A stretch of DNA of 64,000 bases from Antedon mediterranea (Eukaryota; Echinodermata; Crinoidea; Comatulida; Antedonidae). A program made the translations under genes and the position numbers. This document shows, one piece after another, positions 1 through 64,000 of this stretch (the stretch's first letter is position 1; each line of letters opens with the position of its first letter). Under the pieces are notes generated by a model, which had not been told where the DNA came from, ran no database searches, and saw only the letters and a list, made by a program, of their open reading frames with translations. The DNA lies in the NCBI RefSeq assembly GCF_964355755.1, contig NC_092670.1, positions 39,109,795-39,173,794 of the forward strand. The letters are read 5' to 3'.

Positions 1-259
1 TTGCCAGGTTTATTTCAATTAATTGCCAGAAAAACAGTATTTTGCATTGAAATATTTAGTTGATGGAAAATAATGTTAAACTTGGAAATAATTGAGTCAA
101 TGGTTTTTATAAATTTTTAAATCTATTTTGTGTAAAGAGATACAGAAAGACCTCCCAAAAAATCTGACCTTGTAAATAGGTCATTTGAGGTCAAAAGGGG
201 TCAGATTGCAAAACAGGACAGGTCCCCACTTTACTACAACTATTAATGTTTGATCAAAA

Positions 260-1030
260 TTTACAAGATAGTTCATAACAATTCTCAACAATTTTCATAT
301 TTTACCTATAGTGTTACCTTAGCAACCATTTCTATGTGTAACTAAGGAAAGTAATTTTTAAAAAACGTAAAAAATGGCGTTTTTATAAATACAAAGAATT
401 GATTGCATTTGTACATGTTTCTCAATTTTACTTCTACTGCATTCCATTAATGACAAACTTGACCTTGTAAATTCATTCATTTTGAGGTCAACATTTTACC
501 ATAGTAACTGTTTCTATGCGAAAATTTTAAAAAAATAAGGGGTTTTTCATAAATAAAAAACATTTTTTCTACATAGTTTTACATTTCTACTTTTTGCCAA
601 ATTTACTTTAAATACTGAATCCTAATAATCTCAGACAGAAAGTCTTGACGAATCTGAATAAAGGTAAAAAAAAAATGACCTTTAGTGTTATCTTAAACCT
701 GTTATGATATTTTTAAAAAAAATTAAATATGGAGTTTCATGAAAAAATAAAAATTTTACATATTGAGGTCAAATGACATCAACATTTTACCTATAGTGTA
801 TTGTAGCAACTGTTTCTATACGTAACTAAGTACAATATTTTTAATATGGGGTTTCATGACTACAAACAATTGATTACATAGCTTTACTACCTTTTCCCAA
901 ATTTACTTATCTACTGAATCCCAGAAAATGTCTGACCTTGTGAAAAAAATGTTTTGGGTCAAGTTATGTCAAAATGTATTATTTATGTTATCTTAGAACC
1001 TGTTTCTATGCGTAACTAAGGATAATTGTT
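260..1030. repeat. Degenerate tandem repeat, unit about 190 bases
   Basis: A block resembling CTATAGTGTTACCTTAGCAA then TTTCTATGCGTAACTAAGG recurs near 304, 495, 684, 790 and 983, with TGACCTTGTAAAT and GGGTTTTTCATAAATA between copies. A further copy at 1741-1780 lies beyond the inserted element at 1045-1578. Spacing is irregular but mostly near 190. Confidence 0.55.
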
Positions 1031-1044
1031 TTGTTAAATACAGT

Positions 1045-1578
1045 TGAACCTCCCGTAAGTGGCCACCCTCGGGACCTGGAAAAGTGGCCGCTTACGGGCG
1101 GTGACCCCTTACGGGAGGTTCTGCCGATAAAGGGCCAAAATCACTTATTATGGCTATATACGATATTCTTAACGAAATGAGCCTCTCAATTTTCCAGCTA
1201 ATTGTAGGCATATTATTATTTATAATCAGGTGGTTTAGTATTTTTTAGCATTTTCAGACAAATTTTAAAAACTTTTATCATATGAAAAATGGTCGGTCAA
1301 AATCTGTGTAGTTTTCTCATCTCTTCACAGTAATGTTTTTAAAACCTCTTCAAAATAAAGCTAATATATAAAGAAATACAATAAACATGCACCTCTAATT
1401 CATAGGTCCATGCAATAAGTATCACATTTTTCGATTGGCCGCTTACAAAAAATCTCATTTTTAGTATGAAAAGGTGCTCGCAGCTGCTTACGGTGAGCAC
1501 CAAATGCACTAATTAGATAGGAAGAACAAACAGGCTTTTCAAAGTGCGTCCGTTAAGGGAGGTGGCCGCTGTAAATAA
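1045..1578. mobile_element. Probable non-autonomous element with GGCCGCTTACGG-type inverted repeats
   Basis: Left part has TTGAACCTCCCGTAAGTGGC and a GTGGCCGCTTACGGGCGG hairpin. The right part ends CCGTTAAGGGAGGTGGCCGC, which mirrors the left end. It interrupts the degenerate repeat array. Ends are approximate and no long ORF is present. Confidence 0.45.
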
Positions 1579-3253
1579 AATATGGGGTTTTCATGAATAA
1601 AAATAATCACAGAAGAAAGTGCTTACGAATATGACCTTGTGAAACGGTAATTTGAAAATGCAAATAAGGCATGCCTGCTAATAATCTACAAATTTAAATT
1701 TGTATGAGATAAATATGCAAAATCTAAAGAATATCTCATTTTTAGTTACCATAGTAACTGTTGCTATGCATAACTAAGGGAAATTAAATAATTATCAGAT
1801 AATTATTAATTAATAATTATTACTGAATCCAACCATCACAGTAAAAAAAATATAGAATTTAAAACCAATAAAGTGTGATATTTTACATGCTGACCTTAAA
1901 TGAAATGAAATTTCAAATCAGGGCTTCAATATTTGTTATGTAGCATTAACATACCTGAGTATATCATTGACTTTTGATTGGTTCTATTTTGGGGAGGGGA
2001 AAGTGGTGGATCCAGGACTTTTAAATAGTTAGGTGGTTGAAGGCGAGGGTCTAAAAACTTAACTTTATGTCCTATCTTTTGCATTGCAATTTTTAACTTG
2101 GGGTGGGTGGGGGCTTGGAGAAAAGGGGGAGGTGGTTGGATGGAGGAGTTTGAATCCGTCTATTCATTGGGGCGATAGTAGCGGCAGTGTGGGTGGTGCT
2201 TGAATGCATGCATTTGACACTCTATAGTGGATGATCGACCAAAGTGTTGCAGTTTATCTTTTTGTGGTTATAGTCAGGGTGGGGGTGGGGAGGGGTGGTA
2301 GTCGAAAGTGGTGGTGGATGGGCATATGGGATCTGCTTAGGTTAGCAAATAAAAGAAGTAAACAAATGAAAGAGGAGCTTCAAAATAAGAGAGGAGTAAT
2401 CTGTTGCAAAGATTAAAATTCACAACGATCTGATAATTTATTCAAATTTCCAGAGGATATAACCTATAAAATGACATTAAAACTGGGAATTACAGAATCT
2501 ATAATTAAAAATTTATTTTTTTTCTCACAACACAACTAGAACTATATAAAACATTAAGAATTTTTCTGACCAATGAGTTTCAAATCAAATAATCAAAGAA
2601 AATAAAATGTTTTTACTAATATACCATGTTTTTTTTTATATAAAAATGCCTATGTTTCTCGCAACACTGCTTGTAGATTTTAAATTTACCCCAGTATTTT
2701 ATTTTAGAAATCAATTATTAAACATTAGAACTACCTATTTGTAATAAATCAGCTAAAAAAATACACCACTTTGGGCGTTATGGTGAAGTAAAGTTTAGTT
2801 GCATTGAACAATTTAAAAAAAGTGAAAAACACCCCTTTTTAAATAAATGGTATCTCCCAAAGTATGAAATAAAAAAAATTTAAAACAGGTACACAATGCA
2901 TTGTTATTATGCATACACTAATTATTTTTTATAATTAAATGAACAACACAAAAATATCGCTCATCAAAATAGTGCCAATATCCATTTTAAAAAACCTTAA
3001 AAAAGGACAAAATTTGTCAAAAACACAAATTTGGCCGTTGCCATGGAAATATACGTTTGAAATAAAAAATACTTCATATTTGATTTCTCTCAACACATAT
3101 ATAGCCATGTGCAAAATTTGAAAGAAATCCATTTTTTTGAGTCTGCCACTTTTTTTGATATTTCTTTGATTCTTACAGACAATAGCTCTTAAGGTGGTTC
3201 TTAAACATTCGAAATTAATCAATTGTTTTATGTAAATTTATTTCAAAATTTAG

Positions 3254-3496
3254 ATGACCAGCCACCCAATATAGTTTGTCCACCTAACTTCAACATTTTA
3301 ACTGATGTTGGCCAGTCATACGCAGTATTTGATTATAATTTAACCAGCAATGATAACTCGGGAGTTATGCCAGCAATCTACACCATGTCTCCAATGTCAG
3401 GTTCTCAATTACAAATTGGTATGCATACTTTTTCGTTTGAAGCGGTTGATCCATCAAGCAACTCTGTTACTTGTAGCTTTTTTGGGTCTGTTGAAG
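3254..3496 (+). CDS. HYR module 1 exon
   Basis: Acceptor TTTAG and donor G|GTTTGT, phase 1 at both ends, 81 codons. Shows the HYR pattern: [10 protein letters not shown] at the start, SNDNSG in the middle, [11 protein letters not shown] near the end. First module visible; no HYR exon was found at 1-3253. Confidence 0.85.
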
Positions 3497-6400
3497 GTTT
3501 GTATAGTTTTTTACTATTTTCTTTTTTTAGAAAACATTTTTTTAGGTTGTTTCACTTGTTTTATGATTGTCCCTGTTTCATTTCTTTGTTTTACAATGTT
3601 ACAATTTTACTTTTGTTTGTCATGCATGCAATGAAATAAAATAAATATCAATCAATATCAAATATCAATCACAATAAAGTACTAGGCCATTAACAATCCA
3701 AAACATTAGATAAACCAAACACAGAGTAATTGAGAATAATTATTCTATTTTCTATCAGATCATCAAAAGTGATAGGCCTAAATCAATAATCTACATAAAC
3801 ATTATTTTGTTTTATTTTTTAACTTTTACATACTTATATTGTATTTCCTTTTTTCTCTTTTGTGGCGTAAAACCGTTCTTATTCACATTAATCATAATCT
3901 TAAAATCTTCGTACATTTTCACATTTTTTATTATCACATTTTTGTTATTCTCTAATGTTTTTTTAATTCAATTTTGATAAATCAGCGGTATATTATCATT
4001 TTAAATTTTGTAAAAATTCAAAATGTTCATATTTCTTCACATTTTTTTATATTCCATATTTTTTAATTTTGTCATGAATTTTCTTATATTTTTCTATGCT
4101 ACTATTTTTACATTATCACTGTTATAATTAAAACAAAAATAAAAATAAAAGTGTATAGCATGGTATACACAGACTATCAGCAGTACACGAGCAGTGCAGT
4201 CATTTGCGAGTATTTTGAAGATTTGCATGGCAAAACAAAAATATATGTCAAAATAATTGTGAGAGTAATACGTTAGTCTTCACAGCCAAACTCAACAAAT
4301 TTTCTTTATATACAGAAATCATGATTAATAAAAAAAATATTATAATGTTATTTTCAATACACAGATTTTAACCTAAGAGTCTATATTCGTTATTTTTAAA
4401 CAATACACATATAAATTAACAGTTTCAAAAATACTTATGTTTTAGATCATGAGCCTCCAACAACAAATTGTACAGAAGACATTCATGTAGCTGCTAGTGA
4501 AAATATGACGACTGCTATCAACGTAGCATACCCAGATATCATATTCAAAGATAATTCAGGCATGAATATCACTGTCTCTGAAAACATAGCATCACCATCT
4601 GACTTCAGAATTGGAATTACACAAGTGGTTGTGAATGGCACTGATACATCTGGCAACAGTGTTAGATGTATTTTCTACGTAAATGTTACAGGTAAACGTG
4701 TTGGAAAACGCTTGCAATTGTTGCTAGAGTTATACTATTATGTTAATAATTCAGAAAATAGCTGGTGGGAAGATTTTGAATCACGGCTTTATATTGTAAT
4801 GTATATGGCATTGGAGTAAACTTGCGAGGCGTTATCTCCATGGTTACCATCCAATGCCAGACTCTACTTGATCCGTTGTTTACTCCATTTTTTAAACGAT
4901 CCGTCTAGCCGAGTTGTGAGTTGAACGTTGAAATCAGTTTCTGTTAAATTAGTTTCTTGATCATCTTATAAGTTACATTTATAAATGCAGTATCTGTTGG
5001 TGTGTGTCAATCGAATTCTTGTCATTCAATGATGATGAAAAATATGTTTTTTATTTTGTTTTTAGATAGTGAAAACCCGATGATTTCTTGTCCTGCCAAC
5101 CAAACACTACCAGCCGATGAAGGGTCCACTGGCACACAAGTAACATGGGATGACGCCACCGCAACAGACAATAGTGGAGTTGTTACGGTAGTGCAAGGAG
5201 ATGGAGAACCATCGTCTGGTGGAACCTTTACCTTAGGAAGTCCTAGGACCTTGTCGTATATTGCCACTGATGAATCTGGAAACTATGCGACTTGCACATT
5301 TGTGATTTATATTATCGGTAATGATGATAAGCAAACAACATTCCCACTCCTGAGGTCGATCAAAGCATATTGATCGAAACGTCGAGAAACTCAACAGTTG
5401 TTTTAAAATTAATACACGTGGTGTACTACAAACTTTATATCAACAGATAAAAAAAAGTGAAATATATAATCTAAGATGTTGGGATGTTTTTAAGCTATGT
5501 CTACACTATCAAACTAGTTTGACAAAAAAAGTGTGATGTGTCCAAATATGGTAGTGATATACCCAAATATGGTAGATGATATGACATCATCATGTCCATA
5601 TAAGGGCACATCACATTTTTTGGACAAATAAAGGATGATAGTGAAAACAGAGCTTTAAATAAACATTGTAGTTTCATGTGGAATAACATAATGCTTAGAT
5701 GGATACAGTATGTGGATTATAGAAGTTATATAAACTGAAATTATGGAATTTGTTTATAATTGTATGGTTTTAAAGTTATAAATAATAACACTAATAAGAA
5801 TATGAAATTGACCATATTTATCTATATATTGATATTATATTGATATTTATCTATGCATTGTGGTTCTGAAATAACTAATACTGGTAACCAGTTGAGGAGC
5901 ACCATTGTATATAAATATTGTATATTATAGCTATTGTTTTTTTTTTATAGATATGGAATCTCCGGAAATTATGAACTGTCCAACTGGTAGAGTGAACAGC
6001 ACAGATTTATCAATAAATTCAACAACGATCTCGTGGGACGAACCGACCTATAGTGATAATACTAACGACGTTTTAACTTCAGACTCGACTCACAGCAGTG
6101 GTGATGAGTTTTTCATCGGTGTTACAACTGTTGTTTATACGGTAGAAGACGAATCTGGGAATATGGCAACATGCAATTTCACCGTTACAATTCTTGGTAT
6201 GTTTTTCCATTTTACATTGTGCACACGGTCATTATATTTGGTATATACTTGTTAAATTTTCTTGGACTATGATTACAATTTATGGCAATCTTGTACACTT
6301 GTGAACCGCTAAAATTATAGAACTTTCTTGCGTAGATTTGGAGCCACCGACGTTTAACTGTTCAGATGACATTATTTTGAATACGTCACCAGGCGAAAAC

Positions 6401-9400
6401 TACGCTTCTGCTACTTGGCAACCACCAACTTATGAAGACAATTCATTTGATGACGTCACCGTGACATCATCTCACGGCGATCCACCAGTAAATTTAGAAA
6501 TTGGTGACCACGACATTATGTACAATTTTACCGACCAATCTGACAACCAGGCTTCATGCTCTTTCACAATTACTGTAAATGGTAAATAAAAAGTTTACAT
6601 TTAGACTTCAGTAGATTTAGTATCTCGCAATCCCACCTGTAAATGGAAAGTATATCCTGTACTTAGGCCTACCTGTAATACACAATACCTAACGAAATAC
6701 ATTTCCCCCAAATAATGTGCAGGCAAAATGCCGTTAATATTTCTTCATACACATCTCAACTGAAATTAAAGATGTTCTCAATAATGAAGACGGCTAGAAG
6801 TACAATTACTGTACTACGTTAGCCATAAATATTTTGTCTTAACACTTAATATTTCATTCTATATTCAGATAATCAAGCTCCCCAAGTCATTTTTTGTCCC
6901 GAAGATGTAAACGTTACTTCAATTGATTTTATGGCTTACAACACCATTTACTGGAATCCGCCCAACGTAACGGATAATAGCGGAAACTTTACAACAACGA
7001 ATACACATGACAGTGGCGATACATTTTTTATAGGAATAACAGAAGTGGTATATACTTTTACTGATGGCGCTGAAAACGTTGCAACTTGTGCATTCAATGT
7101 AACAATAATAGGTAAAATATGTATTTATATGCCTGATGGTTGGAGTATAACAACTCAATCTACAAACGATAGAGATCAGGAGAGTGAAAACAGATGCGAA
7201 CCTCAAACTTGTAAATTTTTCTATAATTACATAGGCCTAGATTTTTTTAAAATACAATACAAACAACATCACGATAGATTCAGGATCGGATGACCAGATC
7301 GTTAGACAGAAGACTCAATATACATCAATAGGCCTACACTACATCACCACAATAATATGTATTTTTACATTTATTTAGATGACGAAGAACCCGTTGTATT
7401 TTGTCCATCTAATGCTACATATTCTACTGAACCTGGCCTAGACTACGCTAACGTGTCGTACATGTACAGTGCTTCAGACAACGATGTGTCTCCACCAACT
7501 GTTACTACATTAGACGCCATGACAGGAGCGCTAGAAGAAGAAACACAAACTACCTCTACAGTAACTGTAATTGAAAATGTAAACATTGGCACCCATGGCT
7601 ACGATTTAATAGCAACCGATACATCTGGAAATATAGACGAGTGTAGCTTTTACATAATTGTAGAAGGTAAATAACAGCAATACAAATTCTATATGATTTT
7701 CTTTTTTGATAATCCAACAAATGAAGAAAATCCTATAATAATAAGAGATCCAGATAAACCTTTTAATCACTAATATCAATAATCGTGTAAGCTGATACAT
7801 GTTCCACTTATGATACCATGTAACTTTAGTTGCGAATGTTTTGTAGAAGGAAAAAAAGCTCAAAAATGTCAACTCCAATTAACACAAAAATGGCTGCTAA
7901 TATTGTAACCACTTCAAGCGCTTGGTGGAAAAGTGCGCATTAAAAATCATGATTTGTATTAGTTAGCCTATATTGTAGGCCTATTTGCTGCGTAAAATAC
8001 GTCAATTTTATATTGTTTTTTTCTTTACGTTGTAGATGACGAAGCGCCAATGATTACGAACTGCCCAATAACAAGTACAATTTATACTGTCACCGGAGAA
8101 AGTTTTGGACTTTTGAGTTTTTCCCCAGCAACAGCATCTGATAACTCGGGATCTGTGAGTGTTTCGTCAGTCGGCATTCCATTGGACTTGATGTATTACC
8201 TCGCCAGCTCTCCATACACTATAGTGTACACGTTTAGCGACAACAGTTCCAATACGGCTAACTGTAGTTTTCAGGTTATTGTTACCGGTAAGTATCTAAA
8301 TATAAATTATGGTTAATTCTGACATAGGCGAGCACAATGGAAAAACTTCGGTATAAATCTCCGCATTGGATACCTTATCTATCTTAGATGTACCGGGAAA
8401 CGTAGATTTGATAACATTTGTTTTCGGTACTACGCTATTGATCCATATTTCTATCTTAGGAAGATATGATTTCAATTGTACGCGATTCGAAGTAATTTCC
8501 GGGTTCACGATAACCTCACACGTTCACCTTGCAACTTCCTGGTTTCAAATAAGTTGGCCGTTAGTGGCTATATAGCCTTTTTAGTTTTTTGTTTATTTTC
8601 GGATCGGACCGCGCGTGTGAAGGTTCGGTAGTTAAAAAATAAAAATTATACTGCAAATTAATAAAGATCAAATTAAATATACGCCATAAACCATCGGAAT
8701 ATATTGTGGGGAATAATATTATAAAATTACATAGGGAGATCTGATGATATTATTAGGATGACATATATTTTAATAAACGCCTCAAGAAACATCACTTTGA
8801 TAATAATCGCCAACCACCCCCCGCCCCCACAAACCCAACTATCTACTAAACGCCCATCCGCAATTATACACACAATGTTGTATTATATTTATAGTAATTC
8901 ACAATGATACTATTTGTAGTAGAATTCATCGCACTGTTATCTAGAATTTACCAAGCATTTGACATTTATTTTAATAAACGATAATACATCACTTTGAATA
9001 ATAATCGCCCCTCCCCCAACCCAACTATCTACATTTATACACACAATATTGTATTATATATATATATATTTATGGTAACACAATGATACTGTTTGACAAA
9101 AAACGTACAAAGAGAACGTCCTTTTTACACGAGTCATTATCCGACCGAGAACCATCGTCTACACTTCCTAGAGGGAGCGAGCGAAGCGAGCTCATCACCC
9201 GGACCCTCTAGTTCTTTAAATTACTAGAAGAATAATTGTTATTGAGACGAGACAACGAAAACCAGAATACGCTTAGGATGTTGGTAATAAATACAAATGT
9301 TGGTAATAAGTATAGGGCCTACATATTTTTATTTTAAATATGTACATATTACCAACTTATTAAAACTGCTTAACACCTTCCTTCTTGGTAGAATAACTTT

Positions 9401-12400
9401 AATGTGTTCAGCTCGGTCTACACTATCAAACTTTATGTAACAACAAAATGTGATGTGCCCATAAATGGACATGATGATATCACTACCATATTTAAGCACA
9501 TCACTATCATTATTTGGGCATATCACACTTCTTTAAAATTAGTTTGATAGTGTAGACAGAGCTTCATGGAAGAACATTTCAAAACAAGACATTGAATAAT
9601 CTAGTAAGAGATCCATTCTCTACCATCTATACTCGTGTGAGCGACTCATAATGAAGTTCTTATATAACATATTTTCAGTGAGCCACGCCTGAACATTCGT
9701 ATACCGTTTTAATTTCTTCGTTTTTTTTGTTTTCGTTTGTTTTCAGATATTGAACCGCCAACTTCAAATTGTTCTAGCGACCTTAGCTTTACCACAAGTC
9801 CCAACATGGCAGTAGCTGTTAACGTTACGTTACCAACGATTGTTTTTGACGATAACTCAGACGAAGCTGTCAACGTTTTACAGAACATCAACTCTCCATA
9901 TGACTTCCCTATAGGAAGTACACTTATAGTAGTAAACGGCACTGATCCGTACTCTAACACATTTACTTGCGAATACTCGATCAATGTTACAGGTAATAGC
10001 CTTTCATTTACGTAGTTAAACTTGCTTCTTTTACTAGAATTCAATGCAAAAACACCTGCAAGTAATTTGACTTATCGTGAAGCACCATCTAAATTGTTAC
10101 TTGTGATTGGTCAAAGTACTTGCGTTGCGTATACGTCATTGTGCTGTGATTGGTCAAAGTACTTGCGTTGCGTATACGTCATTGTGCTGGTCCTAGTGGA
10201 AATCAAGCTTTACTATGAGACCGGTATGAATGACTAAGAATAAAAATAAAAATGTTTGCGCCTGATAAAAAACGTCCGAATGACTTAAACGTAATGGTAA
10301 ATCTATTTTATTTTTTTATTTTAATAAATAAAAAATATTGAATTCCTAATAAATAATGTATATGTGTCTGTCTGTCTGTCTATTAGATAACGAGGCGCCA
10401 GTCATCCTCAATTGTCCTGGTAACATTACGGAGCCCACCAGCTTTGGAGCATTCTGTGGATATGCAAACTGGACAGAACTTGAATTCTCTGATAATTCGG
10501 AAGATAATCTAACTGTAAATGTAAACGGAGTAGAACCAGACAACAGATATTCCATTGGTTTAACTTTGGTTGAATATATCGTAGAGGATAATTCTGGAAA
10601 TTCTGCATCATGTTCATTTTTCGTAAACATCATTGGTAAAATATTGGACGATTATCTGTCCCGTTGTTCATATAACATGTAGGAAAATAAAAATAGAATT
10701 CATTGGAGATATACAGATTTAACAATTCTATAAACAAACGGATAAGTGCTTCAGTTAAATAAGCGCGTACAAAAAGGCGCTTAAGTAGAATTTTAAGCGC
10801 TAAAGTAAAATAAGCAATATACGGTAATCAAATAATGTTTATTATTTATTACTGCATGTTGGTCTTTTACAGATAATGAACCCCCATTCGCACTGTGCTA
10901 TGATGTCAAGAATTTTACGGTTGACGGGAAACCATTTGGTGTCATCAATACCTACAATATAACAGGATTCGATAACAGTTTAGACAACATTGAATTTCGG
11001 TATGATATTGAAACCGACGCAAACTTTTCAATTGGAGAAACTGAAGTGTTCGTTCAAGTTATCGACTCTTCTAATAACGTGGCCAACTGTACATTTACAG
11101 TTAGAATCATTGGTAAATCAATCTTTATTATGTTTTAAAGTGTGTTTTCCACTATGATTAGGACGTTTTGGATTATCTGTCAAATTACTTTACGTTGAAT
11201 CTTAAGCCTAATCAACTGTACTAGCAGGCCTTTCTAACAAATTTGTTTGGAGAAGTTCTGGTTAAACTACAATCTTTTTTACAGGAGGTTGTCATTTTGC
11301 CCACATTACTGCGAAAACTGTGATTTGTTTGGCTAAGTTCATCAGAAAACTAAGGTTTCACGAAGGTGCATGGCCTAACTAACTTGTTTTCTGTAGTTTT
11401 ACGAAGTTTGTCAACTTGTCCATATACTTGCAAACTTTGGACAAATTTGCTTAACAAACTCGAATTGACACAATGTTTAGCCTTAATTAAGATTAGGTTA
11501 CAGTACAGTTTTTAATATCTGAATTTCCATCTTTACAAATATAAATGTTTTTTAAAAGTTGATATTATTGTTTTGTGAAGGTTTCTATTAGAGAACGCCG
11601 TTTTTATCGAACATTAGGCGTTTGATGTCCCTTTGTGACGTCACTAACGAAATTACGCTACACGGGTTTTTCCTCGTTTGAATTAATCTATGCTGGGGTA
11701 CTTACACACTGTTCCCCAGTTAGCGGTGATGGTGTATCCCAATACTCCGGTTTGGGGGTGCTAGCTTAGTGCTGTTGTCTTTTTTTTCTCTTCCTTTTGT
11801 TTTCCACTCTTTTTATTGTCGAGCGCATAGAGACATCGTTTATTTGCGCTATATAAATCACCCTTCTTATTATAATTATTATTATGTAAATTATAATATA
11901 TTCATGATTAATTTATCATTATAGATGACGAAGATCCAATCGTAAATTGCCCGGCGGAGTTCATAACAACAACAGACGCTGGGTTGTACACTGCATATGT
12001 GAGTTTCACTGCTCCTAATGCCACTGATAATTCTGGTGGTATGTTAAACGTGCAATCTAACTACGAACCAGGCGATTTATTTATGTTTGGATCAACTAAT
12101 GTCAGTTATACATTTCAAGATGAAAGTAATAACACGGCACTGTGCCAGTTTACTGTTATAGTAAATGGTAAGATTGATTAATTCTTATTTATTTCACTTA
12201 AACTTATTAGCATCTTATACAGTAAATATGTCTGGTAAGTAAACAATAAATGCATTGACGTTCACATTGAGCCTTAGTGGTGTGCGTTCTATTCATGTTT
12301 CATAATTTGGAATTTACTGGAATTTTCGGCACATATATGAAACAGGAATTAGATCTATCAAAAATGCATTTTTTTTCTTATTTAAAGCACTTTCTTGACG

Positions 12401-15400
12401 CTACCGGAATGTGCAATTCGGGACACGTCACATGAGAGGATAGCTAAGTCTGAACAAATTACGTTACGATATAAACTGTCGACAACTCCATTTTATGTAT
12501 TTTTCAATTATGATTTAAAAAACATTCTTATTTGTAGATGAAGAGGATCCGACCATAACTTGTCCAGGAAAACAAGTAGTAGATACCACTGTTGATCAAG
12601 CGATTGCCCTTAATGTGACATATGAATCGCCTGTGAGTTTTGATAACTCAGGAGACGTCGAGATTACGTGTTGGCCGGGAAATGGTTCGGACTTCACACT
12701 TGGATTAACTTTAGTTACTTGCACTGCAACCGATCCCTCAAACAACACGGCTGCATGTGACATTGCAATTGAGGTAGTAGGTAAGGCGTTATCATACTTG
12801 TTGTATAAAATAACCATGGATTAAAGAATAGAAGGATATGCATCGACGTGAGATCAAGGGTTCCTTGACTCTCGCCGACAGACCGCGGACCGCCCACAAT
12901 GTTACAGTTTAATTAACCGCATGGTAACAACGAAACGGTCGCGTGCCTAATATATTGTTTACTGCACATGTGCAACGACATTTAACCTTGTTGGCTACTA
13001 CGCTTCTTTCGCGCGTTCTTTGGTGGCATGATGTTTGTAGATGGTCAACTATTGACTATGTTGGTTTCTGCCGCGATTGATCTACGCTAATGATTTTTTT
13101 ATGATGATTAAAGTAGCATTTTATGACCTGTAGTAGCCCTACATCTGAGACAATAACTATTAGTTTGTCTCATTTGTTGTAAAATTACAAAATCAGCAAG
13201 AATGCTAGCCTAGCTAGGCCCAGGCCTTGTACTAACTAGGCTAAACTGGGCTAGTAAACCCTATGATTTGCCGACATTGATACTGCCTAGGTAGGCCTAG
13301 GCTAATCTTAAATACTCACCGTTGTCTTACTTCTTGTGTGAATAATAATAATAGGTAGGCCTACTTCGTTTGTTCGTGATCAAGTTTGCCCTGCGTGTAC
13401 TTTTCAAAACGACCGCTAGGTAACGAATCGCAACTATACATAGCCAGCCAATCCCGGATCAGGGATCGCTGTTTTCATTCAATTAGGCCCGGTGATTGGA
13501 TGTGATGTGGATGACATAACCACTAGCCAATCACCAGGCACTACAGTTTAAATATAATCACATCGATAATTAAGGAGATTTATGAAGAAACCACTGCTTA
13601 GCCATATATTAAAAAACACGATTGTTGTATGTCTGAACACCGGCCACGCTAACAACATACATGGTCAAATGCATAATTTAATATTCTATAGATTAACGCA
13701 ATTTTTAATGACAGAAGATGGCAGGCAAATAATGATAATTCAAATATAAAAATGGCATATTTTATTAATATTACCAACTACCTAAAATTACCAGTCGTAA
13801 GAAAGTGAACTTTTCGTAGTCCGATTGTGATGAAACTAAAACAGAATTATTCAGCAATATATGTTTGTTATCAATTAATCATCGACGCAGACATGTCAAT
13901 AGAACATTCAGACTGCGCATACGATTTCTACATGGTTACGTTTTGGTCTCAAAAAATGTAACAGTTGATTCGCAGCGTTTTACAGAGGGCCGCGGTTAGA
14001 GACACGGAGTTCAATGAACGTGTTTGTTTGATTGGCAGCAGTGCTTTAGTATAGGCAAGCGCGTTGTAAAATCGTTTGATGTCACCGTCGATGCATATCC
14101 TTCTATTCTTTAATCCATGAAATAACCGAAGCGTACATTTTACTAAATTATGTTACAGTTTGCAGGATGCAACATATTTAACCCTCAAAAAACGTTATAA
14201 GAAGAGGAGGGAGGCTACTAATCGGTCTGATACGACTCGCCAGCCTCTTACATCACTAAATTAAAGTGGCACAACGGTAAATTCCGGTGAGCTACTTGAC
14301 ACTTTCTAATTCAGTGAATTTCTATGTATTTATACAGATAATCAACCACCGACCATAGAGTGCAATATAACAGAAACCTACTATACTCCAGCTAACTCGG
14401 CTACAGTTACATTAGTGAATACCATAATTGACTACAGTGACAATGTAGAGATAGCCGATGTTTTCCAGAGTTATCCACCTGGATATGAGTTGGCAATAGG
14501 CGAAACAGTGATAACTAATTACGTCAATGATACTTCTGGAAATTCTGCATCTTGTTCTGTAACTGTAATAGTAATCGGTAAGTAATCTAGGTTCTAATTC
14601 GTAAAGAGAAAGATATCTTGACACACATGGGTCTCATGAACATACTTAAAACAAGTCTTTCGAAAGTATGAGAGTTAGGCCTACTAATACATTAAGAAAT
14701 CGTACTTCAATTTCAAGTAACATTTACTGCTTTCAGGGAATAAATTACAAATCTTCTAAAACAATAGTAATTGAGCAAAATACTTCTGTATACTTACTAT
14801 GCTATTAATATTTAAATTTGCTTAAAGATAATATATTACCAGTAATCACCAACTGCCCGTCAAATTTCAACATGTCTACGGATGTTGGAAGCAACAGTGC
14901 GACGATCAGCTGGCAAATGCCAAACGCGACCGATAATGACGGATTACCGCCCTCAGTTTCCGTTAACTTGGTAAACGGAGGCTCTTACGAAATAGGAGAG
15001 TACGAGGTGGTATATAACTTTACAGATTCTTCAAACAATACGGCCATTTGTACCTTTACATTCAGCGTTTACGGTTAGTACAAGAATGATTTTTGGAACA
15101 GAGGTAAATCAGAATGAGCGTAGTTGTTAAATCTAGTGTCGATTAACCTGCATGACTTTTTGTAACATTATTTACTAAAATTGACTTTTATTTTTTGTAG
15201 AACTAGACTATGTATTAGGAAAGTTTTTGTTACTATTAATAATAATAATAATATTTAACAAAATAATTATATTTAAAAAAAATGATATAATATATAAACC
15301 CAAAGCCAGCTGTGAATAACTGCCACCACACCGACTAGTTCCGTGATAACATAATGATTGTGGGAACTCATAACGATGAAGATGAAGACGACGTATTTCC

Positions 15401-18400
15401 TACTTACAAACCCCCTTATTTAAAGTGCTGCGTTTTCTTCTTGTTATATTTTCACATCATTGAATATATTTAGATGATGAAGCGCCGACAACGGATGATT
15501 GTCCGTCAGATATTATTGACAACAATACACCAGGAGCAGACGAGAACGTGGCCGTGACGTGGCCAGCTTTGAGCTGGCAAGATAACTCAAATGCATTCAT
15601 TGATGTAGATCAATCACACACACCTCCTGACGTATTTCCAATTGGAACAAACGTAGTCGTGTATACAGCCACTGACATATATGGAAATGTTGGGTATTGC
15701 CGTTTCAACGTTACCATTTTAGGTAAATCGAAGTACCATAGTTTAGGCAATGCTTACTGCTATTTGAAATTTGTCGATATTTGATATAATTTGTTTATTA
15801 AACTGATAAGCTGATAAGAACTACAAAAATGGAAAAAATAGCCAACCAATCAAAACTAACTAAAAAAGTAGATATATTTTTAGGCAGCTTGAATTGAATT
15901 TATTTACCACCGAAACTGTTAATGTAACTAATAATATAGTGTCACTATTGATTGGGTTGTCAATATTATAATAGTTTAATATGGAATAAATCTAGCCTTA
16001 CTCATCATCATGCATCCTTCAGTCAAAATTGACTATGGAGAGAATTTCATCAATTACCCAGCAGTGAGTCTGTGTGATCTGATCTAGATTTTCTTTTCAG
16101 ATACCTCTCTTCATTTTCCATACGATATCTCTCTTCGCTGTGTGCAAGTCCTGCCTGAAGATATAGGCATGATTTTCGGTCATCAGCTTTTTTTCTCAGT
16201 GTTAACATCGATGTCCATTGCCTTCAAGTCTCTTTTACATGCATCTTTGAAACCCAAATATGGACGTCCTATATAGATCTGGCCTTACTAATGTGCCACT
16301 ATTTGTATATATTTAGATAACGAGGATCCTGTCGTTTCATACTGCCCAGGCGATATAACGAATACAACTGAATTTTACGGTAATGTAAACCCACAAGTTT
16401 ATTGGGACGAACCGACTGCAACTGACAATTCTGGAAATGTATCAGTGACATCAAGTAACAGACCCGGTGATACCTTTCAGATTGGAGATAGTGGAACAGT
16501 GGTTACTTACACGTTTACAGATGTTTATGATAATGCAGCAATGTGCCAATTCACAGTAACCATTGCAGGTAAACTATCAATATATAACAACAACCGCATT
16601 AGTAACTTTAAAGATGTATTGTCCCAAAAAACATAAAAAATAAAGATTATAAAATAAGAATGTGCATAGATTAATTTTGTACTTTTATTAAAGTTAATCA
16701 CTTTCGTACAAAAAACCGGAAAAATCAATGTTTTCACCTATAAAATGACAAAATAAATGGTTTAATTCAACCAAAAACCCATTGGCTGGTAACTAATTTG
16801 CTTAAAATTACAGTTTTTTAGGTAATTGCGTTTTTTTCGATACAATTTTTGGTCAAAGTGAATAACTATTAGGTGACATTAAAATGGCATATTCAACAAA
16901 AACATTTTTAGAATTATTTTTTAAAGGACAATACATCTTTAATAGTATAACGCTAATTTTAGTATCCAGACATTGTGAGGTGATGACGTAAATATCAGGG
17001 TTATAATGAAACAAATGAGATGATGACAAACATTTTGTTTTCAAACCCATAGTTTGTCAAGGACAGTTTTTAGTGTAATTACGTACTCATCGTACACCAC
17101 TCTATGAGTGGTGCAAGAGGCTAGTGGGCCGGTCGTGGCCCTCTATTAGCCTCCATCGTCTTCTGAAATTGTCTTTTAAATAGTATGGTTGTGTCAACTT
17201 CTACTGTACTGGCAGGGAGAGCTTTCCATGAATTTACGACTTGTTGGGTAAAAAAATGCCTACGGCAATTTAATCGAGCATTATTATTTTTCAATTTCTG
17301 TTTATGACCCCTAGTGGCGGTATATTCAGACTTTTGAAAAGTAAATCACTATCAATAGCCACTTTGTTAGAAAGAAAATTATATGTTTGAATCATGTCGT
17401 CTTTCTTCTAACGTTGTTAAATTAAAAACTTACTATCTGCATAGGGCATGTTATGCAAACTAGGTGGTAGCCTAGTTGCTCTCCTCTGAACTTTTTCTAA
17501 TAAAAGAATGTATTTCTTTAGTTAATGAGACTATGCCTGGACTGCAAATTTCAGATACGGCCTGACTAATCCAGTAAAAAGCGATTTAATCATATCAACT
17601 GATTTATATTTATTGGATCTTTTAATAGTACCTAACACTCGATTTGCTGTTTTGGCTGCTGCTCATTGTTTACTAGTCTTGAGAGATTTATCAATAATCA
17701 CTCGCAAGTCTTTTTGTTCTGTTACTTCATCTAGGATAATCCCATCAAGTTCATAAGAATGATTCGGATTATTAAATCCTAGGTGCATGACATTGCATTT
17801 ACTAATATTAAAGCTCATTAGGTATTCACGACAACAAAGTGATAACTTGTCAATATCATTTTGTAGTACTCCAGAATCAACCTCGGAATGCACACTTCCA
17901 AACAATTTAATAATGTCATCAGCAAATTTCACAATGAATAATTAATGGAAAAATCTATGTCATCAATAAAAATAAGAAAAAGGACTGGTCCGAGGACCGA
18001 ACCCTGAGGCACACCACTATGAACGGGGGCCCACTCAGATTTCCTACCATTCACAACAACCCTTTGAGATCTATCACTAAGCCATTTTTTATCCACATGC
18101 AAACAGGACCTTCAATACTATGAGCCAAACCTTTATTCAACAACCTTACATAAAAAAACTTCGAAACGCTGCAGAAGACAAGTTTTCAAAATTTGCAATA
18201 CATTAGGATTCTACGATAATTGTAATGTTATTATCTCTTTTTCAGATCTTATACATCCAGTTATTTACAATATATCTGGCAATTTAACTTACTTTACTCT
18301 ACCCGGAGTCAACTACGCGATAGCCATGTGGGAAGATCCAATGGCCATGGACAATTCTGAAATGGTCATTCTCGCAACAACCATTCCATCTGGATCTCAA

Positions 18401-21400
18401 TTTGAAATAGGAACTACTGAGGTATGCGTAGTGGCGCTTGATCCGTCAGATAATGGAGATAGAGCTTGTTTTTATGTGACAGTAATAGGTAAGATATATA
18501 CAGAAAAAACATTTGTAAAACATAACAGAATAATCTATGCAATGTGATAACTTCTGTTCTAAGCCAACTTTTTTTCGAAATCAATAGTTGAATAGTTTGT
18601 AGAATTGTTTATAAGCATCCGCAAACATTAACACAACTTGCTAACATACTCAACAGTGTGCAAACCATGAGGCTGGCAACATTATATGCTAATGTTGACA
18701 AGTAGACAAAGTTAGTTAACACAGTGGAAGTATAAGTTTGGTAGTTGTTGTAGTGTAGACAAGGTTGTATATAAACACTGACTACAAAATATAAACAACA
18801 CCTATGAGCAAATAAATTATGGATTTTTATACATTTAATAATAATAATAAACAATATTTATATAGCGCCTAATGGATCACTGACCCCTCTATGTGCTTTA
18901 CATTAGACCCTAACTAATGGTAATAAACTATCGGGATGGAAACGATCAATAATGTGAAAGAATGTAACTATGCTTATTAACTAAGTTAAAACTATCCTCC
19001 GCCGGACACCATCCCGGTATTTCTGAGTCAAGGTTTCGGGGCCAGAATTAAGAATAGAGAGTAAATGAAGCATGCACTAACTTAACTAGGGTATCCTTAC
19101 ATATAGTAAGTTATGAAAGCTCTGTCTACACTATCAAACTTTATGTGACATAAATGTTATATAACATTTACTGTGAATCTATGTTTACACCAACAATATC
19201 TTGTTTCACCGTAGACAACGAAGCCCCTGTTTTTGTGAGCTACCCAATGGAAGACATTGTACAATTCACAGACGTCGGCGTACAGACAATAGTGTTATGG
19301 AATCTTCCAATTGTTACCGATAATTCCGGCTCTTTTTATATTACCAATGACATAAATGCGGGAGATCTATTTGACATAGGGGAGTATACTGTATACTATA
19401 ACGCCACCGATCCGTATGGAAACACGGCTTTCATCTCTTTCAGAGTCATCATTTTAGGTAAATATGTATTTATCGACGATGTCACAATCACTGTGTTCAA
19501 ACCACGATAGGACCATTATTCATTCATTCATTTTTTTTTATTTTGGATAGAATACAAATCATACAAAAAAAAAAAAAAGAGAAACAATTTCACCAGGAAA
19601 TTAAGAAGATAATTAATTAGCCACAAAACCAACCTACAATATTTTAAAATACCAATTTGCACCAACGCTGATGTAGGTTGGATTGTGGAAGTACGTTAAC
19701 TATGGTTTGAATCTAATGAAGACTAATACAACTGTCATGAATTATGTTCTTAAAACTATGTATTGAGTTCCTCCAATATTCATAGAATGATTATGGAACG
19801 TTATTCGTTACATGCTTGCGCTAATTATATTAACCTCTGTTTAAACTGTAGGTGTAAATCTACGAATGGTAGTCTCTAGCCCTATGGCAGGTTGTTGTGA
19901 AGTACTGTACACCTAAAATCTCCTTTCTCATTCTATATACAGAAACCGACAATGATGCTCCAAATATCACGTGTCCTGAATCAGTAGAAGTTGAATCTGA
20001 TGCTACTAGACCGTATGCTACAAATGTCGTCTGGTCGGATATTTACGCGGAAGATTTAAATGGAATTTTTAACATTACAAGTAGCGTTCAAAACGGTTCC
20101 ACTTTTAACTTAGGTGAAACAAACGTCACGTACTGGGCATCGGACACGTCTGGAAATATCGCCGAGTGCACGTTTACTGTAACTGTAATAGGTGATAATT
20201 TTACTGTATTCCCTGTGTGTTTCTAGTGTATAATGTGGCCGTATTTACCAATAACACTTAAGTGAAAAAGTAAGTATTAGAGTTAGGCATACAGCAGGTA
20301 CATTTGATTAAAACTATACTGACTGCATTTATTCATTCCTGTTGTAGACATGGAAGATCCTGTAGTGACGAACTGCCCAGAGAATATCACAGACACAACA
20401 GACTCAGGATCACCAAATGGTATTGTGTCCATACCGTCACCGACCATATCAGACAACTCGGGTTCATACTCAGTAGAACAAACCCCACCTGGAATGTCGT
20501 TTGGAATAGGAATAACATGGGTTACACTGACTGTGTCAGACGAGGCTGGAAATACGGCAGAATGTTCCTTTACAGTGGAAATTATCGGTAAATATATTAT
20601 AATACAACATTGTTTCATATCGAATTTTGATTGTGGAGACAACAGAACCAAAACCAAACAAAATATATGTTATAACTAAAAAGCTAACGTTATATAATTT
20701 TTTTTTAAAATTACAGATGATGAAGACCCAACAGTCGACTTCTGTCCAACAAACATATTAGTTGATAACGACCCTCAATTAGCAACAGCAGTATTGAACT
20801 GGACGGAACCAATAGCATCAGACAATGATAGTCCACTAACATTGACAACATCGCATACACCAAATGTTGATCAGTTTTACGTGGGAGATACTTTGGTGAA
20901 CTACACATGGACTGATCCATCGGAAAACACAGCGACTTGTCTATTTACTGTTACAGTACGAGGTATATTGCTTTAAAAACGTGTTAGTAGAGTCAAAGAA
21001 CTTATAACACAAGAATCTCCTGTTCGTCCGAAGCGCGTAACAATTTCGAAAGGCATTGTGGGATAGAATAGAGCTATGGGTGGCGCCATTGTGAGCCATG
21101 GAGTAGGGCGCCCGCATCAAATTAGAAAGTCAAAATCATAGAGGGGATCTGCTAATGCTCTAGGGAGGATAGAGTAATTGACTGAGGAGTAGGGCGCCCG
21201 CATCAAATTAGAAAGTCAAAATCATAGAGGGGATCCGCTAATACTCTAGGGGGGTAGAGTAATTGACTTCCTAGTTTGGAGGGGGCGCTGCTCCATGCTG
21301 TGAAATGGCGTCGCCCAGTTTGACCTTTTAACCCTGTACTTCCCATACTGTGTTTTGAATGCAAATTGAAGAACAGGAGATTATTGTGTTATAAGTTCTT

Positions 21401-24400
21401 TGGTAGAGTGTATTTTCCAACTGGAACGAATAAACACTTACACAAACATGGCAACGAAGCGACAGTGGCTCGAAAGCATGTTTCAGTGCGTTGATGAGGC
21501 GATTATGTTTAAAAAAAAAACGCATCTCAATGCATGACTGGCCCATGGCCTAGCCATCAACGATTTCACACACTCATTACATTATTTCATTTACCTATTC
21601 ATGTATAAATCTATTCCTCCAATGGGTCATTATATAAATGTGAATATTCAGTTTAACCTAACTTTATATTCGGCCAGTAATATAACATTACATTAATCAA
21701 ATGATTATTATTAAACAGATGTTGAAGATCCAGTCTATTCGGGCTGTCCAAATTCACAAATTACAGCAGAGACACCAACAGGCCTCAACACAACTATGGT
21801 TTATTGGATGGCACCAACCGTCACCGATAATGTAGGCGTGGTTATAAATATCTCAGATTATGAACCAAACGATGTATTTTCTATTGGTATAACAACTGTG
21901 ACGTATCACGCAGAGGACGAAGCGGGAAACGAAGCAAATTGCATATTTACTATTCTGGTAGAAGGTAAGATTGTTATCTATTGATTAATTGAAATATTTT
22001 ATTTATACTACTGGGCGACCTCTTCAGTCAAAGACTGGTCTCGCAGAGGACACAGTTATGATTAGTGGATGTGATGTACTAGTACACCGGGGTGACCCCC
22101 TACACGTCTCGAAAGATGTATTAGGTTCTTTAAAGTGCACATGAGCTAGATGTGTAAACTGGACCTATGGTTTATAGAAAACTCGTTATACCACAAGAAC
22201 CATGGGGCCAGTGAGCCTCGAACCCTTGCAGATATTATGGCTACGTAATTATGGTTCCACTATCTTAAGCGCTCGGCCACTCACATTATCCAACATGGTT
22301 TTTATAAAGTATTTAATGTGAATTGTCGTCTAGATACTGAGAATCCAGTGTTCCCAACATGCAGTCAACTACAACCAAGTGTAACAGTGGAGACATTACC
22401 AGGTAGAAATTACAACAATGTGACGTGGAGTGTTCCTGAAGCTATTGACAACGACATAGTGACGGATGTGACTTCAAATGCAGAATTTGGAGTGTTTGAG
22501 TTTGGTTCACATGCTATCCTCTACACGGCCTACGACAACAGTGGGAACACGGGTACTTGTGCCTTTTTAGTCATAGTCGAAGGTAATTGTATTTATATTA
22601 TTTCTGATAAACAATAAGTACATAGACCAAAACATAAACACTAAATGGATAGGAGACTAAAACGACTATTGTCTTATTTTCTAAGATAACGAGAAGCCAC
22701 AGTTAACAATGTGTCCAAACGATACTGATGTTATGCCTGACGTCGGAATGGATTCAGCGCTGGTGTATTGGGATGAACCTATGGTAACGGATAATGTTGA
22801 TAAGACTCCGTTCATACTATCTACTATTGATTCAAATACCACATTGTTGATTGGTTCTCATAGAGTTACTTACACAGCTATCGATCAGTCTGGAAATTCT
22901 GAAACATGTACATTTACCATAAATGTTTTAGGTGAGTATACAGATTTTTTTTTCACAATTAGAACGAAAACAAGATATTTTATTGTAACAGTAGATGAAA
23001 TGCCCTTTTGAGAAATGTCTATTTCTCTATAATAAAAATCATGAAACATTATTTTTCTTTTCTTTTTCGTATTCGTACTTAATGTTAGGCCTATATCTTG
23101 GGGTGTGTCAAACTTAAAGTATTTCCGAATTACGGTATATGACCAAAACCCCCCACCCACATGATTACTTCATTGTCTTTATTATCCTGTATGTTATTGT
23201 GTATTGTGGAAATAAATTGAATTGAATATTATTTTGTCTGTATTAGATGAAGAGCCACCTGAGTTTATGAATTGTCCAAATAACATTACGCAACCAACTG
23301 ACGCAGGTGAAGCTACTGCTATAGTGACATGGACGCCACCAACTGCAACAGATAATGCCGCCACTCCAACTGTTTTATCAACGTTTAACCCTAGTATGTC
23401 TTGTTTTATTTAATTTAAATATAACACTTTTAAAATTAAAAATGTAGTTGTTTAATTCAAAATGTTTTACTATGAAAATTTGTTTTTATCATTGACTGCA
23501 GATCTTAGTAACAACTAATATTTGTATTTGAAAACAATCTGAAATAAACTTTTAACCCTAGTATGTCTTGTTTTATTGTATTTAAATATTAAACTTTTTT
23601 TTAAAATATGTAGTTGTTTAATGCGAAATTTCTTACTATGAAAATTTATTTTTTATCATTGACTGCAAAATATTAGTTACAACTAATATTTTTATTTGAA
23701 AACAATCTGAAATAAACTTTTAACCCTAGTATGTCTTGTTTTATTGTATTTAAATATAAAACTTTTTTTAAAAATATGTAGTTGTTTAATGCGAAATTTC
23801 TTACTATGAAAATTTATTTTTTATCATTGACTGCAAATATTAGTTACAACTAATATTTTTATTTGAAAACAATCTGAAAGGAACTCTGGAAAGAAGCCAA
23901 ACATTAAAATAATTTGATGATAGTCAAGTGAGATTGACTTGGTTGGATGTAGAGCAATAGTTAATTACGAAGGAAGAGTGTCACACTTCCTCCTCAATAA
24001 CTAGTGGAGTAAGCTCTGATTGGTCGATGAGAGAGAAGCAAATGACACATAAACTATTATATTATTTTGTTTACCAGATGACGAATTTGCGTATCTGTAT
24101 GGTGGATTTACGCCAGTATTTTACACAGCCTATGACTTGAGCGGAAACAGCGCCCTCTGCATTTTTTATATCACTATAGAAGGTACAGTATCATTCTGAA
24201 TACTTGTTATTACAGTGGTTGTGTACATTCTAATTTGCAAACATTTCAAAGACGTAAAATAAAAAGACATCATACATCCATAACAAGCTCGATATATTTA
24301 TGATTTACCTTATTATTTTTAGATCTTGAGAAACCAGTGTTTCTCTCACAGCCACAGAACATAAGTGTGCCTGCCGTAGATATAGGTGCATACGCGTCGG

Positions 24401-27400
24401 TTATATTTGATATACCAGATGCAACCGACAACGTTGGAGTCATCCTAACTTCACCAATTCCAGTTCCCGGAACCCAATTTCCTTTGGGAGATACTCCGGT
24501 CGACATCATCGCGTTCGACGCAGCTGGAAACCAGGAGAGGGTGTCATTTGTCGTCACCGTATTTGGTAAGTTGGTCTTTTCAAAAGAGCGTTTCTAATTT
24601 TTTTAAATGTTGTTTTTTTCTAATTTGATGGCATGGTTATTATAAATTGCATCCTTTACAGAGAGACAAGGCCATATAAATGACTGCAGTCGCGTGCTCA
24701 AATTTGAGTTAGTGTTTGCTGACCGACCGACCGACAAACCGACTGACCAACCGACTGACATAGTGAGCTGTAGGAAATAAACGTTAAATAAATCAACACG
24801 ATAGTGTTTAGTACCATTTAGTTCTCGCAGAACACATATTCACGTATTTTCATTAATACATATTGAATTTTCACAGATGATACTGATCCTTCGTACACTA
24901 ACTGCCCCGGACAGATATTCTTCAACACTGATTTCAGATCAAGCACTGCAACAGCCGTTTGGCAGGATCTGATTCTGTTTGACAACGACAGAATTCAAGA
25001 AGAATATAATACTGATATATCTCCATCTTTATTACCTGTTGGAATGAATACCATCTACAACAATGCAACGGATCCTGCTGGAAACTCTGCAGAGTGTATA
25101 TTTGAGGTCGTAGTAACAGGTAAACTTGATTAACTTCCTTTAAATCTTTTAAAACAAACAGCAGTCTCATTTAATGCGATGGACTACATTGACGAAATGC
25201 TTTGCCCTTTTTGCGGTTTGTAACAAACTGACAGAATAATCATAGCATATCTAGAAAATAAACACCATCGATGAACACTACTGCAGATAAAAGTACTTCA
25301 TACATCCACACTCTTATCTAGATGACTTGCAATAGTTTGTTAGACTCTATCTAGTGACAGCTACAGAATCGGGTGTAATTGTAAACACATTATTTATTGT
25401 CTTGGTAGATAACGAGGAGCCATATTATGAAGTATGTCCAAATTCCTTTACCGTAATCGCGTCATCAACTTCTAATGAAACGGAGGTCTCATGGACAGTG
25501 TCAACTCCAAGAGACAACGTAGAAGTTGTTAATGAGACAAGAACACATTCAACAAACGATCTATTTGTGATCGGAACGTATGCAATACGATATGAGGCGA
25601 CAGATCCGTCGGGAAACATAGGAACTTGTGAATTTACACTTGCCGTACAAGGTAAAAAAGAACAAAAGTGTTGAATTTGATTACTAGGCTTAGGGTACGG
25701 AACTGGTTTATGAACTACTTAATTGGAACTAAGATTTCAATACAAACAATACAACTAGGCCTATTATGAATGTGACCTAATATTTATTTGCTTTAACATT
25801 AGAAAAACAACGTACTACCATTCTATGAAACAATCATTTGTTTTATCGGAAACTTATCCCAAAAAAAAATATCAGAAAAAGATCCCAAAGCGACTATGCA
25901 TCTATTATACAATCATACATCACCAGGTGATAGAAATAACACTTCATTAGGCACTAGTGACCTGTATTGACTAGGTTGACAGACACATACTGTAACCAGG
26001 TAATTTCACTCTTCCCTGCTGTAACCTACAGCTTACATGGAGCTGTCTTAACACAAAACGTAGTGTAGGAAATATGACAATATTAGAACCATAATTAATT
26101 TTTAGATGCCACTGCACCAACATTCACGACTTGTCCGGACGGTCAAACGTACGATGCAGATACTGGAAAAGATGGCACCAACGTCTTCTGGACAGAACCT
26201 GTAGCCGTTGATAACTCTGGAAACGTTATGACTGTAATCATGACACCAGTCTTGACATCTGGTGATTATTTGACCATCGGACAATACAATATTAATTTTA
26301 CTGCCATTGATGCAATGGGAAATATAGGATATTGCTTCTTTACTATTGTAATTGAAGGTAAAGTATAATTGTTTTTAAAACGATCTGTGTTGTTGAATTT
26401 ATCTTGTAATCAACGACAGGCACAGTTCTACATTTAGTCAAACAGCCAAAAAGCCAAAAATGTAAATTTAATTAATAAATCTAAGTGTAAATCTATTACA
26501 TGATGTCATATCCTGGTTAATCCATAACCATATTTACTTTACAATAGAATTACAAACATTACTGATATTCATTTAAAATTCATAAGATTCCTGATATTTT
26601 TTTCAAGATAATGAACTTCCAAACATAACATATTGTCCAGAGAACATCGAAACATTACCAGATTTTGGAACTAACACTGCAAACGTAACTTTTGAGGTAC
26701 CAACTGCGGTCGACAACTCTGGAAGTTTAAATATTCAAGGCTTTCCTCTACCAGGCTCAGTATTTATGCCTGGTATTAATACTGTCATTTATACGTTTAC
26801 TGATCCCTCTAACAACTACGATGACTGCACGTTTACCGTTACTGTTCAAGGTTTGAAACAGATTTTATTTTAAGATTAATTGTCTGCACTACCAAACTTA
26901 ATGTGACAAACAAAATGTGATGTGCCCATTTATGGACATGATGATGTCATATCACTACCATATTTGGGCATATCACTTTTTTGTCAAACTAGCTTGATAG
27001 TGTAGACAGAGCTTAACTATATTGTAATAGTGTAGTATGGTCTTAACCCAACTGTAAAACATGTCGTTAGAAAGTGTCAAGTAAATTTAATCATTTAATT
27101 AGGGAGAAAAAACAATTATTTTAATACCTTAAAAAACTAATATGACAATCAATAATATTCAATATTTTAAATAAAATTAGATGATGAGGCGCCGACGGTT
27201 ACTGGTTGCCCGTCAAGCATAGACGCGTCAACAGCACCGGGATTGCCGTATCAAGTAGTCAATTGGACGGAGCCAACGTTTATGGACAACGCAGGTTCAC
27301 CTCAAGTAGTGAAATCACATGAATCCGGTTCACAGTTCAGTATTGGAGTAACGTATGTCAATTACACTGCTAGTGATTCATTTGGAAACGAGCGTGTGTG

Positions 27401-30400
27401 CTCATTTACAATTACAATCTTTGGTAAGTTTTCATACTTAGTCAGGATAGGAAAGGAAATGAAAGATAGAAGTACGTTCAAATACTATAACAATGCTACT
27501 TGTATAAACTACCAATAAGAAAACCGTCCGTACAACCAGTACCAAACATGGCAAAGGCCCATTTACACTAGGTCGATGACGATCGACGATAAATAGATAC
27601 ATATATGTATTTTTCATACTTGAAAAAAAATTTAAACAGTTTTTATCCTAGAACTATAGGATAGCCATCTATGCTGCCTTTGATGAAAATTATATTTTCA
27701 CATGTTCAATTAAATGACGTCATGATTGGTAAGAGCAATAATATCGTGACAATACAACGATGTTATGGTTTTTATTGACCATTCATCATTTGATTGGAAT
27801 TAAAAAAAATCATTTTTATCAAAGACAACATAAATGATTATCCTATATTTCTAGAATAAAAACCTTTCTAATTTCTTTTGTTTTATGCAAGAAAAATGTA
27901 TGTTTATTTATTGTCGATCGTTATCGTTATAGTGTAGAAATGCGGAACAATGAACCCTCAATAAACATGTATGCGACTCGTGAAATAAGAACTGCTCACC
28001 TATCAAACAGTATCAGTACATCATATGTATATGCAAATGTTTATTTTATTTTGTAGATGATGAATTTCCAGAAATAAATAATTGTCCTGAAAATCAACGA
28101 TTAACAATAACGTCAGAGAGCAATACAATTGCAGCAATCTGGACGCCACCAACGGCTACTGATAACTCTGGACAGCCTGCTCTATCATCAAACTATCCGA
28201 GTGGATACCAATTTCAAAGTGGCGTAACATACGTTATATATGAGGCTAGAGATTCTTCAGGGAACAAAGTTCAATGCACATTTTCAATAACGGTCAACGG
28301 TAGGTTTAAATCTAAGCCGACATGAAATGAGTTAAACATACAGTAGGCCTAAATCAGTTTTTAGTAGTTTCTTTTGTGATATTTTCTCCACTTATGATAC
28401 AATTATCAATGAGTTTACTTTTTCCTACTAAGGATTCTTCTAACAAGAATTATATTGCATTTTTGAGATTTGTAGTGTCAATTTTAATACGGTTACAATC
28501 AGCCATAATTTCGTAATTCCGGTTATAAATAATGTATATCACAAGTACATAACCACCAGGCTTCACCTTCACTGTGATCTATATCTAATATGTAATGTTT
28601 ATTCATAGTCAATAATAATATTGCCATGTATGCGCATATATTGCGTTATCATCATCTTATAGAATCATAGTAACCAGTTTTGTCAAAAAATAAAAAGATC
28701 AAAATGTGGTCATTTAAAAAAAATTTCCCTGTACTATACTATTGACAATGGTTTAATAACAAAACCTATGAGTTTCAAGCCTAGTGAATACATTTTTTAG
28801 ACAATCAGCCTCCAGTATTCGTGAACTGTCCAGGCAATATCGACGAAAACACCGACTTCAGACAACCAACGGCGACAGTGAACTGGACAGAGCCGTACGG
28901 TGTCGATAACGTCGACGGAAACCTGACGTCATCAAGTACATACGCACCAGGCTCAACCTTCCCTGTTGGAACTTATACCAACACCTATGAAAGCACTGAC
29001 AACGAGGGGAATACCGGTACCTGTGTATTTACAATTACAGTGAATGGTAAGTACTGACCATTGTACAATTATGCACAATGATACATGGTGCTGGAGATGT
29101 GATCAATGAAACTAACAATTCCCTGGTTCCCTAGGGAAAATATGTCAATTTAGGCCAAAAGTATTAAATGGATAAGATAATGTAGAAATTATGTAACACA
29201 ATGATTTTTGACTAATGCTTTAACAACATAACATGTGATGTTTTATTTAAATTTCAAGATCGTGAGATTCCACAAATCTTTAATTGCCCGGTAAGTTTTG
29301 TAGTTGACGACACAAATATTGCCAGATGGGCACCACCAACGGCGACAGATAACACAGTTTTAGTGACGTTGACTTCGACAGTTAATCCGGGTTCAACTTT
29401 GGAATCGGGAATAACCAATGTAATGTATACAGCGTATGACCAATACGAAAACGAGGCTTACTGCTTCTTCAGTGTAAACATACAAGGTAAAGAAATACAT
29501 TGTTTTAAATTAAAGTATGGTACTAATCTAGAAAGATTAGTACTACTCTGGAAAGATTAGTACTACTCTGGAAAGATTAGTACCTACTCTGGAAAGATTA
29601 GTACTACTCTTTCCTGATACTAATAGACCAGGGAATTATTAATACATTTCAAACAAAAATGGCTTCTGATAAGCATTGAAATACTGTATCTAACAACTTG
29701 GCATTCGTAATTTATAATTGAACATTTATTTAGAAACAGTTAAAAAAATAAAAGAAGCATACATTTACAATAACTTAAATGGTAACAAACAATAGATAAG
29801 AAACTGTTTCAGGGATCGGATAAAGAAGCAACCCTTAAACAGAAAAAAAGACAAAAAAGCATCCGCATGAGAAATCATTTGCTATTGTTAGATTTATAAA
29901 TTACAATCCTAAAAAATATTATAAATGTTTCAGATAATTCATTTTGACTCAATTATATTACTCAAATAATAAATATGTTTTTTTTACGGAGTTTTTAAAT
30001 ATGTTCACGTTTCTGTAGACAGTTCATTCCATAACTATAGGACCATAATACTGTAAAAAAATTGAGTCCTTTTTAGCCTAGAGAATTAGCAAAAATGTGT
30101 TTTAATGTTTGTTTAATATCCATCCATTATCCTCCAAGGAACCGGAGCTCCTGTCATTACGGTCTGTCCCGCGAGTCAAGTAATCGTCGCAAATGAAGGT
30201 GACGCGACGACTATAGCAATTTGGGATGAACCAATGGCGATAGAGTCTGGTAGTTCTTTGGTGGCCGACTGTAACTATTATTCTGGAGCCGAATTTGCTG
30301 TCGATTCACTGAACGAAGTCAACTGTGTATTCACCGCATCTACAGATCTGGAATCAATTTGCTCTTTTACTGTTACAATCGATCGTAAGAAAACAAAATT

Positions 30401-33400
30401 ATTTTTTAACGTTTTCCATCTTGGCGCAATAGGCTTTCCACAATTTGTTTCCATTATTTTCTTATAAGGCTGAGCTGGATGCATGAGTAATAAACTAATT
30501 GCCTCTATAAAATTAGAAGCAGGAGCCATGCTTGTTACCATTTTATAATTGAAAATGTTTCGCAATGTATATAATGTGATTTATTTATAAGTACGTGTAA
30601 ATATTCTTTAAACACTTATCATACTATAAAGATCCCTAATCTCGTTAATTTAAATATCACAGCTCCAGAGGATACAGAAGATCCCGAGATTAGTAACTGT
30701 CCTGCAGATCAGACAATCGAGGCTGAGTTTGGAAGTGAAACGGCATCTGCTACGTGGACGCCTCCAACTGCAACAGACAATTCAAACACGAGTCCAACAT
30801 TGTCAGTAACTAAGGAACCTGGTTCCGACTTCGACATTGGTATTACTGATGTAGTTTACATTGCACGGGATTCTTCCGGAAATACAGGCAGTTGTCAATT
30901 TAAGATAACTGTTACAGGTAGGCCAAAACGAAACTTGTTTGCAAAAAGAAATGATGAACAAAAGGAAATCTTTCTAAACAATATCAGGGAAGAGTTAACT
31001 CTTGCCTGACAATATTATGTACGCGGTGGTTAGGATGTGCATGCATGAGCGATTTTTAATTGACCAATCAATTGCGTTTATTCTGCCTGAATCCTAACCA
31101 CTTCGTATTACGTCGCGTATACTGGAATAAATTAGTTTCCAATTAAGGCATTCCCCAATTCAAAAGAATAGAATAGCGTTATAGATACAAGACAAATCCT
31201 TTCTAACTGTCATTCTATTCCATTAGGATTTGTTGATTCTGGTGATCCAGTTATAGAAGACTGCCCATCAAATATTAATGAGTTTGTTAGTAGTGGAACG
31301 ACATCATACCAAGTGTCATGGGATCCACCATCAGCAACGGACGACTCTGGTGCTGTGGAAATTACAACAGATTATGAACCAGGTTTTTCCTTCCCTGCCA
31401 ATGAAAATACATTGGTGACGTACACGGCAACGGATGACAAAGGAAATGAAGATTTCTGTACATTTACTGTATCTATAACAGGTAAATATAGTAATTAAAT
31501 AAGTCTGGTTTAGACTAAGATAATATCCTGTATGGAACGCACATTCGATATCGGCTGTTTCATAGAAATGTGTAAAAATAGGTACAATAAATTGAATGTA
31601 TTTTATCTTCATTAGTTGATACAGAAGCACCAACGGTGACAAACTGCCCGACAGACATTACCGAAACTATACTATCAGGAGAAATATCCACATCCGTAAC
31701 ATGGACCTCACCAACTGTCCAAGACAACTCAGGCGATTATACAGTTATATCATCGCCAACGCCCGGATCTGACTTTAACCAAGGAGTGAGGACAGTGACA
31801 TACACAATTTCCGACAATTATGGAAACATAAATAATGATTGTTCCTTCACAGTGACAGTAACAGGTAAATACTTGAGTACACTATATAAATTGGTTATTC
31901 CTGTTTGAGTAACAAAGCGACGCTATTTTTGGCTCCAGTAGCCGCCCATAACAGACACGATATATTGTTGTACCGAGGAAGAGTTCTCCGTAAATCTTAC
32001 CTAACAAAGAGGCAATTCATTGTAAATTGTAATTTGAAATATAAATTGATTTATAAATAAATGAAAAATAATCTACTCACAAAATACATGCATTATATAG
32101 TTCCAAAAGCAACTGGTAAATTCTGAATTACGGGAAATCATTCAATCAATCTTGTTTAATTCCATGAGCCAACGGTGGCAATATGTCGTGTAGGATACTC
32201 ACTCAAGCACATTAAAACGCTTTACACTAAATTTGCATATAGATACGAGTTCAACCTGTCAAAATAATACAGTATGCTAACTTCGCTATGTAAAATTGAT
32301 ACAATATATATTTCTGGAAATAATTTCTTTTTATAACTATGTCTAAATGCTGTGGACATATAATGTCACTTTTGATTTACGACAAGCAACGACCTAATAA
32401 TTGAGTTTCTTGGCTCTCCGTCTTGACAAATTTTTGTGTTTTTTTTAGATCTATTTACTATCCAGAAGAAAACATTAAATTAATGTCATAATTATATTAT
32501 TTTTAATAATTATAGTGGACGAACCACCTACGTTTTCATTCTGTCCGGATAGTAGTAGTATAGATACTGATCTAAACTCAGCATCGGGAACGGCAGTATG
32601 GACAACGCCAGTAGCAGAGGACGACATCGACGGTGCCGTCATACCCACGTCAACATCATCTTCAGGGCAGCCGCTTGGTATTGGCAACAATCCAATTGTG
32701 TATACAGCGACAGATTCCTCCAATCAGGAGACAGAATGTTCTTTCTCTATAACGGTCAACGGTAAGTTGTTTTCTTCTAAAAACATACGAAACATACGAA
32801 ATTTGCTTTAACACATACATTAAAATTGCATTTTAGAGTGGAACTTAAACCAGCCAGTGATTAAAATAATTTGTATTTATTTTTAGACAACCAAGACCCA
32901 GAGTTTATCACCACTCCTGATTCACCAGTGGCATGGGCGCTAGCTGGAGAACCGTCTGCTAGTGTGACCTGGGTCGAGCCAGTGGTGAATGACAACGCTG
33001 ACCCGAGTCCGGTAGTGACGTTGACGGGCGGAACGAATGGAGGGAGTTATGACGTCGGCACAACTACTTTAACGTATATAGTGACAGACGAATCTGGAAA
33101 CTTTGCCACGTATTCTTTCAATGCAATTGTTAACGGTAATTTAATAATCAAAGATAATTCTATTTTTTATAAAAATCTCGAGATATGCATCCTCTTCTTA
33201 CATATAAAGTTTTTTTACAGAATTTTCATTAACCAACCCTTAAAAATAAATTATCTATTTCAGAGGACTTACCACCCCAGTTCACACTCTGTCCCGCAAG
33301 TTCATCTGTAAACACCGACCAGGGTCTTTCTACAGCCACGGAAGCATGGACCACGCCGGTAGCTACAGACGCACGTGATGGAGCAATCACTCCTACGTCA

Positions 33401-35998
33401 TCTTCAAGTTCAGGACAAGAGTTTGAGTTTGGTAGCAATCAAGTGACATACACTGCTGTTGATTCGTCTGGCCAATCTACTCAATGCGTCTTCTTTATAA
33501 CGGTTTTAGGTTAGTGTTCTTGATTGACGGGTTCTATGATAGGGATACACAATACATTCAAGTTATTCCTTCCATGATGATACAGGCATTCATTATAACA
33601 ATCATAACATTGTATGTAGATGGAGAAAATAGAAAGAAGCAGCAACATATTAATACTTTTCTTCTTTTTTTCAGACAATCAAGACCCTCAAATAACACAG
33701 ATAACTCCCCCAGTCCCGGTTACTGCAGCACTTGGTGCGACTACGGCACTTGTTAGCTGGCCAGAACCTACTGTATCAGACAACGTAGATCCAACTCCAT
33801 CAATATTACTAACAGGTGGTACGAATGGAGGCGCCTACGATATTGGAACAACTGATCTCACGTACACGGTTACCGATTCCAGTGGAAATTCAATTACTTA
33901 TGATTTTGAAGTTGTTGTAAATGGTAAATAACGTAGTTGATTTTATTTGTAAATAATACACAATATAAAGAAGCTAATTGCTAAAGCTTGGTTTCCACTA
34001 GCGACGCAACGTAACGAAACCTACACAACGTAAGAAAATGCCCTTCCAATAATTGTGCTTGCCGCCACCTGCGTGAATGTTTGCAGCACTATAATGCGTC
34101 GTCGGTTCCCACTTTGTGATTACCCAATATTGCATTTCAATACGTCACTGCGTTGCGTCGCATCGCTAATGGGAACCACGCTTTAATAAGTATTTTAATT
34201 GTTTCAATATCATTGTTTGCAGAGTTCCCAGAGGACACAACTGAACCAGTTTTCACGTTCTGTCCTGGTGCTGTAACGGTTAACAATTCGCCAGGCCTGG
34301 CAACTGGAGTAGCTTCTTGGACTCTGCCTGTTGCCACTGATGATCGTGGCTCAGTCAGCGTCACACCGACCTTCAGCTCAGGGACTTACGACATTGGAAC
34401 AACACCAGTCGTGTATTCAGCAACTGACGGTGTCAACACGGTAACATGTACTGTATTAGTTCAAGTCATAGGTAAGTCTGTCATTTCTTAAATAAGAAGT
34501 GTTTCCTAAGAAGATCTCTTCTAAACTTTTTCAGGATTAAGGAAGTAAATATCATCTAATCAAGACATGATCTTTACCTAAAACGTTTATTCCGGTTTCA
34601 ATTGTGTTGTTGCTTTTAATTTAATGTGTGTATTTTTAATGGTTTTCTCAAGCGCCTTGAACACCTTGTGGATATGTGCGCTTATCATTTTATCTTACCT
34701 TCATCCCAATAGATAATGAAGATCCAGTTATCAGCAATTGTCCAGCAAATATGAACTATTATGTGCTGACTTTGACGACCGCAGCACTGGTTATATGGGT
34801 TGAACCGGTGGCATCTGATAACAATGCTATCACTTCTTTCTCATCAAATCTTCAATCTGGAGTCCGACGTATGGCAGGGACAGAAACCGTTACGTATACA
34901 GCAACTGATGCAGCCTCTAATACGGACGAGTGCATTTTTGTTATAAATATTCTTGTAGAAACAGGTTCGTTGACTCTGCACATATAACATAGTTACATTA
35001 AACAATACTAGTAATGCCACATCTATTCATGATAAAATTGTATATTATTACGATCATAATTTTGGGACCCCTTTGGAAACAAGCCTTTGGGCTTCAAGGG
35101 TTATCCCCTGCTTCCCATGTTTACAACAAGCCTTTAGGCTTCAAGGTTTATCCCCTGCTTTCCATGTTTACAACAAGCCTTTGGGCTTCAAGGTTTATCT
35201 CCTGCTTTCCATGTTTACAACAAGCCTTTAGGCTTCAAGGTTTATCCCCTGCTTTCCATTGTTATTGTTATCTATTTTTAATCTATTTAAAAATAACCGG
35301 TTAAATTGCGTTATGCAGCAGAAACAGACCCCATGTTTACAACAAGCCTTTGGGCTTCAAGGTTTATCCCCTGCTTTCCATGTTTACAACAAGCCTTTGG
35401 GCTTCAAGGGTTATCTTCTGCTTTCCATGTTTACAACAAGCCTTTGGGCTTCAAGGTTTATCCCCTGCTTTCCATGTTTACAACAAGCCTTTGGGCTTCA
35501 AGGGTTATCTTCTGCTTTCCATGTTCAATTTCTCAAGATTAAAGTTTGTATTATTCTATATATTTATTTTAATTCATATTTTATGCTGTTTTATAAATTG
35601 TACTGTTCTTGGAAAGCAATCAATATTACTTACATAATGACAAACAATTTTAAGTATTTCGTGAATAAATGTACTATTACTAACAAACGTTTTTGTTTCT
35701 CTTCTAGATCCGATAAGCATTATGGGAAGCGTGGTTATGGACGAAATACGAGGAGTTGATGGCACATTCTCGACGACAGCAGGCAACTTACTTATTCCAC
35801 AACTGGAACAAGACGTATGTATTTCCAAACGTATTCATTATTATTAATAATATATGGTTAATCACGATTCATAAAAAAATTCTAATCATAATTATGAGAT
35901 AAATTTGTATATATTACAATGCCATGATTATTAACAATTAAAAACATACGAGTTAGTATTCTACTAAACTATACGGTGTAAAACTAGCTCTTCTCTGA

Positions 35999-36032
<34 letters not shown>

Positions 36033-39000
36033 TTAGGAACTGTACCTTGCGGATACTGAACACAATGCGCACACATTTCTGGATTCCACATCGTCATGCC
36101 ACTCATGGTAACACGAGTTGCAACTGTTCTCAAAACTATAAAATACAATTTAAAATTAATTGAATATGATAACCACAGAAATATAATGTTGATGATTTTA
36201 GTTAGATGATCTGTTCCGAGCAAGTAGTATCGGGAACGTGTTTGCTGGCATTACAGTTTCAATGTACTCATTTGACGATGACGACAACGTGGTGGTGATC
36301 TATAGTGTTGAGTTGGCGTCTGGTTCAACCTTAGTAGCGTCTGACATTGAAAACGCTTTCGAAAATCGTCTCACATCCTTAATGTTTGCTACAGATAATT
36401 TGGTAGTGGCAGCTTCATTTAACGCCGGTAAGACATTTTTATTGCTCTATCATATTTGGCATATTTTAAAGCATGTTAAAATATTATATTAAGCTTAGTT
36501 CCCACTGGACACAACGTAACGCAACCTAGGCAACGTAATAAAATGCCCTTCCAATCATTGTGTTTTCCCCCGCCTGCGGAAAATCAAACCTACGATGTTT
36601 GCATCACTATTGCGTCATCGGTTCCCACTTGTGATTACGAAATACAGCATTTTGCGTCGATACGTCGTTGTGTTGCGTTCTAGTGGGAACCACGCTTTAG
36701 AGGTACGGTTTTCCGTCCAAAAACATTACATATTATTTATTATACAACACGTCTAACAATTTAAAATAATATATTTTGCCAGATCTCATTAGCTTATCAG
36801 GATCTGTGATAATGGATCAAATTCGTGGAGTAGACGGCACATTTTCTGATGCTAGTGCCACTACACTCATTGCACAACTTGAAGACGATGTAAGTGAAAA
36901 TATATTCTATATTTTAAACACTTGATATGTAGACATATACATCTTGATAACCAAAGAAGTTAGATTAAAAAATGTATTTATCTCAATGTAATTGAGACGG
37001 TGTATCACTATACATCATTGGCAACAATCACACGCGAAGCGTAACGAGAGATTGTTTAAGAATGTCATTATACATGTTTCAATACGGATTTAATTTGTTC
37101 TTGCTTTGTTGTTTAGTTAAATGCCTTGTTGCAGAGTAGCAGTATCTCTCCTGATTTTGCCGGATTAACAATAACAAGTAACGCATTCGATGACGACAAT
37201 AACGTACTCATAGAATTTAATACATATCTCGTGGCCGATTCTACACTGTCCACAGCAGATATCGAAGCTGCGTTTTATGCTGCGTTGACAGATGGAACTA
37301 ATTTTGATACAAATGACGTCGTTGTGGCAAACACGTTTATTATTGGTGAGTAGGACTAATATACTTTCACTAGAAAGAATCAAATAAGGACTACTATTCC
37401 ATTTTTAGTTTACTTACTTTGAAATGATAAGCTCATTCTAAAGCGTGGTTCCCACTAGCGACGTAACGCAACGCAACGCAGCGACGTATTGACGCAAAGT
37501 GCTGTATTGCGTAATCACAAGTGAGAACCGACGACGCAACATTGCAAACATTGCAGGTTGCGTATATTGCGTTACGTCGCGACGCTAATGGGAAGAAAAC
37601 ACCCCGAGTTCACAAAACCGGCGACCGATAATTGGAAATAGTGTGCATTAAAGATTATCTTGTTTAACTTGTGCAAAAACAATACAGGTGAGGATGTGTG
37701 CGCTACTTCACCTTGTCAAAACGATGGAGTTTGTCAACGAGTTGGCACAACCTATACCTGCACATGCGCAGATGGCTACCAAGGAACCAATTGTGAATCA
37801 GGTAAGCGTTTGACCTTTGTTAAGTTTAACTAAAATATGAAAACATCTTTTTTTTTCAATAACACAATGTTTAAATTATTTTAGTTTCAAATGTTAAAAC
37901 TCACTAACATTATTATTGAAACTAAGATTTCAAAATTACTGTTCCCACTAGTAGGCCACTATAAGTAAATCTGGATATGTAATAATTGTTATTTACATCT
38001 GATTTGTTTAGACATAGATGAATGTGCAGCCAATATTTGCAGGAATGATCAAGTATGCACAAACCTAATTGGTTCCTATATATGTGAATGCGATATTGGG
38101 TTTTTTGAGATTTCTTCAACCTGTGTCGGTAAGTTCAAACAGACAAAAACCTATAAGTTCTGTCTACACTATTAAACTAGTTTTTGACAAAACAAGTGTG
38201 ATGTGCCCAAATATGGTAGTGATATGTCCAAATATGATAGTGATATGACATCATTATGTCCATATATGGGCAAATCACATGTCACATAAAGTTTGATAGT
38301 GTAGACAGAGCTTAATAGAAATGAATACATTATTTAACGAATTAACGTTTGGGAAACGCAAGTTAATCTAAAACCAACATTTCAATCTACTTTTTAGCGG
38401 TTCGACAAATCACCGGCGGATTTACTATCATTTCAATTGGAGTTGATGACGCTACGTTTACCGAGGCGTACAACGACCCTTCGTCAGATGAGTACCGGGA
38501 ACTGGTTGCTATCATCATTGAAGCAGTAAGTAGTAAAGTACTTAAGCCTATTGTCACAAACAGAAGGAAATTTACAAATAAGGATAATAATAATAATATA
38601 ATAATAAACTTGAATAATATACCGGTACATCATTATTATTTGTTGATTTAAACACCAACATTACGCCCTCTTTAAACATTAGATTTCTAAAGATCTTTGG
38701 CCCTTTTGGGAGAAAGAAGCATGTATTTGAAAAAGTATAACGTCCACACCGCCATGTGCAATGATCGAATGGCGCTATATACATTAACAATATTAGTTTA
38801 AAAATTATTATATTACTCGTCAGTGACGCTACAAACAAAATGGTATCAATGCAGTATCAAGCTTTGCATGGAGCGTGAGACTATTTATAGTGATCAATAA
38901 CGCTATTGCACTTTCGCACCTAAACGGGGCATAAGACTTCACGATCACTCATGCACTATCACCGCCGCGCAGCGAGTGAATGTTTTTAAATTGGGTAAGG

Positions 39001-40782
39001 TAAAGAGATTGTGGTGCGAAAGTGTATTATCACCGTTATCAACAAACTTGATTTTCTATTTACAGCTAACAGCTATCTTCCAAGCAGCTGATGGCTTCTT
39101 AGGTATCCAAATACTCGACTTTAGCTCTGGTAGTATTGTAGTGGATTTTGTTGTGCTCCTGGAAGAAGCTGGTGCCACAGAAGACGATTTGAATACACTG
39201 TTTGACCAGAATGTCAACAGTGCGGGAGAATTGAGTGGGTCAACACTTGACCTTGATCCCGATAACACTCAGAGTTTCCATGGTACGATTATTATTTTTT
39301 TGTTAAAATACTAAGACTTGAATAGTCCCAGATGTTAGGAATTTAACAACAAATATTTATAGTCCTCACAAAACATGAAAATCAAAATCGAACTTTGAAT
39401 AAAACATTTTGTATTTTTAATAACTTTCATAGATAATTTATATATATTTGCACATTATGGCTTGGAACACGATATCGCAGACTGGCTTATTGATTGATAT
39501 ATGTTAATATACTACGGTATGAGTAGATATAACGACTTTCCTAATTGTTTGTGATTTTTTTTAAATAGAAATATGTCCAGATGATTATTGCAAAAATGGC
39601 GGGACATGCTCAATGGATATGAATGATTTCGAGAGTTCGTGCACGTATGTATAATTAAACATTTACAAATAAATAAACATTAACATTTTGTTGTTTCACT
39701 GTAAGGCTACTTCAAGGCAATTTCAATTCAATTCTACTAACCATAACTGAAATTAATAATTCCCCAACAATAATTGCTTCATTAAAAGCCAGATACAGAT
39801 TATTTCTTTTCACAAAAATAACCTGTTTTCCCGTGTTTTTTTTTGTATTCAAGACAACAGGACCACAATGCAAAACAGGTTTCCTTTTACCTGATTGTTT
39901 AACCCTGTATAAATATGTTGTTAAATAAATAAATAAAACCATACCATCTTTCTTACAGGTGCGCAGACGGCTACAGTGGAGAGACATGCGATAGCGAAAA
40001 ACTCGACACATTGGTCATTGTTGCCATTGTCGTTGGAGCTATCGGCGGGTTACTTTTGCTACTGTTTGTGTGCTGTTGCTTTTATTTGCTCATTACTGGT
40101 AGTCGAGAGGACGCAATGTACCGCGACGATGTTGTACTTAACCCGCCAATGTATGTAAACACTCCAGTATACACGAAAGAAAACATGTACGACAATAGAA
40201 ACTTACAGACGCATTTTAGCGGTAAAGTGTTCACACACCATCACATGCCACACGAAAAGAAGGGTGCAAGGTTCAAACATAATTCTTCAAGGCCATATAT
40301 TGTGACAGGGAATGAATTAGACGTAAGTGTTTTAGCATTTAGGCCGAAAGCTCTGTCTACACCATCAAACTAGTTTGACAAAAAAGTGTGATGTGCCGTA
40401 ATATGTTAGTGATATGACGTCATTGTGTTCAGGGAACATCACATTTTGTTGTCACATCAAGTTTGATAGTGTAGACAGAGCTTAATTCTTTATCCTTTGC
40501 CGCCAAATTAGCCGTCGCAACTGTAGCATGAATAGTAGAGTCCACCGATTACCGAACAAAGTTAAAAACTGTACATGTGTACGGTAATACCACAAAATGC
40601 CCGTGTATCGTTTAGAGCGCGCTTTTTAAACTTTTAAACAAGAAGAAGAGTTTAAGAACAGTTAATATAACAAAACCCGTGTTTCTACAAAACATTTCAC
40701 AACACATTTAAACTTAACTCTATTTTTTTTTAAATTTTAGGACCGTGCTAGACGAGATAGAGTTTACTACGACAACTTTTAG
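3254..40782 (+). CDS. Giant membrane-anchored HYR-SEA-EGF protein (hyalin-like), 5'-partial, 57 exons
   Basis: Joining the exons listed below gives 12,845 coding bases, which stay in frame from a split first codon to TAG at 40780-40782 (4280 residues). Order: 45 HYR modules (about residues 1-3705), SEA1 (to 3816), SEA2 (to 3928), EGF1 (to 3966), calcium-binding-type EGF2 (to 4005), SEA3 (to 4120), EGF3, one transmembrane helix near 4160-4190 and a tail of about 88 residues. HYR modules have an immunoglobulin-like fold and build adhesive extracellular proteins such as sea urchin hyalin. The C-terminal SEA-EGF-TM block says this one is a cell-surface protein and not a purely secreted matrix component. 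No signal peptide exon is visible upstream, so the gene starts left of the window. An adhesion or surface-coat role is inference; no specific orthologue was recognised. Confidence 0.85.
3497..4445 (+). other. Intron, contains LINE-like AT-rich repeat
   Basis: AT-rich intron. The stretch 3855-4110 (TTGTGGCGTAAA.., TATTCCATATT.., TTTTCTTATATTTTTCTAT) resembles 50880-51080, so both are copies of a dispersed repeat. Confidence 0.4.
4446..4691 (+). CDS. HYR module 2 exon
   Basis: Phase 1-1 exon of 82 codons. Starts [12 protein letters not shown], has FKDNSGMN and the closing [19 protein letters not shown]. Both module cysteines are present. Confidence 0.87.
5066..5317 (+). CDS. HYR module 3 exon
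   Basis: Phase 1-1 exon of 84 codons. [13 protein letters not shown] at the start, [11 protein letters not shown], then [19 protein letters not shown]. Both cysteines are present. Confidence 0.88.
5493..5656. mobile_element. MITE, AGCTCTGTCTACAC family, copy A
   Basis: Begins AAGCTATGTCTACACTATC and ends AACAGAGCTTT. The inner halves mirror each other (GTGATGTG..CAAATATGGTAGTGATAT / ATGACATCATCATGTCCATAT). Both ends have diverged. Confidence 0.65.
5951..6196 (+). CDS. HYR module 4 exon
   Basis: Phase 1-1 exon of 82 codons. [41 protein letters not shown]. Acceptor follows a long T run ending TATAG. Confidence 0.88.
6336..6581 (+). CDS. HYR module 5 exon
   Basis: Phase 1-1 exon of 82 codons. 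[42 protein letters not shown]. The preceding intron is only about 140 bases. Confidence 0.88.
6869..7111 (+). CDS. HYR module 6 exon
   Basis: Phase 1-1 exon of 81 codons. [45 protein letters not shown]. Confidence 0.88.
7379..7666 (+). CDS. HYR module 7 exon (long variant)
   Basis: Phase 1-1 exon of 96 codons, about 14 longer than its neighbours. The extra length is an acidic and threonine-rich loop ([16 protein letters not shown]) between the central strand and the ATDTSGN segment. Cysteines are at VFCP and ECSF. Confidence 0.86.
8036..8287 (+). CDS. HYR module 8 exon
   Basis: Phase 1-1 exon of 84 codons. [44 protein letters not shown]; donor G|GTAAGT. Confidence 0.88.
8288..9746 (+). other. 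Intron 8, repeats only
   Basis: Holds a duplicated segment (TTTTAATAAACG..CATCACTTTGA..AATAATCGCC..CCCAACTATCTAC) at about 8771-8850 and 8971-9032, a TA run at 9055-9070, a GAGGGAGCGAGCGAAGCGAG stretch near 9171-9190 and MITE copy B. No exon was found. Confidence 0.45.
9410..9564. mobile_element. MITE, AGCTCTGTCTACAC family, copy B
   Basis: AGCTCGGTCTACACTATCAA at left and TTTGATAGTGTAGACAGAGC at right form long terminal inverted repeats around a 155-base fold-back. Confidence 0.75.
9747..9992 (+). CDS. HYR module 9 exon
   Basis: Phase 1-1 exon of 82 codons. [42 protein letters not shown]. Close in type to module 2 (GTD in place of ATD). Confidence 0.87.
10018..10212. mobile_element. MITE, GTTCCCACTAG family, copy a (diverged, internal duplication)
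   Basis: Left end AACTTGCTTCTTTTACTAGA is a worn form of the family end; right end is CCTAGTGGAAATCAAGCTT. Inside, a 43-base unit (TGTGATTGGTCAAAGTACTT..) is repeated at 10102 and 10145. Confidence 0.55.
10387..10635 (+). CDS. HYR module 10 exon
   Basis: Phase 1-1 exon of 83 codons. [43 protein letters not shown]. An extra cysteine occurs at FCGYANW. Confidence 0.87.
10873..11112 (+). CDS. HYR module 11 exon
   Basis: Phase 1-1 exon of 80 codons with no internal ATG early on. Reads [14 protein letters not shown] at the start, [30 protein letters not shown] at the end. The proline after the first cysteine is replaced (CY in place of CP). Confidence 0.84.
11230..11475. repeat. Dispersed repeat fragment
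   Basis: Contains AAGGTGCATGGCCTAA, whose reverse complement occurs at about 57725-57745 with similar flanks (GTTTGTCAA, GACAAA). Family and ends unknown. Confidence 0.35.
11690..11885 (+). repeat. SINE/LINE 3'-tail repeat ending in GCGCTATATAAAT
   Basis: CGAGCGCATAGAGACATCG then TTTGCGCTATATAAATCACC and a TTATTATTATT tail. Related tails occur at 18838-18900 (reverse) and 43195-43285. Confidence 0.5.
11925..12167 (+). CDS. HYR module 12 exon
   Basis: Phase 1-1 exon of 81 codons. [42 protein letters not shown]. Confidence 0.87.
12538..12780 (+). CDS. HYR module 13 exon (four cysteines)
   Basis: Phase 1-1 exon of 81 codons. Besides TCPGK and [11 protein letters not shown] it has two further cysteines, at EITCWPG and VTCTATD, placed so that they could bridge two neighbouring strands. 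Confidence 0.86.
12815..14119. mobile_element. 1305-base TIR element in intron 13
   Basis: Perfect 34-base terminal inverted repeats: left 12815-12848 starts CATGGATTAAAGAATAGAAG, right 14086-14119 is its exact reverse complement. Flanking AAATAAC at 12808-12814 and 14120-14126 looks like a 7-base target duplication. No transposase ORF was seen. Internal inverted repeat GCCCGGTGATTGG / CCAATCACCAGGC near 13486-13535. Confidence 0.85.
14338..14577 (+). CDS. HYR module 14 exon
   Basis: Phase 1-1 exon of 80 codons. [43 protein letters not shown]. Some open frames run on the other strand here, but only this frame gives the HYR pattern. Confidence 0.84.
14828..15073 (+). CDS. HYR module 15 exon
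   Basis: Phase 1-1 exon of 82 codons. [44 protein letters not shown]. The acceptor CTTAAAG has a weak pyrimidine tract. Confidence 0.82.
15474..15722 (+). CDS. HYR module 16 exon
   Basis: Phase 1-1 exon of 83 codons. [43 protein letters not shown]. Confidence 0.87.
16317..16568 (+). CDS. HYR module 17 exon
   Basis: Phase 1-1 exon of 84 codons. [44 protein letters not shown]. Confidence 0.87.
16612..16938. mobile_element. piggyBac-like MITE, copy 1
   Basis: TTAA at 16608-16611 and 16939-16942 flank AGATGTATTGTCC..GGACAATACATCT terminal inverted repeats. Perfect TTAA duplication is the piggyBac hallmark. Inside: TTTTTGGTCAAAGTGAATAA, AATGGCATATTC. Confidence 0.82.
17095..18150 (-). pseudogene. 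Broken LINE (CR1/Jockey-like) reverse transcriptase
   Basis: On the minus strand the reading begins [17 protein letters not shown] and [19 protein letters not shown], then [12 protein letters not shown], and after a frame change near 17932 continues [16 protein letters not shown], with the FADD catalytic box. Further on come [47 protein letters not shown] and [18 protein letters not shown]. Stops and frame changes interrupt it and the 5' part is missing, as is usual for truncated LINE insertions. Dead copy inside intron 17, antisense to the host gene. Confidence 0.85.
18246..18488 (+). CDS. HYR module 18 exon (shifted cysteine)
   Basis: Phase 1-1 exon of 81 codons. The usual first cysteine is isoleucine (VIYNIS in place of NCP), while a new cysteine appears at TEVCVVALD; the last one is kept at [10 protein letters not shown]. 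The cysteine pair may have been rewired inside the fold. Confidence 0.84.
18838..19060 (-). repeat. Reverse copy of GCGCTATATAA-tail repeat
   Basis: AATAATAATAATAAACAATA then TTTATATAGCGCCTAATGGA and TGTGCTTTACATTAGACCC: the reverse orientation of the 11690 tail type. Confidence 0.5.
19117..19152. mobile_element. MITE, AGCTCTGTCTACAC family, copy C (one end only)
   Basis: AAGCTCTGTCTACACTATCA then AACTTTATGTGACA: one terminal repeat, the rest deleted. It stands about 60 bases before exon 19. Confidence 0.6.
19215..19457 (+). CDS. HYR module 19 exon (no cysteines)
   Basis: Phase 1-1 exon of 81 codons. [11 protein letters not shown] and [19 protein letters not shown]: both usual cysteines are replaced, otherwise a normal HYR pattern with VTDNSGSFY. 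Confidence 0.85.
19943..20191 (+). CDS. HYR module 20 exon
   Basis: Phase 1-1 exon of 83 codons. [44 protein letters not shown]; donor G|GTGATA. Confidence 0.85.
20348..20587 (+). CDS. HYR module 21 exon
   Basis: Phase 1-1 exon of 80 codons. [42 protein letters not shown]. The intron before it is about 156 bases. Confidence 0.88.
20717..20962 (+). CDS. HYR module 22 exon
   Basis: Phase 1-1 exon of 82 codons. [42 protein letters not shown]. Confidence 0.88.
20994..21402. mobile_element. 409-base TIR element with internal 86-base duplication
   Basis: Terminal inverted repeats of 32 bases: left begins CAAAGAACTTATAACACAAG (20994-21025), right 21371-21402, one mismatch. GTAGAGT at 20987-20993 and 21403-21409 is a 7-base target duplication. 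Inside, an 86-base unit starting GAGTAGGGCGCCCGCATCAA at 21101 is repeated at 21187. Confidence 0.85.
21719..21964 (+). CDS. HYR module 23 exon
   Basis: Phase 1-1 exon of 82 codons. [43 protein letters not shown]. Confidence 0.88.
21988..22292 (-). mobile_element. tRNA-derived SINE, copy 1
   Basis: On the minus strand the head reads GTGAGTGGCCGAGCGCTTAA (A box, tRNA-Leu-like) and, further on, GGGTTCGAGGC (B box). The body is shared with 60615-60895 (GACCTCTTCAGTCAAAGA, AGATGTATTAGGTTCTTTAA), and the AT-rich tail lies at 21988. Confidence 0.72.
22334..22582 (+). CDS. HYR module 24 exon
   Basis: Phase 1-1 exon of 83 codons. [41 protein letters not shown]. Confidence 0.87.
22686..22931 (+). 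CDS. HYR module 25 exon
   Basis: Phase 1-1 exon of 82 codons after a short intron of about 103 bases. [42 protein letters not shown]; donor G|GTGAGT. Confidence 0.87.
23247..23393 (+). CDS. HYR module 26, N-terminal half exon
   Basis: This is the only HYR module here that is split by an intron. The exon reads [13 protein letters not shown] and [10 protein letters not shown], then ends STFNP with donor A|GTATGT in phase 1. Reading on past the donor hits a stop within a few codons. It joins 24078-24182 to give a normal 84-codon module. Confidence 0.82.
23384..23878 (+). repeat. Three-copy tandem repeat (about 168 bases) starting at a splice donor
   Basis: Each copy starts TTTAACCCTAGTATGTCTTG, at 23384, 23551 and 23719, and ends near GAAAACAATCTGAAA. 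The first copy begins inside the exon of HYR module 26, so the exon end and its donor are part of the repeat unit. Confidence 0.85.
24078..24182 (+). CDS. HYR module 26, C-terminal half exon
   Basis: Acceptor TTACCAG and donor G|GTACAG, phase 1-1, 35 codons. Reads [20 protein letters not shown] then [16 protein letters not shown], exactly the second half of a HYR module including the second cysteine. Confidence 0.8.
24323..24565 (+). CDS. HYR module 27 exon (no cysteines)
   Basis: Phase 1-1 exon of 81 codons. [13 protein letters not shown] and [19 protein letters not shown]: both cysteines replaced together, the ATDNVGVIL core kept. Confidence 0.85.
24700..24775. repeat. GACCGACC simple repeat
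   Basis: GACCGACCGACCGACAAACC followed by GACTGACCAACCGACTGAC. The stretch with GCGTGCTC and CATAGTGAGC beside it resembles, in reverse, the repeats at 54268-54345 and 54822-54904. Confidence 0.5.
24877..25119 (+). CDS. HYR module 28 exon
   Basis: Phase 1-1 exon of 81 codons. [43 protein letters not shown]. The strand is settled by the HYR pattern and by the phases of both neighbours. Confidence 0.85.
25409..25651 (+). CDS. HYR module 29 exon
   Basis: Phase 1-1 exon of 81 codons. [42 protein letters not shown]. Confidence 0.88.
25652..26105 (+). other. Intron 29, nothing recognised
   Basis: AT-rich intron between HYR modules 29 and 30. I see no exon or clear repeat. Confidence 0.3.
26106..26357 (+). 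CDS. HYR module 30 exon
   Basis: Phase 1-1 exon of 84 codons. [43 protein letters not shown]. Confidence 0.86.
26608..26850 (+). CDS. HYR module 31 exon
   Basis: Phase 1-1 exon of 81 codons. [42 protein letters not shown]; donor G|GTTTGA. Confidence 0.84.
26881..27014. mobile_element. MITE, AGCTCTGTCTACAC family, copy D
   Basis: Left end worn (TGTCTGCACTACCAAACTTA), right end TTGATAGTGTAGACAGAGCT. Typical inner part: GTGATGTGCCCATTTATGGA. Confidence 0.72.
27181..27423 (+). CDS. HYR module 32 exon
   Basis: Phase 1-1 exon of 81 codons. [42 protein letters not shown]. Confidence 0.88.
27557..27945. mobile_element. ~390-base fold-back element
   Basis: Left CCCATTTACACTAGGTCGAT then GACGATCGACGATAAATA; right TTTATTGTCGATCGTTATCG then TTATAGTGTAGAAATGCGG. 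These are imperfect inverted repeats of about 35 bases. No ORF. Confidence 0.6.
28057..28299 (+). CDS. HYR module 33 exon
   Basis: Phase 1-1 exon of 81 codons. [43 protein letters not shown]. Confidence 0.86.
28300..28800 (+). other. Intron 33, nothing recognised
   Basis: AT-rich intron. No exon or repeat family was recognised. Confidence 0.3.
28801..29046 (+). CDS. HYR module 34 exon
   Basis: Phase 1-1 exon of 82 codons. [44 protein letters not shown]. Confidence 0.88.
29259..29486 (+). CDS. HYR module 35 exon (short)
   Basis: Phase 1-1 exon of 76 codons, the shortest unsplit module. [42 protein letters not shown]. The segment between the first cysteine and the tryptophan is shortened. 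Confidence 0.85.
29531..29611 (+). repeat. 20-base minisatellite, four copies
   Basis: GAAAGATTAGTACTACTCTG is repeated at 29531, 29551, 29571 and 29592, the third copy being one base longer. It lies 44 bases into intron 35. Confidence 0.85.
29612..30138 (+). other. Rest of intron 35, nothing recognised
   Basis: AT-rich sequence up to the acceptor TCCAAG of module 36. I see nothing else in it. Confidence 0.3.
30139..30384 (+). CDS. HYR module 36 exon (divergent)
   Basis: Phase 1-1 exon of 82 codons. Starts [13 protein letters not shown]. The DNSG and SGN signatures are gone ([19 protein letters not shown]) and two extra cysteines occur at VADC and EVNC. Unlike the others it ends in C|GTAAGA, so the junction codon to module 37 is CCT. 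Confidence 0.78.
30663..30917 (+). CDS. HYR module 37 exon
   Basis: Phase 1-1 exon of 85 codons with a short acidic lead [46 protein letters not shown]. Confidence 0.86.
31021..31125. repeat. Small fold-back repeat
   Basis: GCGGTGGTTAGGATG at left and AATCCTAACCACTTCG at right form an inverted repeat around TTGACCAATCAATTGCG, which recalls the inside of the GTTCCCACTAG MITE family. Confidence 0.45.
31227..31481 (+). CDS. HYR module 38 exon
   Basis: Phase 1-1 exon of 85 codons. [46 protein letters not shown]. Confidence 0.87.
31616..31864 (+). CDS. HYR module 39 exon
   Basis: Phase 1-1 exon of 83 codons; the intron before it is about 134 bases. [44 protein letters not shown]. Confidence 0.88.
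31865..32515 (+). other. Intron 39, nothing recognised
   Basis: AT-rich intron. No exon, repeat or RNA gene was recognised. Confidence 0.3.
32516..32761 (+). CDS. HYR module 40 exon
   Basis: Phase 1-1 exon of 82 codons. [47 protein letters not shown]. Paralogous to module 42. Confidence 0.87.
32887..33135 (+). CDS. HYR module 41 exon (no cysteines)
   Basis: Phase 1-1 exon of 83 codons. [50 protein letters not shown]. Both cysteines absent. Very similar to module 43. Confidence 0.87.
33264..33509 (+). CDS. HYR module 42 exon
   Basis: Phase 1-1 exon of 82 codons. [49 protein letters not shown]. Paralogous to module 40. Confidence 0.87.
33675..33923 (+). CDS. HYR module 43 exon (no cysteines)
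   Basis: Phase 1-1 exon of 83 codons. [50 protein letters not shown]. Both cysteines absent, as in its paralogue module 41. Confidence 0.87.
33984..34184. mobile_element. MITE, GTTCCCACTAG family, copy b
   Basis: Left AAGCTTGGTTTCCACTAGCG, right GCTAATGGGAACCACGCTTT. Inner halves carry ACGCAACGTAACG and CACTGCGTTGCGTCGC. Confidence 0.78.
34223..34471 (+). CDS. HYR module 44 exon
   Basis: Phase 1-1 exon of 83 codons. [48 protein letters not shown]. Confidence 0.87.
34713..34964 (+). CDS. HYR module 45 exon (last)
   Basis: Phase 1-1 exon of 84 codons. [44 protein letters not shown] then TG. Last HYR before the SEA block; donor G|GTTCGT is weak. Confidence 0.84.
35080..35259 (+). repeat. 47-base minisatellite, block 1 (four copies)
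   Basis: Unit CAAGCCTTTGGGCTTCAAGG + TTTATCCCCTGCTTTCCATG + TTTACAA recurs every 47 bases (35081, 35128, 35175, 35222). It lies in the intron between HYR 45 and SEA1. Confidence 0.92.
35334..35525 (+). repeat. 47-base minisatellite, block 2 (four copies)
   Basis: Same unit at 35344, 35391, 35438 and 35485, with alternating variants (TTTATCCCC / GTTATCTTC). Separated from block 1 by 74 bases of unrelated DNA. Confidence 0.92.
35708..35814 (+). CDS. SEA domain 1, N-terminal exon
   Basis: Acceptor TTCTAG in phase 1, donor GAC|GTATGT in phase 0, 107 bases. Reads [19 protein letters not shown] and then [17 protein letters not shown]. Same length and splice phases as 36783-36889, its tandem duplicate. 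Confidence 0.78.
35999..36033 (+). repeat. (AAT)n microsatellite
   Basis: About 11 AAT units in the SEA1 intron. Confidence 0.9.
36202..36427 (+). CDS. SEA domain 1, C-terminal exon
   Basis: Phase 0 in, phase 1 out, 226 bases. Reads [19 protein letters not shown], the acidic turn [20 protein letters not shown], and [13 protein letters not shown]-like fold, but without a G-S self-cleavage site in the turn. Confidence 0.78.
36491..36698. mobile_element. MITE, GTTCCCACTAG family, copy c
   Basis: Left AAGCTTAGTTCCCACTGGAC, right TTCTAGTGGGAACCACGCTT. Inside: GCACTATTGCGTCATCGG as in copies b and h. Confidence 0.78.
36783..36889 (+). CDS. SEA domain 2, N-terminal exon
   Basis: Phase 1 in, phase 0 out, 107 bases. 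[19 protein letters not shown] then [17 protein letters not shown], nearly the same as SEA1. Confidence 0.78.
37117..37345 (+). CDS. SEA domain 2, C-terminal exon
   Basis: Phase 0 in, phase 1 out, 229 bases. [19 protein letters not shown], turn [30 protein letters not shown]. Again no G-S cleavage motif. Donor G|GTGAGT. Confidence 0.78.
37441..37595. mobile_element. MITE, GTTCCCACTAG family, copy d
   Basis: Left AAGCGTGGTTCCCACTAGCG, right GTCGCGACGCTAATGGGAAG; the last bases of the right end are worn. Confidence 0.75.
37688..37801 (+). CDS. EGF domain 1 exon
   Basis: Phase 1-1 exon of 38 codons with the six-cysteine EGF pattern: [28 protein letters not shown]. Confidence 0.9.
38012..38128 (+). 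CDS. Calcium-binding EGF domain 2 exon
   Basis: Phase 1-1 exon of 39 codons. DIDEC at the start and LIGSYICEC in the middle are the calcium-binding EGF signature; six cysteines. Confidence 0.9.
38155..38313. mobile_element. MITE, AGCTCTGTCTACAC family, copy E
   Basis: AAGTTCTGTCTACACTATTA..TTGATAGTGTAGACAGAGCT, 159 bases, complete. Confidence 0.8.
38398..38525 (+). CDS. SEA domain 3, N-terminal exon
   Basis: Phase 1 in, phase 0 out, 128 bases. Reads [15 protein letters not shown] and [19 protein letters not shown], the classical SEA opening (F-x-E-x-Y-x-D-P-S-S-x-E-Y). Confidence 0.87.
38526..39065 (+). other. Intron within SEA3, nothing recognised
   Basis: AT-rich with an AATAATAAT run near 38585. 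No exon or known repeat was seen. Confidence 0.3.
39066..39282 (+). CDS. SEA domain 3, C-terminal exon, with GSIVV site
   Basis: Phase 0 in, phase 1 out, 217 bases. [20 protein letters not shown] then [12 protein letters not shown]. Gly-Ser at 39129-39134 followed by Ile-Val-Val matches the G|SVVV autoproteolysis site of mucin-type SEA domains. Confidence 0.87.
39569..39644 (+). CDS. EGF domain 3, N-terminal exon
   Basis: Phase 1 in, phase 2 out, 76 bases. [20 protein letters not shown], then SSC; the split ACG codon continues in the next exon to complete [12 protein letters not shown]. Confidence 0.83.
39959..40322 (+). CDS. EGF3 end, transmembrane helix and cytoplasmic tail exon
   Basis: Acceptor TCTTACAG, donor GAC|GTAAGT in phase 0. 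After [10 protein letters not shown] comes a helix beginning [19 protein letters not shown], followed by VCCCFYLL, where the three cysteines are candidates for palmitoylation. The tail has tyrosines in MYRDD, PMYVNT, VYTKE, MYDNR and RPYIV, and a histidine-rich stretch [11 protein letters not shown]. Confidence 0.87.
40348..40483. mobile_element. MITE, AGCTCTGTCTACAC family, copy F
   Basis: AAGCTCTGTCTACACCATCA..TTGATAGTGTAGACAGAGCT, 136 bases, complete, 25 bases after the donor of the transmembrane exon. Confidence 0.8.
40741..40782 (+). CDS. Last coding exon, C-terminal tail
   Basis: Acceptor ATTTTAG, 14 codons, [13 protein letters not shown] then TAG. The end carries a third Y-x-N motif (YDNF). 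It joins the previous exon in phase 0 (NELD|DRAR). Confidence 0.8.
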   Translation, partial: DRARRDRVYYDNF

Positions 40783-41688
40783 TAAGTGATTGCTTTGCAG
40801 TGGATTAAAACAACAATATAAAATTGGGAAAACAAAATATCAGCTTATTATAATGATTGTACACACATAGATAATGTAATAGTATTATGTTTGAGACAAA
40901 CACGTTTCTACTATAAGTTATCATGAAATCTTAGAATTTCAACTCAAGGGTCAGGGGTTAAGGGTCACTGGATGGTACGAAAACATACCGTACCAATCTA
41001 CACCCACGGAAAATTATACAAGAATCAGGGAATATGATTAATAATGTAAACTACTGTATTATATCAAGGTTTTACTTACCATATATAATCCTAATATTTA
41101 ACATTATAAATATATTTATTTAAAAAAAAAACAGTTTAGATTCAGATTTACTGTAAAAATGTAAAGAATCCAGAAATAAATTTAAGAATAGCAGTAATGT
41201 TAATATTAATGTTGGCGTATTGGATTAATATTGTTAATCTTGATTTTAATCGGATTGTATCGCTGCAATTCAGTAAGTCAATGCTGCAGAAACATGTTTT
41301 CCAATCTAATCTTAATCCGGTTCAAGCCCACACAATATTTGGTGTTTTCATACTTTATTATGCACATTTAAATCCACTGTACTTTATAGACATATGTAGA
41401 AAATTAATTTAATTTAGAAAGGAAAAGTAGAATCATGTATATCTGTAGTACGGTATAATAATCGAATGTAATACTATGCAACTTATATTTATTATAGGCC
41501 TACAGTTTCAATAACCTTACATGTAATTATTTTCTATTAGTGTAGTTATCTATTACTAATAATCAACTTGTATCTTAGTATCAGGGTTGGATTTAGTGGA
41601 ATGAGGTATAGTAGGGGAACCTAGATCATTACATTAATTAAAAACTATAAAATGTTAAGAATATTCTATAATAATTATATTGAATAAT
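40783..41688 (+). other. 3' untranslated region and spacer after the giant gene
   Basis: A possible polyadenylation signal AATAAA lies at 41175-41180. No further coding exon was found. The next gene (P450) comes from the other strand, so the two genes converge here. Confidence 0.45.
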
Positions 41689-41850
41689 GCTTGGTTCCCA
41701 CTAGAGACGCAACAAAAGAACGTAACGCAACGTAAGTCAGTTGACCAATCACAAGCGAGGGATTATTCGAAATTTCGCTTGTCATTGGTCAACTCGCTTG
41801 CGTGGCGTTTAACGTCCTTGCGTTGCCTCCTAGTAGTTGGAATCAAGCTT
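41689..41850. mobile_element. MITE, GTTCCCACTAG family, copy e
   Basis: Left GCTTGGTTCCCACTAGAGAC, right CCTAGTAGTTGGAATCAAGC. Inside: TTGACCAATCACAAGCGAGG and its mirror CGCTTGTCATTGGTCAA. Confidence 0.75.
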
Positions 41851-42057
41851 AAGTATAATTCAACGCATTGGACGATTCCGACATCCGAGCATGCGCAATG
41901 TTTAGTGCTTTCAATTCCAAACTTGAATATAAATTGCTTATACATATGGGTTATAATTAGGGAGAATCGTATGCAGTTTCTCACAGTGCAATCAGCATCA
42001 TCCGCCGTAGATCCATGATCAAACAATGAAACACATTTCTAGATCCTCCACTGCATC

Positions 42058-42239
42058 TTATATGCGTGGTATAGCACTGATTTTAAAAGATTTAGGACTT
42101 AGTGTGAAACCAACGTTGGGTTCAAACTCTGGTTTAGTTTGGCCGTTTGGTACAGTAAGTTTAAACCGCAGCAACAATTTACTCAATATAATCAACAATT
42201 CCATCTTTGCCATATTTTCACCAATACAAATTCTGCGAC
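42058..42239 (-). CDS. P450 exon 4: haem cysteine and C-terminus
   Basis: Acceptor ATCACAG, reading GRRICIGENMAKMELL with the haem-ligand cysteine, ending KISAIPRI and TAA at 42058-42060. 182 bases, phase 1 in. Confidence 0.9.
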
Positions 42240-45200
42240 CTGTGATATAAAAGAAATACGTTAACAGTAATCAATTGAACGTAATTTAAATAGTAGTAAA
42301 AATGGAATTAGTAGTAATTACAAGTTAATTGGCGATATAATAACATAATAATTTGCGCCGACCGACGACCTAGCTACGTACGTGCGCATTGGTGTTTCGT
42401 TGGCCGTCGCCTTGATCCGGAAACCAAAGATTATATAGCGCCGCTACGCGGCGCAAGATAGGTAACTGTTGCCAAGCTCCTATCTTATAACACTACGCGC
42501 CCAGTAAATCCATGGACGCCATTCGGGCGGACAGGTTATTAATGTGATTTAAATGTAAATGGTTTAAATTTTGCGGTCCGCCTCGAAGTATCTGTGGTTA
42601 ACCATCTTTATGATAGATTCATGGAAAAGGGAAGAAATTATGTAAACAAAGTAAAATAAAAGTTTCTTTGGGATCTGGACACTTTCCGATTAATTCTGTG
42701 TGTTTACATTGATATGTTTGGTTAGACAACTTCGTTCTTTAACCGAAACATCGTGGATATTGTCTTGACAACGACTTTATTCCGGTTCAAACTTGTCCGC
42801 CGGAATGGCGTCCATGGATTACAAAGGTCTCACCCAGTTACCTATCTTGCGCCGCTATACAATCTTTGCGGAAACCACCAAAATTGTGTCGAGGGATAGA
42901 ATAAGGAAGCGCGTGCAAATGTTGGACATGCGCATAATGAAAACCGCATGCAAATTTGGGGCATGCGCACAATGATATAACCTGGGTCATCGGTCGTCAA
43001 AAAGCTCCCTATTAAATAGAAGGATGTAGACTATCTTACAGTATTTCTGTACTATAAATTAAATATTTATATTTTTTGTAATGTAACGGTGTTTTTTTTA
43101 TGAGTGATTTGTTTTTTTGCATACGTATTCTTTTAATTTAGCACGATATGTCAACACCTTCAAAATACGACTAAAAACCCACACAGAAGCATTTCCTGTT
43201 TAACTTTGTCAAGCGCCTCCTATGAACATTGTTTTTATGGATACCGGCGCTATATAAGTCTGATTGATTTATTTATTTATTGATGTACGCTCACGACACG
43301 GTAGCTGAAGATAATAATTACTTGCGCAATGCTTGTGTCGACAAGCACAGCTTAATTAATATGACATGGGCATCCATAAACTCATAATATAAAAAAACAA
43401 AAACTTACCTAAACCAAATGGCATGAATGATTTGGGCCTAATGACCTTTTTACCATCCTGATCGAAAAATCTTGAAGGTTTAAACTCTGTAGGATTATCC
43501 CAATGATTTGGGTCCATGTGGACCTGATAAATATTCAGATTTATGTTAATTCCTTTAGGCAGTTTAAATCCTTTAACCTCGCAGTCTTCGGATGAGCCTC
43601 GTGGCAGCAGGGATGGTGCGACGGAACCAAGACGTTGTACTTCGTAAATTGTAGCAACAAACAAAGGAAGGTTACTCAATGCTGCCGTTGTTGGCTGACC
43701 TTCGCTTCCAAATTCACTGTGTAGTTCATTGTAGACCTATGTTAATTGATAAGAATATTCAACAGTGGGTATATTTGTGTACCGCCAAACCAAAACCAGG
43801 CGTTTGTCGGCAGCAAGGGATTTCTGTAAAATGCTTCTGAATGTGTAAAACCTATATCTTGACCATTTTTAGTTTTTTAAATAATCTTACAGAAAATTTA
43901 CCGTAGATTCCAAAAATCTATGTATTTTAAAGAAATTATAAGTATAAATCAATGAAAATAACATTTTAATGAGACCCCCTTTTTCGTCTTTGGTGAAAAA
44001 ATCAAGTTCTATTCTGTAATTTGTGTCTATTTCTAACCAACTTTTACCTCTTTGATTATGAGAAGACCCCTTAATGTGTTGTATTTTTAGAAAGCTCGTG
44101 AAAAAATCTTTCCAAAGATAAAGGTTGTAGGTCATGTAAAATAATCGTATAGCCAATCAAACACATTCTTTAATAACCTTTTGGTAAAAGCAAACCAGTC
44201 TTGTTGCTACGGAATCCTGAAACAGGCAATTTGATTGGCTAACAGAGTGGCTCAAGTCATTGAAGCGTTAAATTTGCCTTTAACAGCTATTCAAAGTACA
44301 CTGCTGAGGAAGCGGTAAGGTTTTAACAAAACTTTCTTACTGTAAAAAACATTCAATATTAATTCATACTTGCTATTTATGCATCCTAGATAATAATAAA
44401 ACAACATAGAATAGTTTAATGATTTATATAATATGAAAAGTAGAAATATTGGCTTCACTAGCGAATCATAAACAACAAGAGGTTAGAAAGTACGAAATGA
44501 CTTTCTAGCGCGACACACTCAGTTTGGTGAACACAGAAACACTTTTGATCAAAATATTAGGCCTAGCCTAGGCATAAGATAAGAGATGAACTGTATGCCA
44601 GCTTAGTACTTCAAGTTAGCCTAGTAAAACCACCTAGCCTACCTTGGTCTAGGCCTACCCCAAAAAAAATGATTTTTAAATGTGTTTAAAAAAGTTTAAT
44701 TTAATTTTTCATTCTGTTTTCAGATCTTGATTGGTAATACTGTAATGTATATACCAATAGTTTTGACAGTGGTGGTGATGCTGTTGCTAGGCCTACTTTC
44801 TCTTCTCAAAGAACTCCAATAATGGTGGTGATACGCTGCTTAATATAACTTTACAAAAATGACTTTGATTCTGATGATACATGACACATGTATTCTATTA
44901 TGCAACGTAACCCTGAATAAAACCGTGAAATAATTGTATCGAAAAATATGTATGTATTTAAATGACCCGGCACAAAAGATGATAATACTGTTGTTGTAAC
45001 ACGCAGCCTGAAATGACCAAAATGTTATAATTTAAAGTGTACCAATTGTAAATAAATGTAAACACATCAAACACAATCAACTGTCTGTGTATCATTAATT
45101 TTGGTTCATTTCTATGTGTTGTATTTTTATTGTCACTTTATTAATATTAATAGTACAGTACTTATTTATAGTTATTACAAGCCTCACACATAACATAAGT

Positions 45201-47955
45201 TTAGTAAAAAAAGTTTACTAACGTATGTTGTTATTTGAAGTCTCATTTGACAATGTTAATGTTAATGGATTTCTTTGAAAATTTCAATGATTATAGAAAA
45301 ATGTATTAGTTACATTTGTGCTAAATTTCAAAGCCATAGGTATACTAGAAGTTAGCGTTGTCAAGGTGAACATGAGTCGCTGTCTGCCAGCACATTTAAA
45401 CTTCCTGTTTGAACTATTGTTTATCTTTGAATGCATTTTTCACTGCTAAATAAAAATGAATTCTTACTTGTATTTCTTTACTTATTGTATCATAACTCTA
45501 AAAATACTTGACCAAATTGAATAATTTTTTCAGTATTTTAAAGCAAATTATGTGCTCTGTACAAATATCTTGAAAACTCAAAATGTCACATTTACGACAA
45601 ATGCCTGGTTTTGATTTGGCTGTACACATTTTATAAAGTGAAATAAATCGTAAAATAAATCATAAAAAAAGAGAGGTTTTTAAAACCAAACTTAGTTCAT
45701 TAATATTACTCATAGATCTTTCTTATTCATAGGTCTTTTTTATTCATAGGTCTCTGTTTTTCGAGTTAAAATCAAATCGTAAGGCGTTTAATGAAAACTG
45801 CCTTAAATTACCGTGACATGTTTCGAGAATACTATTCTCATCATCAGAACTGAAATCAACGCCTAGATTACTTATATAACTATTACACAGTTGTATTTAA
45901 ATGAGGCACTAATTAGCATGATAAAGAACGAAGTACTAAATAACAACATAACAATCATAATTGCAAGCATGACGCCTAAGTTATAGATTTGTTTGTTCAA
46001 GGACGGTTTCTTCCACGTGATTTGGAGGGCTTCCTTGACTTTTATTACTGTTTCATTTGATGTAATTAAATTTAATCCAGTTGTGCTTTACATGAACTAC
46101 ATTTTCACATTCAGGAAGACTTACTAGCCGTAAGTTTATGTACCAGAAAACAAACTATAGCCGTACGTGTTCATACGCAGTTGATCCGAAACATATCCGC
46201 AGAGCATAACCCAGAGGCATGAAGCCCCTGGATTAGGAACCTCCTCCTAGGCCGTTTTTAACCTTTTTCGACATGTTTTGATGCATGTTTTTCCTCTGGG
46301 CATGCTGGCACTGCTCATATGCCCCCCCCCCCAACCGCCCCTTTCATAAGCACCGGGGCCCTTTGGTTTAGCCAGTGAGTACTCTAGCCGTTACGCCACT
46401 GATTACGTGCTTGTGTGGTCAGTAGGCCTAAACTCTTTCCTCCGGTATAACTCAGATTTCAGAATATAAGGTTATAAACAGCTGGGTATATCGGATGTAA
46501 TTTATCATGTAAACCTCAATCTAAATCGCAATTTACTTCCGATAGAGAATGGAATAGGATGAACTTGCCTGGTAAAACTCGGACAAAAGACAATAAATAC
46601 AACTTACCTTTTCTTGTTCCTCTGGAAAGGAGGCCATAAAGAGAATAAACCATAGCATTGTACTAGATGTAGTTTCAGACCCAGCCACAAACAATGTTAT
46701 AACTGTGGTATACATTGTTTCGAAAGTGAATGGGGCATCTTCCTCATTTTTCTCAACTTCAACAATAAGTGAATCCAGTATATCACGAACATTGTCTCTG
46801 TCGATAGTCGACAAGTGTTCATGAATATGGTTCTTGACGAACTGTATGACACCTTCAGACGGACGCTTCTTGTGTTTGAAGAATGGCAGGTCGGTAAGAC
46901 ACGGTAAGTGGGTCTCCAGGTTGCTCATGTTCATTTGCTTTACATACGCTTGTAGATCGCTTAAAAGTTGAAGGAACTCTAGATCTTTGTAATCGTATCT
47001 TCTGTTGAAACTCATAGAACATATAACATTGGCTGCAGCACATGAAATAAAGTGGTTAGGATCAAATGGCTGACTTTGATACTGTGAAATTGCTTCACAT
47101 AGGGCGTCAGCTTCCACGATTATCTGGTCTTCAAGCGACGTCTTTCCAACTCCAAACTGTCGTAACACACTTAGCATCCATTTTCTGCCCTTCTTCCATT
47201 CTGGCCCATTTTCAAATGCCACGCTACCTGATTAAAAATTAAACGAAAATAAATACATAAATAAACTCACTAAAATCAGTCTGACGAATTTCAGCATTGT
47301 TTGATCTTTAGTGTGGATCTTAACATAATTTGATGTTTAATACTTTAAATTTGAAATGTGGAATGTTTTATACCAAATAATTTGTTTTAAAATAAAATAA
47401 ACTACACTACATTCATTTTTGTTTTATACCAAATAAATAAAAAATAATAAAATAATATACACTAATTTTGTTTTGTTTTATACCAAATAAATAAAAAAAT
47501 AAATAAAATTAACTACAATAAATTTTTTTGTTTTATACCATATATATTTAAAAAAATAAAAAATAAACTACAATACAGATCAAGTCTATGACGATAAACT
47601 TTCAGTTCTTACCTTTTTTTCCTGACAAATAACATATAACTGGAATCAGTTTTCTAACGGAAAATACATTTGCTCGTTTAACAAAAGTTTCGATGCCGAG
47701 CGTTACTTCGTTAATCCAAACAACTTTCTTCATTGGACCATTGTAGACCGTCAGAATATCTCCGTAGTACTTAGCCCATCTCCCAATTGTCTTAAATGGT
47801 CGTACGCGTAACGCTAACATGTTGCCTAGTAATGGGATAGGTATTGGCCCAGGCGGAAGTTTAGAATTTAAAAACATGTATACATGTACCATAAGCAGCG
47901 TAGTCAAAACAATGATCAACACATTGAAAATTTCACTTGTGTTTAACAACAGCAT
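42058..47955 (-). CDS. Cytochrome P450, CYP2-type, complete four-exon gene
   Basis: Exons 47613-47955, 46608-47227, 43409-43736 and 42058-42239 join in frame to 490 residues, the normal length of a microsomal P450. Visible: N-terminal anchor (about residues 10-30), proline hinge LPPGPIPIPLLGN, C-helix region WKKGRKWMLSVLRQFGVGK, oxygen-binding helix AGSETT at about 295-300, ExxR (EVQR) at 352-355, PSRF in the PERF position, and haem loop PFGLGRRICIGE with Cys at about 434. The family inserts one oxygen atom from O2 into lipids, steroids or foreign compounds on the endoplasmic reticulum, with electrons from P450 reductase. The substrate cannot be told; CYP2U/CYP2J-like is possible. All key residues are intact, so it is probably functional. 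Confidence 0.92.
42358..42997. mobile_element. ~640-base inverted-repeat element in the P450 gene
   Basis: CAAAGATTATATAGCGCCGC..GCGCAAGATAGGTAACTG near 42425-42470 matches, in reverse, CAGTTACCTATCTTGCGCCG..TACAATCTTTGCGG near 42835-42875. The outer ends CCGACCGACGACC and GGTCATCGGTCGTC also mirror each other. No transposase seen. Confidence 0.65.
43140..43285 (+). repeat. GCGCTATATAA-tail repeat, copy 3
   Basis: GTCAAGCGCCTCCTATGAAC, then GGCGCTATATAAGTCTGATT and a TTTATTTATTTATTG tail. Confidence 0.5.
43409..43736 (-). CDS. P450 exon 3: K-helix to haem loop start
   Basis: Acceptor ACATAG|GTC, starting VYNELHSEFGSEGQPTTAAL. Contains YEVQRLGSVAP (ExxR) and FKPSRFFDQDG, and ends FMPFGL with donor G|GTAAGT. 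328 bases. Confidence 0.9.
44240..44313 (+). other. Possible 5' untranslated exon of the micropeptide gene
   Basis: The segment ends in a good donor, GCG|GTAAGG, and has no ATG. The frame that would run into the next exon carries a TGA upstream, so translation would start at 44745. The 5' limit is a guess, placed just after the inverted CCAAT box. Confidence 0.3.
44745..44822 (+). CDS. Candidate 25-residue transmembrane micropeptide
   Basis: ATG at 44745 opens MYIPIVLTVVVMLLLGLLSL then LKELQ and TAA: almost wholly hydrophobic, long enough for one membrane helix, with a charged end. It lies in a strong exon context: acceptor TTCTGTTTTCAG at 44723, an upstream candidate exon ending GAGGAAGCG|GTAAGG (about 44240-44313), inverted CCAAT boxes nearby (GATTGGCT near 44233) and AATAAA near 44917 downstream. 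It is on the opposite strand inside a P450 intron. Size and hydrophobicity recall regulatory micropeptides of the sarcolipin kind, but there is no clear sequence match. It could instead be a chance ORF in a non-coding transcript. Confidence 0.4.
   Translation: MYIPIVLTVVVMLLLGLLSLLKELQ
45000..46530. other. P450 intron 2, remaining sequence
   Basis: AT-rich DNA with the hammerhead-like fold and a C-run CCCCCCCCCC at 46323. GAACCTCCTCCTAGGCCG lies near 46238. No coding exon was recognised on either strand. Confidence 0.3.
45783..45863 (-). ncRNA. Hammerhead-ribozyme-like fold (Penelope-type repeat)
   Basis: On the minus strand CTGATGA is followed by the small stem GAGAA/TTCTC and GAAAC, the hammerhead core order, and an outer stem GGCGTT/AACGCC closes the motif (45783-45788 with 45858-45863). 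Penelope-like retroelements are known to carry such motifs. An unpaired T after CTGATGA and an uncertain cleavage triplet lower confidence. Confidence 0.35.
46608..47227 (-). CDS. P450 exon 2: C- to I-helix
   Basis: Acceptor CAG|GTAGC in phase 1, giving GSVAFENGPEWKKGRKW. Includes LFVAGSETTSSTML. Ends EEQEK|GTAAGT in phase 0. 620 bases. Confidence 0.92.
47228..47612 (-). other. P450 intron 1 with short repeats
   Basis: TTTTGTTTTATACCAAATAA followed by ATAAAAAATAAATAAAAT-like sequence recurs about four times between 47375 and 47575 with spacing of about 60 bases: a degenerate minisatellite. Confidence 0.55.
47613..47955 (-). CDS. P450 exon 1: membrane anchor and hinge
   Basis: ATG at 47953-47955, opening MLLLNTSEIFNVL and a hydrophobic stretch, then KLPPGPIPIPLLGN. 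Ends CYLSGKK with donor G|GTAAGA in phase 1. A stop follows soon if read on. Confidence 0.9.
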
Positions 47956-48047
47956 ACTGAAGTCTTACTACGTCTTACTTCTGGAAATGTTTAGTGTCAA
48001 TTAAACAGCTTATAATGTGATCTTATAATATTTTAGGTGATCCGCCG

Positions 48048-48063
48048 CTGTATTATTTATATA
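48048..48063 (-). promoter_or_regulatory. TATA box of the P450 gene
   Basis: On the minus strand TATATAAATAATAC stands about 95-110 bases before the ATG at 47955, a fitting distance for a promoter with a short 5' leader. Confidence 0.5.
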
Positions 48064-48399
48064 CGAGTCGGTCGTATTTAACTTAATATATTATACCACT
48101 TATCGGATTTAGATTGTTGAGTGACAAGATCAAGTTCAGATCAATTGTTACAGCAATATCCTTGTCGGAATTCCTGTTCACCAACCATTCGCATATGGTG
48201 CGGTAAAATCAACTAATTTCTTGACCACGACGTACATCCGTGTACAAAAAGAAAATTCCTCAATCGAATAAGCATACGACAGGGATAATCTTCCAATACC
48301 ATCAGTTTTTAAACACCAAATCTTACAAAATAAACTAATTACATATTAAATATTTCTTTGATTGCATTTTAATAGTGCATTAGGAGTAGATCACTACAA

Positions 48400-48660
48400 A
48401 AAATATGGTTCATAACTTTTCGATTATTTTTATGTTATGTTTTATTTCATACGCATCCAACAGCGAGTAACTCGCCACTTGCAGAATGGATAAACTATTT
48501 TATAATTTATCGTGCTTATAAACTAAGTATTATTTGAGGCTTGAGTGGAGTTGAAAGAGTCGTGAGTTACAATATAACCTTAGCACTAGGTCAGGATTAA
48601 ACCCTGGAGCTTGGGATTGGAAAACAAGCATGTTTTTGTGTTTAAATGTATATATACATT
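48400..48660 (-). repeat. Dispersed repeat with tRNA-like (SINE) head
   Basis: ACGCATCCAACAGCGAGTAA..AAGAGTCGTGAGTTACAA is shared with 57880-58015. It is followed by CACTAGGTCAGGATTAAACC and GGAAAACAAGCATGTT, shared with 60268-60358. Confidence 0.55.
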
Positions 48661-49740
48661 CAACCACATTAGTATTTCTGCATTCTACTTGAGCGGTTGT
48701 TCAACCCAACATTTGACTTTTTTAAATACAGATAGGCTTATACATTTTTCTCTGAAAATCCATTTTCTTTGATAACTTCAGATTCAGATTTATTACGTCA
48801 TTCATACATATCACAATGATTATTGGCAGAAATGGCAGAAAAACACAAGCATAACAACACACACATAATATTTACATTTATGATCAACATGGAACTAACA
48901 ACTGATCAAGCAATATAAAATACAAAAGACCTAATGACCAAACTTATAACAGGAAAGAGTGTCATTTCACTCTTCCCTGCACATACTTTCTAATACAAGC
49001 ATGTATGAAGTAAAGGGAATTTTAAAACAATATTGATTCAATTCAATTCAATTCAATTTCGTTATTGCTACAAATGCCATCAAGGGCTAATAACCGCTAA
49101 AGCATACAACCTCATACAAACATAATTCATCATCATTCATCACCACTACTGCTTTTCGCAAAATGAAAATTACTTATGCTCGTAAATAAATGTAAACGAA
49201 TATAATGTACACTGGCCTGATTAATAAATGAAACAAACAATTGATTGGCGTTTGACCCTAGATGATGGATTATCATTATAGCACTTACTTTATTTTTTCA
49301 AATTACAAAAATCGTTACAATTTAAAACTAAAATCATACGTTTAGTTCTTTAATTAGTGTGATTCACATCAATCATCATTTTACGATGGCTACTGATTGG
49401 TAATTACTCGAATAATGGTGAACAAATAAACTATGTCTAACTAATTATTACCTAAATCAACACAAAACTGTTAGCAATTAAGACGTACTCTTTTATACGA
49501 TTGTAATTGAAGACGTATGATGAAATATTGTTTTACACCTTTTCATTTCCATTCTATAAACGTTTACGATTTATATCGAATACTATTATTAATGAATAAT
49601 ACTTACAACCGAAATTTAATATCATAAAAAGGCCTAGCAACAGTAAACATAAGTATTGTTATTGTGTCATATAAAGTAGTTCCCACCAGCCTGTTTACAG
49701 TGACAATGATTCTATAAGACTATAATTCACTAATGAAAAA
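48661..49740. other. Intergenic spacer between divergent genes
   Basis: AT-rich, with an AATTC run near 49041-49056 inside a dispersed repeat (48780-49140). No gene was recognised. It separates the P450 and the secreted-lectin gene, which point away from each other. Confidence 0.4.
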
Positions 49741-49741
49741 A

Positions 49742-49751
49742 TATATATAAG
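49742..49751 (+). promoter_or_regulatory. TATA box of the FTP-kringle gene
   Basis: TATATATAAG about 80-90 bases before the ATG at 49832, allowing a leader of about 55-60 bases. Confidence 0.5.
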
Positions 49752-49831
49752 GCTACTAAAAGTAACACAGTGGTATAATTGGATTTCGATTGCCAACGCG
49801 TCGAGTGTGTATTTTCAAGAATTATTAAAGT

Positions 49832-49889
49832 ATGGAATGTATAGCAGTTATTACTACTGCAGTGTGTCTGTTTTGTACTTGCAGTGCAT
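49832..49889 (+). CDS. Signal peptide exon
   Basis: ATG GAA.. gives MECIAVITTAVCLFCTCSA then T|GTAAGT in phase 1. Short polar start, hydrophobic core and small residues at the end. Chosen as first exon because of the TATA box upstream and the matching phase. Confidence 0.8.
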
Positions 49890-52800
49890 GTAAGTATATT
49901 ACATCTGCTTAAGCTCTGTCCACACTATCAAACTAGTTTGAGAATGTGATGTGCTAAAAAATTGTAGTGATATGCCCAAATGGTAGGGATATGACATCAT
50001 CATGTCCATATATGGCACATCACTCTTTTTCACATTTCAGACTTTTTCATAGGCACTGGAAGAGTAAAAATATATTATTACTTTCTTTTTTTATTTTTTA
50101 TCTTTTTTCGCATTTTTTTTTGTGTTACCAGATGATTAAATATAGGAAATATAACTTTAGTTTTATGTTCTTGGTGTTTTGATTAAACATTTCATTTTCA
50201 AGCAATGCCCACATTTATGCACCATAAACACACTAACTTGTTTTCATTTTCCGCGAAGAAATGGTAACATGAGGTTGAACTATTGACTAAAAAGGTGTTT
50301 TTAGCAGAATGTTGTCAATTTAATTATTCTTTTTTTCGTTGTGATATCTGATATAATATATATAATGATGTACATTCAACAAAATGAATATCCTATATCG
50401 CAGAAATTGTGCTTCCCATGTGCGACATGTTAAACGTAAGATTTAACACAAACGTTTCTATTCAGTGAATTTTTTATATATTACTGTAATACTATAATGT
50501 AATACTGTAATATAGTTTTAAATAGAATTGTACAGTAGAAATTACTTAATTAAAATTCAATACGGCATATTATTATTATTATTATTCTAAACAATAGGTC
50601 TATACCAATTCTAATAATATAATTTTGTTTTAATAACAATCTGAGTTTGATGCCTGATGTGTTTTCAACTATTTTTTGCCTTCTTATTTTAAGTGTTTTA
50701 TGTTTGTTGTCTTGTGATCTTGATGTTTCTTACATTCTTATGTTTTTTATTTGAAATAAAGGATGATTTTATAATTTATTTTTTAACCTCTTTGATATTG
50801 TAACCTTTGTTTTGTTTTGTCTTTTGGATGCTTTTTTTGTACTGCATTAAAGGTTTTATGGATGTTTTAACACGATTGTAACCTTTGTGGCGTAAACACC
50901 ACTTTTACTCACATTATCATCTTTTATTTCATCACCATAAAATTATATTATTTTCATTATTAACAAATTTTGTTAATTTGATCAACTTCACCAGTAACAT
51001 TTTAAATCTTGTAAATTCACTTTGTATTCCATATTACCTCCTTTCTTCTTAAATTTTCTTATATTTTTCTATACTCTATTTCTATGTTTTTGTGACTTCT
51101 CTGAACATCTTTTTCAATTTGCATATACTCTACGTCACATGTGATGCATGTGACACTGTTTTACAAAATTTGTCTTAATACTTACAAATTCTATACATAA
51201 AGTACCAGGAAAATTCATTTCTAACCCAAAGTAGAGCGAAAGCAAAATTCTTAATATAGCCTACTTACATTCTGCGATATTTACTTGGAAAGCTTACTAA
51301 CATTTTAATATCGGTAGTAATAAATATTAATGATGCATTTGAACCATTACGTAGTAATATGTCACTTTTGTTACTTTATTTCATGAATGGTTAAAATACA
51401 CGAGTTATACATTATGACTATTGGCATCATTATTACAGAACCAGTAGTAATTTAAACAACATTTCATTATGCCGTAATAAGTTGTCATCACTAATACCCG
51501 ATTCAGTCACGTACACAAATTTAACAAAATGTATAAAGCGATGTCTACACTATCAAACTAGTTTGAAAAAAAAAACAAGTTCGATTGTGCCCAAATATGA
51601 TAGTGATTATTATTATGTGGGCACATCACATTAGTGACTATCAAACTTTATGTGACAAAAAAATGTGATGTGCCCATATATGGACATGATCATATAACTA
51701 ATATATTTTGGCATATCACTATTATATTTGGGCACATCACACTTTTTTTTTGTCAAATTAGTTTGATAGTGTAGACAGAGCTATACAGTTCTTTTACAAG
51801 CTAGTAGAAGATTTCGTTATATCAATGTAATCTTTGTCGACTTAAGTATTAAATATACGTATACGCGCGCAGAAACGCTTTTCACACGTGCGTACCAAGT
51901 TAACAATTTTTTACGCTATTACATTTCGTAAAATGTCTGTACGTGAATCGTGACATACTTGTAACCATTTGTTACATTTGTGTTGCCGGGTATTGTATTG
52001 ATTATTGTAGTACGTTTTGTAAAGTTTAATATTAATTTATGTTATGTATTTTTATTTAAATTGACAAGCATACTAACAACTTTATGAATGTCGTAAATAT
52101 TAGCCTAGAGCTTATTTCTAATATATTTTAATTCATCGAAGAACAGGCGACAGTCAATTACAGGAATCCTTAAAAACAATATTAAAATACAATAAAAATG
52201 ACAATACAATTGACATACTAAAATAATAGAAATGTTATAAAAAATAATATAATAAAAATTAATTATAATTATATTAACCGACTATATAGCGCAAGTCATC
52301 TAGGTAATAATTCTACAATAATTAGAATTACCAAAACAGTACAATAGAAATCACACTTTAAGAGGGTGATGTGTTTTGGAAGAGGATACGTTTAACCAAG
52401 CAGATATAAAACCCGCATAATATTTAACATTAATAACGTATACATCATTGTATTTGTTCATTTCAAATAAATATTTATTTTCTTCATAAAAAAATAGAGA
52501 AGAAATTGAGAGTACATTTTAAAATGACTGCACGTTGTTGTCTGTATCAACTCCAACTCACTGAACATAATATAGTACAAACATGACAGAAGAAAATACA
52601 TTGTGTAGGAAGACAGTATTAGTCCAAAAGCTTTAAGTGTGGTTCTCCAAAAAAGAAAGAAAAAATATTAAGAAATATTTAAAGATATATTTTCTCCACA
52701 ACAATTTTGTTTTAAATTTGTGTGTTGAATATGCCATTTTAATTTCACATAACAGTTATTCACTGTGACCAAAAACTAATCGAAAACAAATTATTTAAAT

Positions 52801-55800
52801 GAAAAAACTGTAATTTAAAGCAGACAAATGGTTTTTGGTAAAAATTAACCGTTTCTTTTAACTTTTTAAATAATAATTATTGTTGTTTTTTTTTCTATTT
52901 TTTATTCATTAAAACTGCAAAATGGGCTATTAAAAGTCTGATTTTATAAATCATTATTTTTTATGATTTTGGGGACAATACATTTCCACACACTTTGTTT
53001 TTATAGCATATGTATCGTATAAGAAAACAGTGACATCAAAGTCCGTACACTGGAGTTCACCACCTGTGACTGCTATTACAGATGGCGACGATGCTGGACT
53101 CTGTTTCAAATCAGGTGAGACCTCTTCAAGCGATACATTTTTAAATACATCTTTTACTATGGCGCGCCGTAAAAGAAAACATCGCGAGTGTTCCGACACC
53201 GAAAACACCGAATTTGTCGAAGTGCAGCTTATTCGACAACAACATCCTTTAGAAAAATACACAAAGTTCGATATTCAGCTTATAATCAGGTGTGTTAATG
53301 GGACAAAACAACCTTTCCGACGGCGAAAAACTCTCGAGTTCGATATGGGACTTATTCGTCAATGCAGTAGGCATATTCTTCTCAAGCTCTGTCTACACTA
53401 TCACATTTTATGTGAAACAAAGTTTGATGTGCTTAAATATAGTGATGACATCATCATGTCCATGGGTACATCACACTTTTTTGTCACATAGATAGTGTGA
53501 TAGTGTATACAGAGCTTCAGATTCATGATGCTTTTACAGGTTAAAAGAGATAAAGAAGAGCAGGGATCGTCGGAATCTGTCCTGGGAAGGTTATACTAAA
53601 GATATGTTAGTAAGATAATAAGCCTACACTATTGTTTGTCAGGGCAATATCCTTCTGACATTTAGTATAAACTATATTTTTCATTTCATTTATTTATTTC
53701 ATTTTACAAATATATAAATATAAAGTGGAGGAGCCTAAAAGAAAGCAAAGCTTGTGGTGAATAGGCTCCTCAAAACAAAACAAATAAAATATAAATAATA
53801 TAACACAATTAGAAACTCCAAAAAAACAACAATTAAACTAATATCTTTTCTCATATTGACGTGTGATGTGGTCAAATATCATAGTGATATGACATCATCA
53901 TGTCCATATATGGGCAAATCACATTTGTTTGTCACATAAAGTTTGATAGTGTCGACAGAGCTTAACACTGCAAGTGATAATTATGTATGACTTTTTTTTT
54001 AGCGAATTCAGTGCAAGAATGGATCACAATCGACCTCGATAAGACGTACAAGGTATCCAGTGTAGTAGTAATAAACGTTGCTGCTGAGGAAGGTAGGTTT
54101 ACACGTGTTGACCAATGACAAGCTACAGTTCGAATAATTCATGGCTTGTGATTGGTCAACTACTTACGTTGCGTTACGTCCTTGAGTTGCGTCTCTAGTG
54201 GGAACCAATGAAAGTGAATCAATCAGATTACATGCTTCAAAAAATGTTATACTGTCCCCTCAATTTTTAGTCACGTGGACGCGACTCTATAGTTCACTAT
54301 GCCGGTCGGTCTGTCTGTCGGTCTGTCTGTCGGTCCGGTATCACTATGCGTTTTATTGCTTTTCTGTACTTTTTTAACTGTTTTGATGTCAACGATTTTC
54401 TCGTATTTAACATAGGTCAAAAACCAAATAACATTTTAAATTGAAACTTTGCAAAAGTTTAATTTATATCAGGCGCTAACTTTCTGTTGAAAAAAAATGT
54501 GTGTTTTACACAAAGTTACGCGCGCACGCGCATTTAAAATTTCAACATGCGCAAAATTAATTTTTAATAAACTTTCTACGCGTTTCTTGTCATTTTGAGC
54601 ATGTCAAAAATTCCCATACGCGCGCTAATTTTTACGCACGAGGTGCGCACAGCGTTAAAAAGATACTTTTTTCGCGTGATTTATGTTTTTGCAGCCTTTC
54701 ATAATAATTTTACCAACTTTTAAACAATTTCGACTTAAAATTACGTCATACGAGCACGTCGAATTGGATAATTTGCGCACGTTTTTGATGAAAAAGTTCA
54801 AAAATTCGTCAAAATTATGCCTTTTTAGTCGCGTGGACGCGACTCTATAGTTCACTATGTCGGTCAGTATGTCTGTCGGTCTGTCTGTCGGTCCGGTATC
54901 ACTATTCATTGTAGCACGCGACTTAATGGCTGTTGGCCTTGTTTTTGTTAGAGTAGGTTATTTCACTCTTAAAACGATTTACCTGATAAACCCATAATTT
55001 GAAGTAAATGGTCAACCGGAAGCAAACGAAGGTTGGAGGTCAATGCGTTTTTGGTTAAATGTTCACAGCGAACGCGAATAAATTAAAATTAAATCATGGA
55101 GTACAAATTCTTTACTCCATGATTAAATTAAATATAACTGATTTTACTCATCTTATTTCTTATATTTTAGGAGACAATACACATCTTCTCATCTGAAATT
55201 CCTTCTTCATATAACTAAAGAAAAACACTTTTCATTGTTTAGGTTCAGATGAGCACTTGAGAATGGTAGACGCGGAGGTACATGTCAGCTCCTCTAGTAG
55301 CATACTGTTTGAGAATGACGTAAGACGATGTGGAACTCCTGCCAATACAACACAAGTCTCCACTAGTCAAATAATTGAGTTCGAATGCTCACCAACAATA
55401 CGTGGACAATACGTATCAGTTTTGTATTCTTCCAAGTCGGAAACACTGAACATTTGTGAAGTTAGAGTTTACGACGAAGAAGAAATAGGAATAGGTATTA
55501 TTTACCTTGTTTTTTTTTAAATATCGTACGAATATTGTAGTGCATGTTATCTTAAAATAAAAAATCCTAATTATCTAATTTTTAAACTTTTGCATTCCTC
55601 TTTTTTTATAACTTATTTTGTCATGGTGAAAAGGGAGGATATTTTATATTCCTCTTCTGAGTTTATAGCCTCTATACCCGAACACGAACAAAATAGACAT
55701 TTACGATTTTAATGACTGTATATAGTCTTTTATCACCATGCAAATATGGTTTTATATTGAAATCAATCTTCTTAGGCCTATTATGTAAATATGCATATAT

Positions 55801-58358
55801 TTTCAACACTGAAAGAATTTTAGTACTATACAATAGAGAGGCAACAAATATGCATATAAATATTTAATTGTAATAAATGTACATATATATATATATACAT
55901 ATAAAACATAGAATTATAATAAAAGTGGGAAGATCCCGCAAAATAAAAAATAATAAAAAACCTCATAAATAATTTCTAGCTCGTAATGAAAATAGTCGTA
56001 ATCATGGTATTCAATAAGTACATATATTTATTTGATAGGCGAGTGCAGTGATCCGCCATTAAGAATTAACTATTATGGGGTCGTTGGACACACCGCAGAC
56101 GGAATAATATGCCAACATTGGAACTCGATGACTCCGCATACCGATCTTATAATCGTACCTAGTTCTTATTTAATACATAACTTATGCAGGAACCCGGACT
56201 TTGATTCTTTTGGCCCGTGGTGCTACACAATGGATCCGTCGGTGCGATTTGGTTACTGCAACGTCCCGGATATGATTGAACCGTGTCCGCAAGGTAGGGA
56301 ATAATGCTTGGTTCCCACTAGAGACACAAGACAAGAACGTAGCGCAACGTAAGTGAGTTGACCAATCACAAGCGATGGATTATTCGAACTGTCGCTTGTC
56401 ATTAGTTAACTCGCTTGCGTTGCGTCTACGTCCTTGCGTTGCGTCTCTAGTTGGAACCACGCTTTACAGTACAGACAAAGTTGCCTCGTACCTTGTGTAA
56501 ATGCGCGGTAATGCACTCGAGTCAACAGCTGCGCATGCTCAGTGTCCTTCCATTGTCATACAAGTTGTTAAAAGTATGTTTACAAACGAGCAAGCATTTT
56601 CAAATTTGCTTTAAACTAATGTAATTTTTAGGCCTAATTTATATTTTTTTTTAATTGCCTTTTAGATCCATTTACTGATAACCTCAATCCAATTGGTTGT
56701 TGGTCAGTGGATAATCTATGTGTGCTAGGAGCGACTGAAGAGGAGTTATTCCCAATAGCTATCAAAGATCTGGACTTCAACAATAGGCCTAATATTACAG
56801 ATTGCTTGGCCAAAATTGAACCACCCCAAAGGTTTGTGATGAAAACGAGATACTCGTATTTCACCAACCCGGTTAGTGAACTGTCTATTGCGCTGATGAT
56901 CAACGCCCAAAACATCTCCTCTGGAATTATCTTAACCTTTGGAAACATTAATACTGACATTCTTAAGGTAAACCAGAAGTATTATAATGATGAGATGTAT
57001 AGTTCAGAGGTCGAAGTTTACTATGGAAACAACCTATTGACACATGCGCATATGTTGTTACCGAATGTTTGGACACTTCTTGCCGTGACGTTTGATGGGC
57101 CAAAACAAACCATTAAACTGTGGCGAAACGGAGAGATAATGGCACTTGCTTACGTTGCTAAACCGTTCATTTCTTTCAACTCGCCTTCGGAAGATGTTGA
57201 AGTTACGGTAGGAAGTGTCTCTGGAAATGTCAGAGCATACGTTGCCTTGTTAGATGTCTATAACAGAGTTTTAACGGAAGCAGAATTAAAAGCAATACGG
57301 GATAAAAGGCTAAAGCGTAAGTAGTAGATTAAGCGTGGTTCCCACTAGCGACGTAACGTAACGCAATCTATGCAACGTACGCATGCGTGATATCAAACCT
57401 GCAATGTTTGCAGCACTATTGCGTCGTCGGTTCACACTTGTGATTACGCAATACACGTCGATACGCCGCTGCGTTGCGTTCTAGTGGGAACCACGCTTAA
57501 GTAGCACGGTATTCAGTTCACAATGAAAATAAGAAAGTATAATTTAATGTAGAATACTTGCCAATTTCACGTAAATATACCGAATGTACAGTGACTTTCT
57601 TGTATGCATAGAAACGTTGCGGAGCCTATTATAGTATACACTGGAAACATTTAGCAATAAAGGTTTTTCAAAGGTTTCTAGTGTACTGTGTAGACCAGTT
57701 GACAAAACTATTGTACGGTACAAATTAGGCCATGCACCTTTTTGACAAACCAGTTTGCCGATTTGTGTGAACTCGGTGAAATTCTGCAGGTGGACAGAAT
57801 GACAGCCTCCAGTAATATAACTTAAATTGTATTGCTAGTGTGGACTTTTGTCAGTTTTTATGTTGTTGCTATTTTCCATACGCAGCATCCAACCGTGAGT
57901 AACCCGCCAATTACAGGAGGGATAAACTATTTAATAATGTATATCCCACTTAAAACTTAGTCTAATTTGAGACTTAGTGAGTGGATTTGAAAGAGTCGTG
58001 AGTTACAACTCCCGAATGGAGACTAATGTTTCTAATCTAAAATTCTAATCAAATTTAATTTGTTTTCTATTGCATTTTAGTCGACAAAGGAATAAGGCAA
58101 GGTGTGTTCTCAAAAAAGGAATTTTCTCTGCGTCCTCTGGGCTCAGTTGTAGTACGAGTGATCTGGTCACAAGCTATATGCTACCAAGTATGTATCATTA
58201 ATCCACTGTGTACAGCGTTTGGTTATAGTAAAGTAACCAGTGTTTGTGAACACTTTACTGACTTCGAGGTCATTCGAGAAACGAGTTCAACTGTTTACTA
58301 CACCAAGATTGTGAACGAAGTTAAGAAGTGTGATTCTGAGAGTACAATTGAACCTTGA
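49832..58358 (+). CDS. Secreted FTP (fucolectin)-kringle-LamG-PAN protein, complete seven-exon gene
   Basis: Exons 49832-49889, 53007-53114, 54003-54092, 55243-55494, 56039-56293, 56666-57316 and 58081-58358 join in frame (1692 bases, 563 residues). Residues 1-19 are a signal peptide; about 20-169 form a fucolectin/tachylectin-4/pentraxin-1 (FTP, F5/8C-like) domain with WITIDLDKTYKVSSVVV; 170-254 are a kringle with CRNPDFDSFGPWCYT; 255-471 are a LamG/pentraxin-like sandwich; 472-563 are a PAN/apple domain. All introns are phase 1, typical of shuffled extracellular modules. FTP domains of fish and crab lectins bind fucose; kringle and PAN modules bind proteins. A humoral lectin or adhesion role is inference. 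Confidence 0.88.
49911..50037. mobile_element. MITE, AGCTCTGTCTACAC family, copy G (right end lost)
   Basis: AAGCTCTGTCCACACTATCA at left. The inner part ATATGACATCATCATGTCCA is present; the right terminal repeat is missing. Confidence 0.68.
50038..51537 (+). other. Signal-peptide intron, first part
   Basis: AT-rich. 50880-51080 resembles 3855-4110 (dispersed repeat). A TTATTATTATT run lies near 50571. No exon was recognised. Confidence 0.35.
51538..51783. mobile_element. MITE, AGCTCTGTCTACAC family, copy H (dimer-like)
   Basis: Starts GATGTCTACACTATCAAACT and ends AGTTTGATAGTGTAGACAGA. In the middle a second set of family motifs occurs (GACTATCAAACTTTATGTGA, AATGTGATGTGCCCATATAT), so two copies appear fused. 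Confidence 0.7.
51784..52675 (+). other. Signal-peptide intron, middle part
   Basis: AT-rich, nothing recognised. Confidence 0.3.
52676..52983. mobile_element. piggyBac-like MITE, copy 2 (reverse)
   Basis: Left TTTAAAGATATATTTTCTCC, right GGGGACAATACAT. Inside: GAATATGCCATTTTAATTTC and GACCAAAAACTAATCG, the reverse of copy 1. The right TTAA is lost. It ends 23 bases before the first FTP exon. Confidence 0.68.
53007..53114 (+). CDS. FTP domain exon 1
   Basis: Acceptor TTTTTATAG, donor G|GTGAGA, phase 1-1, 36 codons: YKKTVTSKSVHWSSPPVTAI then TDGDDAGLCF, the usual opening of F5/8C and FTP domains (S-S-x..A-x-D-G-D). Confidence 0.82.
53384..53517. mobile_element. MITE, AGCTCTGTCTACAC family, copy I
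   Basis: AAGCTCTGTCTACACTATCA..GATAGTGTATACAGAGCTT, 134 bases. Confidence 0.75.
53690..53830. repeat. Dispersed repeat fragment
   Basis: TATAAAGTGGAGGAGCCTAA..GAATAGGCTCCTCAAAACAA contains the inverted pair GAGGAGCCTA / TAGGCTCCTC. Looks like the end of a retroelement; family unknown. Confidence 0.4.
53858..53964. mobile_element. MITE, AGCTCTGTCTACAC family, copy J (left end lost)
   Basis: GTGATGTGGTCAAATATCAT then TTTGATAGTGTCGACAGAGC. The left terminal repeat is missing. Confidence 0.65.
54003..54092 (+). CDS. FTP domain exon 2
   Basis: Phase 1-1, 30 codons: NSVQEWITIDLDKTYKVSSV then VVINVAAEEG, the W-x-x-x-DL core strand of the fold. Confidence 0.85.
54103..54208. mobile_element. MITE, GTTCCCACTAG family, copy f (left end lost)
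   Basis: GTGTTGACCAATGACAAGCT at left corresponds to the inside of copy e; right end GCGTCTCTAGTGGGAACCA. Confidence 0.65.
54268..54910 (+). repeat. Direct-repeat pair with GTCTGTCGGTCC motif
   Basis: TTTTTAGTCACGTGGACGCG..GACTCTATAGTTCACTATGC..GTCTGTCTGTCGGTCCGGTA at 54267-54345 recurs at 54822-54904, about 554 bases on. The segment between is rich in GCGCGC and CGCG. Possibly two ends of one element. Confidence 0.6.
55243..55494 (+). CDS. FTP domain exon 3
   Basis: Phase 1-1, 84 codons: HLRMVDAEVHV, RRCGTPAN, IEFECSPTIRGQYVSVLY, TLNICEVRVYDEEE. The cysteine spacing and the closing L-x-I-C-E-V-x-V-Y are FTP hallmarks. Confidence 0.88.
55495..56038 (+). other. Intron between FTP and kringle exons
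   Basis: AT-rich with a TATATATATATA run near 55886-55897. No exon or repeat family was recognised. Confidence 0.35.
56039..56293 (+). CDS. Kringle domain exon
   Basis: Phase 1-1, 85 codons: YYGVVGHTADGIICQHWNS, HNLCRNPDFDSFGPWCYTMD, FGYCNVPDMIEPC. The kringle order Y-G..T-x-x-G-x-x-CQ-W..CRNPD..PWCYT..YC..C is complete. Confidence 0.92.
56305..56465. mobile_element. MITE, GTTCCCACTAG family, copy g
   Basis: Left TGCTTGGTTCCCACTAGAGA, right TCTCTAGTTGGAACCACGCT. It starts 11 bases after the kringle exon. Confidence 0.8.
56666..57316 (+). CDS. LamG/pentraxin-like domain exon
   Basis: Phase 1 in and out, 651 bases, donor AAGC|GTAAGT. GCWSVDNLCVLGATEEE leads in, then SELSIALMINAQNISSGII, NVWTLLAVTFDGPKQTIKLW, VTVGSVSGNVRAYVALLDVY and LTEAELKAIRD, the concanavalin-like sandwich order. 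Confidence 0.85.
57331..57499. mobile_element. MITE, GTTCCCACTAG family, copy h
   Basis: Left AAGCGTGGTTCCCACTAGCG, right TTCTAGTGGGAACCACGCTT: nearly perfect terminal repeats. It starts 14 bases after the LamG exon. Confidence 0.85.
57640..58015. repeat. Two dispersed repeat fragments
   Basis: 57640-57850 carries AATTAGGCCATGCACCTTTTT, the reverse of 11355-11380. 57880-58015 carries GCAGCATCCAACCGTGAGTA..AAAGAGTCGTGAGTTACAAC, shared with 48440-48570. Confidence 0.45.
58081..58358 (+). CDS. PAN/apple domain exon and C-terminus
   Basis: Acceptor GCATTTTAG, phase 1, 278 bases, TGA at 58356-58358. Cysteines in AICYQVCIINPLCTAFGYSK, then SVCEHFTDFEVI and the end KKCDSESTIEP fit a PAN domain. 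Confidence 0.85.
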
Positions 58359-58400
58359 TCATCTAGCTTACATTTTAGTATCAACCTGTTACTGGTTGAA

Positions 58401-58406
58401 AATAAA
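58401..58406 (+). terminator. Polyadenylation signal of the FTP-kringle gene
   Basis: AATAAA 43 bases after the stop codon. A second AATAAA at 58612-58617 could serve a longer 3' end. Confidence 0.5.
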
Positions 58407-58775
58407 ATATATAATGTGTATCCTGCGCAAGTCCAGAAAATGACATAATTACATTTGTCGTCGACAAACCAGGCTTGTAATGCAGAAATGATTAAAATGT
58501 ATTGGCAAACACGATGACTGTATAGTAATTTATTGTTCATTTTAAGCTAAAAGTTATATTTGTTAAGTGTAAAAATACATTATAAGCTTTGCATGAGATT
58601 ATATCGATCTCAATAAAAAACAAATAAAAAAAAACAACTATTCTTTGCGATTTAAATAATAAGATATCAGTATTGTACATATAAATTAACTTCATGTTTG
58701 TTTATAATATGTGAATCTATTTGAATTGATGTCAAGAAGCACTATACTGTAAATTACTAATAGTCTTCAAATTAA

Positions 58776-59034
58776 AGATGTATTGTCCCCAAAAACATGA
58801 AAAATAAAAAAATAGGCCATTTTGCAGTTTTAATAAAGAAAAAACAAAAACAAATTATTATTTCACTTAAAAAAAGACAAAAGAAACGTTTAGTTTTAAC
58901 CAAAAACCATTGTCTGACAGACAATTTAAGTATTTAAAATTTTTAGATCCAGTTTTTGGTCAAACTATTATGTGACATTAAAATGGCATATTAAAAAAAA
59001 TCTTTATAAAAAGTGTTTGGGGGACAATATATCT
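58776..59034. mobile_element. piggyBac-like MITE, copy 3
   Basis: TTAA at 58772-58775 and 59035-59038 flank AGATGTATTGTCCCC..GGGGGACAATATATCT. Same inner motifs as copy 1 (TTTTTGGTCAAACTATTATG, AAAATGGCATATT). Confidence 0.85.
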
Positions 59035-59038
59035 TTAA

Positions 59039-59717
59039 GTAATAAATATCTATATGTTATATATATATCTCATGTTTGGCCCTATACATTATTTATAAAT
59101 TATATCAAAAAAAATGTTAGTTAACTATATTGCAGTATTTTATAACACAGCATAACAAAATTTAGGAAAAAAAATACATTTTAACATTAAATTATCACAG
59201 TAATTTTGTAAATATAAAATTAATAAAAGATTGCACAACTTGTAAAACAGTGAAGCAAAATATGTCATGAGTTTTTTTTATAAATTTCATTAAAAATTGT
59301 CCTCTACAAAATTTTCCATTTTCCACCAAAAGACTTTTTCTGAAAATCCGAGAGATTGCAAGATACAGTAGCTGATATTTTTTTTAATATAACTGAACCT
59401 AACCGTAAATAATCTGACAAAACAAAGGGCTCCAGTTTTACAAGCTAAAGTGTATAGCATTAAGCCAAAGAACTGGCTTGCAGAAAAACTTGACATAACC
59501 AGATAACCCATTTGATCCATGTCCATGCTTATATAGCGCCGCCTATAATGTGCTTTCTAAAATGCACATTCTCTCGGATTTTTTGAGAAAAACTACCTAA
59601 AAAAAGGGGCTTATTTCATGCTTATTTAACTTCATAGCTGTATAAAAATAACAATGGGTTTGGATCGTTTATAATTACCATAATTATAATAATAACAATA
59701 AATGTAAATTTGAGTTT
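59039..59717. other. Spacer between two converging genes
   Basis: AT-rich. It probably includes the 3' untranslated region of the ABHD gene. No coding sequence was recognised. Confidence 0.35.
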
Positions 59718-59905
59718 TTAAGTTGGTATATTAAATGCGAATTCATCTGTGTGTTTAAAAGCCGCATCCACAACATCTGCGAATATTGAATGCCATAAAG
59801 ACTTGCCTCGTGGCCAGATGTTTTTTAAAAATCCTAGATGTCCTCCGTGTGATGTGACGATGAGGGCGACATTCTCTTGGGTACATGACTCATCAATCGG
59901 AAGGG
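59718..59905 (-). CDS. ABHD3: ABHD last exon with catalytic histidine
   Basis: 188 bases. Acceptor TTGCAG, ALPIDESCTQENVALIVTSH, GGHLGFLKNIWPRGKSLWH, ending FAFNIPT and TAA at 59718-59720. Confidence 0.9.
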
Positions 59906-62900
59906 CTGCAATTAAATATAACATCAACGGTTTTATGTCGTAATCAATGTTTTATTTCGGTGGTGTGTTGATGGTGTGTAAAATAAAGTCTAAAACTATA
60001 CTATGTTCACTTAGGAAAATAAAAGCAAAAATTATACACGTACTATCAACTGACAACTTTTAAGAAGTTTCCTAAAACGTGATGATTTCTAAAGGCCAAG
60101 ACCGAATGGACAACTTTCAAAAATAGGTGGTGGAGCATCCTCATGCATACATTTTTACTATTTTAATACACAACAAACAGCAATTACCAATTAAAATTAC
60201 AGTATGGATAAACTTACTATAACATAAACTAAGTCTTTGGTTTGGGGAGTTGTTAGAAACATATGAAGAGCAACAACCCTGGCACTAGGTCAGGATTGAA
60301 CCCTGGACCTTGGAATTGGAAAGCAAGCATGTTAAACACAAAGCTACAGCTCCACTACAATAATAAATAAAAATTGAAAAACAACTTTACCTCTGACAGG
60401 AGAAAATGGATCATTTTCGGCATTCAAACAAACGGTTGGAATTTTAATAGAATTAATTTTCTTGTGTAAACACGCATCTTCGTAGTATTCATTTACGTCA
60501 GCATAACCAAATACTTTGGATGTAAAACTAGCGTCAAATTGACGGATGCTAGTTGCCTTTTAGATGGAAAAAGATTTTATTGTATATTGTTTTCTAGTAT
60601 GTGAAAAGGAATGAATTGAAATATTTTATTTATACTGGCCGACCTCTTCAGTCAAAGAAGACTTGTCTCCCAGAGGGCCCAGTTATATGATCACCTACTC
60701 ATCTTGAAAGATGTACTAGGTTCTTTAAAGTGGACACGAGCTTGATGTGTACACTGGACCTATGGTTTATTGTCCTTATTCGAGAAGACTTGTTCTACCA
60801 CCAAACCCATGGAGTGAGTGAGCTTCGAACACTTGCCGATTATGGCTACGTAATTACGGTCCCACCACTCGCTTACTCACGCTCCCGTAGCATGTGCAAA
60901 AATGTTGAAAATAATTCTTTACAGTTTCTTTATGTGTGCGATGATGCATATGGCTCACCTATTCATCTGCAGTAAACCCAGGATTTTTATTTTTCTAACT
61001 AACATTTGACCCCATTGTCTGGCAATCCAATTTAACTTAACTAAATTGTTTTGATATCTTTATTGACATAAATACAGTACACTTACTTTTAAAGCATCTT
61101 CTAAATCACTTGGCTTCAAACAATCTTTAAATTTACTAACATGCCTAAAAATGAATTAACATATAAGCAAATTAAAAGATATATTGTCCCCCTTAAAAAA
61201 ATTGTTGTTGTTGTTGAATATGCCATTTTAATGTCACATAATAGCTATTCATTTTGACCAAAATTTGGATCGAAAAAAAAATGTATTCACCTGAAAAAAC
61301 TATAATTTAAAGCCATAAATAGTCAAATTGGTTGCCAGGCAATGGGTTTTTGGTTGAATTTAACTGTTTATTTATAATTTTTTAAATGAAAACATTATTT
61401 TCGTTTGTTTCGCCTTTTTTTGATGGAAGTATTTAACTTTATAAAACTGTTAAATGGCCTATTCAAATTCTTTTTTTATTAATCTTAATTTTTCTTGACA
61501 TCTTTAACATTTTCCCTTTAGAAAGCATGTGGCCATCACCCGCACCCCCAATCCAGTTTGTTAGTGTGTTAATATAAATTAAATCTAACCTTAGTAAGAC
61601 GCTACGTAAGTTTAACGCCAGTGCATAGTTGAGTGTCCACCGGTTCACTGGTTTCTCTAATTCTTTAGTTGATTCAAACATATTCCAAGCTGTTGATACA
61701 GTAAATGCTGCCACCAACGGCGTATCAGTCCCAACTTTCGCCAAATAATTGAACAGAATAATACTGCAAAAATATAAAGAAATGTCAATTACAGTCTATT
61801 GATGGAAAAAAAAAATTGATTTTTGATAATAATGATGATAAATTAAATATTGTCTTTTGTGAATGGAAATGATTAAAAAAATATGGTCGGGTAATCAAGA
61901 TATCACCACAGACTTTACATTACTTATTTCATTTCATTACTTTCGTCAGAAAAGAACAAATGCATAACAAAAGAAAAGAGTTCAAAATCCTAAAGACTGA
62001 TTAACAAAAAGTGGTTTACCAAAATGAAAATTTAAAAAAGTTCTATAATTAAAATACAGGAGGCCTAAAAGAAAGTAGTGACAATCATGTGAAGTGATAA
62101 ACTTAATTTGATGTCCTATTTTCTGCATTACAATTTAAGAGAGGGGGCCTGGACCGGCTGACCTCTTCCCTCCACCCTACCTGCCCCTTAATACTACCGA
62201 TATTTTGAAATTTCATTTGCTACATACCCTCCCAATGACGCCCCAGCTGCCATCAATGTTGCTTCAGGGTAAAGGTCATGTACATGTTCTATTACAAGCT
62301 TTAGGTCATCGGTATTTGCTGCACAATACGTACGAGGTGTCTGAAAAAGAAACCAAATTAGTGTTTGCAAATGTTTTATATTAATTGCAAATATAGGTTA
62401 AGAATGTTTGTGTTAACAGCTTTGGACTTGAATGTTCTAACTATCGAACTAGTTTGACAAAAAAGTGTGATGTGCTCAAATATGGTAGTGATATGACATT
62501 ATCAATCTCCATATATGGGCACATCACATTTTATTGTCACAAAAAGTTTGATAGTGAACAGAGCTTAAAAATAGATTAAAATAAAACCAATTAAAATACC
62601 TTCAACTCAGCTCCTCCTAAACCTCTGTTGTTAAAAACGACTGCTCTGTAACCAAGGCTGGTAACAGAGTCTACCATTTGAAGGACATATCCTGCTTCAC
62701 TACAACCTAAACAAAAAAGATGAAATATCACAAGGTCAAAGGCCACCAAATGTTATGAAAATGTAAATAAACAAAGAAACTTCTACTTCCTAATAAGGTC
62801 ACAGGGTGTATTCACCATTAACATACAAACATGGTAGTGAAGTCCAATCCACAATTACGATTCTCCAACTATCTATTCTTAAATTACTAAACAAAAATAT

Positions 62901-63658
62901 TTATTGATAAAAAATGTCAAGAAACAAGAAATTGAACTTTGTACCGGTCAATCCAGGAAGTATGATCACAGTTGGTCTCACTTGATTATTATACGTTTTA
63001 CTGGCTTCTTCATTATCCTCCCAATGTAGGCTGATTTCTCCTCCATCTTTGGTTAAAATCTTTTCTCTGGAAGAAAAAAACAACTTTATTGAAGTTACAA
63101 ATGAATATTCATATTTATATAATTAACATTGTCAAAGATATCTTTATTAGTTCTGTAAAAAATGTATTGAAAAAAAACACAATATTTGATGATACCGAGA
63201 CCCAAAAAAAAAAAAAAGTTAAACCACACCACCAACCATTGCCTCACCAACTCCCTGCCACATAGCTTATTGGCCTGCTTCTCTTGCTAAACAATTTAAG
63301 CTCTGTCTACACTATCAAACTTTATGTGAAAAAAAAAAAATGTGATGTGCGCATACAGTATATGGACATGATGATGTCATATCACTACCATATTTGAACT
63401 TATCACTACCATATTTGAACATATCACTTCCATATTTGGGCACATCACACTTTTTTATGTCAAACTAGTTTGATAGTGTAGACAGAGCTGTAGTTACCTT
63501 CTATATTTATGTTGTGGCGGCGATTGTATCAATGTTGGTACTACAGTTTGTAAGTGAGCTCCTACACACCAAAATGTAGGCCAATACATCGTCTTTAAAC
63601 TGCGACAGTGGTTCAACAAAAACTTCTTTAACTTCGGACCACTATAAACGCCAGGTTT
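59718..63658 (-). CDS. ABHD3: ABHD1/ABHD3-type alpha/beta hydrolase, 5'-partial
   Basis: Eight exons join in frame to 362 residues plus stop; human ABHD3 has about 409, so roughly the first 45-50 residues, with the usual membrane anchor, lie on an exon right of the window. The start resembles the family (YWPTFWCVGAHLQTVVPTLI), followed by ILPGLTGCSEAGYV, AVVFNNRGLGG, the nucleophile elbow GASLGG (Ser about 165), Asp in NAENDPFSP (about 294) and His in SHGGHLGF (about 323). ABHD3 cleaves medium-chain and oxidised phosphatidylcholines at a membrane; ABHD1 is its sister. The gene may predate their split, so the symbol marks the ABHD1/3 clade. The triad is intact, so activity is expected. Confidence 0.9.
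60268..60358 (-). repeat. tRNA-like SINE head
   Basis: On the minus strand AGTGGAGCTGTAGCTTTGTG then, further on, GGTCCAGGGTTCAATCCTGA: the B box GGTTCAATCC is perfect. Shared with 48580-48650. Confidence 0.55.
60391..60556 (-). CDS. ABHD3: ABHD exon with catalytic aspartate
   Basis: 166 bases. ATSIRQFDASFTSKVFGYAD, VNEYYEDA, IPTVCLNAENDPFSPVR. Donor AGAG|GTAAAG. Confidence 0.88.
60615..60895 (-). mobile_element. tRNA-derived SINE, copy 2
   Basis: Same body as 21988-22292: TGAAATATTTTATTTATACT, GACCTCTTCAGTCAAAGA, AGATGTACTAGGTTCTTTAA, TGGCTACGTAATTACGGT. The tRNA-like head is worn. Confidence 0.7.
61087..61144 (-). CDS. ABHD3: ABHD small exon
   Basis: 58 bases, 19 codons plus one base: HVSKFKDCLKPSDLEDALK. 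Acceptor TTTTTAG, donor AAA|GTAAGT in phase 0. It fits exactly between its neighbours. Confidence 0.82.
61176..61480. mobile_element. piggyBac-like MITE, copy 4 (right end lost)
   Basis: TTAA at 61172-61175, then AAGATATATTGTCCCC. Inside: TTGAATATGCCATTTTAATG and TTTTGACCAAAATTTGGATC in reverse order to copy 1. It lies in an ABHD intron. Confidence 0.7.
61590..61763 (-). CDS. ABHD3: ABHD exon (NYLAKVG)
   Basis: 174 bases. GIILFNYLAKVGTDTPLVAA, then FTVSTAWNMFESTKELEKPV. Donor AG|GTTAGA. Confidence 0.88.
61764..62227 (-). other. ABHD intron, nothing recognised
   Basis: AT-rich intron with a CCTCCACCCTACC stretch near 62170. No repeat family was recognised. Confidence 0.3.
62228..62340 (-). 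CDS. ABHD3: ABHD exon with nucleophile serine
   Basis: 113 bases. TPRTYCAANTDDLKLVIEHV, then LYPEATLMAAGASLGG with the G-x-S-x-G elbow. Donor GG|GTATGT in phase 2. Confidence 0.9.
62434..62567. mobile_element. MITE, AGCTCTGTCTACAC family, copy K
   Basis: Left end worn (TTCTAACTATCGAACTAGTT), right end GTTTGATAGTGAACAGAGCT. Inner GTGATGTGCTCAAATATGGT. Confidence 0.72.
62600..62706 (-). CDS. ABHD3: ABHD exon (NNRG)
   Basis: 107 bases. GCSEAGYVLQMVDSVTSLGY, RAVVFNNRGLGGAELK, donor AAG|GTATTT in phase 0. NNRG is a family signature. Confidence 0.88.
62945..63066 (-). CDS. ABHD3: ABHD exon (oxyanion region)
   Basis: 122 bases. REKILTKDGGEISLHWEDNE, then RPTVIILPGLT with donor ACCG|GTACAA. Confidence 0.88.
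63298..63489. mobile_element. MITE, AGCTCTGTCTACAC family, copy L (expanded middle)
   Basis: AAGCTCTGTCTACACTATCA..TTTGATAGTGTAGACAGAGC, 192 bases. The inner unit ATATCACTACCATATTTGAA is repeated three times, which explains the extra length. Confidence 0.82.
63498..63658 (-). CDS. ABHD3: ABHD exon (first in window)
   Basis: Acceptor CAACAG in phase 0, then KPGVYSGPKLKKFLLNHCRS and TMYWPTFWCVGAHLQTVVPT. Ends HKYRR split codon, AG|GTAACT, phase 2. 161 bases. Confidence 0.87.
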
Positions 63659-63831
63659 CTGTTGAGAACAAAACAAGTACATTTTTATTTTTATAACTTT
63701 TTCATCTTTAATTTAAAATGTCTTTAATGAACAAAATCAGTATTGTTAAGTCGCCCCATCGCAAAGCATGGAACATATATCTTATCTTATCAGTCAGGCA
63801 AGCTAGACAAAGAAGTATGGTAGTAGAGTAG

Positions 63832-63871
63832 TACCATGGAGCTATAAAATTAATTTTATAGCTCCATGGTA
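63832..63871. repeat. 40-base perfect palindrome
   Basis: TACCATGGAGCTATAAAATT followed by its exact reverse complement, with no spacer. Confidence 0.95.
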
Positions 63872-63886
63872 GTACGGGATCCAGTC

Positions 63887-64000
63887 AAGTCGCCCCATCG
63901 CAAAGTCGCCCCATACAAAGTCGCCCAATACAAAGTCGCCCCATCGCAAAGTCGCCCCAAAACAAAGTCGCTCCGGCACAGTCGCCCCATCGCAAAGTCG
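63887..64000 (+). repeat. 15-16 base satellite, cut by the window edge
   Basis: AAGTCGCCCCATCGCA and variants (CATACA, AATACA, CAAAACA) repeat about seven times and continue past the window. One isolated unit occurs at about 63749. Confidence 0.92.

What the first reader, a model, noticed from the sequence alone, without database searches (positions are those of the whole stretch)
9993..63497. Mobile elements of several unrelated families sit just downstream of 5' splice sites
Bases between exon end and element: copy L 8, copy g 11, copy h 14, copy G 21, SINE 23, copies a and F 25, D about 25-30, E 26, the 409-base element 31, K 32, the 1305-base element 34, piggyBac-like copy 1 43, copies b and c about 60. 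About 13 of some 30 elements lie within 45 bases of a donor, in genes on both strands and from at least five families. Introns are mostly 150-3000 bases long, so random insertion would rarely do this. Preference of the integrase machinery for open, transcribed or R-loop DNA at donors, or selection that spares this part of the intron, are possible reasons.
Basis: partly seen in the sequence, partly recalled or inferred. Interest (0 to 1): 0.8.

Follow-up and report, generated by a model that had tools for sequence, protein, structure and literature searches.

The report
Small transposons crowd 5' splice sites
In this genome one family of tiny mobile DNA elements sits just behind the start of introns more often than random landing would give, the opposite of what is reported for mammals, but the cause is not settled and the other families in the window do not clearly share the habit.

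Summary
Introns are short (median 295 bp), so about 40% of the count is chance.

Outside the window I tested 23 stretches of 10 kb chosen only for HYR exons. Family A (about 160 bp, terminal inverted repeats, a MITE) repeats the pattern: 6 of 12 copies against 1.5 expected, P 0.001-0.002. All other families do not: 4 of 18 against 3.9. Limit: 5 of the 6 come from HYR genes within 65 kb of the window, one of them the same gene; more distant loci hold 4 copies, 1 near. Acceptor side: at expectation.

Genome-wide, GTAAGT lies 6-36 bases before an A end 308 times, its reverse complement 133 times; GTAAGT 242 times at 46-76 and 162 at 256-286 bases. This is steeper than uniform insertion allows (P 0.008; 0.05-0.07 under harsher nulls).

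So: a probable, moderate donor-side bias of one MITE family, 1.5- to 4-fold. "Several unrelated families" is not supported outside the window. Mechanism open: insertion preference behind exons is my favourite; slower loss beside exons the main rival.

The parts
26881..27016 (.). Family A MITE copy, 30 bases after HYR exon end
38152..38316 (.). Family A MITE copy, 25 bases after an exon ending 38127
40346..40486 (.). Family A MITE copy, 23 bases after exon ending about 40323
49909..50036 (.). Family A MITE copy, 20 bases after first exon ending about 49889
62433..62570 (.). Family A MITE copy, 29 bases after minus-strand exon ending 62600
63295..63492 (.). Family A MITE copy, 7 bases after minus-strand exon ending 63499
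5488..5660 (.). Family A copy far from donor (170)
9406..9567 (.). Family A copy far from donor (1118)
19115..19162 (.). Family A fragment, 52 bases before an acceptor
51533..51785 (.). Family A, one or two copies in the middle of a long first intron
53382..53519 (.). Family A copy in intron, about 268 from donor (exon read by hand)
53861..53966 (.). Family A copy, about 35 before acceptor at 54000 (exon read by hand)
54104..54212 (.). Family D/E MITE-like copy, 11 bases after exon
56302..56469 (.). Family D/E copy, 8 bases after exon
57330..57503 (.). Family D/E copy, 13 bases after exon
33981..34187 (.). Family D/E copy, 57 bases after HYR exon
36490..36703 (.). Family D/E copy, 61 bases after exon
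37429..37594 (.). Family D/E copy, about 90 bases after exon
16609..16944 (.). Family B element, 40 bases after HYR exon
12815..14119 (.). 1305-base element with about 44-base terminal inverted repeats, 34 bases after HYR exon
20994..21402 (.). 409-base element with terminal inverted repeats, 31 bases after HYR exon
21984..22260 (.).

Best explanation
Family A is a short non-autonomous DNA transposon family (MITE) with, by estimate, about 7,000 copies with preserved ends. Its copies are found within about 45 bases downstream of 5' splice sites more often than uniform insertion into introns predicts. Shown: the bias in the window and in neighbouring HYR genes, a genome-wide decline with distance from GTAAGT, sites in many unrelated genes, independent insertions, no clear orientation bias, no matching gradient in TA target sites. 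Inferred: that it comes mainly from where the element inserts, DNA just downstream of exons in genes active in the germ line (nucleosome-poor or unwound during transcription), with insertions beside acceptors held at random level by damage to the branch point and pyrimidine tract. For the other families, short introns plus a striking window are enough.
For: Loci outside the window, family A: 6 of 12 within 45 bases, expected 1.5, P 0.001-0.002; without L005, which is the same gene, 5 of 11 against 1.5, P 0.009; with window 12 of 24 against 3.4. Genome-wide GTAAGT before an A end: 308 at 6-36 bases, 242 at 46-76, 162 at 256-286; reverse complement 133 at 6-36; uniform insertion with the measured intron lengths rejected, P 0.008. 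Sampled sites look like exons: open frame median 183 against 84 nt; 13 of 40 with Pfam families such as Ras, myosin tail, sulfate transporter, RPN6 (20 of the 40 were scanned). Fourteen near-donor copies have unrelated flanks. TA density along introns nearly flat, 0.128, 0.126, 0.113, 0.105.
Against: Five of the six near-donor A copies outside the window lie in HYR genes within 65 kb of it; loci elsewhere give 1 of 4 against 0.5, which says nothing. The genome-wide gradient test weakens to P 0.05-0.07 if few introns are longer than 270 bases. Genome-wide acceptor-side estimates are not lower than donor-side within error: 713 +- 303 against 955 +- 163 sites. Near-donor copies look slightly older (84.1% v 87.4% identity, P 0.07), which fits slower loss better than insertion. 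No chromatin, transcription or population data.
Confidence: 0.4

Rival explanations
1. Edge shielding: insertion is uniform, but elements next to an exon decay more slowly because deletions that run from the element into the donor or exon are removed by selection; acceptor-side insertions are lost to splicing damage.
For: Near-donor A copies are somewhat more diverged from the consensus (84.1%, n=14, v 87.4%, n=16, copies of 100 bp or more; P 0.07). Introns are short, so deletions often reach an edge.
Against: Should act on all families; non-A families in the loci show no excess within 45 bases (4 v 3.9). Should also raise the 46-90 zone before acceptors, which is at expectation (12 v 12.0). 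Can hardly give 4-fold.
Confidence: 0.25
2. Ordinary: uniform insertion into short introns, plus a window (and a neighbouring gene cluster) that happens to look striking.
For: Uniform insertion already gives 5.3 of 28 in the window and 5.4 of 30 elsewhere; fits all non-A families outside the window (4 of 18, expected 3.9); A copies in distant loci are too few to contradict it (1 of 4).
Against: Family A in loci chosen without regard to elements: 6 of 12 against 1.5; genome-wide decline with distance.
Confidence: 0.24
3. Target sequence: the region after donors simply offers more of the preferred target.
For: AT content falls from 76% at 6-25 bases to 70% at 76-120 after donors.
Against: TA and TWA density change by under 25%; acceptor ends are more AT-rich and have equal TA, yet carry no excess.
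Confidence: 0.08
4. Introner-like elements: the copies made the introns they lie in.
For: Short inverted-repeat elements very near donors.
Against: Introns between HYR exons at the same phase-1 position exist with and without an element (27 with, 211 without, of 238; positions the same by the way they were selected); acceptors of the six near-donor A copies lie 148-944 bases away in the loci.
Confidence: 0.02

Closest known systems
Underrepresentation zones of TEs near exons in mammalian introns (Zhang, Romanish and Mager 2011, PMC3088655; passages seen)
   Same: Distance of intronic TEs from splice sites, read as selection on splicing.
   Different: In the table shown, SINE, LINE, LTR and DNA elements are all depleted near exons (DNA elements within 50-100 bp); family A is enriched on the donor side.
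MITEs (non-autonomous TIR DNA transposons)
   Same: About 160 bp, terminal inverted repeats, thousands of copies, too short for a transposase gene.
   Different: I did not find a donor-side bias described in searches of the held library; this does not show that none is in print.
Introners (Gozashti et al. 2022, PMC9860276; passages seen)
   Same: Short elements in genes, often with TIRs, with a reported bias to nucleosome linker DNA.
   Different: Introners create introns and carry or recruit splice sites; A sits inside introns of a kind that exists without it.

Membership tests
MITE (family A) | Terminal inverted repeats | tested here: met
   AAGCTCTGTCTACACTATCAAACT at one end and its reverse complement (shorter, with differences in single copies) at the other in the consensus of alignment A1.
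MITE (family A) | Short and non-coding | tested here: met
   28 of 32 copies are 100-200 bp, the longest 253: too short for a transposase gene.
MITE (family A) | High copy number | tested here: met
   7,699 exact 21-mers of the internal unit, which can occur more than once per copy; about 13,800 ends implied by chance hits.
MITE (family A) | Target site duplication | tested here: inconclusive
   TA on both sides in several copies (L005, L006, window 38152), not in others.
MITE (family A) | Autonomous partner with transposase | not tested
   No search made; superfamily not assigned.
Introner | Element creates the intron and its splice sites | tested here: not met
   HYR introns of the same phase exist without element (211 of 238); the six near-donor A copies in the loci lie 7-43 bases behind the donor and 148-944 before the acceptor. 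No comparison with a relative was possible.

The most novel reading that the evidence does not exclude
The transposase that moves family A is steered to DNA at nascent 5' splice sites, for example by contact with the transcription or U1 snRNP machinery or by R-loops there, giving a DNA transposon that aims for the safest part of introns.
Probability: 0.08. Interest if true: 0.85.

Novelty: new variant of a known kind. Interest (0 to 1): 0.48.

Why it matters
In mammals TEs are scarce near exons and this is read as selection against harm to splicing. A family that is enriched right behind donors would show either a targeting rule for DNA transposons tied to gene structure, or that exon edges preserve old insertions. 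Both can be tested with one annotated genome and a few resequenced individuals.

Tried and rejected
GTAAGT/ACTTAC asymmetry alone as proof of targeting: rejected, since any intronic insertion gives it; only the distance gradient and the intron permutation bear on it. Families D/E and B genome-wide: no further distance bins could be run (12 of 12 searches used); about 20 of the 96 D/E control hits are the element's own inverted sequence by my reading of the list, so that control is too high; 3 of the 62 B hits show one identical flank and so are copies of one longer repeat. Tandem exon duplication carrying the same insertions: rejected, flanks of 14 near-donor copies are unrelated. Age test only suggestive. 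First runs used padded library edges for window elements 33965, 54098 and 60268; corrected by hand, which lowered the window count from 15 to 13. Rows dropped: of 50 elements in the 23 loci, 20 were not in an intron bounded by two HYR exons; of 21 A copies 9 were dropped, two of them 35 and 41 bases from a donor (L006, L008), four at 215-2662, three with no donor in the piece. Library families K (low complexity) and I (chiefly the tandem array in L019) were left out from then on. The loci use looser splice-site calls than the 238 introns. Organism not identified. Literature searches; papers seen as passages only: PMC3088655, PMC9860276, PMC7789003.

Full report
What is there. The window lies in a 354-Mb genome of 18 contigs, not named. 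It holds part of a gene with 46 recognised HYR exons (plus strand), a cytochrome P450-like gene (minus), a gene that looks like F5/8C-kringle-pentraxin (plus) and a minus-strand gene at the end; these last three are named or called by me from the translations and sequence, not by a family search. Self-comparison gives repeat families A, B, C, D/E, F and two single large elements; merged, 31 library elements lie in the window, 12 of them A.

Check of the observation. I re-measured exon ends and element starts. Three further library elements lie outside introns and were not counted. The chance level is not low: in 264 kb (window and 20 loci) I found 326 HYR exons and 238 introns bounded by two clean splice sites, with median 295 bases. 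Placing each element uniformly in its own intron, from base 6 to 20 before the acceptor, gives 5.3 of 28; P about 0.0002. Eighteen of the 28 rest on hand-read exon ends outside the HYR-HYR introns.

Test outside the window. I fetched 20 stretches of 10 kb, and later 3 more, chosen only from the list of HYR matches. One, L005, is the stretch directly upstream of the window, by its place the window's own gene. In them 30 of 50 library elements lie in introns bounded by two HYR exons. Ten of the 30 are within 45 bases of the donor, expected 5.4, P 0.024. Family A gives 6 of 12 against 1.5 (P 0.001, 0.002); the rest 4 of 18 against 3.9. Within 45 bases of the acceptor: 4 against 3.5. Over window and loci: A 12 of 24 against 3.4; non-A 11 of 34 against 7.4 (P 0.08); acceptor side 7 against 7.0. 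By place, the A result is local: cluster C1:39.047-39.087 4 of 7 against 1.0 (P 0.008), L005 1 of 1, all other loci 1 of 4 against 0.5 (P 0.44); without L005, 5 of 11 against 1.5, P 0.009. Family F has 5 of 7 at 46-90 bases (expected 2.0), too few to use.

Genome-wide. Because A has nearly the same repeat at both ends, one pattern covers both orientations. GTAAGT followed after 0-30 bases by GCTCTGTCTACAC occurs 308 times; the reverse complement of GTAAGT in the same place 133 times; GTAAGT at gaps of 40-70 242 times and at 250-280 162 times. Within 0-30 neither shows a clear peak in the first 100 listed of each. GTAAGT makes up 55 of 300 HYR donors and occurs by chance 0.00031 times per base, so the excess means about 955 +- 163 donors with an A end 6-36 bases behind them. 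A uniform model with the measured survival of intron lengths (1, 0.915, 0.42) fits badly (P 0.008); with 0.30 and 0.20 in the last bin P is 0.047 and 0.075; if introns elsewhere are longer than HYR introns the misfit grows (0.95 and 0.6: P 6e-5). The acceptor count, TTTCAG 227 against CTGAAA 174 (six of those listed for the 227 are copies of one repeat), gives 713 +- 303 acceptors, so genome-wide I cannot claim that acceptors differ from donors; the direct intron sample suggests that they do.

Are the sites real donors? For 40 of the hits (the first 40 in genome order outside the window) I read 200 bases upstream. Median open frame 183 nt, against 84 for 163 non-donor GTAAGT and 198 for HYR donors; G at -1 in 35% against 10%. 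The coding score separates them less well: above 5 in 23% of hits, 14% of non-donors, 94% of HYR donors (the score was trained on HYR exons). Twenty of the 40 frames, chosen for length and likeness to known proteins, were scanned: 13 match Pfam families in ordinary genes (myosin tail and Fz below their cut-offs; Ras, FAD_binding_2, Sulfate_transp, RPN6_N, Oxysterol_BP, EGF twice, VWD, C8, DLEC1 Ig, DUF3337 above), one more weakly (DX), six none. This fits the 57% true donors implied by 308 against 133.

Mechanism. TA and TWA density hardly change along introns and are as high at acceptors. Near-donor copies have no clear orientation bias (6 same, 8 opposite), share no flanks and are slightly more diverged (P 0.07). 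The bias is strong in A and absent in the rest outside the window, which speaks for a property of the element's insertion rather than of introns in general. The higher divergence speaks mildly for slower loss next to exons. I hold insertion preference at 0.4, shielding at 0.25 and chance at 0.24.

Known work. Mammalian introns show the opposite, a deficit near exons ascribed to purifying selection (PMC3088655, passages). Introner families favour nucleosome linkers (PMC9860276, passages), a possible parallel. I found no report of enrichment behind donors in searches of the held library, of which I saw listings and the passages named; this is no proof of absence in print.

Noticed in passing
47364-47577: A 55-base tandem array (3.9 copies) lies about 34 bases behind the donor at about 47611 of the minus-strand P450-like gene (exon end read by hand).
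   Followed up: no
35078-35525: A 47-base minisatellite in two blocks, with open frames over long stretches, inside an intron of the HYR gene.
   Followed up: no
63887-64000: Tandem array of AAGTCGCCCCATCGCA-type units at the window end.
   Followed up: no
L019:3281-8267: Four copies of a window repeat (54264-54925 type) at regular spacing of about 1.52 kb in a HYR region.
   Followed up: no
G000 C1, C3, C4, C10: HYR exons are greatly multiplied: 1,417 candidates of which 150 were scored, in several gene clusters, some with regular spacing on C3 and C4.
   Followed up: partly
L002, L004, L005, L009, window 60275: Family F starts 46-90 bases after the donor in 5 of 7 intronic copies (expected 2.0, P 0.014, one of many tests).
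   Followed up: no
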